Assembly (NCBI GenBank): GCA_949316235.1
Contig: OX438754.1
Coordinates: 5,131,501 to 5,195,500 of the forward strand
Direction: 5' to 3'
Length of the DNA stretch: 64,000 nucleotides
DNA from: Oegoconia quadripuncta
Lineage: Eukaryota > Arthropoda > Insecta > Lepidoptera > Autostichidae
The translations under genes were made by a program, and so were the position numbers. A model generated the notes under the pieces. The model was not told the origin of the DNA. It did not search any database and saw only the letters and a list, made by a program, of their open reading frames with translations. Within the stretch, counting starts at the first letter, position 1. Each line of letters opens with the position of its first letter. Positions 1 to 64,000 of this stretch are shown here, one piece after another.

Positions 1-58
1 GAACCCGCAAACGTTGGTTTCGCTAAGAGGCTCACTATCCACTACACCAATCGGTAGG
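1..58 (-). mobile_element. tRNA-derived SINE-1, cut by window edge
   Basis: Reads on the minus strand as the tRNA-like head, with A box TTGGTGTAGTGGATAGTGA and the start of a B box (GCGGGTTC). It matches the copies at 32193 and 63710. The body lies outside the window. Confidence 0.8.
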
Positions 59-79
59 TATATTTCCTAACATAAATCA

Positions 80-282
80 TTAATGGTTATGTGTACTTCT
101 ATGAGAAATTATGGTATCGTCAAAAGTGTATATCACAGCTTTGCATCCCTTCCAGAAATGAGAAGAGCAGATCCATCGCTTTTTGACCGCGCCCAATCGT
201 GCGCTATAACTTTTCTTGTGGGAGTATGTGTAACCACACAGGCTTATCATGGCATTACCTCTCTGTGACGTCACGAATGTAG
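80..282 (-). CDS. mod(mdg4): FLYWCH terminal exon A
   Basis: Open for 66 full codons after acceptor TTTCAG, whose first exon bases (CT) finish a split codon. It reads TFVTSQRG..., then GYTY, KKRWICSSH and ends exactly at THNH plus TAA. Presumed zinc ligands are C38, C46, H64 and H66. The loop between the aromatic core and RW (residues 20-33) is about six residues longer than in most sister exons. Its opening TFVTSQRG matches exon X at the other end of the window, so these two are probably related. No ATG belongs to this reading frame; the exon can only be read when spliced. Confidence 0.85.
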
Positions 283-1575
283 CTGAAATACACCGTTCAT
301 TATAATTATGAATATTTTTTCAGGGTCACTCAAAAAGTAAAGAGTAACGGGATTTGAAAGTTGGTTAAAAAGTTTCTCTAAATGCTAAAGCACTTGAGTT
401 ACCAAAGGCTATAAAGAAATATTAAAAACGGACATCAGTCAGATGCTATTATGGTCCTTCTGAAATTTTAAGACATAATAATTTGAAAAAAGCTTTAATA
501 TAATACAAGATATTTAAGAAGCGGTGTAGACCAAAAAACTTTTTAAGTTAAACATTTTGGTGGAAAGACTTTTATATAGCACGAACAATTTGTTTCTTAC
601 GATTTGTTATTCACTTACAGAAATTTCTTCAAGTATTTTAAATGGGGATTCCCATATAATACGAGAATTATGGGTTATTAGGCATCAACTTAAAAGGGCT
701 TAAAATAACCTATTCTAAATAAGAGACCAGTAAAGTTAAAAAATAAGGAGATTTTAAGTGTCGAAAGAGAAATAGTAAAAACAGAAGACTTTACGAGTTT
801 GATCTAATCGTCAAACACCAGAGAATTAAGGCAGCGAGGCACGTTGTCGCTATTGGACAAAAGGCTTAATGGAAGGTTCAGCTGACAGTCGAATGTCAGG
901 CCGAAATGTAATATAACTGGGTATCGATTTTAATTTTTTCTGGACCGATTCTGTCACTGTTCTGTAACCATCACCTTCGTCGTCGCTGGTATATTCAAGC
1001 TGGAGGTTTCATGCTCTGGACATCAACAATAGAAACGGTCTATCGGGTCGTTCTATAGCATGTGACGCACCTACGCCTTATGCAATTAAGCACCTATTAT
1101 ATAGTGTCATTATACGCATAGCACGAGCCATCGTGTTTACTTTAATTGGTCCCACATTGCCATTGGCCGTATCAACATGAAATCACCTTCATTGGAATAA
1201 GTGACTGTTAAATTTTATAAGAGTGCACAAAGCTGCATGGCTCAGCAGAGACAGCAGAACAGCAACAGGACCAATCTTTTACTATTGCATGGTTTCCAGC
1301 CCATTTACGCTTACAGCTTGAACGTTATCGGTATCACTCATTCATCGTCCACGCAGAGCCGACTTGCGAGCGGGCCAATATGATCACTCCCCACTTACAC
1401 TTAAAGACTCTTTTCTCTTTGTGTTTTTTATATTAGAAAAAATATTAATGCTGGCACTAGTGTTGTATAATGATCATAATTACTTGGCGTTGCTTAACTG
1501 TTACAAATCTATGCCCTTTCCTGACTTTCTAGTCGAGTTGGCTAGCGATACTATCTGTGAAATTCTTTCCTGAGC
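283..1575. other. Intervals between exons A and D with nothing recognised
   Basis: I see no exon, domain or clear repeat in 283-1575, 1818-2404 and 4833-6210 (a small GC pocket at 5810-5855), nor in most of 3416-4680. There, 3775-3828 ends in TTACGGAACCCTAAAA, a common lepidopteran repeat tail. Short ORFs here have no recognisable composition. Confidence 0.5.
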
Positions 1576-1817
1576 TCATACTTCATCTAAAATTTTCCCG
1601 TACACACTCTTAAAAATCGATGGCTCGTGATTATGATTACTCTCATTGAAGATTATACTGCAGCCCAAAGTGAGGAGTTTAGCGGGACATCGACGCTTAT
1701 GCTTCCTGCACACCCATCTCACTCTTTTCGTTACTTTTGGTGTATATGATACTTTGCAAAATGGATAACCGCCTAGGAATATCGCGTCCGCCCCATTCTT
1801 CTTTGTCAACATTATAG
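1576..1817 (-). CDS. mod(mdg4): FLYWCH terminal exon B, divergent
   Basis: Open for 79 codons after TTTCAG, entered with CT. The N-terminal strand is unusual (KKNGADAIFLGGY) and lacks the usual basic xRGK turn. The zinc core is kept: RWVCRKHKRRC (C-x6-C) and NHNH. After HNH it continues 16 residues, through EPSIFKSVYGKI, to a TGA/TAA-type end, so its C-terminus differs from exons that stop at HxH. It is the most divergent intact member; neighbours A and C are no closer to it than any other. Confidence 0.75.
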
Positions 1818-2404
1818 CTGAAATGTAATTTGAAAGTCAGACACTAAATAATGTTTAGTTAGTATATGTTAGATTATCACGTCAATAGTTTGAAAGTGCA
1901 CTAATGGATATAATTCTCCCATGGAATGATTTGCATCGTTTTTCATGGATTTGGCCTAATAGCCATGCTGGGTAGTCGAGGTGGATTCTTTGGAAGCTCT
2001 ACACCAATGACGTTACTGTCACACTGGTATATAATATCGTTAATCCCTGATTTCTATAGGAATTATGCAAAACCATGGGAGCTACTCGCATGAGTATGAT
2101 GCGCCAATTAGCCCTAATATTCGCATCTCTTTCCGACCTACTTAAATGTTGATAAGGGACGGAGATACAAGGCGCGCAATTTATCGCGCATAATAACCTG
2201 AAAGAACTTTATATACTTTGGTAACCGTTTACTAATTTTCATATCATACTGTGTTACTTATTTTATAATAGATAACTGATAAGTTACTGGCGCGAAATGA
2301 AACAAAATTGATAAATCAACAAATCTTAAGTATTTATTTTATACATACAGTATTCCAGAAAGAATATGATTGTTCAGTATTCTTTGGTTAGGAAAAGAAA
2401 ATGG

Positions 2405-2595
2405 TGACAGCCAAATACTTTACTGCTTAATTGAGTTCATTTTTTGCTATTTCACAAAAAAAAATTGTATTTGTGGAACGTGCAACGATCTCATTGAACA
2501 ATGACAGCCAAATATTTTACTGCTCATTTGAGTTTTATGTTTTGCTCTTTTCCTACAAAATTTATTGTGGCACGTGCAACGATCTTATTGGACAC
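2405..2595. repeat. 97-bp imperfect tandem duplication
   Basis: Unit 1 (2405-2501) TGACAGCCAAATACTTTACT...CGTGCAACGATCTCATT; unit 2 (2502-2595) TGACAGCCAAATATTTTACT...CGTGCAACGATCTTATT. The middle of each unit is the most diverged part. Confidence 0.8.
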
Positions 2596-2629
2596 CAATG
2601 AATTGCATTGTTAAATTGCATATTGAAAG

Positions 2630-2826
2630 TCATTTCCTCTCATGGTTATGTTCATTATAAATAGCAACAATTTTATTATCTACTATATGGAGCCTGGCCT
2701 TGCAATATTTGTTCTGGGTGCATGACCATCTTCTTTTATCAGTTTTGTAGTTACCAGGTTTTAGGTAGAAGGTGTGATCGCCCACTCTTATATTCGTCTT
2801 CCCTTTTTTTGTCCTTATAAATGTTA
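2630..2826 (-). CDS. mod(mdg4): FLYWCH terminal exon C
   Basis: Open for 64 codons. Acceptor TTTACAG is followed by TA and then TFIRTKKGKTNIRVG. The core reads HTFYLK...KRRWSCTQNKYC (C-x5-C), and the end is EHNHERK. An upstream in-frame ATG lies in the intron and is a read-through, not a start. A 97-bp imperfect tandem duplication sits just downstream of the stop, in what would be its 3' UTR or flank. Confidence 0.82.
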
Positions 2827-2888
2827 CTGTAAAGAAAATTTTTGTCATAAATTTTAAATTGAAATGTAATTTGATATTTTAATATTCG

Positions 2889-3415
2889 ACGACCTGATTG
2901 GTACAATGGTTAAGAATCCTGATTGTTATACTAAAAGGTCGTGGTTTGGAGGGTGCATGATGAATACGGATACCTGCACCAGAATTATGGATGTTTTCAG
3001 TTATAATATGTACATATATTTACAAAAAAAATGTATTGTGTATCCATTATATAGCATCCATTATACAAGTCTAGTTGCTTACTGTGGAACTAGACAGCGC
3101 TGTGTGTATGTTCAAGGATATTTATATTTTATTCATTTAAATTGGGGTAGGGGAAATTCGCGCATGCAGAATCATCCTGGTTCCTTGGTAAGTCGTAAGT
3201 CTAACCGTCGTCATCGTGTGTACGTGTATATAAATAATATTTCAGACACATAATACTTACAAGACAACATAACATCAATTATTTAGTCCCAAACCAAGCC
3301 ACTACTATGGATACTAGAATATATACATCTATAACTGCGCAAATAAATATGTACCACTAGCGAGATTCGAATCGTTTGATTTTGAAGTCAGGCTCACTTC
3401 CCACAAGATCGACGT
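2889..3415. mobile_element. Two diverged SINE-1 copies, facing each other
   Basis: From 2889 on the plus strand: GACGACCTGATTGGTACAAT, GATGAATACGGATACC and the tail variant GTGGAACTAGACAGCGCTGT. From about 3228 to 3415 on the minus strand: the tail ...AATTATTTAGTCCCAAAC and the B-box end GCGAGATTCGAATCG. Both are more decayed than the copies at 32 and 63 kb. Confidence 0.65.
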
Positions 3416-4680
3416 CTATCTGATGCGGTCGACACACCCGAATGTGATCGGAGAAGCGTCACCATTATTTTTGTGTAAATTCATTTGTGTATCTTTATAT
3501 TTCATTGTTTATCAGTTGCTAATATGTCTTCACAATATTATAGGTTTTGTGAATAAGTCTGCAAGTATAAGTTGCTTCTAGTATAAGTGGTTTATATATG
3601 ACAATATATTGTGAACTTGTTTGTGGTCGTAATAAATAAATGAAAAAAAGTGTCAAAATATGCGGCACATTTGGCCGTTGACTTATAAACTTAATTTTTT
3701 TAGCATCTCCAAGGGTCCGTATTGATATTAATTTCAAATCGATACTTCCACGAGTTCCTGAGAAAAAAGGTCTTGACAGACAGAAGTGATCCTATTACGG
3801 TTCCTTTTGAGTTACGGAACCCTAAAAGTATATAGCCTTGTAAAAGAAGTTATTATTCAAAGGAAGTAGGTATAAATAAAAAATGACATAAATAAGTAAA
3901 TTTCATTTATTTCCTGTATTTTGGAAGTAACATTTTAATTATAAAATATACATTCTCAATTGTATAACCTAATTTGACAAGACAACAAGGCATATAACTT
4001 GTAAATTGTACAAATATCTTAGTTTACTTTGTTAATAAAACGTTAGCTTGTAAATAGCATAAGCTTAAGTGCTTCTCTCATATTCTTAACAACAAAGTGT
4101 CCTTAAATTAAATATTATATGATAAATTTATGTCTATATTCCTACTATCTTCGGCTGCTTGAAGAACGGAAATATCGTAAGGAAAACATGCTTATGAAGA
4201 GGTAAATATACACGAGGGAAAGTGAACATAGAGCCAGTTCACTTTAGAGTGGAGCACTTGCTGTAGAAACGTCACGTAGACAGGCTTGGTGTTTTACGTA
4301 GAGCAAAATAATAATTCTATGGTTTTCACAACATAATAATAATAAAATTGACATTGTCATTGTTGATTAACCACCTATTTCCTAGATGTCAAAAGTAATT
4401 CAGTTATTGTATAAAATACCTAGTTCTTCTATACAATACCAAGTTCATCTAGGCAATGTGTAAAATATTTTATCTATCGATAATTATTGCATTCCTAGGT
4501 AATCTATGAAATACCTATAAATTGTATAGGACATCAGGTGAAGTATGAAATGATACAAATAAAACATTTTTACTAGAGCTACAATCACACCGATTACATC
4601 AGAATCGGTGAAGGACACGCGAGAATCGTTTGTCAGAACAAGCAGACGCTATAGATTAGGTTTGTTAGGTCTTTTTTTTT

Positions 4681-4832
4681 GTTACAATTCATAACAACTT
4701 TTCGGCTTTTCATTTTGTATTCTACAGAATGCCTAGGTAAAGTGTGGAATAAATTATATTTATACATTGCCTGAATGTTTAGCCGTTCTTTGTAATGCCT
4801 AGGTATTCTCTAGAATACCGGATTATACAGTT
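4681..4832 (+). repeat. Dispersed repeat shared with 53.9 kb
   Basis: From GTTACAATTCATAACAACTT through GAATGCCTAGGTAAAGTGTG to CTAGAATACCGGATTATACA. It matches the reverse complement of 53872-54032 at about 85% identity. Rich in small palindromes of the type CCTAGGTATTCTCTAGAATA; related shreds occur at 4410-4530. Confidence 0.75.
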
Positions 4833-6210
4833 TGCCGATAACATATTATATACAAATAAAATTGTTCGGCGTGTCTTTATAACGAATGATTTCCATTTTG
4901 AAAGAACAACCAAACTTTGTATGCAATTCATTATAAAATTTTACCGCGAAATAACTCTTCCTTGCATGTCACTTTTGCAAGATTCTCTTCAACTCTTCAG
5001 TTAAATAGAACTTAGATATATGCCTGTGCTGTCACAACTCCTTGACAATGACCCCGTCAACGGTGTGAAGAGTTGCATTGCACCTTTTATTGGCTGAACA
5101 CGCCCATCTCACAGACTTATTCAGAGTCCTATGCAACCTGTATTTATATCCCTTGTACACCAACACAGGTTTCCCTTGATAGGATTTCGTTAGGAATGCT
5201 GAAAATATTCACAAAATTGATTAACAACAGATCTGTAGATTTTTATATTAAAGACTTGCACAAACCTGTCCGCTTACGAGGGTTCGGAATTGGTCAATAG
5301 TAAAGGAACAGACGCAAGCGTCAAACTCATACAAGCTATTTTGCAGAGTTCATGGGAATGAATTCGGACTACTCGCAGATGGAATGGTTTGGGTATATTC
5401 TTCAAAAGATTATTAAAATAATCTTTAAATTACATCAAAACAAGTATTCAGAGTCAATGTTGATATTTACAGTCAAAGTGATCTGAATAATTAAAGACAA
5501 ATAAGGATGTTGCTGAAGATGATACCATAATTGTTCAGGTACAATTGACTTCTTCGGTAACCATTATCCATTTCATTCTATCTATTGAAATGGTTATATG
5601 TGGTGAATAATGTTATTATTGTTTCGTTCGAATCTATGTGTTTAGGTTTCTTCACAATAAGTAACCGAGTTTTTGTAGTAAACTAATAGAAAACAAAGTT
5701 TATTTTCTTTTCACAGTTTTAGAAATGACAGAAAATGTATATAAGAAAAGTTTTTAAGAAAAAATGCACTGTGTAATCGACGCCGCTGATTGACTTAATG
5801 TCGTTAAAATTGTCCGCGCCGTACGCGTTCCCGTGCGTCCGCGCGTACTATTATTGTCAAAGAAAGTCAGTAAGAATATCAAATTGGCTGCTTTCAGTAT
5901 TTAAATGCTCGCAGTGGATTGATACAGGCTTTATATGATAAATAATTTGAATATTACTAGGATTAAAATTAGAAACATCTGTATTCCACTCGAGTCACAA
6001 AGTTGCAACTGAAGGTACGTACTACCAGGAAAATAATCATGATCATTATCGATCTCATCTCAGGCCCCCACTATTGACGTAATTGAGAAGAAGAAAATAT
6101 TACCTATATTTAATAAAGAAGTAATGCTAAATACAAATGGAATTTAAAAACCAGTTCCGAAAAATATTTTTATTGTAACAATTTAAAATATAACTGCCTA
6201 TTCAAATATA

Positions 6211-6710
6211 AGGTCTAACAAAATTAACCCGACAAACGTTGCAGAGTGTATGTATGGATACCTATTATGAAAAAAAATAAAAATAAAACATTGAAGTTAA
6301 CAGATTTTATTCAAAAAATTAAATTTAGAAAAGTAAATTTTGTGAGTTGGACCTGAATGGCCGCGCGCTCTAAGTACTTTGCCACAACACAAACACGTGC
6401 CGCGGTATCTTTGAAGACGCGGAAAGGCGACCACTCGCCGCTTGCTGCGATTGGTTGCGCCCTGTGCCCCGCCACCCCCTTTGGCGTCTTCCATATGAAC
6501 GTTGCCTTTTTTTTCTCATTGTAAAATAGTTAAAAAATAAGGTACAATCGAAATGAAGTAAGTCTGTTAATTTGTATTTTCATTTGCACTTACATTTAAT
6601 GATTTTACTGGGTAACAAAATTTTTAAGGCTAGTTTTTTTTATGAATATATTGTTTTATTGTCATGTACGTGCAATTGCCAAAGTTTGTCGGTTTAATTT
6701 TGTTAGACCC
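6211..6710. mobile_element. 500-bp TIR element
   Basis: Inverted ends of about 31 bp: GGTCTAACAAAATTAACCCG at the left, and CGGTTTAATTTTGTTAGACC at the right, with three mismatches. Flanks are TATA on both sides, consistent with a TA-type target. A GC-rich middle holds a 65-codon minus-strand ORF with CLCCGKVLRARGH; I do not recognise it as a transposase. Confidence 0.75.
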
Positions 6711-6784
6711 TATATAATACTTATATCTACTATATCCCAACTTCTTATTTATGTAGGATATCTATTTGTATGAATCTAATTAAA

Positions 6785-7075
6785 AAAATAAAAAATGTAT
6801 GAGGGACATCCCCTTTTCAGATCTTGCATAACGTACACGTTGCACCTTTATCCCAATTGGATGGTGAGAGATATCCCAAACATTAGTGTTTGGGTTTTCC
6901 TAATATTATATTAAGAGTCTAATGCTTGCAACAACATCCACGGTTCATATTATAAAATATGACATGTGACAGGGTGTGAGCCCATCGCCGTAAACGTGCA
7001 AATCTTCAAATATTTTTTGGTAGAAAGTCTCTCTAGTCACCTTTTACGACACCCATGGGAAGAGACGGATTTAGA
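6785..7075. repeat. Dispersed LINE-tail repeat
   Basis: Pieces GGATGGTGAGAGATATCCCA, TGCTTGCAACAACATCCACG and TTTTACGACACCCATGGGAA recur at 27930-28120, 33420-33525, 50285-50455 and 51885-51975. A widespread lepidopteran repeat; its class is not certain. Confidence 0.55.
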
Positions 7076-7370
7076 TTGGTCAGTGACAGCAACTAGAACC
7101 AAATCGCTTTATAGTCTCAAATGAAGTCATCCTATAATGTAACTTCGTTGCTAATTTCTTATAATTCTTTAAAATTCTAGTTTTATTAAAATTATTAATT
7201 GGTCCGTTAAATTCCATAGTTCTGCTAAGGCATTTTGTTCCCGCAGTCTTTTGCAAGTATATTATTTGTCGTCCAACGCTATGTTGGTACTTCATAATAC
7301 ACTATCCCCTTGTTTGTTCAATGATTGTTTTGATAATCAGGGATCCGTTGCCATTCGGCATATACCATTG

Positions 7371-7555
7371 TCAGTGAACATGTTCACCTTTTATCAGCAG
7401 TATTTCCCCCTCAACATTTGTATGGATTCTCGCTAAGCAATTTTTGTTCTTCGAGCACAGCCATCGAGTCTTCTTGTCGTTTTGACGGTGTTTTCTGTAA
7501 GTATGCCCTTCCAGCTGCAGCAGAATTTTGCCTTGTTTCGATATCTGGTACGTCA
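7371..7555 (-). CDS. mod(mdg4): FLYWCH terminal exon D
   Basis: Open for 60 codons after TTTCAG, entered with TG. It reads TYQISKQGKILLQLEGHTY, then KKTRWLCSKNKNC (C-x5-C) and ends GEHVH plus TGA. The first aromatic of the core is kept (H-T-Y), but the position after it is R instead of the common C or Y. A decayed duplicate follows about 0.7 kb upstream in the direction of transcription (8106-8268), sharing the CSKNKNCLAR block. Confidence 0.83.
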
Positions 7556-8105
7556 CTGAAACAATTATGGATTCCTCGTGGTATTTTATGTATCATATAT
7601 CAGCAATACCTACTTTAAAAGGAGAATTATAAAGTGGTTTCGCTCTTAATTTCAGTTGAATCATAACAGGAACCGTCCATCTTAATCGAAATTGTTTAGT
7701 AGTAGTAGCGTCACAGGGCTAACCATCATTGTAGAGAATTGCGGATTCTGTACCATACATAGCAAATATGCTACCATCACTCATGTAACATAACCCTGTA
7801 TGATTAATTGAGGAGCCGACTGTACCTACTGCGGACTTACATAACAATGTAGTAATAGATGAGTAGCTTTAAATTTTTAAATGCCTCTCTACCAATAAAA
7901 TCAAGACATAAATAACGCCTTGTGCAACCTTGTTTTTTTTGCAAATCATTAAGATGCCATTACTTTAATGTACAATTTATATAGATAAAAATAAAAACAT
8001 TTATTTAGTTTTTCAAAATTTTTATTAACGATTTAATTTTTTATGTACCTAGGTAAATTAAATTATCCAATAGAGATCCAAAAGTGATTATATTTGGTAT
8101 ATTAA

Positions 8106-8268
8106 CAGTGAAACCTTTCTTCAAAATATTTACCCATCAATATGAATATGGAATCTTGCTAAGCAATTTTTGTTCTTCGAGCACAGCCAACGGATTTTGT
8201 AGCCGGTTTGTACAAGCCTTCATTAAATTCTAGCTACACCCTGCCACGTTGCGACAGCTGGTATATTA
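8106..8268 (-). pseudogene. Decayed duplicate of FLYWCH exon D
   Basis: On the minus strand, acceptor TTTCAG and the opening IYQLSQRGR are preserved. A TAG follows where D has the first core strand, and part of the loop is missing. After a frame shift the block RWLCSKNKNCLAR reappears almost unchanged, with a second stop in the original frame. DNA identity to exon D is high over positions 8150-8195. It therefore looks like a tandem copy that died by a nonsense change and a frame shift. Confidence 0.8.
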
Positions 8269-8420
8269 CTGAAACAAAGGCGTATAAATTACGTGGCTTA
8301 TATGGTACCTATATAGCTATAATAAGAGAACTTCAATGCAAATTTTGAATACGGTGTTAATAGATTTTCAGTAAAACGCTAGCTATGTGTTCCGGTGCAA
8401 CAGCTAGATTAGAAAGGTAT

Positions 8421-8777
8421 GCGACCCGGGAGGGGATGACACCCCCCGGAGCGACCGGGGGGGGGGGGGGGCCTGTCGCGCCTCATACCGCCCGCTGATC
8501 GCGGTTTGAGGCTCGACAGCGCCCCCCGTGGAGGGCCTGCTTTCAGCCGCCCTCCGGGAATGGGCCTCCCTTTGTGAGGGGGGCGAGGCGGGGGGGGACC
8601 TGGAGCCGCTTATGTGTACCCAGGTCCTCCCTACTGTCGAGGAAGGTCGCCGGGGGGTTTTAGTGGGTAGTCCCGCTCCGCTCTGGAGCGGGGAGTCCCA
8701 CATATCCCCGCCGCCGATCCCCGTTGGCGGCGGGTTGAAAGCGTAAATGCGTTTCCCCTCGAAAAAAAAAAAAAAGA
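8421..8777 (+). mobile_element. 5'-truncated R1-like LINE 3' end with 15-bp target duplication
   Basis: A GC-rich insert ends in poly(A) and is flanked by AGATTAGAAAGGTAT at both 8406-8420 and 8778-8792. Two hairpins precede the tail: CCCGCTCC/GGAGCGGG at about 8673-8692, and CCGCCGCC/GGCGGCGG at about 8708-8733. The same two-hairpin layout occurs in the element at 50490, so they are one family. R1-type is my best guess from GC content, structured 3' UTR and poly(A). The overlapping ORFs have no domain. Confidence 0.8.
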
Positions 8778-9301
8778 AGATTAGAAAGGTATATAGCACC
8801 CATGATTTGCGACTTTGATACAATTATATAAAATCTTAACAAGAGATTTCCGAGTGGCCAAAGATAGTAAACTTAAGACAAACGATCGCGGTATGGGCCG
8901 ACGAACAAACACGGATGAATCAAGGATCGGGCCGCATGGAGACAAATTAGATGAGCATAGTGGAGGTATACATGCTTAGGAGAATATCTGACAATAAAAT
9001 CGCGAACGATTCAAATAAAACCATGACGTGAGATACTAAGAAGACACCGTACAAAGTAACGGGCAAATTCCGTGCTTTGGATCGTGGATGAAAATTGAGC
9101 GCTATCACCCAGGCGGAGTGAATCAAAGCATAGCAGCTTAGCTTTTATGGTATCTTTGGTAACAAACAGAAAGTCATTATTACATATGTAATACCGTCGC
9201 ATATCTACAGAAATCACATACACAAATGGCAAATGCATACCCACAAAAGTGGAAAATGGCGCAACATGTAATGGAAAATGCCAAGAATTGTCTGAGGGCG
9301 G

Positions 9302-9485
9302 AGTGTAAGTTTTGTTTCGACTTAACTTTACTACCGCGTTCACGTTTACGATACGATTTCTATGAAGAAATGTGCAGCGCCTCTAGCGGATAGTTTGCAA
9401 AACGATTTTGTTCATAGATACTTTTTGCATAAACGCGAACGCGATGGTAAAGTTAGAAACGAGACAAAACTCGCACTTCGCACAC
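9302..9485. repeat. Imperfect palindrome, about 75-bp arms
   Basis: Left arm TGTAAGTTTTGTTTCGACTT and ACTACCGCGTTCACGTTTAC; right arm AAACGCGAACGCGATGGTAA and AACGAGACAAAACTCGCACT. The loop holds CAGCGCCTCTAGCGGATAGT. A MITE-like foldback; the open frame crossing it (9011-9343, minus) has no recognisable domain. Confidence 0.65.
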
Positions 9486-10180
9486 GAATGTAGGCATAAC
9501 AAAGCACTTACCTTGAGTAGAGGCGGTTCTTTTTATTTGGTTTAACTAATCGCAAAATCAATGGTTATGTACATTTCTAATTTTGACTATAACACTATCA
9601 ATGGTATGTAATAATGCGTTGCATCCTCTTACGCAACACATCCACCTCATTTTGCGTTGCTTCTGGCGTTGCTGCTGTGATATACCGAGTCGTTGACAGA
9701 ATTTATATTTGCCAATTCGTATCAATGTCTTCCCCTTGCAGGATGTTATGTATTCGCAACTCTCTGCAATTAAACATATTTAATTGTTTCATTTGGTATA
9801 TGGTGAATAGTGCTGCACAACTTCCATATGTAGGTGTACATTCATTAATTGCACGTAGATGAGCGAAGCGTCAGGAGTTAGCAGAATATGGATCTAATTC
9901 GGACCGCCAGCGATTATGGGTTTGCTGTGTATAGCGATTAGCGTAAGTAATAAAAGTTTGTATGATAGAACAAAATCAAAATCCGTTTGAAATGTCATAT
10001 TTGTATTATACGTCCAATTCCTACTACATTGTTTTTCATTGCAACTGAAAACAGAAAAGTTTCAGTGATGTTTTTAATATTATTTATGGCTTAGACACTA
10101 GTGATTTTTAATGCGATAATTTTAAAGTTCACAATTTTTTGCACACGGATAGGATTTAAAGAAAATCTAAAGACGCTATA

Positions 10181-10570
10181 TTTTTCAGCTTGCTTGTTAA
10201 CCTGCGCCGAAAAACGACGAATGCCTGTGTTTGATGGTTGTGTTCAGTCTTTGACCGGATGTATTTCTGTATAACCGTGTTAAAAACAAATTTTTTCAGC
10301 TTGATTTTTAACCTACGCCGAATAACGACGGATGTCTGTGTTTGATGGTGTGTGTTCAGTCTTTGACTATCTCTGTATAACCGTATTAAAAGCTATATTT
10401 TTCAGCTTGATTTTTAACCTACGCCGAAAAACGACGGATGCCTGTGTTGATGGTGTGTGTTTAGTCTTTGACCGGATGTATCTCTGTATAACCGTGTTAA
10501 AAACTAAATTTTTCAGCTTGATTTTTAACCTGCGCCGAAAAACGACGGTTGCCTGTGTCTGTTTCACACA
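10181..10570. repeat. Minisatellite, about 105-111-bp unit, 3.5 copies
   Basis: Unit: TTTTTCAGCTTGATTTTTAA, CCTACGCCGAAAAACGACGG, GTGTGTTCAGTCTTTGACCG, ATCTCTGTATAACCGTGTTA. Copies start near 10181, 10293, 10400 and 10509. Open frames on both strands repeat with the unit and are not genes. Confidence 0.82.
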
Positions 10571-11164
10571 TAACTACGCCCTGCAAAGGTAGGTATTTAC
10601 AATAACAAATTTGTTAATGTTTTTACTGTAATTCCTTCACAAAATAAGTGAAAATTCAATAATTTTTTCAACAATTTATTTAAGTAATGCCTATGTACAT
10701 TTGGCTCCATGGTTAATCATACAGTGCCAGATTAGTAACCTGTAGCTATTTTAGAAAACACCTTAAATAACCGAAATGTTAGCACTAATCATGTGAAATA
10801 GCTCTGTAAGATTAATAATAGAAGTACTGTACTAAAGGTAATACAAATCACTCTTAACAGCTGAGTAGACATCAATGAAAAACCCCTGATCCCAACCAGG
10901 GTAGTACCATGGTTAAGACGGAGGGACTACGCTGATGTTGACAGACACGGATTTAGAGTGGGGGCGAGAAGGAGCACTATTCTCGGACCGCTAAGATTAG
11001 GGGGCGGCATACGGCCGCCGCCAGTCAGTATATAAGTACACTTTAAATTTTTGGCCCAGAAGGCGGCAAATAGGCACGCTGCCCCCTTTTAAAAATGTAG
11101 ATCCGGAGCTGGATGTTGATAGATCAGCTGATAATATTACAAATTCAGACATGCTGTGCCAGTC

Positions 11165-11361
11165 TCACGATTTCATATGATTATGGATGCTATTAATTTT
11201 TATTATGACATGGTCGTAAGTATGCACTACGGCGCGGCACATTCGGTGGTTATGAGTGGAGCAAACCCATCTTGTCTTCAAACCAGAGACTGTTTGAGAG
11301 CAGTAGGTATATTCCCCGATCCTGAGTAAGGTTTTCCCGCGGCGTGATTTCACATAAGACA
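11165..11361 (-). CDS. mod(mdg4): FLYWCH terminal exon E
   Basis: Open for 64 codons from TTTCAG, entered with TG, then SYVKSRRGKTLLRIG. The core is EYTYCSQ...KTRWVCSTHNHRMC (C-x7-C), with VVHTYDHVIIKIN and end IHNHMKS plus TGA. All four zinc ligands are present. It combines the VKSRRG opening seen in O, P, V and W with the STHNH block of the 12-30 kb subfamily, so it may resemble the ancestor from which those groups split (inference). Confidence 0.87.
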
Positions 11362-12336
11362 CTGAAATAAAGCATAAATTAGTCATCAAGAGCTCGGAAT
11401 GACAAGAGTTTTTTTATGCGTAGGTAGGTACTTGCGATAGGACTATAATATAATATAGATTTTCCTATCGGTCTAAAGTTAAGCTTTAAAGTTAAATTAA
11501 TTTAAAAATATAATTCAATACTTTCATTTATTTTTATTATTGATGGTCTTGTAACGATACAAAAATTGCTGAATAGAAATAAATCCTTCCAAAATTCATT
11601 TTAAATATTTCGTGTTGAGTCGGTCGGATAAAGTCGGATATAGAGTTACTTACATATCAATCTCGACACTAGTCTTATCTCATAGAACTTGGAATAAATA
11701 AAAATATTCTCTTAGCTCATGTAAGATTGCACACGAATTTTACTGAATCATACAAACTTATTACTCTGCAATTTTTCAGTCACCGATTTACACTGACATA
11801 CAAATTTCTTATTTTATTCTACTATTACTTCACACATCTATCTCTCTCTACCATTTCTCTCTCTTCATTGATTGACAAACTCAGATCTATACATTAGGAC
11901 CGCTATTATGTCTTATAAACATTTATAAACATAAAAAAAGCACATAAAATTAAGAGCGTTTATCCTACACGGCATTCCATACAAACTACTAAGTCCAAAT
12001 TTATCGAAATAGAATAAACCGATTTTAATGAAACTTTAGACGTAAAAGCAGGATACATAGATCTAAAAAGTTAGTAGTAAACATATTCAAAATATCGAAT
12101 TTAAAAGAATATATTGCATTTTCCTCTTACTGTGGAAAATTTAAAATTTCTCTAATTTCAACACTCTTTTTAGAAAATGTTCTTTTTTGATCTCCGTAAT
12201 TCCTTTATGCGTATAAAGTTTTATTAGAATCGGTTTAGTCGTTTCAAACTTGGACTTGAAAATTTGTATGTGTGAGATAAACCCTCATCATAAGGTAATT
12301 ATATCAAATAAGTTCTTTTTGAAAAAAGTACAATTA

Positions 12337-12623
12337 TTAGAATGTTTTCTTGACTTGAATAGTTTGAATAACTAACGACGAATCCGTTACAGCTAACGAT
12401 GGCTCCGTTCTTGATGTTTTTTCACATTCTCGGGGTAAATGCGTGTGCATTGTATTCATTTTAATAATGACATACTCATAAGTACAAATAAAAGCTCTAC
12501 AACGTTTTGTGATGTGCGTAGAGCAACCCCATCGCCTCTGAAGACCACTTTCTTTTTGACAATAGTACGTGAATCCTTGGAAACGAAGCAAGGGTTTGCC
12601 TCTTTTAGATGTTTCAAATGTGA
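12337..12623 (-). CDS. mod(mdg4): FLYWCH terminal exon F with C-terminal extension
   Basis: Open for 94 codons; acceptor TTCCGCAG, entered with TC, then TFETSKRGKPLLRFQGF. The core is FTYYCQK...QRRWGCSTHITKRC (C-x7-C), ending HTHLPR. Sister exons H, I, J, L and M stop right after LPR or PPR. Here the stop codon is gone and the frame runs about 30 residues further (ECEKTSRTEPS... to VKKTF). The tail is rich in S, T and K with no recognised motif. First member of the tandem subfamily that spans 12.3-25.6 kb. Confidence 0.84.
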
Positions 12624-12964
12624 CTGCGGAAAAAAAAAATCTTTATTAAATGTCCTTATACTGCGGCGTCCTGTCCATTTCCACTTTAAATTACTAATCC
12701 GCCGGGCTGTCGGAATTTTATTTGTCCACGGATCTGTTTATTCCTGCTTCAGTCTCGTAGTAAAACATTGAACCTCAATCTCTCTATATCTCGTTGAGCT
12801 TTCTTTTAAGGTCCATATTCAGACTGAGTGCATGCAAGAGATGAGGCCTAAGCAGTAGTTTCCTGTACACAGCTCATCCAAGTCGAATTCGACAATCGGC
12901 CTTATTAATTGGAAACCGGGCCACATTTGTAATTATCAGGAATTGCTGAGAATGGCAGAATACG

Positions 12965-13137
12965 GTTATGTGGGACTCCCCCCCTTCCGGAAGGGATACC
13001 CACCAAAACCCCGCGGCGACCTTCCTCGACAGTAAGGAGGACCTGGGAACGCATAAGCGGCTCAAGGTCCCCCCTCGCCCCCCCCCCCCCCCCCCCCCCT
13101 CACTAGGGGAGACCCGTTCCCGGAGGGCGGCTGGCGC
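12965..13137 (-). mobile_element. Fragment of the same GC-rich LINE 3' UTR
   Basis: On the minus strand it repeats GGTTTTGGTGGGTA, a short hairpin and GGGAGTCCCACATA, as at 8655-8702. The upstream C-rich run and CCAGGTCC motif also match. The second hairpin and the poly(A) are absent, so the 3' end has been lost. Confidence 0.7.
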
Positions 13138-13204
13138 GTCTACCTAATAAGAATATATCGAAACTGTTAATAAATAAGTGAAATAGTGATTACATAATAT
13201 GGAA

Positions 13205-13525
13205 CTGAAACGAGCATAAGAATGCTCAAGGTCACCCAAAGGACAATGGAGAGCTATGCTCGGGGTCTCCCTGCGGGATAGAATCAGAAATGAGGAGAAC
13301 CAAGATGACCGATTTGGCCTGAGGAATTGCCAAACTTAAGTGGCAGTGGGCGGGGCCGTTGCTCTTAGAACCGACGGCCGTTGGTGCAGAAAGGTTCTCG
13401 AGTGGCGACGACGCACCGGAAGACGCAGCGTGGGCAGACCTCCCACGAGGTGGGCCGACGATTTGTTAAAGATCGCGAGAAGTCGCTGGATGCGGGCAGC
13501 GCAAGACGTCCAGCAGTGAAGCAAA
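13205..13525 (+). pseudogene. RTE-like LINE RT C-terminal remnant
   Basis: Frame-shifted plus-strand remains: RVTQRTMESYARGLPAG, IRNEENQDDRF, KLKWQWAG, the region encoding VLEWRRRTGR..VGRPPTRW, then DLLKIARSRWMRAAQDVQQ and a stop. This order is the C-terminal end of RTE-clade reverse transcriptases. Homologous to the minus-strand element ending at 58870. Confidence 0.75.
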
Positions 13526-13872
13526 TATGTTTATAAAGGTAGGTATCTAAAATATATGATATAACTCTTCATTTCTAAGTATTTTTTTATTCAATCTGGT
13601 CACACACAGATACAAATAAATATACATATTTTATCTTAACTTTATTCTCGCACACTTTATTTGCAAATTAGTCATTTGCAAAAAAAAATGTATATTCAAC
13701 AAGGATTGCAATTTCTTCCAAATTGTTTCCTTTACTTAAAACGAGAAATTAGACTTCTTATCTTCTAACCTTATCCTATCATGAGGTCAAATAAAAGGCG
13801 GAATGTAGAGAAGTGTGTACTCTACCTTCAAGAGCATAGCTCTTAAATTGAAGAGGGAGAGATCTTCTAACC

Positions 13873-14063
13873 TTAACGAGGCACATACTATTATGTGTGT
13901 TTGAGATTAATTTTAATTGTGACGTAAAGTATAAAAGCATTACAATATTTCTTTTATGGGGAGATGTTCTATCTCCTTTGTAGACAAGACTATCTTTGAT
14001 AGTAATATGTGAACACATGAAGGCGAAGCAAGGGCTTTACTCTCTGAGATGCTTCAAATTTTG
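13873..14063 (-). pseudogene. Decayed FLYWCH exon G
   Basis: It aligns along its whole length with exons F and H: FEASQRVKPLLRLHVFTYYYQR, a remnant of the KRW region, NAF and HT. The acceptor AG is changed to GG (minus strand ...CGCGGCAAAATTT, where exon H has ...GCAGTGAAACTT). Stops interrupt the frame after YQR and at several later points, and eight bases are inserted before the CCTCG that encodes P-R. It is dead both as an exon and as a reading frame. Confidence 0.82.
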
Positions 14064-14534
14064 CCGCGAAACAAACTGCCGGTCTCTCCCGTATATAGGT
14101 ATTGTAAAAGGCGAAGATAAGGATCATATGGAAAAGTGTTGGTTAGTAACATTATTGGTACACAGCTTCTAAAAAAACATCGATGGTCAATGCTCAGAGT
14201 ATGGTGAGTAAGGCAAATCCTCAAATGAAAATGCAGAAGAAGTTTATAAAGAAGCAGCAGTAATGCAGTTATAAGCTGTTAATGCTAAGCCAAAAAAGTT
14301 ATATTAAGCATGAGATCTACCATATAAACAAATAAATATCTTTGGACATACACAGCGTCATCTGGTGCCACACTAAGCAACTTAGGTTTGTATTAATACA
14401 AAACCTTCCTTCCTTAAGCACACCAGATGGTTGACTACACAAATACATTTTTTTTAATTCGTACAATATTTTTTCTTTCCTAAGGAAATTGTACAACAAT
14501 CATATAGATAACTCAATTCAGGATTTTTTTATTA

Positions 14535-14731
14535 CTACCGGGGCAAATGTGTGTGCTTGGTACACATTTTAATTATGACGTCCTCATAAGTATAAATATG
14601 AGCGGTACAACGTTTCCTGCTATGCGTAGAGCAACCCCATCTCTTCCGTAGGCCAATTACTTTTTGGCAGAAATATGTAAATCCCTCGAGACAAATTAAG
14701 GGCCTTCCTCTCCGGGACGTTTGAAGTTTCA
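14535..14731 (-). CDS. mod(mdg4): FLYWCH terminal exon H
   Basis: Open for 64 codons after TTTGCAG, entered with TG, then KLQTSRRGRPLICLEGF. Core FTYFCQK...RKRWGCSTHSRKRC (C-x7-C), then AHIYTYEDVIIKMC and KHTHLPR plus TAG. An AATAAA lies four bases past the stop (about 14525-14531), one of the few exons with a poly(A) signal that close. Upstream in-frame residues beginning MGKTC belong to the intron. Closest to exon I. Confidence 0.88.
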
Positions 14732-15566
14732 CTGCAAAGAAAAAAAAATTGGATCCATTAGAATAGCATGTTTTTCCCACGGGTATCGTTAAAGGTGACT
14801 AATGGGATCGTTTAAACCATTGTTTGGCAATAGCGTTTTTGGTACAATCAGCAACGCAATTAAGGTTTATCACATGATGACAAACATCTATCATGTCATC
14901 ATGTGATAGGAAAATATAACAAATTCCGACAAGACCCTCCAATCAATAAGTATCATAAATATTAAGACTGCTACCTTAATTGTGTTGCCGACTGTACAAG
15001 CTCCCCAAAAAACACGATCGCCAACCTACCCAAGCCGTGGTGAATAGGCTTTCTATAGGCTGTTAATGGTAAATTATATTACAGGATAAAATAAATTAAT
15101 TTTGTTATATTTAAGCATTAGGATTTATCGCAAAAATTTAATATACACTACACTGTACAACAAAACAACACCAAATATAACATTTAGATTTATTTTAGCT
15201 CACTTTTACAATGTCAACATATCATTATCATATAATACATTATATTAATATTCATGATTTCAAAATAAAAGTAATTGTCTAGACATAAAAATAACTAAAA
15301 ACAATAGCTTATAAATGGCCAAATGAATTGTAATAACAACAAATTCACAAATTAAAAGGAAGTATATGTAACATGTATATAAAATATGTCAAAATATTAA
15401 ATTAAAATGTCATGGTCAATAAATTCCTTAACCGAGTAATATTAATTTTCCAATAAAAGGTCTTTTAGGCGGCGTTGGTTTCGTTGTGTAAGTCTGCAGA
15501 TAGATGCACACGGAGGCTTTTAATTGCGAGTGCAGTTCGGCGCGAGACCGATTGTAAGACCCGTAT

Positions 15567-15890
15567 TAATAAACCATTCTCAAGACTGAGAACAGTCTTG
15601 TGATCGGTTTCAAGTAAACGTGTTGATTAATAAACCTAATTTGAGACCTGACAAGCACGTGCACACTCAAGCAGTACTCACTTGAGAGGTGCGCGATTTA
15701 ATAAACAAAACTCAAGACTATCATTCATTCGCCGCTGAGGCGTATACTTGAGAAGCGATCTCAGCTGAGTAAACCTCAAGATTGGTTTATAAATTAGCAC
15801 GGTGCTTGAGTTAGCGTCAACTTCTTAAGATGCATCTCGGGTGATACATTCTCAAGACTTGTATTGAGATTGGTTTATTAATACGGGCCT
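15567..15890. mobile_element. Palindromic TIR element (MITE-like)
   Basis: Left end CCCGTATTAATAAACCATTC and right end ATTGGTTTATTAATACGGG are near-perfect inverted repeats of about 27 bp, flanked by TAAG on both sides. Internally it repeats partial copies of CTCAAGACT and TAATAAAC in both orientations. Inserted in a LINE remnant. Confidence 0.78.
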
Positions 15891-16179
15891 AAGTGACCCG
15901 TGTTTCTGAGCAAGTGTCCACCCCCACCCTACGGTTGAAACTCGAAAGATTTTGCCGAACGAACATTATCATTTTGTATAAATACAATGAATATAGTGTC
16001 ATAATATTCCATTGTCTAAACAGGTTTCTACACGTGTGCCTGGGTTTGACTCTCGATACGATTCTTAGTGCTCTTTTTAGTAAAATAAATACACGGCCAG
16101 AATCCGTTGAGTCTCCCCAAAGTATAGTATCGTACGATATTAGCGAATGGAAATAGGCAAAGTAGGCCTGGCTAAGCAC
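15889..16179 (-). pseudogene. LINE RT C-terminal fragment
   Basis: YFAYFHSLISYDTILWGDS, VFILLKRALRIVSRV and LFRQWNIMTLYSLYLY form the post-RT region typical of Jockey/CR1-like insect LINEs. It is cut by the palindromic TIR element that ends at 15890. Confidence 0.8.
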
Positions 16180-16759
16180 TACTTCCGAAACAAGGGATTG
16201 GAGTTTTCCCAGTGCGTATGCTGACTACTCAGCCTATCACATAGCGAACCCAGGTGCGATTTCCAACATAGATTAGCATCCAAAATAAACCCGAGAAACT
16301 TACATTTTGTACATATTGTCATTTGGCATATGATGTTAGTGGGTTGTGGTAACATTCAAAAAGTGTGTATTAAAATCATCAGGTATTTTGACAGTTGGCA
16401 CGTTTGATCCTTGATCCGTATATTATGTTTCCGATAGTAGACCTACTTGTCGGTGCGACCTCTTCATTTAATGACACGCCAGATTTCCCTAGACGGTTTT
16501 TTTGAACTCATCAAGCGTTTGTCGACATAATATATGACTTACGATTCCGTAGGGTACTAAGTTTTTATCGAGTCCGCGTAAAATTGTATACTTTATACTT
16601 CTGAAATGGCAGAAATCTTCAAAAATTTTTAATTACCCCGACAACTCATTAGATCGCCATGGCACTTTGTCACGTTTTCTTATAATAATATGCGTTTTAT
16701 AGGAAAATGTATGTCAATATAATTTAGAAAATTTATCATTTATGTCGAGGTCGATCCGT

Positions 16760-17765
16760 TTAAAAAATTCCAGTTATAATTTGAAATGTCCAGATAAAAT
16801 GCGTAAATGGCGTCACAAGTATAAATACTATACAAAGGCATGGTACCTGAACTTCAGTAGTTAGGACATATAACTGTACAATGCGATCGCTTATCGGGGT
16901 ATTAATTGCCAACCCGGTGATTGGAATAACAATATTGAACTTCCGTATAGAAACTCCATTAAGCCAGTGCTTGCTTTCACGTACAGACTTCGCGTAAGTA
17001 GCGAAAGTACCCTCCGCGAGTCGGCAGCTGTTCGCACTGGACATGCTTCAGATCCAAGCTTAAGTTGAGGTGTTCCACGATGTCTGAGGGCCTGGTTTCC
17101 TCACTGAAGTTAAACAGGCGCAGGCTGATAACCCTCGGAGGGCGCTCGCAGGCAGCATTGCCTGCTGTTACAATTTGATGACGGTACGATGGAGCTGTCA
17201 TATGATTTCACTATGGCAGAAACGGAGGCCGATGAGTTGACTATTGCAGCTGTACCCGAGGTCGTTTTATCTTGAGATAAACCGTCCACATCCACTGCTG
17301 CTGAGGATATAGCTCAGGCAGGCGGCTGTGCCTCAATAGATCTGTTCGGGAGCAATGTGATACCCTGCGGCCCGGAGTCATTCAGTAGCGTTGACATGTA
17401 GTTAGACTGGGACCCTGATGTCTGCGTTATGTGTTTGGAAGTTTGTGATCCAAGTTGGTCCGGTCTGGAACTTGCTATCAAAAGGTACGGATTTATTTTT
17501 ATTATTACGTTTTTTATTTCTTTGACATTTAGGCGGAGACTCTTCAACTTCACGCGTTATTTTTAGTAAGTCATGAATTTTACTTAATTTGTCGTCATAA
17601 GTTTTTTATAAAACTTTGCTGGACTATATTATTATGCTGTGGTAATTTTCTAATTTTGTCTGTATTTCCGTTACTTTTCGTTCAAAATTTGAAATAACGT
17701 CCACTAACCTTTCCATGTTCGTTGACCTTATAGTTGAGGCCATTTCCTCAAATTTTCTTGTTTAA
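16760..17765 (-). pseudogene. LINE ORF1 (gag-like) remnant
   Basis: Minus-strand order: a coiled-coil-like stretch MERLVDVISNFERKVTEIQT, a basic KSLRLNVKEIKN segment, then VISLRLFNFSEETRPSDIVE, VQCEQLPTRGGYFR and finally SCRLAEG with HWLNGVSIRKFNI. Those last blocks match the nucleic-acid-binding C-terminus of lepidopteran LINE ORF1 proteins as I know them. Stops and shifts occur throughout. Likely the same original insertion as the RT piece at 15889. Confidence 0.6.
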
Positions 17766-18047
17766 ATAAGAAATTTGTAAGATGGCATTAGTTTATTAAT
17801 GACGCGAATAAAAATTTCACTTTAAAATTAAATAAATTCAATAGATATTGACAACAGTTTAAATTACGCTGTTTACGCAGGCAGCGCCACCTCGCGTATT
17901 TTTTTTCCTGGGAAATGCGTTAAACATCAGTCCTGTGCTTTAAAGGGACCAACCATTTAAAACAAATGTAAATTGTTCTAAGGATTTCCTCTCTAACATT
18001 TTCATTATCGACAAAATGAGATAATACTAGCCTGAATATTTTGATCC

Positions 18048-18244
18048 TTATCGCGGTGGATGTGTGTGCTTGGTCCTCATTTTAATTATAGAGTCCTCAT
18101 AAGTATAAACATGAGCGGTACAATGCTTCCTATTATGCGTAGAGCAACCCCATCTCTTCCGTAGACCAGTAACTTTTTGGCAGTAGTAAGTGAATCCGTA
18201 GAGACGAAGCAAGAGTTTCCCTTTTTTTGATTTTTCAAATGTCG
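18048..18244 (-). CDS. mod(mdg4): FLYWCH terminal exon I
   Basis: Open for 64 codons after GTTCACAG, entered with CG, then TFEKSKKGKLLLRLYGF. Core FTYYCQK...RKRWGCSTHNRKHC, with AHVYTYEDSIIKM and end KHTHPPR. It shares the QKVxGLRKRWGCSTH block with H; the two probably separated by a recent tandem duplication. Flanked upstream by a possible solo LTR and downstream by a broken LINE ORF1. Confidence 0.88.
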
Positions 18245-18309
18245 CTGTGAACAACAATTTACCATATTTATTCATTCTAAACTACAAGTCAATGTTGCCC
18301 TAAATCTTC

Positions 18310-18700
18310 TAGTCTAGTGAAGATGTAACGCTGTTGCTTACAATGCTATAAATAGGAGAGCTTTTGCGTCGCAACCCAGACCGAATTCTGCGTCTGAACC
18401 GAATGCGGGAAACTGTTATTGTGTGTACGCAAGAAAACAAAACGATTTGTGTACATTCCTTTGTTAATTTTCCATTATTAATTTGGTTCGAGACAAAAGC
18501 TCGAAGCGGAGATATCAATACCATCATCATATCTACTTCTTAAAATACAAGAGCAATCTTAGTTTAAGGAGCAGTGCCCATTAATTGTGCTTAAGTGTAT
18601 TTGTTATGTACCTTCTTATTCGTTAATTCGCTGCTTGTAACTTAGCGTAAGTTTGAGTTAATAAACTTTATTTTATTTATTTATTATTCTTTATTTATAT
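18310..18700 (+). repeat. Possible solo LTR
   Basis: Contains a TATA box (GCTATAAATAGGAGAGC, about 18341), then a GC-richer leader, and at its end TTAATAAACTTTATTTTATT (poly(A) region). A TATA-to-poly(A) arrangement of about 350 bp with no ORF is LTR-like. I could not fix the boundaries or a target duplication, and no internal retroelement genes adjoin it. Confidence 0.35.
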
Positions 18701-19592
18701 CAGCCAGGGATGTCGATTGCTGAACGTAGATATCCCACACAAATTTCAATTGCGACGGGTTTGAAGAGACCTTCCTGATATACGGATGGACATACGGAAC
18801 TCAAAGCTTAACTGTTGGACTATTGTACGTAGATTACAAGCGCTCTTACTAAATCGTAAAGATACGACCGAACTATTGAGTCATGTACGTCACGATGCGT
18901 TCAAAACTTTGTATTGTTCTTATACCGTAATCGTGCCACAGAACTCAACAATGCGGTCATATCTTGAGAGCGTAAGACCTAAAGAACCGAAGTGTTGTCG
19001 AATTTCAAACTTAGAATCATAATGCTACAGAGTAATGGACATTACCCTTGTGTCTTCGAGAACCTTATAAGTTGTAACAAACAGATCGTTGATGAGGTTG
19101 AGCGTTTATTGCCTACTTTAAATGAAAAAATATCATCAATATCGTATTTTTTTATGAGAACACCTTTAAAAGTATTGCTCGAGGTTAGGGTGAAACGATC
19201 CAATTGTGATAATTTGCAATTTGTCGAATATTAGCATTAATTAGGTAGGGTAATCTTGCTATGTAAAGACTCACTAGGGACGAGACTTACGCGTCTAGCA
19301 GTTGATTTTGATTTGAGTATTCGTTAAAAGAAAAATAATAATCATCATCATCATATGCTCTGGTCCCACTTTATTTGGGGTCGACGCAGTACGTCTTTTT
19401 CTTCCAATCTCCTCATTCAGCCGTTAAAAGAAAAATATTTAGGAAAAAATAATTTAATTTATAAACGGTACAACGCACTCTATTAAATCAAAAGAGACTT
19501 AATTTCAAGGCATTTCTTAGGACATGCAATATAATCACAACTATTCATTTACCGAAAAAGTGGTGTTAAAGAGATTTAGGACCTCTTAATTC

Positions 19593-19789
19593 CTATCGTG
19601 GTAAATGTGTATGTTTAGTATTCATTTTGATAATATCGTCCATATAAGTATAAATAAAAGCATTACAATGTTTCCCATGATGCGTAGAACAGCCCCATCT
19701 CTTCTTTAGGCCAGTATTTCTTTGACAGTAATATTTGAATCCATGAAATCGAAGCAAGGGTTTCCCTTTAACAGACCGTTCTATAATCG
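19593..19789 (-). CDS. mod(mdg4): FLYWCH terminal exon J
   Basis: Open for 64 codons. The acceptor is TTTTCGTAG, one of two non-CAG acceptors in the array (the other is exon P), entered with CG, then IIERSVKGKPLLRFHGF. Core FKYYCQR...KKRWGCSTHHGKHC (C-x7-C), with AFIYTYMDDIIKMN and KHTHLPR. The usual KKG or RRG turn is VKG here. All zinc ligands are intact. Confidence 0.87.
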
Positions 19790-20452
19790 CTACGAAAAGA
19801 AACAAAACAAACTTCATCAATTTATTTTCAGGATCTAGTACTGTTATATTCAGGGCATATTCCAATGTTTGTATTAAATTTTATCCAAATTCGTTCAGGT
19901 GTTATATCGAGGAACAAACAACAAACTTTCGCATTTAAATTATCTATTAGTGGAATAATTGGTGTGAATTTAGCACATTATAAAAAGTTTAAAATTAGCT
20001 TTACCTAACTAAGCTAATTCATAGCTATAGGTAATATATGATGACAATAAAAAAATGTTAAAGCTCCAGAGGATAAAAGTAAAGAACATGAATTTGTTGA
20101 ATTCCTTATTATTAATAACAGCTCCTATACAAATACAATATAATTAGTTCTTTGAAGCTAATTCATAATAATAGCTAGGCTATGATTACGCTTCAAAAAT
20201 ATATATTCTCAAGGATCATACATAGATATCGTATCAGATGATGTAGTACTCGTACAAAGTAATAAAAATTAATAGAATATTTTTTTTTATTTAAATAAAT
20301 GTTTACACCAATCATCTAGCCCCAAACTAATAATTGCATAATATTACTAATTTAAAAATAAGTAGTAGTTTTTTCTCTTTAAAAGATTTCTTCTTGGCAT
20401 GCAATCTCCTTACAATATTTTCATTACCAAAAAACTGACCAAAACGAGTCAA

Positions 20453-20775
20453 CCGCCTCCGTGGCGCAATGTAAATAACATTGGGTTTACTATTCGGAGG
20501 TCGCGGGTTAGATCCCCAGCATGGTACATGTTTAGTACTAGGTTTGGTTGGTGGTAGGGCATTTTAAATGTCCGCCTTACTAGCTACCACCATGTTATCT
20601 AAATCTGCCGCCAATCAGCAATATTAATACCTAGCATTTTGTGAGAGATAAGATAGCCAGTTCCCCAATTAGGATGGGGATTCCAGGTCAGTACGCTTCC
20701 ACCTTCGGCCTCATCTTCACTTAACATCAGGTGTGATTGAGGTTAAGTGCTAACCCGTTGTGCATAAAAAAAAAC
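20453..20775 (+). mobile_element. tRNA-derived SINE-2
   Basis: Head CCGCCTCCGTGGCGCAATGT (A-box region) and GAGGTCGCGGGTTAGATCCC (B-box region). The body contains GTTGGTGGTAGGGCATTTTA and ACCACCATGTTATCTAAATC, and ends GTGCTAACCCGTTGTGCATA plus poly(A). Full length. Confidence 0.85.
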
Positions 20776-20809
20776 TGACATTAATTATGTTCTGAATCAA
20801 ATCAAATCA

Positions 20810-21060
20810 AAAATCCTTTATTTTGTAGGTACACAGGGTACACTTAAAATAGTCAGATTTGACATTTTTTAAGCTACTGCTTGTTCAAAAGGCAATTTTC
20901 CCCTGAGAAGAACAGGCAAGAAACTCGAGAGGTTGCTCTTTTAAAAAAAAAGGTTGTTATATTACAAAATTATTAATTATTATTTTATATTATAATATTT
21001 CATCATACTCTGTTTTCCTATTTGAGTCCTCCTGTAGTCTCAACGGCTTGACCCTTTTTA
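20810..21060 (-). mobile_element. LINE 3' UTR fragment, same family as 30.5 kb
   Basis: Minus-strand copy of the UTR: ATCAAATCAAAAATCCTTTA at the tail, then CACAGGGTACACTTAAAATA and AGAAACTCGAGAGGTTGCTC. It is near-identical over about 150 bp to 30530-30690. No coding part. Confidence 0.8.
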
Positions 21061-21415
21061 ATGTGCAATGTGTCATTAGATTCCTCATCATGTTATGATA
21101 AAAAAATCAATATGACGCCCGCAAAATACGAAATATGCGGTCAGGTTTTTAGGATTTAAATAATTAACAAGTTTTTAAAGTTATTTAATTGAGAAAAAGA
21201 ATGAAAAAAATGTTTTTAACTTTTTTTTTAATAACGTAAGATTTGATACGAACTAGATGATTGGTGTGGCCGAATTATTTATTTATTATTTCTATAAAAT
21301 TTAAGGTATTCGATGACGTAGGCTTCATGACGTTTACTTACATCACTGGACCCATATTTGGATAAGTACTGAGAGCTTAATAAAAAAAAATGCATAAAAG
21401 TATTTATTTTGAATT

Positions 21416-21615
21416 TTACAATCGAGGCACATGTGTGTGTTTGTTGTTCATTTTAATAATTATATTCTCATAAGTACAAATAAAAGCGTTACACCCTTTC
21501 TTGTGGTGAGTAGAGCAACGCCATCTCTTCCTTACACTGGTATCTTTTTCACAGTAGTATCTGAACCCGTGGAGACAAAGCAACGGCTTTCCTTTCTTAG
21601 ATGTTTCCAATAATA
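21416..21615 (-). CDS. mod(mdg4): FLYWCH terminal exon K
   Basis: Open for 65 codons after TTTTCGCAG, entered with TA, then LLETSKKGKPLLCLHGF. Core FRYYCEK...RKRWRCSTHHKKGC, with AFICTYENIIIKMN and KHTHVPRL plus TAA, one residue longer than its sisters. An AATAAA occurs about ten bases past the stop. Pairs with L and M in carrying E at the CEK position and WRC instead of WGC. Confidence 0.88.
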
Positions 21616-21984
21616 CTGCGAAAATAAAGTACCTACACATTATTAAATAAATAAAATAACTATTTAAGTATTTAAAGGCCAAGAAACACAACAGCCTATT
21701 TTACATTTTGCGGACGCCATGTTAGATTTTTTACCGAGACCATAAAATGTATTCTATGACACCCCGGGTACCAAGACGAATCTAAGAATCTAACGACACC
21801 ATGCACTTCGAAATTGGTCAAGCCGTTTAGGGTACAGGATGTGCCAAAGGAACGGACATACTTACATACATACATAAAATCGAAAAACATTACCCTCCTT
21901 CCTTGGGCAGTCGGCCAAAAACCTAGTAGCGGCGATGAATTTTATGAATGTGTTCCTAACTTAACTGATTTTCATTAAACATGG

Positions 21985-22205
21985 CTGAGAGCATCATCAT
22001 CAATAACCTTACGAGCCCACACTGTTGGGGCACAATCTCCTCTCACTGGCAGAGTCCCATATGAGCCATAATACACCACGCGGGCCCAGAGCTGATTGGT
22101 GGATTTGTGTCAGACTAGTGACCACCTGACAGATAGTGTTTTTAGCCGCCTCTGTAAGCCACCTACTTGGCTTAACGACTGCCTTTCATTGTAAACAACC
22201 GGGAC
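21985..22205 (-). repeat. LINE/SINE-like 3' repeat, also at 62.98-63.13 kb
   Basis: CTCTCACTGGCAGAGTCCCA, GATTGGTGGATTTGTGTCAG and GGCTTAACGACTGCCTTTCA recur with modest divergence at 62975-63135. It starts at a CATCATCATC tail, as RTE-type 3' ends do. Confidence 0.6.
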
Positions 22206-22957
22206 CGACTATTTAACATCAATACGTACATATGTACTACGTAATGTATACGCTTTTACAATAAGGTTTAATTTAAAACAACCATTAAACGGAAACTATG
22301 TACCAAAGGCTATTATAAAATTTCTGACTATCTGGATGATAAGAATGCGTGGACATGAACCGCTCGCCATTATCCAGAATATTTTATTCTTATTTTTCTT
22401 TGTCGAATCATAAATTTTACAATTAGGTATTTCAAATTGTATTTGTATTGACTTATTTAAAAAGAGCAACCCTGCAGTTTCTTGCTCGTTCTTCTCTGGG
22501 GAGACTGCCTAGTGAATGAGCGATAATTGTATGTCATGACGATTTCAAATGTTATTCTTACAGCTTACGAAATAAAAACATTTTTGATTTTATTTTTTTT
22601 TGATTTTGTAACTCGAATACAAATTATGACTAATATTGATAGTTATTTTACGAGGAATACGGTTCAATTCACTTTTGTAAGCTATGGAAACTGATCTACT
22701 TAAGATTATGATCATAATACTTCCACCATTGAATTTAGACATACCTAATAAAAGACAAAGTAGAAGCAAAAACCATTTAATCTTAATTTTAACATGAAGA
22801 GTCGTAAATGTGTAGACCGCTCTATGTTTAGCAGTTCCATTTCTATGCTAAATATCTACTATGTACGTACGAGAATCATTTCAAATACTAAAAATAATCC
22901 ATCAATATGTGTTCCTGCGTTCAACTCATTTCAAAGGATTTCTTTCTGAACATGTCT

Positions 22958-23167
22958 TTCTACCACCATCTTATCTAAATCTGCCGCCAAGCTGCAATGT
23001 TAATAGCATTGTCGTGTTCCGGTTGTCAGAGATAAGATAGCCAGTCCCCCAAATGTGTTGGGGTTTCCGGGTCAGTACGCTTCCATCTTCGACCTCATCT
23101 TCACTTAACATCAGGTGTGATTGAGGTCAAGTACCAACCCGTTATGCATAAAAAAAAAAAAAAAATG
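22958..23167 (+). mobile_element. SINE-2, 5' truncated
   Basis: Begins at TTCTACCACCATCTTATC and runs through CTGCCGCCAAGCTGC and the conserved CAGTACGCTTCCATCTTCGA to CCGTTATGCATA and a 17-base poly(A). It lies about 80 bp past the stop of exon L. Confidence 0.85.
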
Positions 23168-23245
23168 TAGTATCGTCACCATATTTTTTTCATCTAAAAT
23201 TTAGCGATAATTTTCTGTTTCTTCCAAATTTCATCTTTCCAATTC

Positions 23246-23442
23246 TCATCGGGGCATATGTGTGTGCACCGTATTCATTTTAATAATGTTGTCCTCATAA
23301 GTACAAATAGAGGCGTTACACCGTTTCGCGTTGTGGGTAGAACACCGCCATCTTTTCCTTAAACTAGTTTCCTTTTCACAATAGTATGTGTAACCATTGA
23401 GACTGAGCAAAGTTTTTCCTTTCTTGGACGTTACATATGTCA
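23246..23442 (-). CDS. mod(mdg4): FLYWCH terminal exon L
   Basis: Open for 64 codons after TTTTTGCAG, entered with TG, then TYVTSKKGKTLLSLNGY. Core YTYYCEK...RKRWRCSTHNAKRC (C-x7-C), with ASICTYEDNIIKMN and VHTHMPR. Its first 17 residues (YVTSKKGKTLLS) are closer to exons N and X than to its own neighbours, which hints at exchange between exons (inference). Confidence 0.88.
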
Positions 23443-24204
23443 CTGCAAAAAGAGAAGTTTAAAAAATCATTAAAATTATTTTTATGTCAATGTTATATAA
23501 TAGATTTTCAGGATCGCGGTCGACCTTACTCTTTGTCAGTACAGAACCTCACGCTAAGATATTATAAAATTATATCTTTTGTTGTACTAGAATGTGAAGT
23601 GCTGTGAATCTGGTAAGATCCTTATTCAGTATTGGACGTATGGAGGGACTAGTATAAGAAAAAAAGTTAAGAAATAATAAATTAATAATTTTATTTCTAC
23701 CACAAGATGTTATATAACATGTTTTTAGGAATAAGGTAGCAATTGTCTAACTTCAATGGTAGTGAACTTCGCCATTGGTCAATTCGACAGTTGAGGCGTT
23801 ACTATTGGCCGAGGAAGTTCAGTACTATCGAAATTAAATAATAAGGGCGTAGGTCTACGTCCAGCAGGTATCCTATTTTTAATACATTAAGATTTAGTAG
23901 ATATATCAACTAAGTTAGCTCTCCAACTGCTCCAAAATGCCAAAAGGAAAGGATAGAGTACCCTCGTAGCTACAAAAGGTAAACCTGTTTTCAAGCTACA
24001 TAGAAAGGAGAAAGGAAGAAAAATTATTGTGACACACTAACCATCATGTACAATGTGTATGTCATTGAGGGAATGTTCAACATATACCCAATGATATGTT
24101 AACATTAAAGAAAGAGAAAGAAAGAAAGAAAACATTTATTTCATACTTTAATGTCCATTCGTTATAAAATAAAAGTGTTAGTAACAAACAACTTAATAAC
24201 TATG

Positions 24205-24462
24205 TTAGTAAAATTTAAAGTGCTCATTGGATGACATGTGCATGGACACCCAGTGAGCGAGAACAGGGCTGTCCATACTCTCAGCAATGACCCTTAGGAG
24301 ACTGTTGTTACCACCTCGCACCCGCTCGCTCAGGAAAGCCACACGCTTGCACAGCACGGCATGAAACCCGTCTGTGTTCCAAGCGGCGAACATTCCCGAG
24401 GCGCTGCAGCGCGAAGGCAGTCCCATCAATCCCCTGAAGGTGCTATTACGCGCGCAGAGCAC
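24205..24462 (-). pseudogene. LINE RT C-terminal fragment
   Basis: GLPSRCSASGMFAAWNTDGF, HAVLCKRVAFLSERVRG, NNSLLRVIAESMDSPVLAHW: the conserved end of a lepidopteran LINE reverse transcriptase (SGMF..A..D.F.A..RK). The frame is open to its stop, but no RT core lies upstream. Confidence 0.75.
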
Positions 24463-25072
24463 TGAACGCTTAAAGTATTGAACATGACGACAATGGTGAA
24501 TTCTTGATCAAGGAGTTTGAAATATATTAAATCAAAATTCACACATACCTAGAAATATTTAATAGAAGTATATAATGTTGCTAGCGTACTTCTTTTCGAT
24601 GCGAGGCAAGTTTCAAGTTGCTAGCGTACTGAATTATCTTTATGAAATGAAATGAATTTATTGCTACAAGCATACATCTGCAAATTTGCAGATTTTTTGC
24701 ATTCAGATAATTCAGTATCGCCAAACCCAACCTTTTCAGGTGCACATAAAGTTGTCAATAAAACATAAGATATAAAACACATTTTTGTCAATCAAATCGA
24801 ATATTCGGTCGGTTTGTCCATCTAAAAGTAACTAATTTTCTTTGAGACATACAACTTTCGTATTTTATATTTCTGCCACACTGACAAGCTCAAATTGAAA
24901 ACAAAACTGTATTGTTGACAAAATTTAAAAGGAATTTCTTGTAAAATTAAAAAAAAACTAAAGTATAATTATTACAATTATTATTCCCACAGCCTGTAAT
25001 GTAATATTAAGATTGCTTTATTAATAAATCATCTTTAGAATATAGTAAAATATTTCTGGATAATGGGATAGA

Positions 25073-25295
25073 TTCTGAGGCGACTTCTTTAAACTAAAAC
25101 CAGTTTTGAGTGGTACTATCGCGTCTTCTTATTTCTGGAACAAAAAAACTGCTATACCTTAACACGTTCACAGACACTGAACCAGACACAATAGATGTTT
25201 TATTGTTATTACGTCTATAGGCTTTCAGTGTCCGCCAACGTGTTAAAACTGGTTTAGTAAAGTAAACTCTAAAGTAAGTGACATCAGAATCGGCA
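25073..25295. mobile_element. TIR element of the ACTAAAACCAGTTTT family
   Basis: Left GATTCTGAGGCGACTTCTTT and AAACTAAAACCAGTTTTGAG are mirrored on the right by AAAACTGGTTTAGTAAAGTA and GTGACATCAGAATC. The same inverted motif recurs at 37.6-37.9, 38.44 and 52.45-52.86 kb. The 97-codon ORF across it is incidental. Confidence 0.7.
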
Positions 25296-25387
25296 TCATT
25301 GTTCGTGTCTGTATAAATTATAACCTCATCAATTCCAATTTGACATGCTGCATTCTCCAAATTTTCTTCACCAACAGCTTCGAACAT

Positions 25388-25584
25388 TTAACGAGGTAAA
25401 TGTATATGATTCTCGTTCTTTTTAATAATGATGTTGTCAAAAGTGTTAATAGACGCGTTACAATGTTTGTTATGATGAGTGGAGCAACGCCATCTCTTCC
25501 TTAAGCCCTTATCTTTCTCACAGTAGTATGTGAACCCATGGAAACGAAGCAAAGGTTTGCCTTTCTTAGACATTTCAAGTATCA
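25388..25584 (-). CDS. mod(mdg4): FLYWCH terminal exon M
   Basis: Open for 64 codons after CTTTTCAG, entered with TG, then ILEMSKKGKPLLRFHGF. Core FTYYCEK...RKRWRCSTHHNKHC, with ASINTFDNIIIKKN and end NHIHLPR plus TAA. Upstream in-frame codons continue without a stop for another 80 residues into the intron, but they are not FLYWCH-like and overlap a TIR element, so the acceptor marks the real start. A different TIR element begins about 90 bp past the stop. Confidence 0.88.
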
Positions 25585-25689
25585 CTGAAAAGAAACGTTT
25601 AGGCAAATTGATAGAAAAACATATCAGACGAAATACACAGATCAATTTTTGCAAGTCGTCAATTTTGTAATATCCAGCAACTACTTTAT

Positions 25690-26083
25690 TTAATACTGCC
25701 GCGTCCCCACTAAGCGATATTTGTGGAGCGATGTGTCCCCGGAGACATCTGTCGACAAAGCCCCACGTCTTAGTCCACATCAGTTTATTCGAAACTATCA
25801 TGTCGCTGAAAGAGGTAGTGTTGTTCATCGCGGCTTATGTAATTATGGTTTTTTTTTATATGAGAGAGAGAGAGGCGGCAAACGAGCATGCGGGTCACCT
25901 GATGGAAAGCAATCACCGCCGCCCATGGACACCTTACATTACGTTACGTTACTTTAATCTAACTTACGTTAATCTAACAAAGTGACAAGTGTGCCTCGCG
26001 ATGTCGGGCGAAGTCTAGCAACGCCGCCCGATATCTCAGCGGCACATGTCGCTCGAGAAATGTTGCCTATGGGGACGCGGCTT
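25690..26083. mobile_element. TIR element carrying another repeat
   Basis: Ends GCCGCGTCCCCACTAAGCG and (reverse) CTAAGCCGCGTCCCCATAG are inverted. The centre (25847-25950) is a short interspersed repeat, GGTCACCTGATGGAAAGCAA and CACCGCCGCCCATGGACACC, very common in lepidopteran DNA. It interrupts the element just upstream of exon M. Confidence 0.65.
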
Positions 26084-26332
26084 AGACAAATATAAAATGA
26101 TTATATAAGCACCACTTGATTATATTTGAAGTTCGATATAAGGTGCAAAATTGCTTACCTTGAATTACATTCAAACTCATACTAACTCCCAAGACAATGT
26201 CGTAGGGCTATCGATCAATCAACCAAACATATGTATTCACACACACAAACACTCGACTCACAAGTACACGATCACCTTTTTATATAATAATATAATTTTA
26301 CGTTTGTTTACTTATTGATAATGTTGTTGTTT

Positions 26333-26620
26333 TGACGACCTGTTTGGTGTAGTGGTTAGAAACTCTGCTACTATACCAAATGGTCGCGGGTTCGAATCCC
26401 GCTAGGGGCATATGTTTGTATGATGAATACAGACATGTGTTCCCGAGTTATGGATGTTTTTCATTTATACATGTATTTATTTCCAAAAAAAATGTATTTG
26501 TGTAGTTTATCAACCATTTGGTATCCATAACACAAGCCTAGATGCTACTGTGGACCTAGATGGCGCTGTGTGTTTGTGCAAATACAAAGACAAGACATGT
26601 TCATGTTCAATGTAAACTGT
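26333..26620 (+). mobile_element. tRNA-derived SINE-1, tail variant 2
   Basis: A box TTTGGTGTAGTGGTTAGAA and B box GCGGGTTCGAATCCCGC are intact, followed by ATGATGAATACAGACATG and the alternative tail CTGTGGACCTAGATGGCGCT. The head can be drawn as a tRNA T arm, but the body shows it is a SINE rather than a tRNA gene. Confidence 0.8.
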
Positions 26621-26827
26621 TTTTTTTATAATCTGTCCGAAGGGTGAGAGATCTGTAATACAGGTTTTATCATTCACCAAGATATTCAGACGCTAAGTAC
26701 GTTTGGTCGTGCTACCAACAAATGTGAAGCTTAGTACCTATAGTAAAAAGGATTTCCCCCTCCCTTATTTAGGCCTTTCAAATGGCATTGCAATTCTCTA
26801 TTCTTTATTGCGTTCCAAAATGTAGGT

Positions 26828-27338
26828 ATACAGGTTGAATTTGAATTCGTGTAATTCCCATTACCTGGTAACACCACTCTTGATTACGAGCAACTTTCCT
26901 CAAGGAACCTCAAGGAACTTTTGGTGTTGCGGGTGTCCATGGACGGCGGTGATTGCTTTCCATCAGGTGACCCGCATACTCGTTTGCCACCCTCTCATAT
27001 ATAAAAAAAAAAACGGCAGCCGAATTCGATCAACAAATTTTGGACTACCCAAACAATGCAACCATTCTGAAACCACCTTTTGTATGGAAGGTCAACAATT
27101 TTCGGCTGGTGACTCCACTCCTGATTAAGAACAAGTATCCATTAGGACCCATAGCCGAATTCAGCCGAATATTATTGGACTTCCATACTCAAGATTGTTT
27201 CAGAATGGTTCACTTTGTATAGGTAATCGAACATTTTTTGATCGAATTCAACTATGGTTCCTAGTCGATAGTTGTTCGTAATCAAGAGTAGAGTCGCCAG
27301 CAAACAGGAATTACACGAATTAAACTTCAACCTGTAGT
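26828..27338. mobile_element. Foldback element 1, left arm interrupted
   Basis: The two halves are inverted copies over roughly 200 bp: GGTTGAATTTGAATTCGTGT at 26832, against ACACGAATTAAACTTCAACC at the right end. The left arm is broken at about 26912-27016 by the same GTGTCCATGGACGGCGGTGA repeat that sits in 25847-25950, here in the opposite orientation. Modules such as CTTGATTACGAGCAACTTTC recur within each arm. Confidence 0.75.
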
Positions 27339-29486
27339 ATATAGGAGGTGATATTAAAAAAAGTAACCGAAGATTATGGACCTTATAGAGCATAGCAATT
27401 GGGTTCTCTCAAAAATGGCAAGAAAGTAAAACAGCAATATTTCGCGTCGCACTTTTATTTACACTATAGTGTTGAGTGTAGATACCTAAATATAATAAAT
27501 ATAAAACACTCATATTTAGAATTTGTATGAACAAATGGATCTACAGCACATTAAATTAATTTAATCAAACATTTCTTTCACGGCTCATTTTCACATATAC
27601 ATGAACCCCGTTCACATACGCACTGTATCCCATGAATACTGGATAAACCGTCTACTGCAGATGGGTGTCCGCATGTCCATTAGATAATCACATTTTGACC
27701 TCAACAAAAACATTAAAGATTTAAGAGATTTCAACATTGCTTTTATTAAATCATGCCTTAATATAGTATTTTTTTTTATAAATAAAGAGTATGTTAATTC
27801 AAACTAGATCTAACACAGTATTTTTCAAAACATGGGTCAATCAATTAATAATTAGAAAGAGAAGGAAATTTACCATTCTGTTTTTTTTGGAAAAACTCTG
27901 CTATCTTACAACGTTATTTAGTAACGATTAGGGTAGATTTATGTCTTCGGCAAATTGGTAAAAGGCGACTAAGCGACTTTACACCAAAAACACCGATTTT
28001 AACGGCTCACCCTGCTGTGGTGATCCGTGGATGTTGTTTCAAGCATTAATCTCTTCATGTATGGAGCACCCGAACACTGTTTGGGATATCTCTGACCACC
28101 CCATTTGAGATAAAGGTCGTGATGTTATGTATGTATAATTACAACAAAGTTAACCCTATGGTTGATCGAGAGAAATCTGTCTATAGGATAACTCCGCCGT
28201 TGCTCCACTTACCTATGTAAGTACTTCGTAATCAACTTTAACCTACTGGTAAAAAACAATTGTACGGAGGTGTCCAGTCCAGGGTTTCCAAAAATAGTGT
28301 ATTTTATCCAGTATCTAAAATGGTATTAAGGTTTCATACAACCTTTAATATAAATAATATATATTTTTTATAAAAAATTATGCGTTATTTTCTGTATTTT
28401 AGTAATAAAAATTAAAGATGTTAGCATCTAGTTTGCGTGAATGTAGTGATGTGTTAAATAATTTAATTTTACTATAGTTGTATCGATTTTAGTGATAAGA
28501 CCGCCTAATTGTGTTCTATTGTTATCATCAAAATTATTGTAAATTATTTTGCGCAATAAAGAGTATTTGTATTGTATTGTATTGTATTGTATCGACATTT
28601 GATTTTTTTATAAATCCTAAGGAAACAAAGTACATCATAACTTATAAATTGAAATCTATTTCATTTACACAAACTTTAAAAATGTTTTCTTTAAAGGAAA
28701 TAAGTTGATCCCGTAATTTATCACAATCGCGAAAACCAATCTATAATGCAAGGTTATGGCTCATGTCTGCCAACTGTACTTCCTCGATGTAGGATAGCTC
28801 GACGTATGGAAGCTTGCGAGCTTCGCCGTAGCGACCCACTCGCTGTTCGGAGCAGAATTCAACTAGACCGCGAGGGGTAAATGTTTGTCTCATGAAAGCA
28901 AACACTTATTCCCGCCCGATTCATGGAGGATTAGATATTAAATCGGATGAGAATAGTCTATTTGACCCATTTATCGACACATATATAATTAGTAACATAT
29001 TAGTAACAGTTGGTAATTACAGACACTTATTCGCCCGAATTCCCGCCCGATTCATGGATGATTAGATATATATATATACCGAATAAGTTTTTTTACCGTA
29101 AGGAAAGAATAGTGCATATTAGGTAATTGAAATAGACAGTACTGGTATAGGAAGTAATTTTTTTTCTCTAAAGTAACATTGAATATGTGTCGCGTTTGTA
29201 CCTAGCCTATTAAATTTAATTAATAAAAAAAAAACTTGGAGAAAATACGAGTTCCTAATAAATTTCGCATGTTAGGAACCCTACGAATACTGCCAGTCAC
29301 ATATCCATCTCCGGCCAGCGCGTGCGTCGATGATTGTGAAAAAAAAACAAAACATTTATTTTTTTTTAATTAGAATGGGATCGCTCTTGACCTTATGCCA
29401 ATAACTTCTATTTCACTTACCTAATACGCCCCATTTTTCCCTTACGGTAAAAATACTCACCGGTATATTGATATATGTTTATCCGT

Positions 29487-29926
29487 TATCTAGTATCCGT
29501 GGTACAAGCTTTGCTTAGTTTGGGACTACATTATTGGTAGAAGCGTCCGAAATATTTATTTATATTATTTAACTTTTATTACCAAAACGCTAAAAATTTA
29601 TTTTTTTACATACGAACTAGTCACTATCGTTTACCATTAATAGTTATTATTTATATTTCTCTGCAGCTGCCTGTACTTAAAATCGAAGCAAAACTTTCGT
29701 GGCCCCATATACCGGTATCTAGTATCCGTAGTACAAGCTTTGCTTAGTTTGGGACTACATTATTGGTAGAAGCGTCCGAAATATTTATTTATATTATTTA
29801 ACTTTTATTACCAAAACATTAAAAATTTAATTTTTTACATAAAAACTAGCCACTGTCGTTTACCCTTAATAGATATTATTTATGTTTCTCTGCCTGTACT
29901 TAAAATCGAAGCAAAACTTTCGTGTA
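29487..29926. repeat. Tandem duplication, offset 229 bp
   Basis: 29487-29702 and 29716-29926 share TATCTAGTATCCGTGGTACA through CTTAAAATCGAAGCAAAACT with a few substitutions. One 8-base difference occurs near CTGCAGCTGCCTG. Each copy includes a SINE-1 tail plus unique sequence. It ends 70 bp past the stop of exon N. Confidence 0.82.
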
Positions 29927-29996
29927 TTGACTAAGATTTTTTTTATATAACCACAGATCCTTCGAGCCCGGTCCAGTAGAATTTTGAATCTAATAA

Positions 29997-30196
29997 TTAG
30001 GACCGAGGACTATGCGTGTGTTTGTTGTTAACTCTAATTATGACATCATCATAAGTGTACACGTGAGCGTAACAATGCTTGTGATTGTGTGTAGAACAAA
30101 TCCATCTCTTCTTTGCACCAGTTGTTCTTTGGCAGCAGAACGTATACCCCTGAATGCTAAGTAACGTTTTCCCTCTTCGAGACATCACATATTTCA
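29997..30196 (-). CDS. mod(mdg4): FLYWCH terminal exon N
   Basis: Open for 65 codons after AAATTGCAG, entered with TG, then KYVMSRRGKTLLSIQGY. Core YTFCCQR...KKRWICSTHNHKHC (C-x7-C), with AHVYTYDDVIIRVN and KHTHSPRS. A relative of F to M, separated from them by repeats. A 229-bp-offset tandem duplication lies directly past its stop. Confidence 0.87.
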
Positions 30197-30524
30197 CTGC
30201 AATTTGTAATATAATATTCTTTATTGCACCAAAAAAATTACATGTAACAGAGTAAAAACAATAGGTCATGTACAAAGGTGAACTTATCTCTTTACGAGAT
30301 CACTGCCAGCCAACCTGAGCATTGAAGTAGGAAACGGAGTAAATTTGGGGTTTAGCAGCAAATTGTATGCAAATGAAAAATTATACAACGAATACTAAAA
30401 CAAATACAAACATAAGATAACCAAATAATAAACTTACATTAAATATAATACATAGACCTACCTACTGCGATATAAATACATAACAAAAAATATAATATAT
30501 TATAAACCTACATACAAAATCAAA

Positions 30525-31420
30525 ATCAAAAATCAAAAAATGCTTTATTTTGTAGGTACACAGGGTAGGGTACACTTAAAATAGTCAGATTTAACATTTT
30601 TTAAGCTACTGCTTTTTCAAAAGCCACTTTTCCCCTTAGAAGAACAAGCAAGAAACTCGAGAGGTTGCTCTTTTTAAAAAAAGGTTTTTATGTTACAAAA
30701 TTATTAATTAGTATTTTATATTACAATATTTCATTATTAATTGTGAAGTAGCCTGGTTAAGCGAACGGCCTGTTCATGTCCATGATTGTTTATCATCTAA
30801 ATAATCTGATATTTTATAATATGCTTTCTTAATAAGTTTCTGTTTATAGTATCTTTAAATTTATTGAAAGGAAGATTTTGTATATCAACAGGAACCTTAT
30901 TAAAAAAGCGTATACATAACCGTTTGAATGAATTACTGACTTCGCGGAGTCGAATTATGTGACCTGCAAGTTTACCTTTATTTCTTGTATTGACATCATC
31001 TTTATCACTATTTTTCCTAAATGATGCTATATTTTTTTTTGACATGTATTAGATTTTCAAAAATGTACTGTGACGAAAAGGTTAGAATATTATACTCTTT
31101 AAATCTGTCTTTAAGTGACACTGCAGGTCTCAATTGATAAATTGCGCCAACGGCTCGTTTTTGTAAAACAAAGATTGTATTAATATCCGCGGCATTTCCC
31201 CACAGCAAGATACCGTAAGACATCAGGCTATGGAAATAACTAAAATATACTAATCTAGCAGTATTTACGTCGGATATTTGTCTAATTTTTTTGACTGCAT
31301 AGGCTGCAGAACTGATTCTTCGCCAATTTATGGATATGAGGACCCCATTGTAATTTGGCGTCCAAAGTAATGCCCAAAAATACAGTGGAATCCACAAGGT
31401 CTAGAGTGACATTTTTTATC
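30525..31420 (-). pseudogene. Jockey/CR1-like LINE 3' end: RT C-terminus plus 3' UTR
   Basis: RISSAAYAVKKIRQISD, ARLVYFSYFHSLMSYGILLW, FVLQKRAVGAIYQL and ILTFSSQYIFENLI, then, after a junction near 31030, TRNKGKLAGHIIRL, LCIRFFNKVPVDIQNLPFNK and LLRKHII. The 3' UTR continues to 30525 and ends in a repeated AAATC-type tail. The same UTR occurs alone at 20810-21060. Confidence 0.85.
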
Positions 31421-31561
31421 ATTATATTTGTGGGAACCTCCCTGACATTATGCAGTACAAATTTAACACATTAGATTTTTTCTCACTAACTAACAAATTA
31501 TTTGCCGTAAACCATTCTACTATTTGAGAAATAGCGTTGTTCACGTCGACAAATAATTATA

Positions 31562-31921
31562 TCACGAAAGATAGGAGAGGTAATGCTCTTTTAACCTTTT
31601 CTTAAATACTGCAAGTGAAGGGCTGTCCTGAATTAATTTTGGCAGTTTATTCCACATCAGCTGAGCGCGAAATGCAGATACATGATCATATTTACGCAAC
31701 CCGAAAATAAATCGAATGGCAAGATTTTGTAGGCGCGCAAGTATCTCCCCAGTCACATCCAAATAGCATACATCAGCGTAGTCGAGTATAGGGAGAAGAA
31801 GAGTTTGTGAAAGCATAATTTTGGTTTTAAAAGGAAGGAAGTTCTGAAGCCGTTTAAGAGAATTAACTTCTAAGAAGAGATATTCTATAGACCCAGAGTA
31901 TTCAGAGGGAGAACAACACAT
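31562..31921 (-). pseudogene. LINE RT C-terminal fragment, internally deleted
   Basis: LKRLQNFLPFKTKIMLSQTL, LLPILDYADVCYLDV and ARLQNLAIRFIFGLRKYDHV are the Jockey-like post-RT region. The following stretch jumps directly to LMWNKLPKLIQDSPSLAVFK and a stop, so the connecting helices are deleted. Confidence 0.8.
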
Positions 31922-32192
31922 TACAGTAACAGAGATGTGGCTGCGAAGGTAAATACCTACGCCATCGCCACCTACGCCAATACGGTCATTGCGATATAAC
32001 CGCTATCCGGGAAGAGAACAAGAAGTTGAGGGTTGAGCCATGTTTCAGAAACTAAAAGACAATCAACAACGCCAATGCTAAAGGAAGTGAGAAATACAGA
32101 ATAATGAGTTAAAATGCCCTGCGCGTTATTGATTTTACATCGAGAGATTGGGAATCAGTGTCAAACGAGTCGTCACTGTTTCGTCGTCGTCA

Positions 32193-32432
32193 CACGACGA
32201 CCGATTGGTGTAGTGGATAGTGACCCTATCAGCGAAACCAACTGTTGCGGGTTCGAATCACGCGAGGGGTAAATGTTTGTGTGATGAATACGAACATTTA
32301 TTCCCGAGTCTTGGATGTTTATATAAATATATATGTATGTTTATCCGTTATCTGGTATCCATAACACAAACTTTGCTTAGTTTGGGACTAGATGGTTGGT
32401 GTAAGTGTCCGAAATATTTATTATTATTATAT
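32193..32432 (+). mobile_element. tRNA-derived SINE-1
   Basis: Well-preserved copy: CGACCGATTGGTGTAGTGG (A box), TTGCGGGTTCGAATCACGC (B box), a body including GTGATGAATACGAACAT and the tail TTAGTTTGGGACTAGATGG...GTGTCCGAAATATTTATT. It sits between a LINE ORF1 remnant and RT remnants on the opposite strand. Confidence 0.85.
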
Positions 32433-32503
32433 TTTAAATTCTTCTTAATTCTTTTTCTTCCGAAAAATACCGCTCCGCAAGGGCCTTAGTTCTAAGATTC
32501 CTT

Positions 32504-33200
32504 CTACTTAGCAGAGTGTTTCTTGTCCGTAGCAGATGTCACGCCAGAGTGTTTAGTGATGAGCAGCGTGAGTTCACCCTTAGTGAACACCTTCTTACGA
32601 GCCCCATCAGGCTGCAGAATCGTTACAGTACCATCTACAGTCCAGCAACGTTTGACTCCAAAGTGTTTACGGGCAGCAACGAAGACTTCTCCACGCATTT
32701 TTGTTAGAAATTAAGCCACCGAAGTATTAAGGAACCTTTAAGACGCTTCTTGGCCTGCCATACATCTAGACGGGATGTATAATTAGCAAAGCGGATCAAA
32801 ACAGGTCGTGCTTTGTCCGCCTTGTTCCCCAAACGATGGCAAGCCTCAATATCGTTGATGACTGCAACAGACATCTTCAATTTGCCGGCTAATATCTCCC
32901 GGATCCTGTGTTGTATCTCTTCACCATCCTGCTCAGACATAACTCGAAATAACATCACCTTCCTGCGAAAATGGGTCTCCAAACGGTCTATATTACTAAG
33001 CAAAAGCTCCTCTTGAGTTCGCAGCTTACCCAAGGCCTTCCATACAAAGGCCTAAAATTTGTTGTACTTCGTAGCCAAGGTCTTGACAGTGAAGGTTGCA
33101 GAATTTGCGGCTTGCTGGAGACCTCGTTGAAACTCGTCCATCCTAGATGTGGATAGTGATGCAAGGTCTGCCATGTTCTTGGATAGTTCCGCTGCTGTGT
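32504..33200 (-). pseudogene. LINE ORF1 of the Baculo_FP-like type, frame-shifted
   Basis: A coiled-coil segment (ELLLSNIDRLETHFRR) is followed by MSEQDGEEIQHRIREIL, DIEACHRLGNKADKARPVLI and QAKKRLKGS. After a frame shift and stop near 32735, FLTKMRGEVFVAARKHFGVK and CWTVDGTVTILQPDG follow. This arrangement is common in lepidopteran LINE ORF1 proteins. It may be the 5' half of the RT fragments at 30.5-31.9 kb. Confidence 0.75.
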
Positions 33201-33693
33201 TCTCCATTATATTGTGCAGTGTTGGTGGTGAAACTTCGTGAAAACGTATGCTTAGTGAGGAAAAAATTTAGTTAACTTGCGAGTGGCATGTAATTTATAT
33301 CATGAAATATTGAAATAAATTTAATAATTAATATTAGTTTTGGAGTTTATTGCGTAAGCTGTTGACAGTTTAATGCCTATCCGTAGAACAAATTTTAAAA
33401 TAACGTATTTTAATGTAACGATCTTGGTCCCAAGTAGGGTGGTCGTTGATATCCCAAACATAATCGTTCGGGTTTCCCAGACATTAAAGTTAATAGGTAC
33501 TTGAAACAATATCCACGATTCACCGTTCGAAATACAAAAAGTGAAACCTAATTTGAGTTCACGAATTTGATAAATGCTTAGTACTTTCTAAAACTAAAAC
33601 TTTTCGAGGTATGACGTGACATAATATGTGGGAAAAATTGTAGATAGACCTACCTACTGATTGTTATCAAACGATGGTATAACATAACAGTAT

Positions 33694-33875
33694 TCAGTGG
33701 TTATGGCAATTATTTATTTTAACAATGATACTGTCTAACGTTAAAACACACGCCCGGCAGTTATGGTTTTTAGAGCACCGCCATCTTGTTTTTGGTCCAT
33801 TTATTCGATGCTTGCAATATGTGTAGTTACTGACTTTTAACAAATCGGTTCCTCGACTGGATTTCACGATTATCG
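33694..33875 (-). CDS. mod(mdg4): FLYWCH terminal exon O
   Basis: Open for 59 codons after CATTTCAG, entered with CG, then IIVKSSRGTDLLKVSNY. Core YTYCKH...KTRWRCSKNHNC (C-x5-C), then RACVLTLDSIIVKIN and CHNH plus TGA. There is no ATG in the frame, so start-codon-based gene finders would miss it. Sister of P, 470 bp away, with which it shares KSxRGT, VxNY, KTRWR and the shortened cysteine loop. Confidence 0.85.
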
Positions 33876-34348
33876 CTGAAATGAAAAAGCCAAAAACTTT
33901 TATTAATACGACTACAATATACCCTGTTGGTATAGTGAAATTTTAGATAGCAACTACAAAAGAGTTGTAGCTACTCAAAAACAATACAAATACACTTTAT
34001 TGCACAACATAAAAGAAGATACAGAAAACGTTTATTTGACATCCCTAACTTTTGAAAAATTATTTCAGATTAAAAAAAATGTACATTATGATATGTATAA
34101 TATTCCTTTTCCATAATAATTATAGTTATATTATTAAGTTTCTACAAGCCAATAGAGTAGTTGATTGAAATCCTGGTAAAATGTATGGGGTTGTAATTTC
34201 TGTAATTTCTAGTTCTTCTTTGTACACAAGTATAAATTAAAAATCATCTAGGAACTCTCGATCAACTCTCGAATTAAACCAACTGTTGAAAGCTAAATAT
34301 AGATTAGATAAATTAGATTTTAAGTACTAAATCAGATGTCCATAGTGT

Positions 34349-34530
34349 TCAATGATTATGACAATCATTTATTTTCACAATGACGCTGTTGAACATAAAT
34401 AAACATGCACGGTATTTGTTACTTCTAGAATACCGCCATCTTGTTTTTTCGCCGATCGGCTTATGCCAGTAATTTATGTAGTTACCAACTTTGATTAAAT
34501 TGGTCCCTCGGATTGATTTAACGATTATGG
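34349..34530 (-). CDS. mod(mdg4): FLYWCH-like terminal exon P lacking both zinc cysteines
   Basis: Open for 59 codons after CCTTTAG, entered with CC, then IIVKSIRGTNLIKVGNY. Fold-defining residues remain (NYINYW, KTRWR, end CHNH), but both presumed zinc cysteines are tyrosine: WRYSRSNKY where sister O has WRCSKNHNC. The cysteine after RA (RACLF) is not at a ligand position in the other exons. With the frame and acceptor intact, it is either a young non-functional exon or a domain that no longer binds zinc. A single G-to-A change can make each Cys-to-Tyr replacement. Confidence 0.75.
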
Positions 34531-34912
34531 CTAAAGGAAATGATAAAATCATTAACACATGGGGATCAATAACGTGTTAATATATTAAAATAAAATTTTA
34601 TAATACGGCAGAGCAGAAAAGAATAAGAATAATTTTATTGGATACAGAAATATACATACAAAGAAGAAATAATAATACACAGTACAATAGCGATGATAGC
34701 TACTGTAGTTGGGAACTGTAGTGTAGCTATAAACGCCCATCTCCAAAGCGAATGTATTGTTATACTTAGCATTATATAAAATAAATATTGTAACACAACA
34801 GAACTAATAAGTATAACAACACCACCAAAATGAAACAAAGAAAGAAAAATATCAAAAAATGTCTTAAGTATCTACATAACTCACAATTGTTGTTTGTTAT
34901 GTAATATATATA

Positions 34913-34915
<3 letters not shown>

Positions 34916-34994
<79 letters not shown>
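34916..34994. repeat. (GT)n microsatellite
   Basis: About 39 uninterrupted GT dinucleotides, bordered by TATATATATGTA on the left and TATATATG on the right. Confidence 0.95.
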
Positions 34995-35000
<6 letters not shown>

Positions 35001-35459
35001 CATGAATATAGCGTTAACTACAGAACTATTCTATTTCAGCACCTTACTCGTGTGATTCAAGTCATCTATTTCTTTCCTTCTAGTCATCTAGATGGCATTG
35101 TGTGTACGTCCAAAGATATTTATTTATTTATTATTATTATTTATCTATAGGAAAAATACTGTGTGGACAAATATAGGTATCGGTAAGTACCGGTTCCGTA
35201 ATATCGGTAATATACTTATTTCTTTTACTGGAACATAAATACTTATATACCTATCGTTCTATTTGAAGCATCGGTCATTTTGATATTGTAGTACAATTTT
35301 TAGGTAGGAAATTAAAACAATTCTCAATGGTAAAGTTATTTAGTTCCACAAAGATATTTCCGCTATAATAACATAAATAGACATGTTTGGGATTTGTCTT
35401 TATTACCTATCTACTATAGATTATCGATGGCCATTGCCACGATTTTGACACAAATTCAT

Positions 35460-35870
35460 TTTCGATTCACGTGGTGACGATTCACGAAGACGATGAAAGA
35501 AAATTGCATGCAGCAGACATGGCAATGTTGAGATGGATGAGTGGATTGACAAGGATGGATAAAATAAAGAATAAGAGGGAGTTTAAAAGTGGCACCCGTG
35601 ACATGAAAGTTGAAATTAAAACGTTTGGCTTGGTAAGGACATGCTATGAATAGGGATGAAACTCATGTTAATAAGAGAGTGATGAATATGGATGTCGATG
35701 GTTGGAAATGAAGAGAAAGACCACGGAAAATATGAATGAATTGTGTGAAGGGTCATATGAGCGAAAATGGCGTGAATGATGAGGTAACGGCTGGAGATTG
35801 GATGAAAAAGATATACTGCCCGACCCCAAATAAATTGGGGCCAGCGTATGAAGATGATGATCACGATGAT
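35460..35870 (+). pseudogene. LINE RT C-terminal remnant
   Basis: KLHAADMAMLRWMSGLTRMD, KIKNKREF and FGLVRTC.NRDETHVNKRVM with stops, ending in CCCCAAATAAATTGGGGCCA and a GATGATGATCA tail. The L..TDMRMLRW.GG.TR.D pattern is the end of an RTE/BovB-like reverse transcriptase. Confidence 0.7.
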
Positions 35871-36914
35871 GTATTAGGCGTGTTTGAAGAAAAGAGGAGC
35901 TCTTGAAATTATAGCTCATTCTTCTCCGGCTCACAGACCGAGCGGAAATTAAATATAAAAAAATGCGACTTACATACAGCTTTGTATAAAGTTAGCGATC
36001 GCAGATTTCTAAGCTTTAACCGCTGATAGCATTAATTACTTGTCATGCTAAGATAAAACAATGTCGCCGGAACAGTCTACATGAAAGCAGCCAGGGTCTT
36101 GGTGGTCAAATATATCTTGGTATCCACAGACATATTGGACTGTATCTAACGCTTCATGCTGCTAAATGGGTGTATTTTAATCACAAAATTCTCTCGAGGC
36201 TTGATACTAGGTGCCAAAATTGTAGCACGCTGTTGCTTCATACAGCAAACTGTATACATGTATAACATGTAATATACAGCGTCTAAACGCACGTGGGTTG
36301 CCTACAATACATATTGTAAAAATTAAAGATCTACAAGCAGGTCCATATCAAAAATGGATTGTATTACAATGTCGTTAAGGTTGATTTTTCTAAAATAATA
36401 AAAATGTTTAACCATCTTAGCAGCTAATATTATTTTGATGCTCACTGTTCACCTATTAAGCTAGTTTTAGACATAAAATTGATAAAATTCAATATAAAGG
36501 GCATTAAAAAGGGTGATAAGTAAAGGATCTACGTGCTTTAAAATTTTTATTGTAAGAACAGGTGACCAAGAGTAAAAAAAACGATAATAACTAACACAAT
36601 AGATATGGCATAAACATCTCGTACAAATCTTAATCGTACTTAAAAATATAAATAAACATTTTTGGTCAAAACAGGTAACGTTTCAAAATATTCTGTCATT
36701 ATTACTTTAACAATGAATACTTACGTTTATGAAATACATATTTATATATCTCTATATATTCCATTTTGTACTCAAGCTAACTAATGTACCTAAATATAAC
36801 AAGCATATTCATAATTTTATATCATACGAGTATTCCACTGTTCAGTGTTCCACCTGTGGACACGCAAAGTCACACTTATGGCCTTTAATAATGAGTTGTT
36901 TTTTTGACTGAACC

Positions 36915-37075
36915 CGCGTTTGACGACAATCTCACCTGATGGAAAGTGACGATGTGGTCGAAGATGAAGATGAAGCACGCGATACGCGTAACATGCCTTG
37001 GCTGTTCGGATGATGAATGAAGAAGCGAACTTCTTAGTGAGAATGGTCGGTATATTAACTATACATATATAGTAT
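36915..37075 (-). pseudogene. LINE C-terminal tail, internally deleted
   Basis: VNIPTILTKKFASSFIIRTA matches NIPNIRTKRFDSSFIMRTA at 51.65 kb. It then jumps to the UTR equivalent of CACATCGTCACTTTC and GGTGAGATTGTCGTCAAACG, omitting about 100 bp. Confidence 0.65.
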
Positions 37076-37584
37076 TTGACACATTGCATTTTTTTTAAGA
37101 GGAACCCTATGAAATGGCAGTCAACAGTAATAGTAGTCACACAATCTACAATAATTAAAACGAATTTCGGTGGCCAGCGTGATCTGTTTCAATGATTGTG
37201 GATTATTTGAGCAATACAATACTATTTGTAGCACTTTTAACATCGAAATCCAAACGAAACTACAGATTTTGATTTGATTTGATTTTGATTTTGATCTTGA
37301 CGTTCCTACTGCCGCAGTTATGACTTATCATGAGATAATATTATTTAAGTGGCCGCATTGGCGATTGTCATTTGATAGGGCATGCCCTTAAAGAAAAATG
37401 CAATGGACTTTATAGGAGATAGAAATGGACATAATACATTAACGTGGCTTACAGTACAAATTTACACAGTACAAAAAATCATGGCCTTTAAGATTATAGG
37501 AAGTTACCCTTACTTACTTCATTTCGTTTTTACTTCTCTAAACTAGTTTGAAAGTAGTCCTGTCTTTTCCATTCCGGTTTAAAA

Positions 37585-37945
37585 CTTTAAAACTGATTTT
37601 TGTTTAGTTTAGAGAAGTCCCATCAGAATTTACACCCATTGGTGACATTTCTCCTTACGTAAACTATAATAGTATCTACGTGATAGTGAGTCTTCTCTAA
37701 GTCTCATTATGATGGCTGATCTTACTTCTGTAAACTAAATTCAAAAAGTTTTTAGACTGGTACCATCGCATTTTGTTATTTCAGGAACAAAAAGACAGCA
37801 CTACTTTTATACTGGTTTTAGTTTAGAGAAATCTCACCATGACGTCTGATTAAACTTCTATAAAATAAACTCAAAGCAGTTTTTAGAATGTTACCATCGC
37901 ATGTTGTAATTCCAGGAAGAAAAGACAGCCACTACCTTAACACGT
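37585..37945. repeat. Diverged copies of the ACCAGTTTT element
   Basis: Units such as CTGATTTTTGTTTAGTTTAG, AGACTGGTACCATCGCATTT...CAGGAACAAAAAGACAGCA and CTGGTTTTAGTTTAGAGAAA alternate orientation over 350 bp. A further end lies at 38440-38500. Confidence 0.6.
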
Positions 37946-37962
37946 TCCCTGCCAACTACGAG

Positions 37963-38395
37963 TATATACAAAGTGAAATTAAATTCGAGTAATTACTGTT
38001 TATTGATGACTCCATTCCTGATTACGAATAACTTTCCCCGAGGAACCATAGTGGAATTCGATCAAAAATGTTCGATTACCCATACAAACTATACGTTCTG
38101 GAACCACCTTTACAATACAATACAATACAATACAAATACTCTTTATTGCCTTTAGTAGTGAATTCGGCTATGGTTCCTAGTGTAAAGTTGCTCGTAATCA
38201 GGAATGGAGTCACTAACCGAAAATTATAGGACTTCCATACTAAAGGTGATTTCGAAATGGTTTGCTTTATACGGATAATCGAAAAATTTTTTAATCGAAT
38301 TCGACTATGGTTCTTTGGAGAAAATAGCTCGTAATCAAGAGTCGCGTCACCAGTTAATGGGAATTACATGAATTCAAATTCACTCTGTATACGTA
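37963..38395. mobile_element. Foldback element 2, same family
   Basis: Left arm AGTGAAATTAAATTCGAGTA, CTGATTACGAATAACTTTCC and CCATAGTGGAATTCGATCAA; right arm their inverted counterparts ending AATTCAAATTCACTCTGTAT. The centre contains a pentanucleotide run (38107-38135) and a LINE-tail-like ACTCTTTATTGCC. Lies just past the stop side of exon Q. Confidence 0.75.
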
Positions 38396-38546
38396 GTGAA
38401 CAATGAATTTTCAATTGTGTCTGGAAAAATGGCAGTGGATGTGTTAAACTGGTTTTAGTTTAGTTTAGTTTAGATAACTCTCCACATCAGAGTCGACACC
38501 AGTAATTATTTTCAATGCAAACTGTAGTAATGTAGTATGAAGCGAC

Positions 38547-38734
38547 TTAGTGCGTATGAACGTTATTAATTTTAACAATTTCGTTTTCAAACGTGTGCAC
38601 AAACGCCCGACATCTCTTATAGTTGTGTGTGGAGCACTTCCATCTCTTTTTGGGTCCCCTTGCTCTCTCGACACAGAAGGTGAAGTTATCGACGCTTAAC
38701 AACGTAGTTCCTCTAATAGACCTCACATACTTGA
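38547..38734 (-). CDS. mod(mdg4): FLYWCH terminal exon Q
   Basis: Open for 61 codons after a long T tract and TTTCAG, entered with TC, then KYVRSIRGTTLLSVDNF. Core FTFCVE...KKRWKCSTHNYKRC (C-x7-C), with AFVHTFENEIVKIN and VHTH plus TAA. Its opening matches V and W, and its STHN block matches E and N. The 200 bp before its acceptor hold a dense heat-shock-element-like cluster (38829-38936). Confidence 0.87.
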
Positions 38735-38828
38735 CTGAAAAAAAAAAGAAAATTTTGTGACTCGAAACCAAAACCGAATTATTACGTGTTACAGTGTAAC
38801 ATTTGATTTACCTATGATGAATATTCAT

Positions 38829-38936
38829 CGAACTTTCGAGAACGAACTAGAACGCTCCATGACTTTCTATGGAATTTTCTCGAAGGTTCGGGTTTGTTCT
38901 TGTTCTCGATTGTTCTAGAGCATTCTAGAAAATTCT
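38829..38936. promoter_or_regulatory. Cluster of heat-shock-element-like arrays
   Basis: Three separate runs of alternating 5-bp nGAAn/nTTCn units are directly readable: 38829-38843 (three perfect units), 38871-38890 (four perfect units) and 38912-38936 (five units, one mismatch). Heat shock factor trimers bind such arrays of three or more units. The cluster ends about 95 bp before the acceptor of exon Q in the direction of transcription. In mod(mdg4) some 3' exons are transcribed from their own promoters before trans-splicing, so this is a candidate exon-specific control region. It might instead belong to a repeat. Confidence 0.55.
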
Positions 38937-39371
38937 GCGACGGGTTGACAGGATACCAGATTACAGAGTAAAGAGTTATGTAATAATTTGGTTCAACCAG
39001 CCCACATACCTTTTTTTTCAATACCAGGATGGGAAAATTGCACGGACATCTGTAATTACCAGGTAGTGTCGGACTCCTACGGTCTAAAACCCCTAATGTC
39101 TCCTTGTTCAGCCTCAATCATGGCAAACACTCTTGTCCTTCACCATAGCTTAACCAAGTTTGAATAGTTGGTTCAGCGTCGGCGTCTGCTTAAATTAGAA
39201 ATAGCACGCATGGGCCACTTGTTGATATATCGCCGACACGACTACAGTAATTTTGTACAGAATACACTATGGTCCTTATTATTACGATCATTTTAGCTTT
39301 TAATTTGTTTATCAATAAATAAAACAAAATGAAGTTAAACCTATCCATACAATTTTTTACATGTACGCCAT

Positions 39372-39690
39372 TTTAACCGTCTCCGTGGCTCAATGTAAAC
39401 AACATTGGGTTTACGATTCGGAGGTCGCGGGTTCGATCTCCAGCGGGGTACATGTTTAAGTACTCTGTTTGGTTGGTGGTAGGGCATTTTAAATGTCCGC
39501 CTGGCTAGCTACCACTATCTTATCTAAATATGCCACCAAGCAACAATGTTAAGAATGATTAAGATAAGATAGCCGGTCCCCCAAATGTGTTGGGGTGTCC
39601 AGGTAAGTACGTTTCCACCTTCAACCTCATCTTCACTTAACATTAGGTGTGATTGAGGTTAAGTACAAACCCGTTGTGCATTAAAAAAGA
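39372..39690 (+). mobile_element. tRNA-derived SINE-2
   Basis: Head TAACCGTCTCCGTGGCTCAA and GGTCGCGGGTTCGATCTCCA, a complete body, and an end at CCCGTTGTGCATTA plus an A-rich tail. It has a small internal change around 39550. Confidence 0.85.
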
Positions 39691-40348
39691 AAAAAAAATA
39701 TCCGATATATAGCCGATATTACCAGTAACATGTTGCATGCATGATGGCAGCATTCTAGCGATATTATGTCATTTATGAGTAAACCGTCTGTCTTATATCG
39801 ATGGTGTGTCTTCACGAATATCGTAAGGATAGAATAGAAAGTGGAAGAAAGAGGTTGTTGTATTATTTTATTCTTAGGTACAAAACTACTTATTACTGTG
39901 TTAGCAGTCGATTTTACGTATTTTTTTTATATATTAAAAGTAATGAAATATCAAAAACAGGTGGGTATTCGAGTCTCATGAATGGGTAGGTAACACATAT
40001 TTGTGAATTATAATTATTAAGTAACGTAGAATCGACTTATTACATTAAAAAAAAAACACGAAAAACTCCTCTAAAATACCTAGTAATATGGCCATTGCTT
40101 AAACGGTACCTCGGCACTACATACAAAATATATATATATATATCCTATATCGACATTCAGAAAACTAATTAGGAAAAATATTTAAAAAATCCACACACAT
40201 TAAGCAAAATCAATTAATCCAATAAACCATTTCAAGAGAACAAGAAAGTAATCAGGATAACATAAAAAAAAGATCAAAAAAGTTGGTAAAAAAATTAGGT
40301 CACACCAATTTGGTATCTAAATGATGGATCACGTCTATTCTGTACGAT

Positions 40349-40500
40349 TTAGTGATTATGCACGTTGTTTACTTTATACTATCGCCACCAAACGTGTAAG
40401 TATAAATACTGCAACTAATATTTGCAAATAAGTAGAGATATCACCTCTGATTAAAACAGACTGTGGTGATAGCTGAAGATTTTGAGTAAAATTTTCCACG
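40349..40500 (-). pseudogene. Decayed FLYWCH exon related to R
   Basis: Aligns at DNA level with exon R about 0.8 kb away: remnants of KIFSYHH, NQRW, the codons YTYTFGGD and the ending HNH plus TAA. A stop follows KIFSYHHSLF, the frame shifts in the RW-to-C region, and further TAG codons follow. No clean acceptor is visible where R has one. It lies head-to-tail with R, as expected for a tandem copy. Confidence 0.75.
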
Positions 40501-40573
40501 TCTTAAGATATTAAGATACACTTTTTTTTTTCGAAAAACAAAACATAATCCACATAAGTACATGGTAATTGAT

Positions 40574-41015
40574 TCCTTAAAACTTATAAATATTGGGTCC
40601 TTTACCTATGAAATTGGAGTTTTTTTTCTTGGTTAACTGTTCCAATTCCTGCGATTTTCAAAGCTATATTCAAAATTGTTTTTTATTTGGAAAATGGAAT
40701 ATTATTTCAAGGTTTCACATGAAATATTTTTAAATTTCTGGGCTAAATCACGTAATAAAAAAAAATTGAACAGAGCTCTTTTCATGTGCTTCCCATAATC
40801 ACTTATTAGATTCGCTGAAACTTTTATAAAGCGGTTATTTTTAAAAATTAACGCTGCCTATACTTAACTTAATGTTATCCGATAATACACATAAAGTTTA
40901 GCTAAATTTGGATTTGCCGTTCCCAAAAAAAAAACAAAAATGTTTGTATGGAGAAAACAGTCTTAATGAAATTCTTCATACAAAACGCCAACTTCATAGG
41001 TAAGGACCTAATATA
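40574..41015. mobile_element. TIR element, TAGGTCCTTACCTATGAA family, copy 1
   Basis: Left end GGGTCCTTTACCTATGAAAT and right end CTTCATAGGTAAGGACCTA are inverted, with TA at both borders. The interior includes GGTTTCACATGAAATATTTT and GGATTTGCCGTTCCC. Ends about 100 bp before exon R's stop side. Non-coding, mariner-type MITE-like. Confidence 0.78.
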
Positions 41016-41115
41016 AAGCATTTGACGTGATCAGGAAAATCAGGATAATACAAAAAAACATGAAAAAATATTATATCAAACCTATCACTCTAAGCGGTAT
41101 CATCACGGATCATCT

Positions 41116-41330
41116 CTATTTCTTGTTAGGTTTCTCCGCTTTGCACTGGTGGTTATGGATGTTGTTATTTTTTATGACATCTCCACCAAACGTATAAGCA
41201 TACGCGTTGCAAGTACTAGGATGAGTAGAACAATGCCACCTCTGATTCAAACCGACTTTGTGGTGACGGCTGAAGATGAAGTTGTTAATTCTGAGCAAGA
41301 TGTCCCCGTTTTTAGATATCATGAAATCCG
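41116..41330 (-). CDS. mod(mdg4): FLYWCH terminal exon R
   Basis: Open for 70 codons after TTTTTTTCAG, entered with CG, then DFMISKNGDILLRINNF. Core FIFSRHH...NQRWHCSTHPSTC (C-x6-C), then AYAYTFGGDVIKNN and IHNHQCKAEKPNKK. The lysine-rich tail of ten residues after HNH sets it apart from S, T and U, which end at or near HNH. Member of the RINN(F/H/Y) subfamily. Confidence 0.86.
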
Positions 41331-42529
41331 CTGAAAAAAAAATAATAGATGAAACTTAATTCTAGTTCCATGTAATTTTAGTGAATTCTAGTATCTTAAA
41401 CTAGATTAGGTTGATAAAACATCGTGAGTAGAACAAAAATATATTATACAAGGATTATAAAGAGTTATAAATTATCATAATCTTTGACACATCAGTTAGT
41501 GGACAGACGCATTCAAAAGTGTAATCATACATTTAGATTATTTCGAACACCATTGGATTTTTAAAGAAAAAAACACTTCATACATTGTGTTCATGACATA
41601 TAATTAACAATTCAGCAGTTGCAACATAACATTCAATCACTTTTGCTCTAGATTTCTTTTAAGTTCCGTGTATTTCTTTGTTGTTATGTAATCAAATATT
41701 TCGCGGTCTGCCACGTTTGCTTCTGGCGGTAGTAGGAGTTCAAATAGTGGACGCATTTGCCCACACCATAGTGGCAGACCGCGAAAACGGTGGAGAGACG
41801 AGCTTGACAGTTTTAATAAGGGATGGTTTGTGCTCGCCAAGAACAAAAACGACTAGAAACAGATGAAGGAGGCCTTTGCTCAGCATTGGGACACTATGGG
41901 CTCTTAATAATAATAAAAATTATAATCGAATATTTATTAATCACTTAGTTATAATATTGATAAGCATGCTCCGCTTATATTCAAACACAATCCTGCTTTT
42001 TGTGGCGCTGGATTGTCCCAATATTAAGCCATTAAGCCAAGCAAGAAAACACAGAAAGAAAAAAAAATCGATAGACTAATTATGCATCTTGAAAATTAAA
42101 GGCCCGTCAAAATTTTACAAAACTACCGACTTCAGAGCTCGGCAACAATTATTATGCCGTCAAAGTACACAACATACTATTTGGGTCTTTCTTCGGAGTG
42201 TCACATCAGTATTTAACCAAATTTATATCATACCATTCTGGCGGTAAACCCTATCAAATAAAAATCAATCATCAAAATCAAATTAACATTTGACGAAAAT
42301 ACCGGTGATAATAGATACATTAAAAACATACATACAGACGAACATAGAACCTGCTCCTTTTTTGGACTCTGTTAAAAAGGGGGTAATTCAAAAAGAAAAA
42401 ACATTTTTGTAATGTTGCGGTAGAACCCGCACACTCAGATATCCCTTTCACTCCGCATGGTAATTCATTTAAATATGTACTTATTTACAAAAAAATATGT
42501 TTTGTGTCGTTATATAAATAATAAATAAA

Positions 42530-42800
42530 TATTAATAACTATTTCGGACACTTACACCAATCATCTAGTCCCAAAGTAAGCAAAGCTTGTGCTATGGATA
42601 CTAGATAACGTGCTATGGATAATAGAATACAAAAATATTTATATAAACATCCATGACTCGGGAATAAATGTTCGTATTCATCACACAAACATTTACCCCT
42701 TGCGGGATTCGAACCCGCAACCGTTGGTTTCTCTGATAGGGTCAGTACAAGTCCAGTTGCTTAGTGTGAAACTAAATAGCGCTGTGTTATTATTTAATTG
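42530..42800 (-). mobile_element. SINE-1 copy joined to a second SINE-1 tail
   Basis: Minus-strand copy from the tail (AATATTTATT end near 42530) to the B box (GGGATTCGAACCCGCAACCG, 42704-42723). The A-box part breaks off at about 42745, where a plus-strand tail of variant 2 (GTCCAGTTGCTTAGTGTGAA...AGCGCTGTG) begins. It looks like a head-to-head junction of two copies. Confidence 0.75.
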
Positions 42801-42834
42801 TGGAGCAGACTGTACCAGCTGTTCCGTAACCAAA

Positions 42835-43025
42835 CTAATAGTGATTATGGTTATCGTTCAGTTTAATTAATTCCTCTTCGACTGTATACGCAGATGCAAC
42901 ACACTTTTTACGGTAATGCATTGTGCACTGCCATCTCTGTTTCAAACCGATCTTGTAATGGCGATTAAATAAGTGATTATTAATTTTAAGTTGAGCAGTC
43001 CCTCGTGGAGTGTACAGTAAAGTCA
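42835..43025 (-). CDS. mod(mdg4): FLYWCH terminal exon S
   Basis: Open for 62 codons after TTTTCCAG, entered with TG, then TLLYTPRGTAQLKINNH. Core HLFNRHY...KQRWQCTMHYRKKC (C-x7-C), with ASAYTVEEELIKLN and NHNHY plus TAG. Proline replaces the usual basic residue before RG. Nearest relative is T (KINNH.F.R, GLKQRWQC). Confidence 0.86.
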
Positions 43026-43762
43026 CTGGAAAAAAATTAAGCAGTTTAGATAATAATAAGTAAAATAAAATTAATGGTCCTCTGGAGATGTGAGATCTGG
43101 TGTTGACTTTGCTCAGCAGCTGAGCTTATGTATTCAGCGGGGCAATAGCGCTAGCGTACTAGGTACTATGCCTCGGGAAGCGAGTTGGACGGTGTATTTT
43201 TTCTATAACATATAGGTATTTTCAATTGTGTTTTATAAATTTGTTGTTTCATCTATAACTTTATAATCTTGATAGTAGTTGATTGAATCTATATAAATAA
43301 TAAATTATTTATTGTTTTCTCCACAATATTGAAACGCTAACTTAGGTAAGTACAAGTATCACAAGTTTGCGATACGTGTGTGGAGATCGGTGCCTGTACT
43401 ACAGGTGACGCTTCGAAGTTTGCTTTGTTTGCTTTATGGAGATATGGAGAATAACAATGAGAAATAAAAAAAAAAAAAGAAAGCTGATATATGATTTATG
43501 AGGTGTGGTGTATATGCGGTGGGTGTGGGCGTTTCATGTTTGAGCGTGAGTGTGTGTGTGGGGGGGGGGGGGGGGTATCCCAAACATGAGTAAAATAGTT
43601 AGTTTACTAATCACGGTGGTCATCAATCGGTTTAGGAGACTGTGACTAAAGCAATTTATCATTATCATACCAGCAATGACGCCCACTGCTGAGCATAGGC
43701 CTCCTCCAAGATTTCCAGGTCGACCGATTGGAACCAACCGAACAGTTTTTATTAGTTTATCC

Positions 43763-44400
43763 AGACGACGGTTTGGTGTAGTAGTATGTGTAGTGTAACA
43801 TTTACTCCCGAGTCATGGATGTTTATATAATCATCAATATCAAATCATTCGAGAAAAATTGTGACCGACATATTGTCAATACAAGGTACAAAAATCAATT
43901 AGCTGTACCTTTTAGTAGACTCAGTAAAGTTAGTAAGTCATTCAGAGGCCAATGTGTGCGCTTCTACAACAACGTTCCCACGGATATACAGAATCTTCCG
44001 CTTAATAAATTTAAACTTATTATAAAACAAAAATTATGTAAAAAGGAATATTACAAAATTTCAGACTACATCAATGATAGTAATCCATGTGATTAAACGG
44101 CTCCTCTACACGATATATAAAAATTGTTGTAGATTGTAAATGACTGATTGAAAAAAGACAAACCCTCTGAGTTTCTCGCTACTTCTCAGTAGTGGTCGCG
44201 TTCCGAGCTAATAGTAGTTTAAAAAACAAGTGACGTTCATAAGTGCATATTGTATTGCCTACATGAATAAATAATTTTCATTTTATTTCATTTCAATATT
44301 TATGTATATTTATCCGTTATCAAGTATCTATAGTACAAGCTTCGCTTAGTTTGGAACTAAACGATTGGTGAAGTGTCCGAAATATTTATTATTATTTATT
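43763..44400 (+). mobile_element. SINE-1 split by a LINE insertion
   Basis: The head and first body part (GACGACGGTTTGGTGTAGTA to TCATGGATGTTTATATAA) lie at 43763-43830. The remaining body and tail (ATTTATCCGTTATCAAGTAT to GTGTCCGAAATATTTATT) lie at 44292-44400. The 460 bp between are a LINE RT C-terminus, annotated separately. Confidence 0.75.
43832..44291 (+). mobile_element. LINE 3' end inserted in a SINE-1
   Basis: Encodes VNTRYKNQLAVPFSRLSKV, KSFRGQCVRFYNNVPTDIQN, LPLNKFKLIIKQKL and a stop, followed by a UTR with CTCTGAGTTTCTCGCTACTT and the end CATGAATAAATAATTTTCAT. The coding remnant is open. A second copy lies at 53100-53490. Confidence 0.8.
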
Positions 44401-44817
44401 CTACGCTGCGCTGGTGCTCCGTCTAGAACCTTACCTAATGCCATAGCGGCCATCAGTTCCTCGTGCTATGTGCTCTGCGGATTACCACTTCGACTTACTA
44501 ATCCGTGGTGACTTTCGTACTTTTAGGGATTTCTACATTCTTCTCAAATGCCGAGCTCTCCATAGCTTCTTGTGTCAACTTAACAACTGTACACACATTA
44601 ATTAACGACTTCCGTCTAGCACTGAGGTACTTAAATGCAAACCAAAGGAATTAATTTAGAATTATTGTTATTCTTAGTAAAAACTATTGTCTTATGTAGT
44701 ACATACTTCATTTCGTCTTGTTATCCATTAAAATAAACTCTTACAGACCCATATTATAACGGAATCAATTTTTGAAAAGTTCTAGCGTTTTCTAAATACA
44801 AACATTGTAAAACGAGT

Positions 44818-45020
44818 TACAGCCTCCGTGGATCCTTGTAAACAATATTAGGTATGTAAAACGGAGGTCGTGGATTCGATTTCTAGCGGTGTTAGTAATC
44901 AGTTTGGTTGGTGGTAGGGTATTATAAATATCCGCCTGATTGCTACCACCATCTTACCTAAATCTGCCGCCAAGTAGCAATTCTGATAGAATTGTTTCCT
45001 TCTATGGCTGTTACAGATAA
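44818..45020 (+). mobile_element. SINE-2, 3' truncated and diverged
   Basis: Head ACAGCCTCCGTGGATCCTTG and GGAGGTCGTGGATTCGATTT, then GTTGGTGGTAGGGTATTATA and ATCTGCCGCCAAGTAGC. The GTCAGTACGCTTCC block and the poly(A) are missing. Confidence 0.75.
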
Positions 45021-45277
45021 GACAGCCACTATCACAGATATGGTCTGACATCAAATAAACAGAGAACGCTGCTCCCCATATCATCGAGTAATAGCTCACA
45101 TTCCACGTCTCAGTCGTATCACTTAAGAACATTATTAAGCAACTAATAAACTCTCAATGTTGTACTTTATAGATTGTTTTGTCCCTGAGAACGATAGACT
45201 ACATCGAAACTATTTAAAGGCCACCCGACATCATCGCTATGTAATCTGTATTATGTATAGCTTGACAGTCGATTGAG

Positions 45278-45283
<6 letters not shown>

Positions 45284-45315
<32 letters not shown>

Positions 45316-45333
45316 ATATATATATATATATAT
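45284..45333. repeat. (TA)n microsatellite
   Basis: Two TA runs separated by TTTG. Confidence 0.9.
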
Positions 45334-45421
45334 TGAGACATATACATAGTAGCAAAAGACAATCGATAATATCATCGACGTACAAACAGTAGGTAATGTC
45401 CAAATGGTTCAAAATTGCCAT

Positions 45422-45609
45422 TTAGTGATTATGATTATCCATAATTTTAATAACTTCGCCATTAAAAGTGTACAGGTGTGCGCCGCACTTCTTACTAAAA
45501 TGTTTAGAGCACTGCCATCTCTGCTTCAACCCGACTGCACATTGGCGGCCAAATATATGGTTATTAATTTTTAGCTGAATGTTCCCGCGTCGTGTTCTCA
45601 GCACTGTCA
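45422..45609 (-). CDS. mod(mdg4): FLYWCH terminal exon T
   Basis: Open for 61 codons after TTTTTCAG, entered with TG, then TVLRTRRGNIQLKINNH. Core HIFGRQC...KQRWQCSKHFSKKC (C-x7-C), with AHLYTFNGEVIKIM and NHNH plus TAA. The upstream region is a LINE fragment split by a TIR element starting only about 50 bp before the acceptor, so little native intron remains there. Confidence 0.87.
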
Positions 45610-45644
45610 CTGAAAAATAAGACATTTTTTTAATAAAAAAAAAA

Positions 45645-46100
45645 TCCGGAATTTTACAATATTCAGCAAGGCTACTACAACTTAGAGCGATTCGAAAGAG
45701 AAAGAGTCGCGCGCGACATAGAGTCCGCGCCACCACTCAAGTCCGATAGCCGCGGCGCCTCTGTCTTTGTAACAAAATATTGCCAGTAAGCAGTATTATA
45801 TATTTAGTTCCAGTTTTTGTCGCCGGACTTGAGTGGTGGCGCGGACTCTAGTCTCAGTCTCTTGCTGCTGATTGGCTGTAGCTTGACTGCTGTTAAGTTG
45901 ACCGCCAATCGGCTGTGAGAGATGTAGGCAATGTCACACGCGACACTATGTCTCGACTCGCGCTAAGTTGTAGTAGCCCTGCACATCTTCAAGAGCAGAA
46001 TGAATATGCATCTACTAAGATCGCGTCCTTGACTTTCGACCACATCGTCACTGTCCATCAGGTGAGGTGGTAGTCAAACGCGTAGAAATTTATAAAAAAA
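45645..46100 (+). mobile_element. LINE C-terminus split by a TIR element
   Basis: The outer pieces join as PEFYNIHIFKSRMNMHLLRS (45652-45665 with 45983 onward), homologous to FPESYNLAIFKSRVNRHLL at 51.7 kb. The following UTR (CACATCGTCACTGTCCATCA) and A-rich end near 46100 also match. Confidence 0.75.
45666..45982. mobile_element. TIR element (MITE-like) beside exon T
   Basis: Ends are inverted: GCAAGGCTACTACAACTTAG on the left, and CTAAGTTGTAGTAGCCCTGC on the right. Inside is a second inverted pair, GAGTCCGCGCCACCACTCAA (45722) and TTGAGTGGTGGCGCGGACTC (45828). It is non-coding. No target duplication longer than two bases is evident. Confidence 0.75.
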
Positions 46101-46649
46101 ATATTTTGTAAAAAAAATAAAAAAAAAATATTCAGACTAGGTTAAAATTTTATTAGTGTTAGTTAGGTATTATAAGTTGTTATTATTATAATTAGTTTTT
46201 CGAATGTATTTTATATTTTATTTTTACAGATATGCGACTGTGAAACACTGGCACATATTTTTATTTGTTTATTACTAGATTTTTGTAATATTTTATATTG
46301 TCTTTATCCCTTGTGTCATATAATTGAGTTGCTATATAAATTAGCATAGCGTTTGATATAGAAACGTATCGTTTTAATTAGACGCACCTATCAAAAGATG
46401 TCGCAATATTATGAGGTAATATAATGTTTGAGGAGTAGGTAGTAATGTTAGAGCGTTAGCCACTGGTCAAATAATTGAGAAGACAAAACAAAATGAAAAA
46501 TGATTTAATTTATATAAGAAACATAAAAATTACAGGAACAAATTAAACATAAGACAATTAGTAAGTTTATAAAAATTATGCATTAGTACCTATCTACTTA
46601 GTTTGATGAGTAACAAGTGTTTGCAAGAACTAACTACATAGCTAAAAGT

Positions 46650-47010
46650 ACCTCAGTGCATAAAGGCGAAAGTCTTTAATCAATGCGTGACTATGGGTCA
46701 CATTACAAAGCTCAGGGTCACGCAACGATCTATGGAGAGGGTGATGCTCGACGTTTCACTGCGTGATCGAATCAGGAATTAAGTAATACGTAGAAGAACT
46801 TGGTCTATGATCCAGTAACTTGAAAGTATAGGTCGAGGGTCTATCGCCGATGGGGCATTAAAGTTTTTGAGTGGAGACCAGTAGAGTCCAACCACAAGAT
46901 GAACGATCGACGGTCGCGGAAAGTCGTTGGATGTAGGCCGCTTTCAACTGGTACCTCTGGAAATCTATAAGGAAGCCGATGTCCAACAGTTGATGTCCTG
47001 TGACTAATAA
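46650..47010 (+). pseudogene. RTE-like LINE RT C-terminal remnant
   Basis: From KAKVFNQCVTMGHI through LRVTQRSMERVMLDVSLRDR and IRN to a degenerate VLEWRPVESNHK and RSRKVVGCRPL. Stops and frame shifts are present. Same clade as the elements at 13.2 and 59 kb, but a different and older copy. Confidence 0.7.
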
Positions 47011-47339
47011 AATGACGATGATACTACCTATACAGCAGTGAAGCCATCGAGGCAAAATAGACTAAAAAGTTTGAAGTGGAATTGCGTTCCAATATTCTGC
47101 AAACACTTCTTGAAACTAAAGGAAGTTTTTTTTGACTTTAAGAGAAAAGAATAAACATTTTTTCGAAAATGGAACCAGATTTGAAAAGAGCGCTAAAATA
47201 TACGTCTTTTGTTGTAATACTCATCGAAATTAAACTGCTTACCCTCTTTGCTGATTCGCTTTACTTTACGGCTCACCAAAGGTTCTAGGAATCTGATGTT
47301 CTTTGGCCGATATAACACTGACCGATCTATCACTAAATG

Positions 47340-48010
47340 TTTTGATAGACCCAGCCGGGCAGCAGGAGGTTGCGAGTCCGTTATCTTGCTTAAATACCCG
47401 GATCACTGAACGAACTCATGGTACAGAAGCAATAGCCTCTTGAAATATATATCGCCTTAATGATTCTGGTGTTGCGTAAATTTTCCAAAGAGTCTCAAAT
47501 TGTCATGATTCCTTCACAAAATTTTGTCAATGTTTAGTTACAGGGAGTTAATTTCCGTCTGAACTTAGTGTATTCCTTGCAGTTTCCTCTTTACCACCAA
47601 CTTGTCGATAAAGTCTGATCAATGTACAGACGGTACTGTGCGTGAAAATTTTCCAACTAACTTCGCTTCAGCTAATCGTCGCCGTACCGTCCTTGAGGAT
47701 ACCTTTGGTCTATTCCCAAAGACTTCTTTCCTAATTCTTTCAGCGCCTTTCAACGGGTCTGCCTGCGCTAAACGAGCAATCATAGAATTTTCACGAGATG
47801 TAGTTTTCCGGGCCCTAGGCTTTCGAGGTACGTTATTGGTAGTACCATATTTCTTGAAATGAACAACTGTATTGAACACTTTCGATTTAGAACATTTTAG
47901 GTGCTCGGCAACCTTTCTGTATGTCCAGCGCTGATCAATTACTAATGATAGAATATTTTTTCGTGTAGAAGGATCACATCTTTCTTTCTTTCCCTCTTCT
48001 GTAAAGGACG
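47340..48010 (-). pseudogene. Tc1-like transposase remnant
   Basis: Minus strand: KNILSLVIDQRWTYRKVAEH, LKCSKSKVFNTVVHFKKYG, NNVPRKPRARKTTSREN and VSSRTVRRRLAEAKLVG are the two helix-turn-helix units of a Tc1-type transposase N-terminus. After a stop near 47619 the frame decays; a hint of NFVKESWQFETLWKI marks the start of the catalytic domain. No DDE triad or terminal repeats were recognised. Confidence 0.8.
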
Positions 48011-49573
48011 AATAATTAAAAGTAATCAGTAAAACCTGTAGCGATTCAAATGATATTAAAACAACGAAAACGTCGAAATAATTTACAAAAACAAGTTATA
48101 CCAATACTTTGACACCAGTAGAGATGAAGGAATGAGTTTCTAATTCTGCACCAAATTCACGAGGAAAATCGCTTTAGACTACCTAAAAGCGTATGCATAT
48201 GTTTGATTCAATGATTGCCAAAGACTTATTTAGAGCTGTGATGTGTGCGGAAGTAGTCGGCCAGTAAATTTTTCTTAATCATTTCATTTCATAATTTCAT
48301 TTCATAATTTTTTGGTGGCGAAACACTAAAAAACAATGTACACATGTTCCTAATTCAAAACTCATACTGCCCTCTATAGTATTTTGGAGAAAAGACCTAC
48401 TTTGTTACCAATCATCGATTAAAGATATATTAGCAAGGAGGCAATAGATTTTCAAATAGATGTGACGAAAAACTTTTTTCTACCCTCATATCATATATTC
48501 ACATTTCCCACACAGATTTCACATTGGCAGGATTTTGCTGGATGAAATCTCTTTTTAGAGATAAGCTAGTGCCTTTTGTACAAACCATATAAATAAGTAC
48601 AATAATAAAATACACATAAATATATATAACACTATATACAATTCATTAAAGATATAAATAATATTCCTTTAGACGCAGTTTAAACACTGCAAGCGATTCT
48701 GCGTGACGAATATTTTGTGGTAGTGCATTCCACAACTAACACATTATATTCAAGTGCATTTTTATGTTCATCATTATATATCAGCGACACGTCCACTGCT
48801 GAGAAGCTTCTCCCATAGATTTTCAAAGAGACTGGTTGGACGCGGCCTACATCCAGCGACTTCCCCGCAACCTTCATCAGGTATTATGTTAATTACAGTA
48901 TACTTGCAGAGTGGTATAATAATTCCACATTTTTTGATATAATGTAGGCATTTATTTAATCATGTATTTATTAGGTGTACTACAGATAGTGCGATGTGAC
49001 GAAAGAGATGTTAAATATTATCCAGGTGTTAATAAATGTTATTTATATAATACACTGTTATGTAATTTAAATGATTTATTTATTGTTATTATTTCTTCAT
49101 AAATGATAGTTTTTATGTCATTTGTATTGAATAAATTTTATTATATTTTGACAACCATACTTAGACTACATAATTCATTGTACCTACATATTTATGTATA
49201 ATATGTGTATATTTAAAATTGCGAATGTACACTAGTATTATTTTGAAATATAATGATATAATGATGCGACATTGCATTAAAATCTTAATTAAATTTTGTC
49301 TAGTCTAATTTAATGTAACCCAATCTATTTAAAATCTAATCTAATTATCTATCGGGCCTCAACCTAGGTTTCAATAAAGTATGTATGTACCTTATGTGTG
49401 ATCTACAACAGGAGAAAATAAAGCATAATGCAGTTTGTTTATGATAGTTCACGAACTAATGATAATCTTTAATCTTAGGTTCTTAAATTTGAAAGAAAAT
49501 TTACATCGACCTTGGACTTTGGGACAAAACTTTTCAGAGAGAAAGGTCACTTGCTTAAAAGGGTAACATGTAT

Positions 49574-50072
49574 TAGGTCCTTACCTATGAAATCGGCGTT
49601 TTGTATGAAGAATTTCATTAAGACTGTTTTCTCCATTTAAATTTTTTTTTTTTTGGGAACGGCAAATCCAAATTTAGCTAAACTTTGTGTGTGTTATCGG
49701 ATAACATTAAGTTAACTATAGGCAGCGTTAATTTTTAAAAGTTACCGCTTTATAAAAATTTCAGCGAATCTAAGAAATGATTATGGGAAGCACATGAAAA
49801 GAGCTCTGTTCAAATTTTTTTTAATATGTCAGTTAGCCCAGAAATTAAAAAATATTTCATGTAAAACCTTGAAATAATATTCCATTTTCCAAATAAAAAA
49901 CAAATTTGGATATAGCTTTGAAAATCGCAGGAAAAATGTGCGATTAATGATGTACGCTGTATTCTTCATGTAGCTTTTGTTAATTGTGCAATAAAGAGTA
50001 TTTGAATTGAATTTGAATTGAATTGAAGAAAAAAAACTCCAGTTTCATAGGTAAAGACCCAATATTTACAGA
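49574..50072. mobile_element. Same TIR family, copy 2, with an insertion
   Basis: Opposite orientation to copy 1: TAGGTCCTTACCTATGAAAT at the left and GTTTCATAGGTAAAGACCCA at the right. About 95 bp near the right end (49935-50030, GCAATAAAGAGTATTTGAAT) are a LINE-type tail inserted into it. Confidence 0.78.
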
Positions 50073-50394
50073 TTTTTTAGATTCAACAAAATGGAAAAGG
50101 GGACTCATTCCTTCTGCCAAGTCTTCTTATTCCTGTAGCCTGTGGTTTAATTATACTAAAAAACTATGAACACTTTGTGTGTTCAGTACAATGAATCTTT
50201 CGGAATACTGATGATCTACCTAAATAGTGTAGAGCGTCGGAAATATTCACGGATATTTTTAATCTTCTACACTACATACATACGTAACGTCACGATGTTA
50301 TCCCAAATGGGAGATATTGTTTTTTACAACATTAGCGTTTGAACGTTTCAAATATTAAAAGTTGCTAAGTAAATATAAAAAGTAAAAGTCAAAT

Positions 50395-51558
50395 GCTTGA
50401 AACAACATCCACGGTTCACCTTTCGATAAATATCCAACTTATTCCACATTCACCATTTCATCTTCGGACTACTAGGCGTTGGGAAGGATCTACTCCTACT
50501 CCTACCCCTTGCCACCGCCGGGCTCGTAATCCGGGACCGCGGCTTTCAGCTGCAGTCCGGGACCGAGGGTCTTGGCTTAACCGCCCGGACCGCGAGGAAG
50601 GAAAACCTCTATAAAAAACCAGCCCAAGTTTCGGCTCCGAGGCCCGCCTCGGCGCCGAAATGCCCTCGTCGTCCCGTCGTCGAGGGATGGTGGAGGGCGA
50701 ATTCCACCACAGCGGGCTGCGGCGAGGAAGCGGCGCTCCCTGAGGAATGCCCATCTGGGCAGGGGGCGCCGTGAAATCGTCTGCAGCACGTGGGCGACCT
50801 CTCCTTGACGACTGCAGCTAAGGCTGCGGCCGTCGACGAGAGGTCGTGGGGAGCGGCCCCCCCCCCTCTGTTCGGGGGGGTGGGGGTTAGACGGCGGGCG
50901 GGTCGGAGGGGCGGTGTCAGCCAGCTGCCTCTACGGGCCTCCCGCTGTTGCAGGCCGCTATGGTAGGGGACGACCTCTCTGTTGAGAGGTCGTAGCCGTG
51001 CGGGACGGCCACTCTTTGCCGCCCGCAGCCAGGTTTGAGCTGCGGATGCCAAGGAGGGGCCGTGGAAAGCGGTCCTCTCTCTCTGCGAGGCGTGGAAACC
51101 TCTGCGAGGTCGGTCACTCGCAGAGGCCTCGCGGAGGGGAAATGCAGCCGCACGGGGGGCACGGAGGAGAGCTTATCTTTACTGATAGGCGATCCTCTGC
51201 CCCCCTACCCTGCGGGGCCGTGGGTGGCGATCCGGGGGGATCACCGCCCACACATAGGCCCCGCGAGAAGGCGCGCGCGGTGTTTTCCGCGCGCCTTCTA
51301 GAGGTGGCTGGACCAGGCGATTCCTCCCTGCTCCAGCCCAGAGGTGGGCCTGCCGCCGCTTTTGCCCTGGCGGCGGGCACCGCGCTGGCGTGGCTGCGGA
51401 CGAATACCAGATGGTACCCGTGGCCACGCCGTCAACGGCGCGCGCGAGGGAACACCCAGGAGTTTTTAGTCGGTAGGCCGGCACCTTCTGTGCCGGAGAC
51501 CGACATAATCCGCCCCCCTCCCCCCCGAGGAGGGCGGATAAGCATGAGCGTTTCTCCT

Positions 51559-51606
<48 letters not shown>

Positions 51607-51855
51607 GTTGGGAAGGATTCCAACCGTATGTAGTTAACATACCGAACATTCGCACTAAGCGGTTCGACTCTTCATTCATAATGCGAACAGCCAAGGCATG
51701 GAAATCAGTCTTTCCTGAATCCTACAACCTTGCGATCTTCAAGAGCAGGGTGAATAGGCATCTACTGAGATCGCGTGCTCCATCTTCGGCCACATCGTCA
51801 CTTTCGATCAGGTGAGATTGTGGTCAAACGAGTATCCAGTTAACCATAACAAAAA
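50395..51855 (+). mobile_element. LINE RT C-terminus (Jockey/CR1-like) split by an R1-like element
   Basis: The outer pieces 50395-50489 and 51604-51835 join at a 15-bp duplication. Read in order they encode a LINE C-terminus: HLRTTRRWEG, then NIRTKRFDSSFIMRTAKAW and FPESYNLAIFKSRVNRHLL. A stop follows, then a short 3' UTR and poly(A) near 51850. Homologous tails lie at 36915-37075 (minus) and 45645-46100 (plus). Confidence 0.75.
50490..51603 (+). mobile_element. R1-like LINE 3' end, 1.1 kb, with 15-bp target duplication
   Basis: A GC-rich insert bounded by GGCGTTGGGAAGGAT at 50475-50489 and 51604-51618, ending in a 42-base poly(A). Just before the tail are two hairpins, GCCGGCAC/GTGCCGGAG region (about 51477-51500) and TCCGCC/GGCGGA (about 51510-51539). 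The long poly(A) and perfect target repeats suggest a recent insertion. Long open frames across it reflect GC content; I found no RT or gag motif. Confidence 0.82.
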
Positions 51856-52452
51856 AAAAAAAACAGAAATCCACTTATGACAGAGGGTGAACCTATCGCC
51901 GTTAAAGAAACGTGCAAATCTATACCTAGATGTTTTTTTTTGGTAGAAACTCCTTTTATGACACCCACGGGAAGAGAGGGGTTGGACATGGATACGTATA
52001 AGAAAAACCTCGTAAGACCCAGTATACAAAAAAAAAGAGCTTTTTTTCTTCGGTGGAAATGAGACCTAATTTTGTTCAGCATGTCGTCTTTAGTTTGAGT
52101 TTTTGTTCTAAAATTCAAACAAACAAGGTAAATCTTACTTTATTTCTATTCCTAAATGGTTTATATTGCAACCACTTTATTATGTACATCGTATTGCACA
52201 CTGGGCCCTACGAGATAGAGTAACAGTGTTGTGTGTACGTATAAAAAAAGGAGTATGCAAAACCCGCCTAAATTCGATTCCTTCATTCCTGTCATGGGTG
52301 CATTTCTGTTTGATTCTATTGTAAGGTGAACCGTGGTTGTTTCAAGTATTAAACTATAATGCGTGGAAAATTCAAACTATAATACCACTCTGTTATGGAT
52401 AAAGTAATGATGTATGTTTATTTTCTCCTGTTCCAAGCCAAACAGTGTTATT

Positions 52453-52865
52453 GGTGTCGATTCGGATGTACACCAACTAAACTAAACTAAAACCAATTTT
52501 GGAGTGGTGCCGTCGCATCGTACTGTTCCAGGGAGAAAGAGACAGTGGTTTCGATTCGGGTGTAGGTACACCAACTAAACTAAACTAAAACCAGTTTTGG
52601 AGTGGTGCCGTCGCATCGTACTGTTCCAGGGAGAAAGAGACAGTGGTGTCGATTCGGATGTACACCAACTAAACTAAACTAAAACCAGTTTTGGAGTGGT
52701 GCCGTCGCATCATACTATTCCTGGGAGAAAGAAACAGTACTACTTTAAAACTGGTTTTAGTTTAGTTTAGTTGGTGTACATCCGAATCGACACCATTACC
52801 TACTACTTTCAAACTGGTTTTAGTTTAGTTAAGTTTAATTGATGTACATCCGAATCGACACCATT
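52453..52865. repeat. Tandem and inverted array of one TIR element end
   Basis: Three direct units start at 52453, 52547 and 52645 (GGTGTCGATTCGGATGTACA, then ACTAAAACCAGTTTTGGAGT). Two inverted ends follow at 52746-52794 and 52809-52862 (AACTGGTTTTAGTTTAGTTT to TCCGAATCGACACC). Units 1 to 3 are nearly identical, so this is a recent local amplification. Confidence 0.82.
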
Positions 52866-53099
52866 TTACTTAAAGTTTTAGGAAGATAATTTTATAATAG
52901 ATAGGCACAATAGCTTAGAAAGTTAAGATGTGATAAGACTCCAAAACATATGCCGCCAGCTTTTAAAATGTACTTGAGTTTGCAGGCCGGCTTGGTGCCG
53001 ACTTCACGTTGGTCACGCTTGCGACGTAGTCTATAGTAGTCATCACAAAATTAGGTAACATGCGTGTTTAGGTCAAAGACAACCTTATATACCTTTAGT

Positions 53100-53490
53100 A
53101 CCTTTTAGTAGACTTAGTAAGTTAGTAAGTCATTCAGAGGATGTCAGTGCGCTTCTACAACAAGGTTCCCATGGATATACAGAATCTTCCGCTTAATAAA
53201 TTTAAACTTATTATAAAACACAAATTATGTAAAAAGGGATATTACAAAATTTCAGACTACATTAATGATAGTAATCCATGGGATTAAACGGCTCCTCTAC
53301 ACGATATATAAAAATTGTTGTAACCTTTCTAGATTGTAAATGACTGATTGAAAAAAGACAAACCCTCTGAGTTTCTCGCTAGCTCTTCTCAGTAGCGGTC
53401 GCGTTCCGAGCTAGTGGTAGTTTAAAAAACAAGTGACGTTCATAAGTGCATATTGTATTGCCTACATGAATAAATGATTTTCATTTCATT
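53100..53490 (+). mobile_element. LINE 3' end, sister of the 43.8-kb copy
   Basis: Same sequence from CCTTTTAGTAGACTTAGTAA through CAGAATCTTCCGCTTAATAA to CATGAATAAATGATTTTCAT, about 95% identical by eye. It is further 5'-truncated, with small indels near its start. It ends 40 bp before exon U's stop side. Confidence 0.8.
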
Positions 53491-53527
53491 TCTATATGAC
53501 TATATCATAATATAGGTAATATATGTG

Positions 53528-53715
53528 TTAATGATTATGTATATTATTTATTTTAACAACTTCATTAAGAAAGGTGTATGCATAGGCAATACACTTTTTG
53601 CGATGATGGGTAGAGCACTGCCACCTTTGTTTCATGCCGACGATACGCTGTCGGTTAAACGTGTAGTTATTGATGCGGAGTAAAGGCGCCCCTCTCTGCG
53701 ATATTACGAATAACA
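53528..53715 (-). CDS. mod(mdg4): FLYWCH terminal exon U
   Basis: Open for 61 codons after TTGTTTCAG, entered with TG, then LFVISQRGAPLLRINNY. Core YTFNRQR...KQRWQCSTHHRKKC (C-x7-C), with AYAYTFLNEVVKIN and IHNH plus TAA. Shares RINN and KQRWQC with S and T, and AYAYTF with R. The 8 kb between T and U hold LINE, Tc1 and R1-like insertions, but I saw no exon remnant there. Confidence 0.87.
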
Positions 53716-53871
53716 CTGAAACAACAAAACAATGGATTTTAGATTTTCTTGTAAGAAAATTACTTAAAAAAAATAGGTAAATATTTTCAGTTTAGTGGGC
53801 CCGTTGCTGTTTGTTTTTTTCTTCTCCCACCACGTACCTAGTCGCTTAAGTAGATATGTTAATCTGTATAA

Positions 53872-54032
53872 TCCGGTATTCTATAGAATACCTAGGCATT
53901 CCATAGAACGGTTAAAACGTTCAGGCAATGTATAAAATATAATTTATTCCATACTTTACCTTGACATTCTGTCGAATACCGAATGAACAGCCGGCAAAGT
54001 TGTTCTGAATTGTAATACCGACCTATGTAATA
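53872..54032 (-). repeat. Dispersed repeat, second copy
   Basis: Inverted relative to the 4.7-kb copy: TGTATAATCCGGTATTCTAT to AAGTTGTTCTGAATTGTAAT. It lies about 160 bp upstream of exon U in transcription order. No coding capacity. Confidence 0.75.
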
Positions 54033-54251
54033 AAAGAACCATTTAAACTACAAACTGACGTGAAACGTGACACATAGTTTCTTTAATCTATATATTTATT
54101 ATTTATAACCATATACATATATGTGTGTAATAAATTTGTGTATGATTTTTTGAAAAATCTCTAAGTGCGCATCTTGTGTTTATGTATGTAAATATTTTTC
54201 ACACTGAGTGTGGTATTTTATGTACGTATACTAAACCTATCTACGAATAAT

Positions 54252-54330
54252 CGGACGACCAATTGGTAAAGTGGATAGTAGGAGTAAGATAGTAGTTGCG
54301 GGTTCGAATCCTATATACACCATCTTTCGA
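54252..54330 (+). mobile_element. SINE-1 head fragment
   Basis: GGACGACCAATTGGTAAAGT followed by TTGCGGGTTCGAATCC; the sequence leaves the SINE consensus straight after the B box. Confidence 0.6.
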
Positions 54331-54712
54331 ATACTGTGTATTTCCTCTTTACAATAAACTGTTTAATGTTATGTTCGAAGTAAGAATCTGTAATTGGCTT
54401 AAAATTTGTAATGCAATACTGAATAGTTAGAAATAAAATAAATTACCCCAATTGAACCACGTCATTAGTTTTGATATTCTTTATTGAACAAGAGATTATC
54501 TCTAAAAATAATAATATTGCTATTAGCTACTTGTTACTATGGTTTAGGTTAAATATTTTCTCATACTTACATAAAGATAATCTGAAATTATGACACAAAT
54601 TCGGAAAAGAGTTGAATCCTCCACATGACGGAACTGGAGTTTATGTGTACATTTAGACTGTATACTGAGTACAAATCAGTTTGAGCACAATAAATCTAAC
54701 TAATATTATAAA

Positions 54713-55218
54713 TGCGAAAGTTTGGATGTTTGTTTGTTCCTCAATGACGCCGAAACAGATGAACTTGGATTTGGATGAAATTTGGTATATAGGTAGAATA
54801 TACCCTGGATTGAGACATAGGATATATTTAGTTCTATAGTTCCCGAAGTGAGTAGTACCCGCGGGATAAATAAATAATAAGAATAATAATAATAAATAAT
54901 AATAAATATCCTTAGACTTGTGTTTTCACAGTAAGCAACTATAGGCTTGTGTTGTGGATACCAGACCGGTTGATATACTACATAAATTTATTTATTTTTG
55001 TAAATAAATACTTATAAATGAAAACATCCATAACTCGGGTACATATGTCCGTATTCATCACACAAACATATGCCCCTAGTGGGATTCGAACCCACAACCG
55101 TTTGGTATAATGGTCAGAGTTGCTAACCACTACACCAAATAGGTCGTCAATAAATGAAACATATCCGCGATAAAGTTATTACACGCAGGCAAAGCCGCTG
55201 GCGGAAAGCTAGTCATAA
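54713..55218. mobile_element. Lepidopteran repeat split by a SINE-1 copy
   Basis: Outer parts are 54713-54860 (ATTATAAATGCGAAAGTTTG... to ACCCGCGGGATAAAT) and 55170-55218 (TTACACGCAGGCAAAGCCGC...GAAAGCTAGT). Together they resemble a dispersed repeat common in moths and butterflies, possibly Helitron-derived (uncertain). The middle, about 54890-55150, is a minus-strand SINE-1 with GTGGGATTCGAACCCACAAC and a matching A box. Confidence 0.6.
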
Positions 55219-55226
55219 ATAAAGAA

Positions 55227-55360
55227 ATGTATTGGACACTAACATCAATCATCTAGTCTTAAACTAAGCAAAGTTTGGTACTATGGATACTAGATAAGGG
55301 ACAAAGATACCCAAATATTTTATATAAACATCCGTGACTCGGGAATAAAGTTCCTATAGG
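55227..55360 (-). mobile_element. SINE-1 3' fragment
   Basis: Minus-strand tail and body (ATTGGACACTAACATCAATC, CTAGATAAGGGACAAAG, CCGTGACTCGGGAATAAA). It stops before the tRNA-like head. Confidence 0.7.
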
Positions 55361-55851
55361 ATGTCAGTAAATGTATATGTATAACACTGAGATAACACGA
55401 TACAAAATACTTAATTTTACTAAGATCATCCCGTTTTGCATTGCATGGGTTACGACGTGTCGCGTCCGACGCAAAAGTATTATACATTCCTTTATCCCTA
55501 CGTATTTGTAAAGAAGAGGTTTTCCCGATTCTCGGGCTTTCTTGTATAACAATTTGTTATCGGGTGTGAGATGTTCATTGACATAGACCTACAGTACATC
55601 GACCTGACCTGAAAATATCAGGTCATTGGTAGTGAGATGCTTACGTGCTCTGACTGCTGAGAGGAATTTATTTTTACGTTTGCTTTAAGTACACTGACCA
55701 ACTATGTTCCATGATGATTTATGTTGAGAGTTCAAGGACACTTGTGTTAGTGTACCCCTCAGCAACCGCGTTTGTGAATTTGTGTGCCAATATCATTGGG
55801 TAGAAGGGTAAAACCGACCTTGGTGCTGATGCAGAATAGAATCAGATATAT

Positions 55852-56215
55852 TAGGTCCTTACCTATGAAATTGGCGTTTTGTATTTAGATTTTCATTAAG
55901 ACTGTTTTCTCCATACAAACATTTTTTTTTTTTGGGAACGGCAAATCCAAATTTAGCTAAACTTTGTGTGTATTATCGGATAACATTAAGTATAGGCAGC
56001 GTTAATTTTTAAAAGTAACCGCTTTATAAAAGTTTCAGCGAATCTAAGAAATGATTATGGGAAGCACATGAATAGAGTTCTGTTCAAATTTTTTTTATTA
56101 TGTGATTTAGCCCAGAAATTAAAAAATATTTCATGTGAAACCTTGAAATAACATTCCATATTCCAAATAAACAACAAATTTGGATATAGCTCAGAAAATC
56201 GCAGGAATTGGTACA
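55852..56215. mobile_element. Same TIR family, copy 3, right end missing
   Basis: Starts TTAGGTCCTTACCTATGAAA and follows copy 2 closely through GAAGCACATGAATAGAGTTC to AAAATCGCAGGAATTGGTAC. The right TIR is absent. Confidence 0.75.
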
Positions 56216-56476
56216 TATGATTAACAAAGTACTTCATTGGTTACTGGCACACCCACAATTTCTAAGTTGTTGATGCGGTCAAGTTGGTCCTTATGCTTGA
56301 TATGTGACGGTAAGAGAGATACAGTGGTATATATTGTTTTTGGAAGGCCGTCGATAAATACTTTTGATTTCTCTTCTTAGATTAAACTGGCCTCGCCTTT
56401 GAGCGTTGACGTCCTTTTTGAGCGATTGGAGATCTTTTCAGAGATCAGTGGACACAAGAGGGGAGTGAAGCGAATT

Positions 56477-56664
56477 TTAGTGGTTGTGATCTTCCTGTAG
56501 TTTAACAATCTTTTCACTAATGGTCCATGCATATGCTTGGCATTTTTTGGAACTGTGCGTCGAGCATCGCCATCTTTGTTTTGGGCCCTTTCCAAAATGC
56601 CTACAATAGTTGAAGTTTCCGACCTTAAGTAAAGTAGTACCTCTTATAGATTTCACGTATATCC
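56477..56664 (-). CDS. mod(mdg4): FLYWCH terminal exon V
   Basis: Open for 61 codons after CTTTTTCAG, entered with GG, then IYVKSIRGTTLLKVGNF. Core FNYCRH...KQRWRCSTHSSKKC (C-x7-C), then AYAWTISEKIVKL and DHNH plus TAA. The frame contains no ATG. A longer open frame in another register runs through the same bases but has no FLYWCH pattern. Closest to W (AYxWTI, KxGxF.YC). Confidence 0.87.
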
Positions 56665-57175
56665 CTGAAAAAGAAAATAAATTAAAAGCATCTCGACATA
56701 ATATTGTTGTTGCCTACTAGAGTCCAATAAGGATACACTTTTAACTTCCTATCTTAAAGACCGTGATTTTTTCACAGTCATGGAAAGAATACCTGTCAGT
56801 GACAGAATAAAAATGTTTTCTGACAAATCGGAGGCTTGCCATAGATATCGTATAGGTGTCTAGTAATAAAACGTAGACTATTAGATTAAAATTACTACTG
56901 GGAATTTCACTGCGTCGGAGAATATACGAAGACCTCCTATAACAATTTTCAAAAAAAAAAAACGATCAATATATTTTATGAAAAATTTCACCGAGGACAA
57001 ATATCACGACTCAATAAACCATTTTTAGAAAATATGCCAGTAGGCATGTAAAAACTGGGTGAAACCTTATCGGACAAGTTACACCAGCTTCAAGTAGCAG
57101 GGGATAAAAAATCAGCCACTCGCAGTGTAGGGTTCCATACTTGGCCGTCAGAATATGCTGACTTAAATAGAGTTT

Positions 57176-57495
57176 TAACCGCCTCCGTAGCTTAATGTAA
57201 ACAAGATTGGGTTTACGATTCGGAGGTCGCGGTTTCGATCCCCAGCGGGGTACATGTTTAAGTACTCCGTTTGGTTGGTGGTAGGGCATTTTAAATGGCC
57301 GCCTGGCTAGCTACCACCATCTTATCTAAATCTGCCGCCAAGCAGCATTGTTGTGTTCCGGTTGTCATAGATAAGATAGCCAGTCCCCCAAATGTGTTGG
57401 GGTTTCCGGGTCAGTACGCTTCCACCTTCGACCTTATCTTCACTTAACATCAGGTGTGATTGAGGTCAAGTACAAATCCGATGTGCATAAAAAAA
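57176..57495 (+). mobile_element. tRNA-derived SINE-2
   Basis: Head TTAACCGCCTCCGTAGCTTA, then GGTCGCGGTTTCGATCCCCA, body TTGGTGGTAGGGCATTTTAA, ending CAAATCCGATGTGCATA plus poly(A). Full length and close to the 39.4-kb copy. Confidence 0.85.
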
Positions 57496-58377
57496 AAAGT
57501 TTTGACATTGGAAATGTCGTTTCGTTCGCTTCAGTATAGGCTCCGATTTCACGAAAAAGTGCGATCCCCTTATATATCGAAGAGTGGTGAAGATATATAT
57601 TCAAAAAAGGCTTCAAAGACGCGTATTCATGAAAGCTGTAAGGTGCAAAAATAATTATCCGAGAAAGCCAAAAAGAAAAAAGTTATGGCCGAAATAGTGA
57701 AAAAAAAAAACTCAATTTCTTCCGAATTTTCGATTTTGGCGCCCGATATTTTGGAAACGCAGAATGATATCAAAAACTTGAGGAAAATTCCTCTGGACAA
57801 TTTAGTCAGCTACAATTTTGGCCCAAAACAAAGACGAAAAGGGTTTGCCCAGTAGCCTAACCTTTTTGAAAAAAGTAAAAAAGTCAGAACGACATTTTTC
57901 ACGTGACATTTATGACTTAATGTTTCGTTATCGGTGTTTGTTGTGAATTATCGGGGTTATGAGAGTATTCTGTTTGAGACTAGCCACAATATTTTTTTTC
58001 GAATTCCGTAGATTCATTTCCAATGTGCTCTATAGTCGTGTGAGGCACGAAATCTGTTAATTTTTTTGTTATTTCGTAAATAATTTTCAACGGAAAATAT
58101 ATTTAATCAGTTTGTCGACTATTACTCACTCAGTAACTTGTAGAATCTACTTATCTGTGATAGTTTACCTTTTAACTTCATTATATATAGGTACTACTGC
58201 CACGAATTTATTTCACATATCCAATTAGCTGGTGGGGGACGACGATGACACTTGACTCTCACAAAAATTGATACTTTAAAGTTTAATATTTCTTAAACTG
58301 ATCCCTGAATTGAAAACCACACGACGGGGTACAAAATTAAAAGATAATTCATGCCCACTTTATGTGTACATGTATTC

Positions 58378-58452
58378 ATGCTCGATGACCTCAATAGAGC
58401 CTCCCAAGGAGTGGATCTTAAAATGAATATGGACAAGACAAAGACCTTGATG
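58378..58452 (+). repeat. 75-bp perfect inverted copy of the RTE element's RT segment
   Basis: It encodes MLDDLNRASQGVDLKMN and DKTKTLM and is identical, base for base by eye, to the reverse complement of 59497-59571 in the neighbouring RTE remnant. Sequence on either side is unrelated. Confidence 0.85.
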
Positions 58453-58869
58453 ATGACCTACCTCCCCGGTAGGTTAAAAAAATATTTTTCAAGATTTTAT
58501 TTGACCACTGACTGCGTGATTAATATGTATACCCATGCCAAATGACTACTTTCTAGTACTAAGAGATTCTGAGCTTAGCCTCGGACAGACAGACGGACAC
58601 GGCGAAACTATAACGGTTCCTTGTTGACTACGAAAACCTAAAAAACAAACAAATTCACAAAATCACAGTTGTCTAATATGTACGAGTTAGTTTAATTATG
58701 TCCGAAAGATGATTGTATTGTTAAGAAACATGTCTACTTATTGACGCTTCGGAGAGCCGTATCGAAATTTATCGATGCTATTAAAATGCCTTTGACAAGA
58801 TCTCTAAAATTGTTTCTCCATTCGATGAATAGGCATACGTTAATCTGTTATCTCGCTCGGTAGTTAAAC

Positions 58870-60475
58870 CATCATCACATCAGCCGAAAGACGTCCACTG
58901 CTATTCAAAGGCCTACCCCAAAGATCTCCACAACGATCGATCTAGCGGCTTCCCGCGATTTTTACCAAATCGTCGGTCCACCTCGAGGGGGACTTGTCCA
59001 CGCTGCGTCTTCCGGTGCGTGGTCGTCACTCGAGAACCTTTCCGCTTCAATGGCCGTTGGTTCTACGAGCAATGTGCCCCACCCACTGCCACTAAAGTTT
59101 GGCAATTCTTCGGCTATGTCGGTCACTTTGGTTCTCTTGCGCATTTCCACATTTCTGATTCGATCCCGCAGGAAGACTCCGAGCATAGCTTTCTCCATTG
59201 CCCTTTGGGTAACCTGGCCTACTTATTAGGTCCATATTGAGCGACCACGTTTCAGTTATATATGTCATCACTGGCAACACACACTGATCAAAGACTTTCG
59301 TCTTGACACATTGCGGTATTTGGGACGAAAAGGTACGCAGCTTCTCAAACTGCCCAGCCGAGCTGGATTCGACGAATGACCTCCTCTTGAAGTTGGATTT
59401 ACCTACCTGGACTGTTTCTCCCAGGTAGACATACTCGTCGACAACTTCGAGGGTAATACCCCCTATCTTCAGAGGTGTGGGTACAATATGGGCATCCATC
59501 AAGGTCTTTGTCTTGTCCATATTCATTTTAAGATCCACTCCTTGGGAGGCTCTATTGAGGTCATCGAGCATTTTGCCGAGGTCCTTTAGGGTCACAGCCA
59601 TGATTTCGTCGACAAATTGAAGGTTTGTGATGTACTCGCCGTTGATGTTGATGGCGAGTTCTTTCCAGTCCAGAAGCTTGTAGGCATTTCCTAATGCAGG
59701 GTTGAAAAGTTTCGGATATATGACATCCCCCTGTCTTACACCTCGATGCAGTTGGATGGGCTTCGAATTCCGATCCTGGAGACGGACTGACATGTTGGCG
59801 CTTTCATGCAAACACTTCAATACCTCAATATACAGATAATCAATTTGGTACCGCAGTGTAGCTCAGGCGAATTGAAGGCTTTTTCGTAGTCCACGAACGC
59901 TAAGAATAGTGGCTGGTTATACTCTTCGGTTTTCTGTATAATCTGTCGCAGTGTATGTATGTGGTCTACGGTGCTAAAGCCGTTGTCGAACCTGCGTGCG
60001 AGACGATTCGTAAAGACTCTCGAGAACAACTTGTAGACTTGATTCAGAAGCGAGATGGGTCTGAAGTTCTTCAACAGGGTCATGTCACCCTTTTTGAAGA
60101 AAAGTACAACCACGCTCCTATGCCATGCCTTTGGCGTTTTTTCTTCGAGTATGACGGAATGAAATACCCTCTGAAGAGCTCTCAGCATTGGTCTGCCGCG
60201 TGCTTTCAGAAGCTCAGCCGTGATTTCGTCCCCACCCAGCACTTTGAGAGCCATTCTAATCTCATACAAGCTGACGTCTGGGATGTATTCCGTATAGTGC
60301 CGAGTCAACCTGAATCTTGGATTCGTGGGCAGATTGCTAACAGGCGGGATTCATGTCGTGTATAATGTCCTTAGAACTTCTCGAACTCTTCCATCACTTC
60401 TGGCACTGACGAGACTACCCCGTCATCCTCGGTCTTTAGCTTAATCAGCTGGATCTGTCCCACAAATTGTCCCCA
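58870..60475 (-). pseudogene. RTE-like LINE reverse transcriptase, inactivated
   Basis: Minus-strand reading from about 60475 shows the RT domain: VLGGDEITAELLKA, FFKKGDMTLLKNFRPISLLN, FVDYEKAFNS, then after a frame shift near 59820 LHRGVRQGDVIYPKLF and LQFVDEIMAVTL, KMNMDKTKTLM, VVDEYVYLGETVQVGKS and QCVLPVMTY. The catalytic FADD motif reads FVDE, so polymerase activity is lost. The C-terminus is in a third frame (58962-59198). The 5' endonuclease half is absent. Confidence 0.88.
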
Positions 60476-60936
60476 GTAGTTAAATAAAACAATTAATATA
60501 TCAGGTAAGTTTTAGATTATATAGCATGACATATTTTGCATAAATTTGATGTCAAATAAAAGTGATTTTGAAAATAAGTACTTTAATTTAATGACAACCT
60601 TTTTTGCTAGAAGTAAGTAATAATTAAGACTTACCTCCTAATACTCGAACACTTCCTAACTAGTACGCAAGGATGACCTTCCCACGGTGACTTTATTGAT
60701 TGTTCATTAATCGTTTGACTATGCACCGTGGTTTATTCATTTTTGGTATGGAAGCAATGAAATAAAAATTTATAAATGTCGCCGTGACCAAAATCACTTG
60801 TCCGTGTTATGCCCAAGAGTTCCTTAAACAACACTTCATCGCTTGGAATGTCAACGAAATGACAATTACATTTAAGGGGTTAAAGTTTAAGAAGCGTTCG
60901 AGTATTCGGTAGTTAGTGGTTGTGCTTGTCACTGAT

Positions 60937-61216
60937 GAATGGGAAGGTTTGGCAGCACAACATCCTGAATGGCGCAGGGTAGTGCATAGAGGAGTAAGCG
61001 ATTTTAAGGAGCAGCATAAAACGAGACGAGCTGAAAACCCGTCCACCCGCTGCCATGCATTATCACTAGGAAGGTGTGCATACGTGCCCACATTGCGCAC
61101 GTGAGTTCACCGCAAAGATCGGATATGTTAGTCATCTTCGAGCGCACCAGCGCCAAACCGATTAGGAGTCGAAATGATCGCCATGGCTGAAATCAGTCGG
61201 AACCATCATCATCAGC
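60937..61216 (+). mobile_element. Truncated LINE C-terminus inserted beside exon W
   Basis: Flanked by a 26-bp direct repeat (60911-60936 and 61217-61242). It encodes the end of an endonuclease/RT protein: LAAQHPEWRRVVHRGVSDF, then in another frame a C2H2-like finger CPHCAREFTAKIG...SHLRAHQR and a stop, as at the C-terminus of several insect LINE proteins. It ends in a CATCATCATC-type tail. Inserted antisense to exon W. Confidence 0.82.
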
Positions 61217-61218
61217 AG

Positions 61219-61406
61219 TTAGTGGTTGTGCTTGTCACTGATTTTAATAACTTCACCCTGAATGGTCCATATATATGCTGCGCATTGTCTGGAGTTATGC
61301 GTTGAACATCGCCACCTTTTTTTCAGACCGTCTGATCTATGAGCACAGTAGGTGAAACTGCCAATCTTAAGTAAAGTGGTACCAATCCGAGATTTCACAA
61401 AAAATC
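61219..61406 (-). CDS. mod(mdg4): FLYWCH terminal exon W
   Basis: Open for 61 codons after CATTTTCAG, entered with GA, then FFVKSRIGTTLLKIGSF. Core FTYCAH...KKRWRCSTHNSRQC (C-x7-C), with AYIWTIQGEVIKIS and KHNH plus TAA. The conserved R-G turn is R-I-G here. A truncated LINE inserted two bases past the stop; its target duplication copies the last seven codons and the stop to 60911-60936, leaving this exon intact but with a new 3' flank. Confidence 0.88.
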
Positions 61407-61564
61407 CTGAAAATGTAAACCAGATTAAAAAATATTTAGCCTTGTAGTGCAGGTTTTCAAATAACGTACACTTGGAATACAAAACACAGTCTTTAATCAA
61501 CACCACGGTATCCTGTGACAGAATGATTACTAGAATAATAGTTTTTGATTCGCTGACTGAAGAA

Positions 61565-61740
61565 AACTATGAGATGTACTTGGCCGAGCAGCGTAGGGCG
61601 TGTGCGGGCGCAAGGGACGCGAATGCTTTGTATCCCGGTCGGAGCCACACTGTCTGGCGGCGGGCGGTGTGGCTACGTGTGGCCGATTGGCGGGGAAAGG
61701 TTGCACGGGCGCGGTCATGCGTGTAGCACACACACTACAG
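61565..61740. other. GC-rich pocket upstream of exon W
   Basis: A 175-bp GC-rich stretch in AT-rich surroundings, about 160 bp before exon W's acceptor. It holds a hairpin GCCACAC...GTGTGGC (61643-61674) and GGCCGATTGGCGGGG (inverted CCAAT plus GC box, 61681). The open frames across it look like composition artefacts. Promoter-like or a repeat core; undecided. Confidence 0.3.
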
Positions 61741-62652
61741 CCTCAAATTATTGCCTGTCAGACAGCGTGTGTATTTACGAAAGATCATTGTACATCAAGT
61801 GCTTTTGAATAGATTAGAGCAACTTTGCAACACTACAATGCAACAAGTCGTTACTGAGGGTCAATAAATGTATCGCTCACCCTTTTAAAGCCTTATGCGT
61901 CATTAGAATAATTTTAACCAAGTAAAAAGAATTTGTAAATAAAATGGATTTTTTACCAAAAAAAAAAAAATTGGCACGATTCAAGCAATAATTTTACCAA
62001 GTGTTATAATACCACTTTCGAATCGTTACGAAATGGGCCAACTTTTAACGTTACTTGCCAGACTTGCTTAGTACATTTTTTTTTCAGTAGAGGCAGTTAA
62101 ATATGGGCAAACTTATTACTTTGAAGTTTTTTTTGGGAAAAAATCCAAATTTTTATCCATGTTGGACCAGCTGGTTTTGAAATTTTCATAATAGTTTACA
62201 GCAGCATTGTTCAGAGTTACAAAACAAAAATTGGAATAAGTCGAGATTTGTGGCAATAGGAGTAAAAAGACTGTCACAGGGTGTGGAATTTTTCGACTTT
62301 TTTTAAAATACTTATAATTTTAAAAACTTGCAACTTAGATTTTTTTTTTATTTTTCTATTAACCGGTATGACTTGCCTTGTCACCCGGTTCCGGCTTGAC
62401 GTCGAGTTTTGGGACACCCTGTATATAAACTACAGCTTGACATTCTTATTTTGCCTGTTAGGGATTTGTTTATGAGATAAATATATTTCATAAACAATAT
62501 GAGATAAATAGTTATTTCATTGCGTGGCAGCACCATCTACTGTCATTTCTTAGGGTGTCGTCTTAAAATTCTTGTAGAATTTTCCAAAAAGATGGAAAAT
62601 TTACAGAAATTAGTCGAGTCGCCAGTTCTCGTAGAAAATAAAACAAAAATGT

Positions 62653-62840
62653 TTAGTGGCAATGTTCGTTTGCTATTTTAACAATTTCGTTATTGTAAGT
62701 ATGTATTGCCGCCCGACATTTCTTGCAATGGTGAGTAGAGCATACCCATCTGCACCTCGGACCTGACACTCTTGCTGCACAGTAATTATAACCGCCGAAA
62801 CTGAGCAAGGGCTTCCCGCGCTGTGACGTCACGAACGTCA
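62653..62840 (-). CDS. mod(mdg4): FLYWCH terminal exon X
   Basis: Open for 61 codons after GTTTCAG, entered with TG, then TFVTSQRGKPLLSFGGY. Core YNYCAA...RCRWVCSTHHCKKC, with AAIHTYNNEIVKIA and end EHCH plus TAA. An extra cysteine sits between the ligand pair (HHCKKC). The last exon before the right edge; 1.1 kb of flank beyond it shows no further exon. Confidence 0.87.
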
Positions 62841-63467
62841 CTGAAACGAAGGTACATTAAAGATTATTCATATTTTCTAAAACTGCCTTCGCTTTTATAC
62901 AAGATGTAGCAAATATGGACCAATTATATAATTGGACGAAATGCTATATGGACTAATTGCATCTACATCAACAGCTATATCTCCTCACTGTTAGGGAATA
63001 ACCTCCTCTCACTGGGAGAGTGTGGATTGGTGGATTTGTGTCAGATTGGTGGCCACCTGATAGTCAGTTTTTCAGCGATCAATTTGGCTTAACGGCCGCT
63101 TTTTATTGAAAATCTTAGGAACCGACTATTTAGCGTGCCCTCCAAAGTATAAAAACATTTGTATTAAAATGTTACTAGTGGCAAAGTACTTGGAGCGCGC
63201 GGCCCCGAGTAAGTAGAGCATTTTCCATACTAGCGCCGATTCAGGAAGGTTTAGCGCGAGACGGGAGTAGGGATGTCGACATCGCATCCACGAACAAATA
63301 TCTTTTTTGTTCGTAGCTTTGCATATATTAAATCTATAAGAGACACGTAAACTTCAGTGATTTTTTAATACTTTTTTTATTAAAAAGTTATTAACCTATT
63401 AAATTTAACATGAATACCAATAATATGAATGTGTAGGTAACACAGCAGAAATCATGACATTTGCCTA

Positions 63468-63710
63468 CTTTAATAAATAAATAAATATTTCGGACACTTA
63501 CACCAATCATCTAGTCCCAAACTAAGCAAAGCTTGTGCTATGGATACTAGATAACGGACAAACATATATAAATATTTATTTATACATCCAAGACTCGGGA
63601 ATAAATGTTCGTATTCATCACACAAACATTTACCCATCGCGGGATTCGAACCCGCAACCGTTGGTTTCGCTGATAGGGTCACTATCCACTACACCAATCG
63701 GTCGTCCAAT
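63468..63710 (-). mobile_element. tRNA-derived SINE-1
   Basis: Full-length copy on the minus strand, from GTCCGAAATATTTATTTATT through GGGTAAATGTTTGTGTGATG to the B box GCGGGTTCGAATCCCGCGAT and A box TTGGTGTAGTGGATAGTGAC. It is the best copy of the family in the window. Confidence 0.85.
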
Positions 63711-64000
63711 ACCTTATATTTATTGATGGTACACGTAGGCACTGCACACCGTGTCGGCATGTCCCATAAAGTAATTAATACTTAATAAATAACAGTACAA
63801 CGTCGGCGGGAAAGTGTTTGAGCTGGCGCGCGTAATAGTGTTCTGTGCGCGGGGGTCGCATGGCGTGCTAACCCCGACTGCTCAGACGGCACTCGCGTAG
63901 TAATCGCAGATAAGCGTCCTCTGCCCCCACCGCATCACCTCTTCCCACTTGTGTCGCCTATTTATCGGGAAGATGTTGTACTTATTGACTTTTAATATAC

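Follow-up and report, generated by a model that had tools for sequence, protein, structure and literature searches.

A single-strand array of FLYWCH exons in Oegoconia quadripuncta, probably alternative 3' ends of a mod(mdg4)-type gene

The 64,000-nucleotide stretch of DNA analysed here (the window) very probably belongs to a lepidopteran gene of the mod(mdg4) type and covers part of its array of 3' acceptor exons. It holds 23 intact exons with a single FLYWCH domain each, and a common BTB-encoding 5' part would be joined to one of them at a time. Several FLYWCH 3' exons with same-phase acceptors and their own stops were found, as in other genes of this type, and the reading of the units as alternative 3' exons is, on the sequence evidence, well supported. 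The same had been proposed in a first-pass annotation of this DNA, and it is supported by the common phase, the stops, the pyrimidine tracts and BTB-bearing relatives in Pararge and Papilio.

FLYWCH units and other content of the window

An iterated profile search of both strands, using a profile derived from the window's own units on 1,546 stop-to-stop open reading frames (ORFs) of at least 25 amino acids, returned 27 FLYWCH units (Table 1). Every one lies on the minus strand and none on the plus strand, in agreement with the one-strandedness noted earlier. Twenty-five units scored 69-104 bits and the fragments u6 and u10 scored 28.4 and 14.9 bits; when the window was reversed, the best of its 1,537 ORFs reached 11.7 bits. 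As this control value approaches the score of u10, the call of u10 depends mainly on tblastn, by which it was detected at E 5e-14. The plus strand yielded no convincing FLYWCH unit, with a single tblastn region at 39950-39991 (E 0.029), and held none of the 1156 match rows of a window search that included both lepidopteran BTB proteins. A weakly matching candidate at 34889-35025 was dismissed as a CA repeat.

The full WxC...C...HxH pattern, whose residues are the zinc ligands of the FLYWCH zinc finger, is present in 23 of the 27 units and missing in u4, u6, u10 and u19; the reading frame of u19 is open, with Tyr in place of both ligand Cys. Pfam FLYWCH (PF04500) was matched at E 0.001 or better in 24 of the 25 units scanned (all except u6 and u10). 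Three units are broken, u4 by a nonsense codon and u6 and u10 as fragments, and a short additional scrap was detected. The earlier count of 23 open and three dead exons is corrected to 27 units plus the scrap: 23 intact, three broken and u19, an open exon devoid of its Cys ligands.

The assignment to the FLYWCH zinc finger family follows from this pattern together with the beta-sheet fold of the AlphaFold model of u20, the one unit modelled (mean pLDDT 90.5, pTM 0.70). Its top PDB match was the FLYWCH structure 2rpr (TM 0.80, E 0.0065), with none at 0.001 or better. Human FLYWCH1, whose fifth FLYWCH domain is represented by 2rpr, shares the fold with the window units but differs in carrying several FLYWCH domains within one protein. 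The domains of human FLYWCH1 are not known to be alternative exons.

Table 1. FLYWCH units in the window (positions counted from its first letter)
Feature	Position	Strand
u1 FLYWCH last exon, intact	80..282	-
u2 FLYWCH last exon, intact, divergent	1576..1817	-
u3 FLYWCH last exon, intact	2630..2826	-
u4 FLYWCH exon, nonsense codon truncates before HxH	5032..5198	-
u5 FLYWCH last exon, intact; single candidate donor in phase, 7387	7371..7555	-
u6 FLYWCH fragment, broken	8133..8216	-
u7 FLYWCH last exon, intact; acceptor ~6 bases upstream of usual place	9558..9763	-
u8 FLYWCH last exon, intact	11165..11361	-
u9 FLYWCH last exon, intact; extends 33 codons past HxH, the longest tail	12337..12623	-
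u10 FLYWCH copy, broken, in two pieces	13894..14067	-
u11 FLYWCH last exon, intact	14535..14731	-
u12 FLYWCH last exon, intact	18048..18244	-
u13 FLYWCH last exon, intact	19593..19789	-
u14 FLYWCH last exon, intact	21416..21615	-
u15 FLYWCH last exon, intact	23246..23442	-
u16 FLYWCH last exon, intact	25388..25584	-
u17 FLYWCH last exon, intact	29997..30196	-
u18 FLYWCH last exon, intact	33694..33875	-
u19 FLYWCH exon, open; both ligand Cys replaced by Tyr	34349..34530	-
u20 FLYWCH last exon, intact; AlphaFold model made	38547..38734	-
FLYWCH scrap, short, u21-like	40372..40416	-
u21 FLYWCH last exon, intact	41116..41330	-
u22 FLYWCH last exon, intact	42835..43025	-
u23 FLYWCH last exon, intact	45422..45609	-
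u24 FLYWCH last exon, intact	53528..53715	-
u25 FLYWCH last exon, intact	56477..56664	-
u26 FLYWCH last exon, intact; single candidate donor in phase, 61256	61219..61406	-
u27 FLYWCH last exon, intact	62653..62840	-

The window extends 79 and 1,160 bases beyond the outermost units, and continuation of the array past both ends is plausible. Mobile-element remains are also present, and Pfam identified one transposase-like and one reverse-transcriptase-like ORF, neither of which is joined to a FLYWCH unit. Long non-FLYWCH ORFs number 30 on the minus strand versus 17 on the plus strand at 90 amino acids or more, and 112 versus 103 at 60 or more; linker exons were considered as the source of the minus-strand excess. 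Several of these ORFs resemble retrotransposon pieces by eye. No tRNA or Rfam genes were found in the window (the tRNA scan using the bacterial code), and the region 57000-61200 had no match in a phage collection.

Exon borders and relatives

Within the approximately 20 bases inspected around each domain start, an acceptor AG standing two bases ahead of the first full codon was found in 25 of the 27 units, 24 of them having it at the usual place and u7 somewhat upstream (Table 1). Over the same span u6 has no AG in the common phase, and an AG 12 bases upstream in u10 was not counted as an acceptor, being preceded by a purine-rich stretch; the earlier claim that every exon follows a same-phase acceptor therefore holds except in these two, and the exon starts given for u1 to u3 (282, 1817 and 2826) were reproduced exactly. 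The pyrimidine fraction ahead of the 25 acceptors is 0.69 versus 0.50 at 639 control CAG sites (p ~6e-9). No common motif above chance was found upstream of the acceptors. At the other border, 24 of these 25 exons read through HxH to a stop of their own, as had been claimed of all, and in 21 the stop falls 0-4 codons past HxH, counted on the translations; the tails of u21, u2 and u9 are longer (10, 16 and 33 codons), and the stop of u4 precedes HxH. Common phase and own stops are the grounds on which we infer that the units are alternatives to one another. Ten of the 25 exons have AATAAA or ATTAAA no more than 200 bp from their stop, which is not above the fraction of 0.43 at random positions, and ready-made 3' ends can therefore not be discerned.

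The relatives for which a source name is given all come from lepidopteran genera, and many of those listed are automatic predictions; a single unit used as a protein query found no match. A BTB plus FLYWCH architecture occurs in two of the 18 longer relatives, one protein each from Pararge and Papilio, whose BTB N-termini are almost identical while their FLYWCH ends differ, and their source labels, isoform X11 and isoform X5, imply several isoforms per gene. Their BTB domain is 71% identical to a manually entered sequence of the Drosophila Mod(mdg4) BTB. No BTB domain was found in the window by tblastn with the fly BTB (best E 0.87), with residues 1-281 of the Pararge and Papilio proteins (no match reaching E 1), or by Pfam among 99 non-FLYWCH ORFs of at least 75 amino acids.

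In the mechanism proposed, the shared 5' part, which would encode a BTB domain of the ttk group, would break off after the first base of a codon and would be joined to one exon at a time, or sometimes to two in a row. The products would share the same multimerising N-terminus and differ in their FLYWCH ends, which would direct them to different chromatin partners. Going by published lepidopteran cases, at least some of this joining would be trans-splicing between separate pre-mRNAs.

Competing explanations and published systems

The units might instead be spliced one after another into one or a few FLYWCH polyproteins devoid of BTB, which is considered highly improbable. No BTB is listed for 16 of the 18 longer relatives (13 with FLYWCH alone and three with one further domain), which hold 2 to 12 FLYWCH domains each, and both BTB proteins have two FLYWCH domains; many of the listed relatives are, however, automatic predictions. 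A possible in-phase donor lies late in the domain of u5 and of u26, yet downstream of the W-x-C core such donors were found only in these two and in u2, where the donor lies beyond HxH, and in u3, u16, u17, u25 and u27 they occur solely ahead of the core (in-phase scan from about residue 20 on, score above 3, with a manually entered consensus matrix). Onward splicing into the next unit appears unlikely for most units. Nearly all exons also run through HxH to a stop, most of them within four codons. The first-pass annotation had held that joint use of the exons in one polyprotein would speak against alternative exons; the paired FLYWCH domains of the BTB relatives do occur and leave the alternative-exon reading standing. 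Even less credible, and hardly to be expected, is a tandem series of independent FLYWCH genes with their own promoters and start codons, perhaps descended from transposons. The mobile-element remains in the window favour this, as does an alphabaculovirus with a putative transposable element that includes a FLYWCH protein, described in the available part of PMC4447894; the transposase-like and reverse-transcriptase-like ORFs, however, stand apart from every unit. An in-frame ATG between the exon and the next upstream stop is present in nine of the 25 exons but absent from 16, and the one-phase acceptors at the domain start would be useless to single-exon genes.

The same array might also work through alternative splicing in cis alone, all within a single long transcript, which is unlikely though a genuine contender, and this estimate overlaps with that for the mod(mdg4)-type reading because the cis-only account is a variant of it. 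All units lie on one strand, and the mod(mdg4)-like genes of beetle, bee, ant and Daphnia are reported to be cis-spliced; against this, trans-splicing is reported for Bombyx, Danaus and Plutella, and 33 of 40 monarch isoforms derive from the strand opposite the donor (PMC4667647).

Many alternative FLYWCH 3' exons are likewise found in mod(mdg4) of Danaus plexippus, Plutella xylostella (41 combinations) and Bombyx mori, and acceptor combinations in six insect species number 31, 9, 40, 41, 35 and 34 (PMC4667647). In the monarch, 24 acceptor genes across 550 kb give at least 40 isoforms from both strands (PMC4667647), whereas the window packs 23 intact units into 63 kb, all of them on one strand as far as this stretch reaches. 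Drosophila melanogaster mod(mdg4) has its exons on both strands and a known donor, unlike the one-stranded window units; according to PMC4667647 and the available part of PMC5666082, a common BTB N-terminus of 402 amino acids from four exons is joined to give at least 31 isoforms, with FLYWCH in most variable ends. Anopheles gambiae carries donor and acceptor exons on one strand with 35 combinations (PMC4667647), but is a dipteran, whereas the relatives of the window are lepidopteran. The novelty earlier ascribed to the size and one-strandedness of the array must accordingly be given up, given 31-41 combinations in five of the six insects and the single strand of Anopheles. That the FLYWCH ends would supply a DNA-binding C-terminus is only an assumption, since in the fly data reported in the available part of PMC5666082 the FLYWCH domain of Mod(mdg4)-67.2 aided recruitment and CP190 interaction, and the protein lacking it still rescued the mutant.

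Divergence and turnover of the exons

Usable dS below 2 was obtained for 53 of 300 exon pairs, with a median dN/dS of 0.29 and a maximum of 0.71; judged by these ratios, the pairs are under constraint. Among the 12 most similar pairs, alignment is confined to the exons; the 600 bp flanks align in none of them on either side. The domain of u3 is 77-87% identical to domains in Parnassius, Choristoneura and one further relative, and u9 and u11-u16 form a local group of seven exons. A doubtful and speculative extension is that the array serves as a fast-turning repertoire of chromatin-targeting ends, in which old exons such as u3 are kept while neighbours such as u9 and u11-u16 duplicate locally, diverge and are lost, possibly to keep up with a changing set of mobile elements; this last idea is modelled on fly Mod(mdg4) variants, which repress the telomeric element HeT-A according to the available part of PMC9723646.

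The array is not a system of a new kind. What remains new is a well-resolved further case, compact and with all units on one strand, in which one exon is kept in other Lepidoptera, seven exons form a local group and some copies are broken. It offers a short, readable illustration of how a chromatin gene with a BTB domain would store its alternative ends, with exact borders, a common phase, a conserved exon, an expansion and dead copies. With conserved, expanded and dead copies side by side, it would become possible to count between close species how mod(mdg4) exons arise, diverge and are lost.

The FLYWCH units and their exons

The FLYWCH array is very probably part of the 3' acceptor array of a lepidopteran mod(mdg4)-type gene, whose BTB-containing 5' part we infer. 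We built a profile on units of the window itself and ran it over 1,546 stop-to-stop ORFs from both strands; it returned 27 FLYWCH units (u1 to u27, numbered from the low coordinate upward), every one of them on the minus strand, as the first-pass annotation had held. Bit scores were 69-104 for 25 of the units, with the best score of the same profile on the reversed window being 11.7 bits; u6 (28.4) and u10 (14.9) are weaker by profile and draw support also from tblastn. The WxC...C...HxH pattern, whose residues we take to be zinc ligands, is whole in 23/27 units. The earlier count of 23 open and three dead exons thus survives as 23 intact and three broken units (u4, with a nonsense codon ahead of HxH, and the fragments u6 and u10), but it leaves aside that u19 is an open exon with Tyr in place of both Cys, as well as a further FLYWCH scrap. 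An extra match from relaxed tblastn was rejected as a unit, sitting as it does in a CA repeat.

The claim that all exons begin after an acceptor of the same phase holds for 25 of the 27 units, in which the AG leaves two bases ahead of the first full codon. This acceptor lies at the usual place in 24 units; in u7, the remaining one, the in-phase AG out of three is about two codons upstream of it. No AG of the common phase was found for u6 in the stretch examined, and the in-phase AG of u10, which lies 12 bases farther upstream than usual and behind a purine-rich stretch, was not counted. Statistics for the exons cover the 25 units other than these two fragments. The pyrimidine fraction before their acceptors is 0.69 vs 0.50 at 639 other CAG sites, with no shared upstream motif standing out. 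Exons measure 167-287 bases including the stop, and the spacing from one exon start to the next runs from 655 to 8,106 bases, with a median of 2,175. Each was said to carry its own stop, which lies past HxH in 24/25 (0-4 codons past it in 21, 10 in u21, 16 in u2 and 33 in u9) but ahead of it in u4. An in-frame ATG precedes nine exons and is absent ahead of 16; poly(A) signals are not enriched past the stops (10/25 within 200 bp vs 0.43 at random positions).

Since dN/dS is low (median 0.29, maximum 0.71, over the 53 of 300 exon pairs with computable dS < 2, leaving out 247) and alignment of the 12 closest pairs takes in the exons but not the 600 bp of flank on either side, the sequences point to past selection on the exons. 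An AlphaFold model of u20, the one unit modelled, with the 25-row alignment as input, reached a mean pLDDT of 90.5 and a pTM of 0.70. Its top PDB match was 2rpr, one FLYWCH domain of human FLYWCH1 (TM 0.80, E 0.0065), with none at E 0.001 or better; a sequence profile search returned 2rpr again as its sole entry (E 3e-5). The human domain would appear to share the modelled fold.

Relatives and the BTB link

Relatives named by their source (4/7 rows in one search and 18/18 in a search of longer relatives) all belong to genera that we take to be lepidopteran, and it is on this ground that the window is read as probably lepidopteran. Two of the 18, Pararge isoform X11 and Papilio isoform X5, are BTB+FLYWCH proteins, both of which their source calls tramtrack beta isoform. 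Across this pair, one isoform from each of two species, the N-terminal parts are near-identical and the FLYWCH parts unlike. Their BTB is 71% identical across 119 residues to that of Drosophila Mod(mdg4). A BTB exon was looked for in the window and not found.

It is improbable that the units are instead spliced in series into one or a few FLYWCH polyproteins devoid of BTB. BTB is absent from the listed domains of 16/18 relatives (13 listing FLYWCH alone, 3 another domain as well), each holding 2 to 12 FLYWCH domains, most of which proteins we judge to be gene-prediction joins. Two FLYWCH exons may be used together, because both BTB proteins hold two FLYWCH domains each. The mod(mdg4)-type acceptor array remains the preferred reading.

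Sequences between the exons

Besides the features tabulated, further short repeat families are present between the exons.

Coordinates of features in the window
Feature	Position	Strand	Observation
FLYWCH units u1-u27	80-62844	-	
Possible in-phase donor of u5	7387	-	Late in domain; near the point where the Papilio protein goes from first to second FLYWCH domain
Two ORFs	15892-16224, 31020-31400	-	Mutual identity 33% across 94 residues; no Pfam match; by eye, resemble end of LINE reverse transcriptase protein
Tandem repeat	29483-29924		229-bp unit x2, 91% alike, close downstream of u17 on its strand
FLYWCH scrap	40372-40416		Relaxed tblastn, E 7e-4, one query only
Dispersed repeat, ~360 bp	40646-41013, 49571-49933, 55847-56207		Three copies, about 92-93% identical
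Transposase-like ORF	47622-48095	-	Like N-terminal part of Tc1/mariner transposase; Pfam HTH_32 over cut-off, HTH_Tnp_Tc3_2 and HTH_23 under
Clustered long overlapping ORFs	50430-51721	both	Adjoin 42-A run at 51562-51603; perhaps a retroposed insert
Putative decayed retrotransposon within array	59095-60350	-	Two neighbouring ORFs; reverse transcriptase matches under Pfam cut-off

Published arrays and the history of this one

Novelty had been claimed for the size of the array and its confinement to one strand. The available text of PMC4667647 already gives acceptor combinations of 31 for Drosophila melanogaster, 9 for Bombyx, 40 for Danaus, 41 for Plutella, 35 for Anopheles and 34 for Aedes (31-41 in five of six insects), along with 24 acceptor genes across 550 kb in the monarch, trans-splicing, a proposed duplication and expansion of FLYWCH acceptors, and an Anopheles mod(mdg4) whose donor and acceptor exons share a strand. 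The size, the use of a single strand and the broad notion of an expanding array have therefore been published already, as far as that text goes. Elsewhere, three BTB-FLYWCH genes are reported for silkworm and five for monarch (PMC4033408, in the available text of which the term mdg4 is absent), and the origin of Mod(mdg4) is placed in Neoptera (PMC5094011, likewise in part). A description of this very locus was not found in the literature searched, of which coverage was partial.

The farther apart two units lie in the array, the lower their identity tends to be (Spearman -0.36, 0/2000 permutations as low). A tree over 61 columns combined 25 rows from the window with 65 foreign domains (99, minus 33 under 50 residues and one near-duplicate); with so few columns and an unsettled bootstrap, only its better-supported forks were used, and missing orthologs prove nothing because sequences of the window served as bait in sampling the foreign domains. 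Rows from the window sit together more than chance would have it (12 label changes vs 21.9 shuffled, 0/500 as low) without forming one clade. Unit u3 groups with Parnassius, Choristoneura, Colias and three further foreign domains (7 rows, 99/88). Operophtera and two Leptidea domains accompany u1 (96/95), and Iphiclides accompanies u4 (97/97); u9 and u11-u16 together group with one Colias domain (94/97, slightly under the tool's mark).
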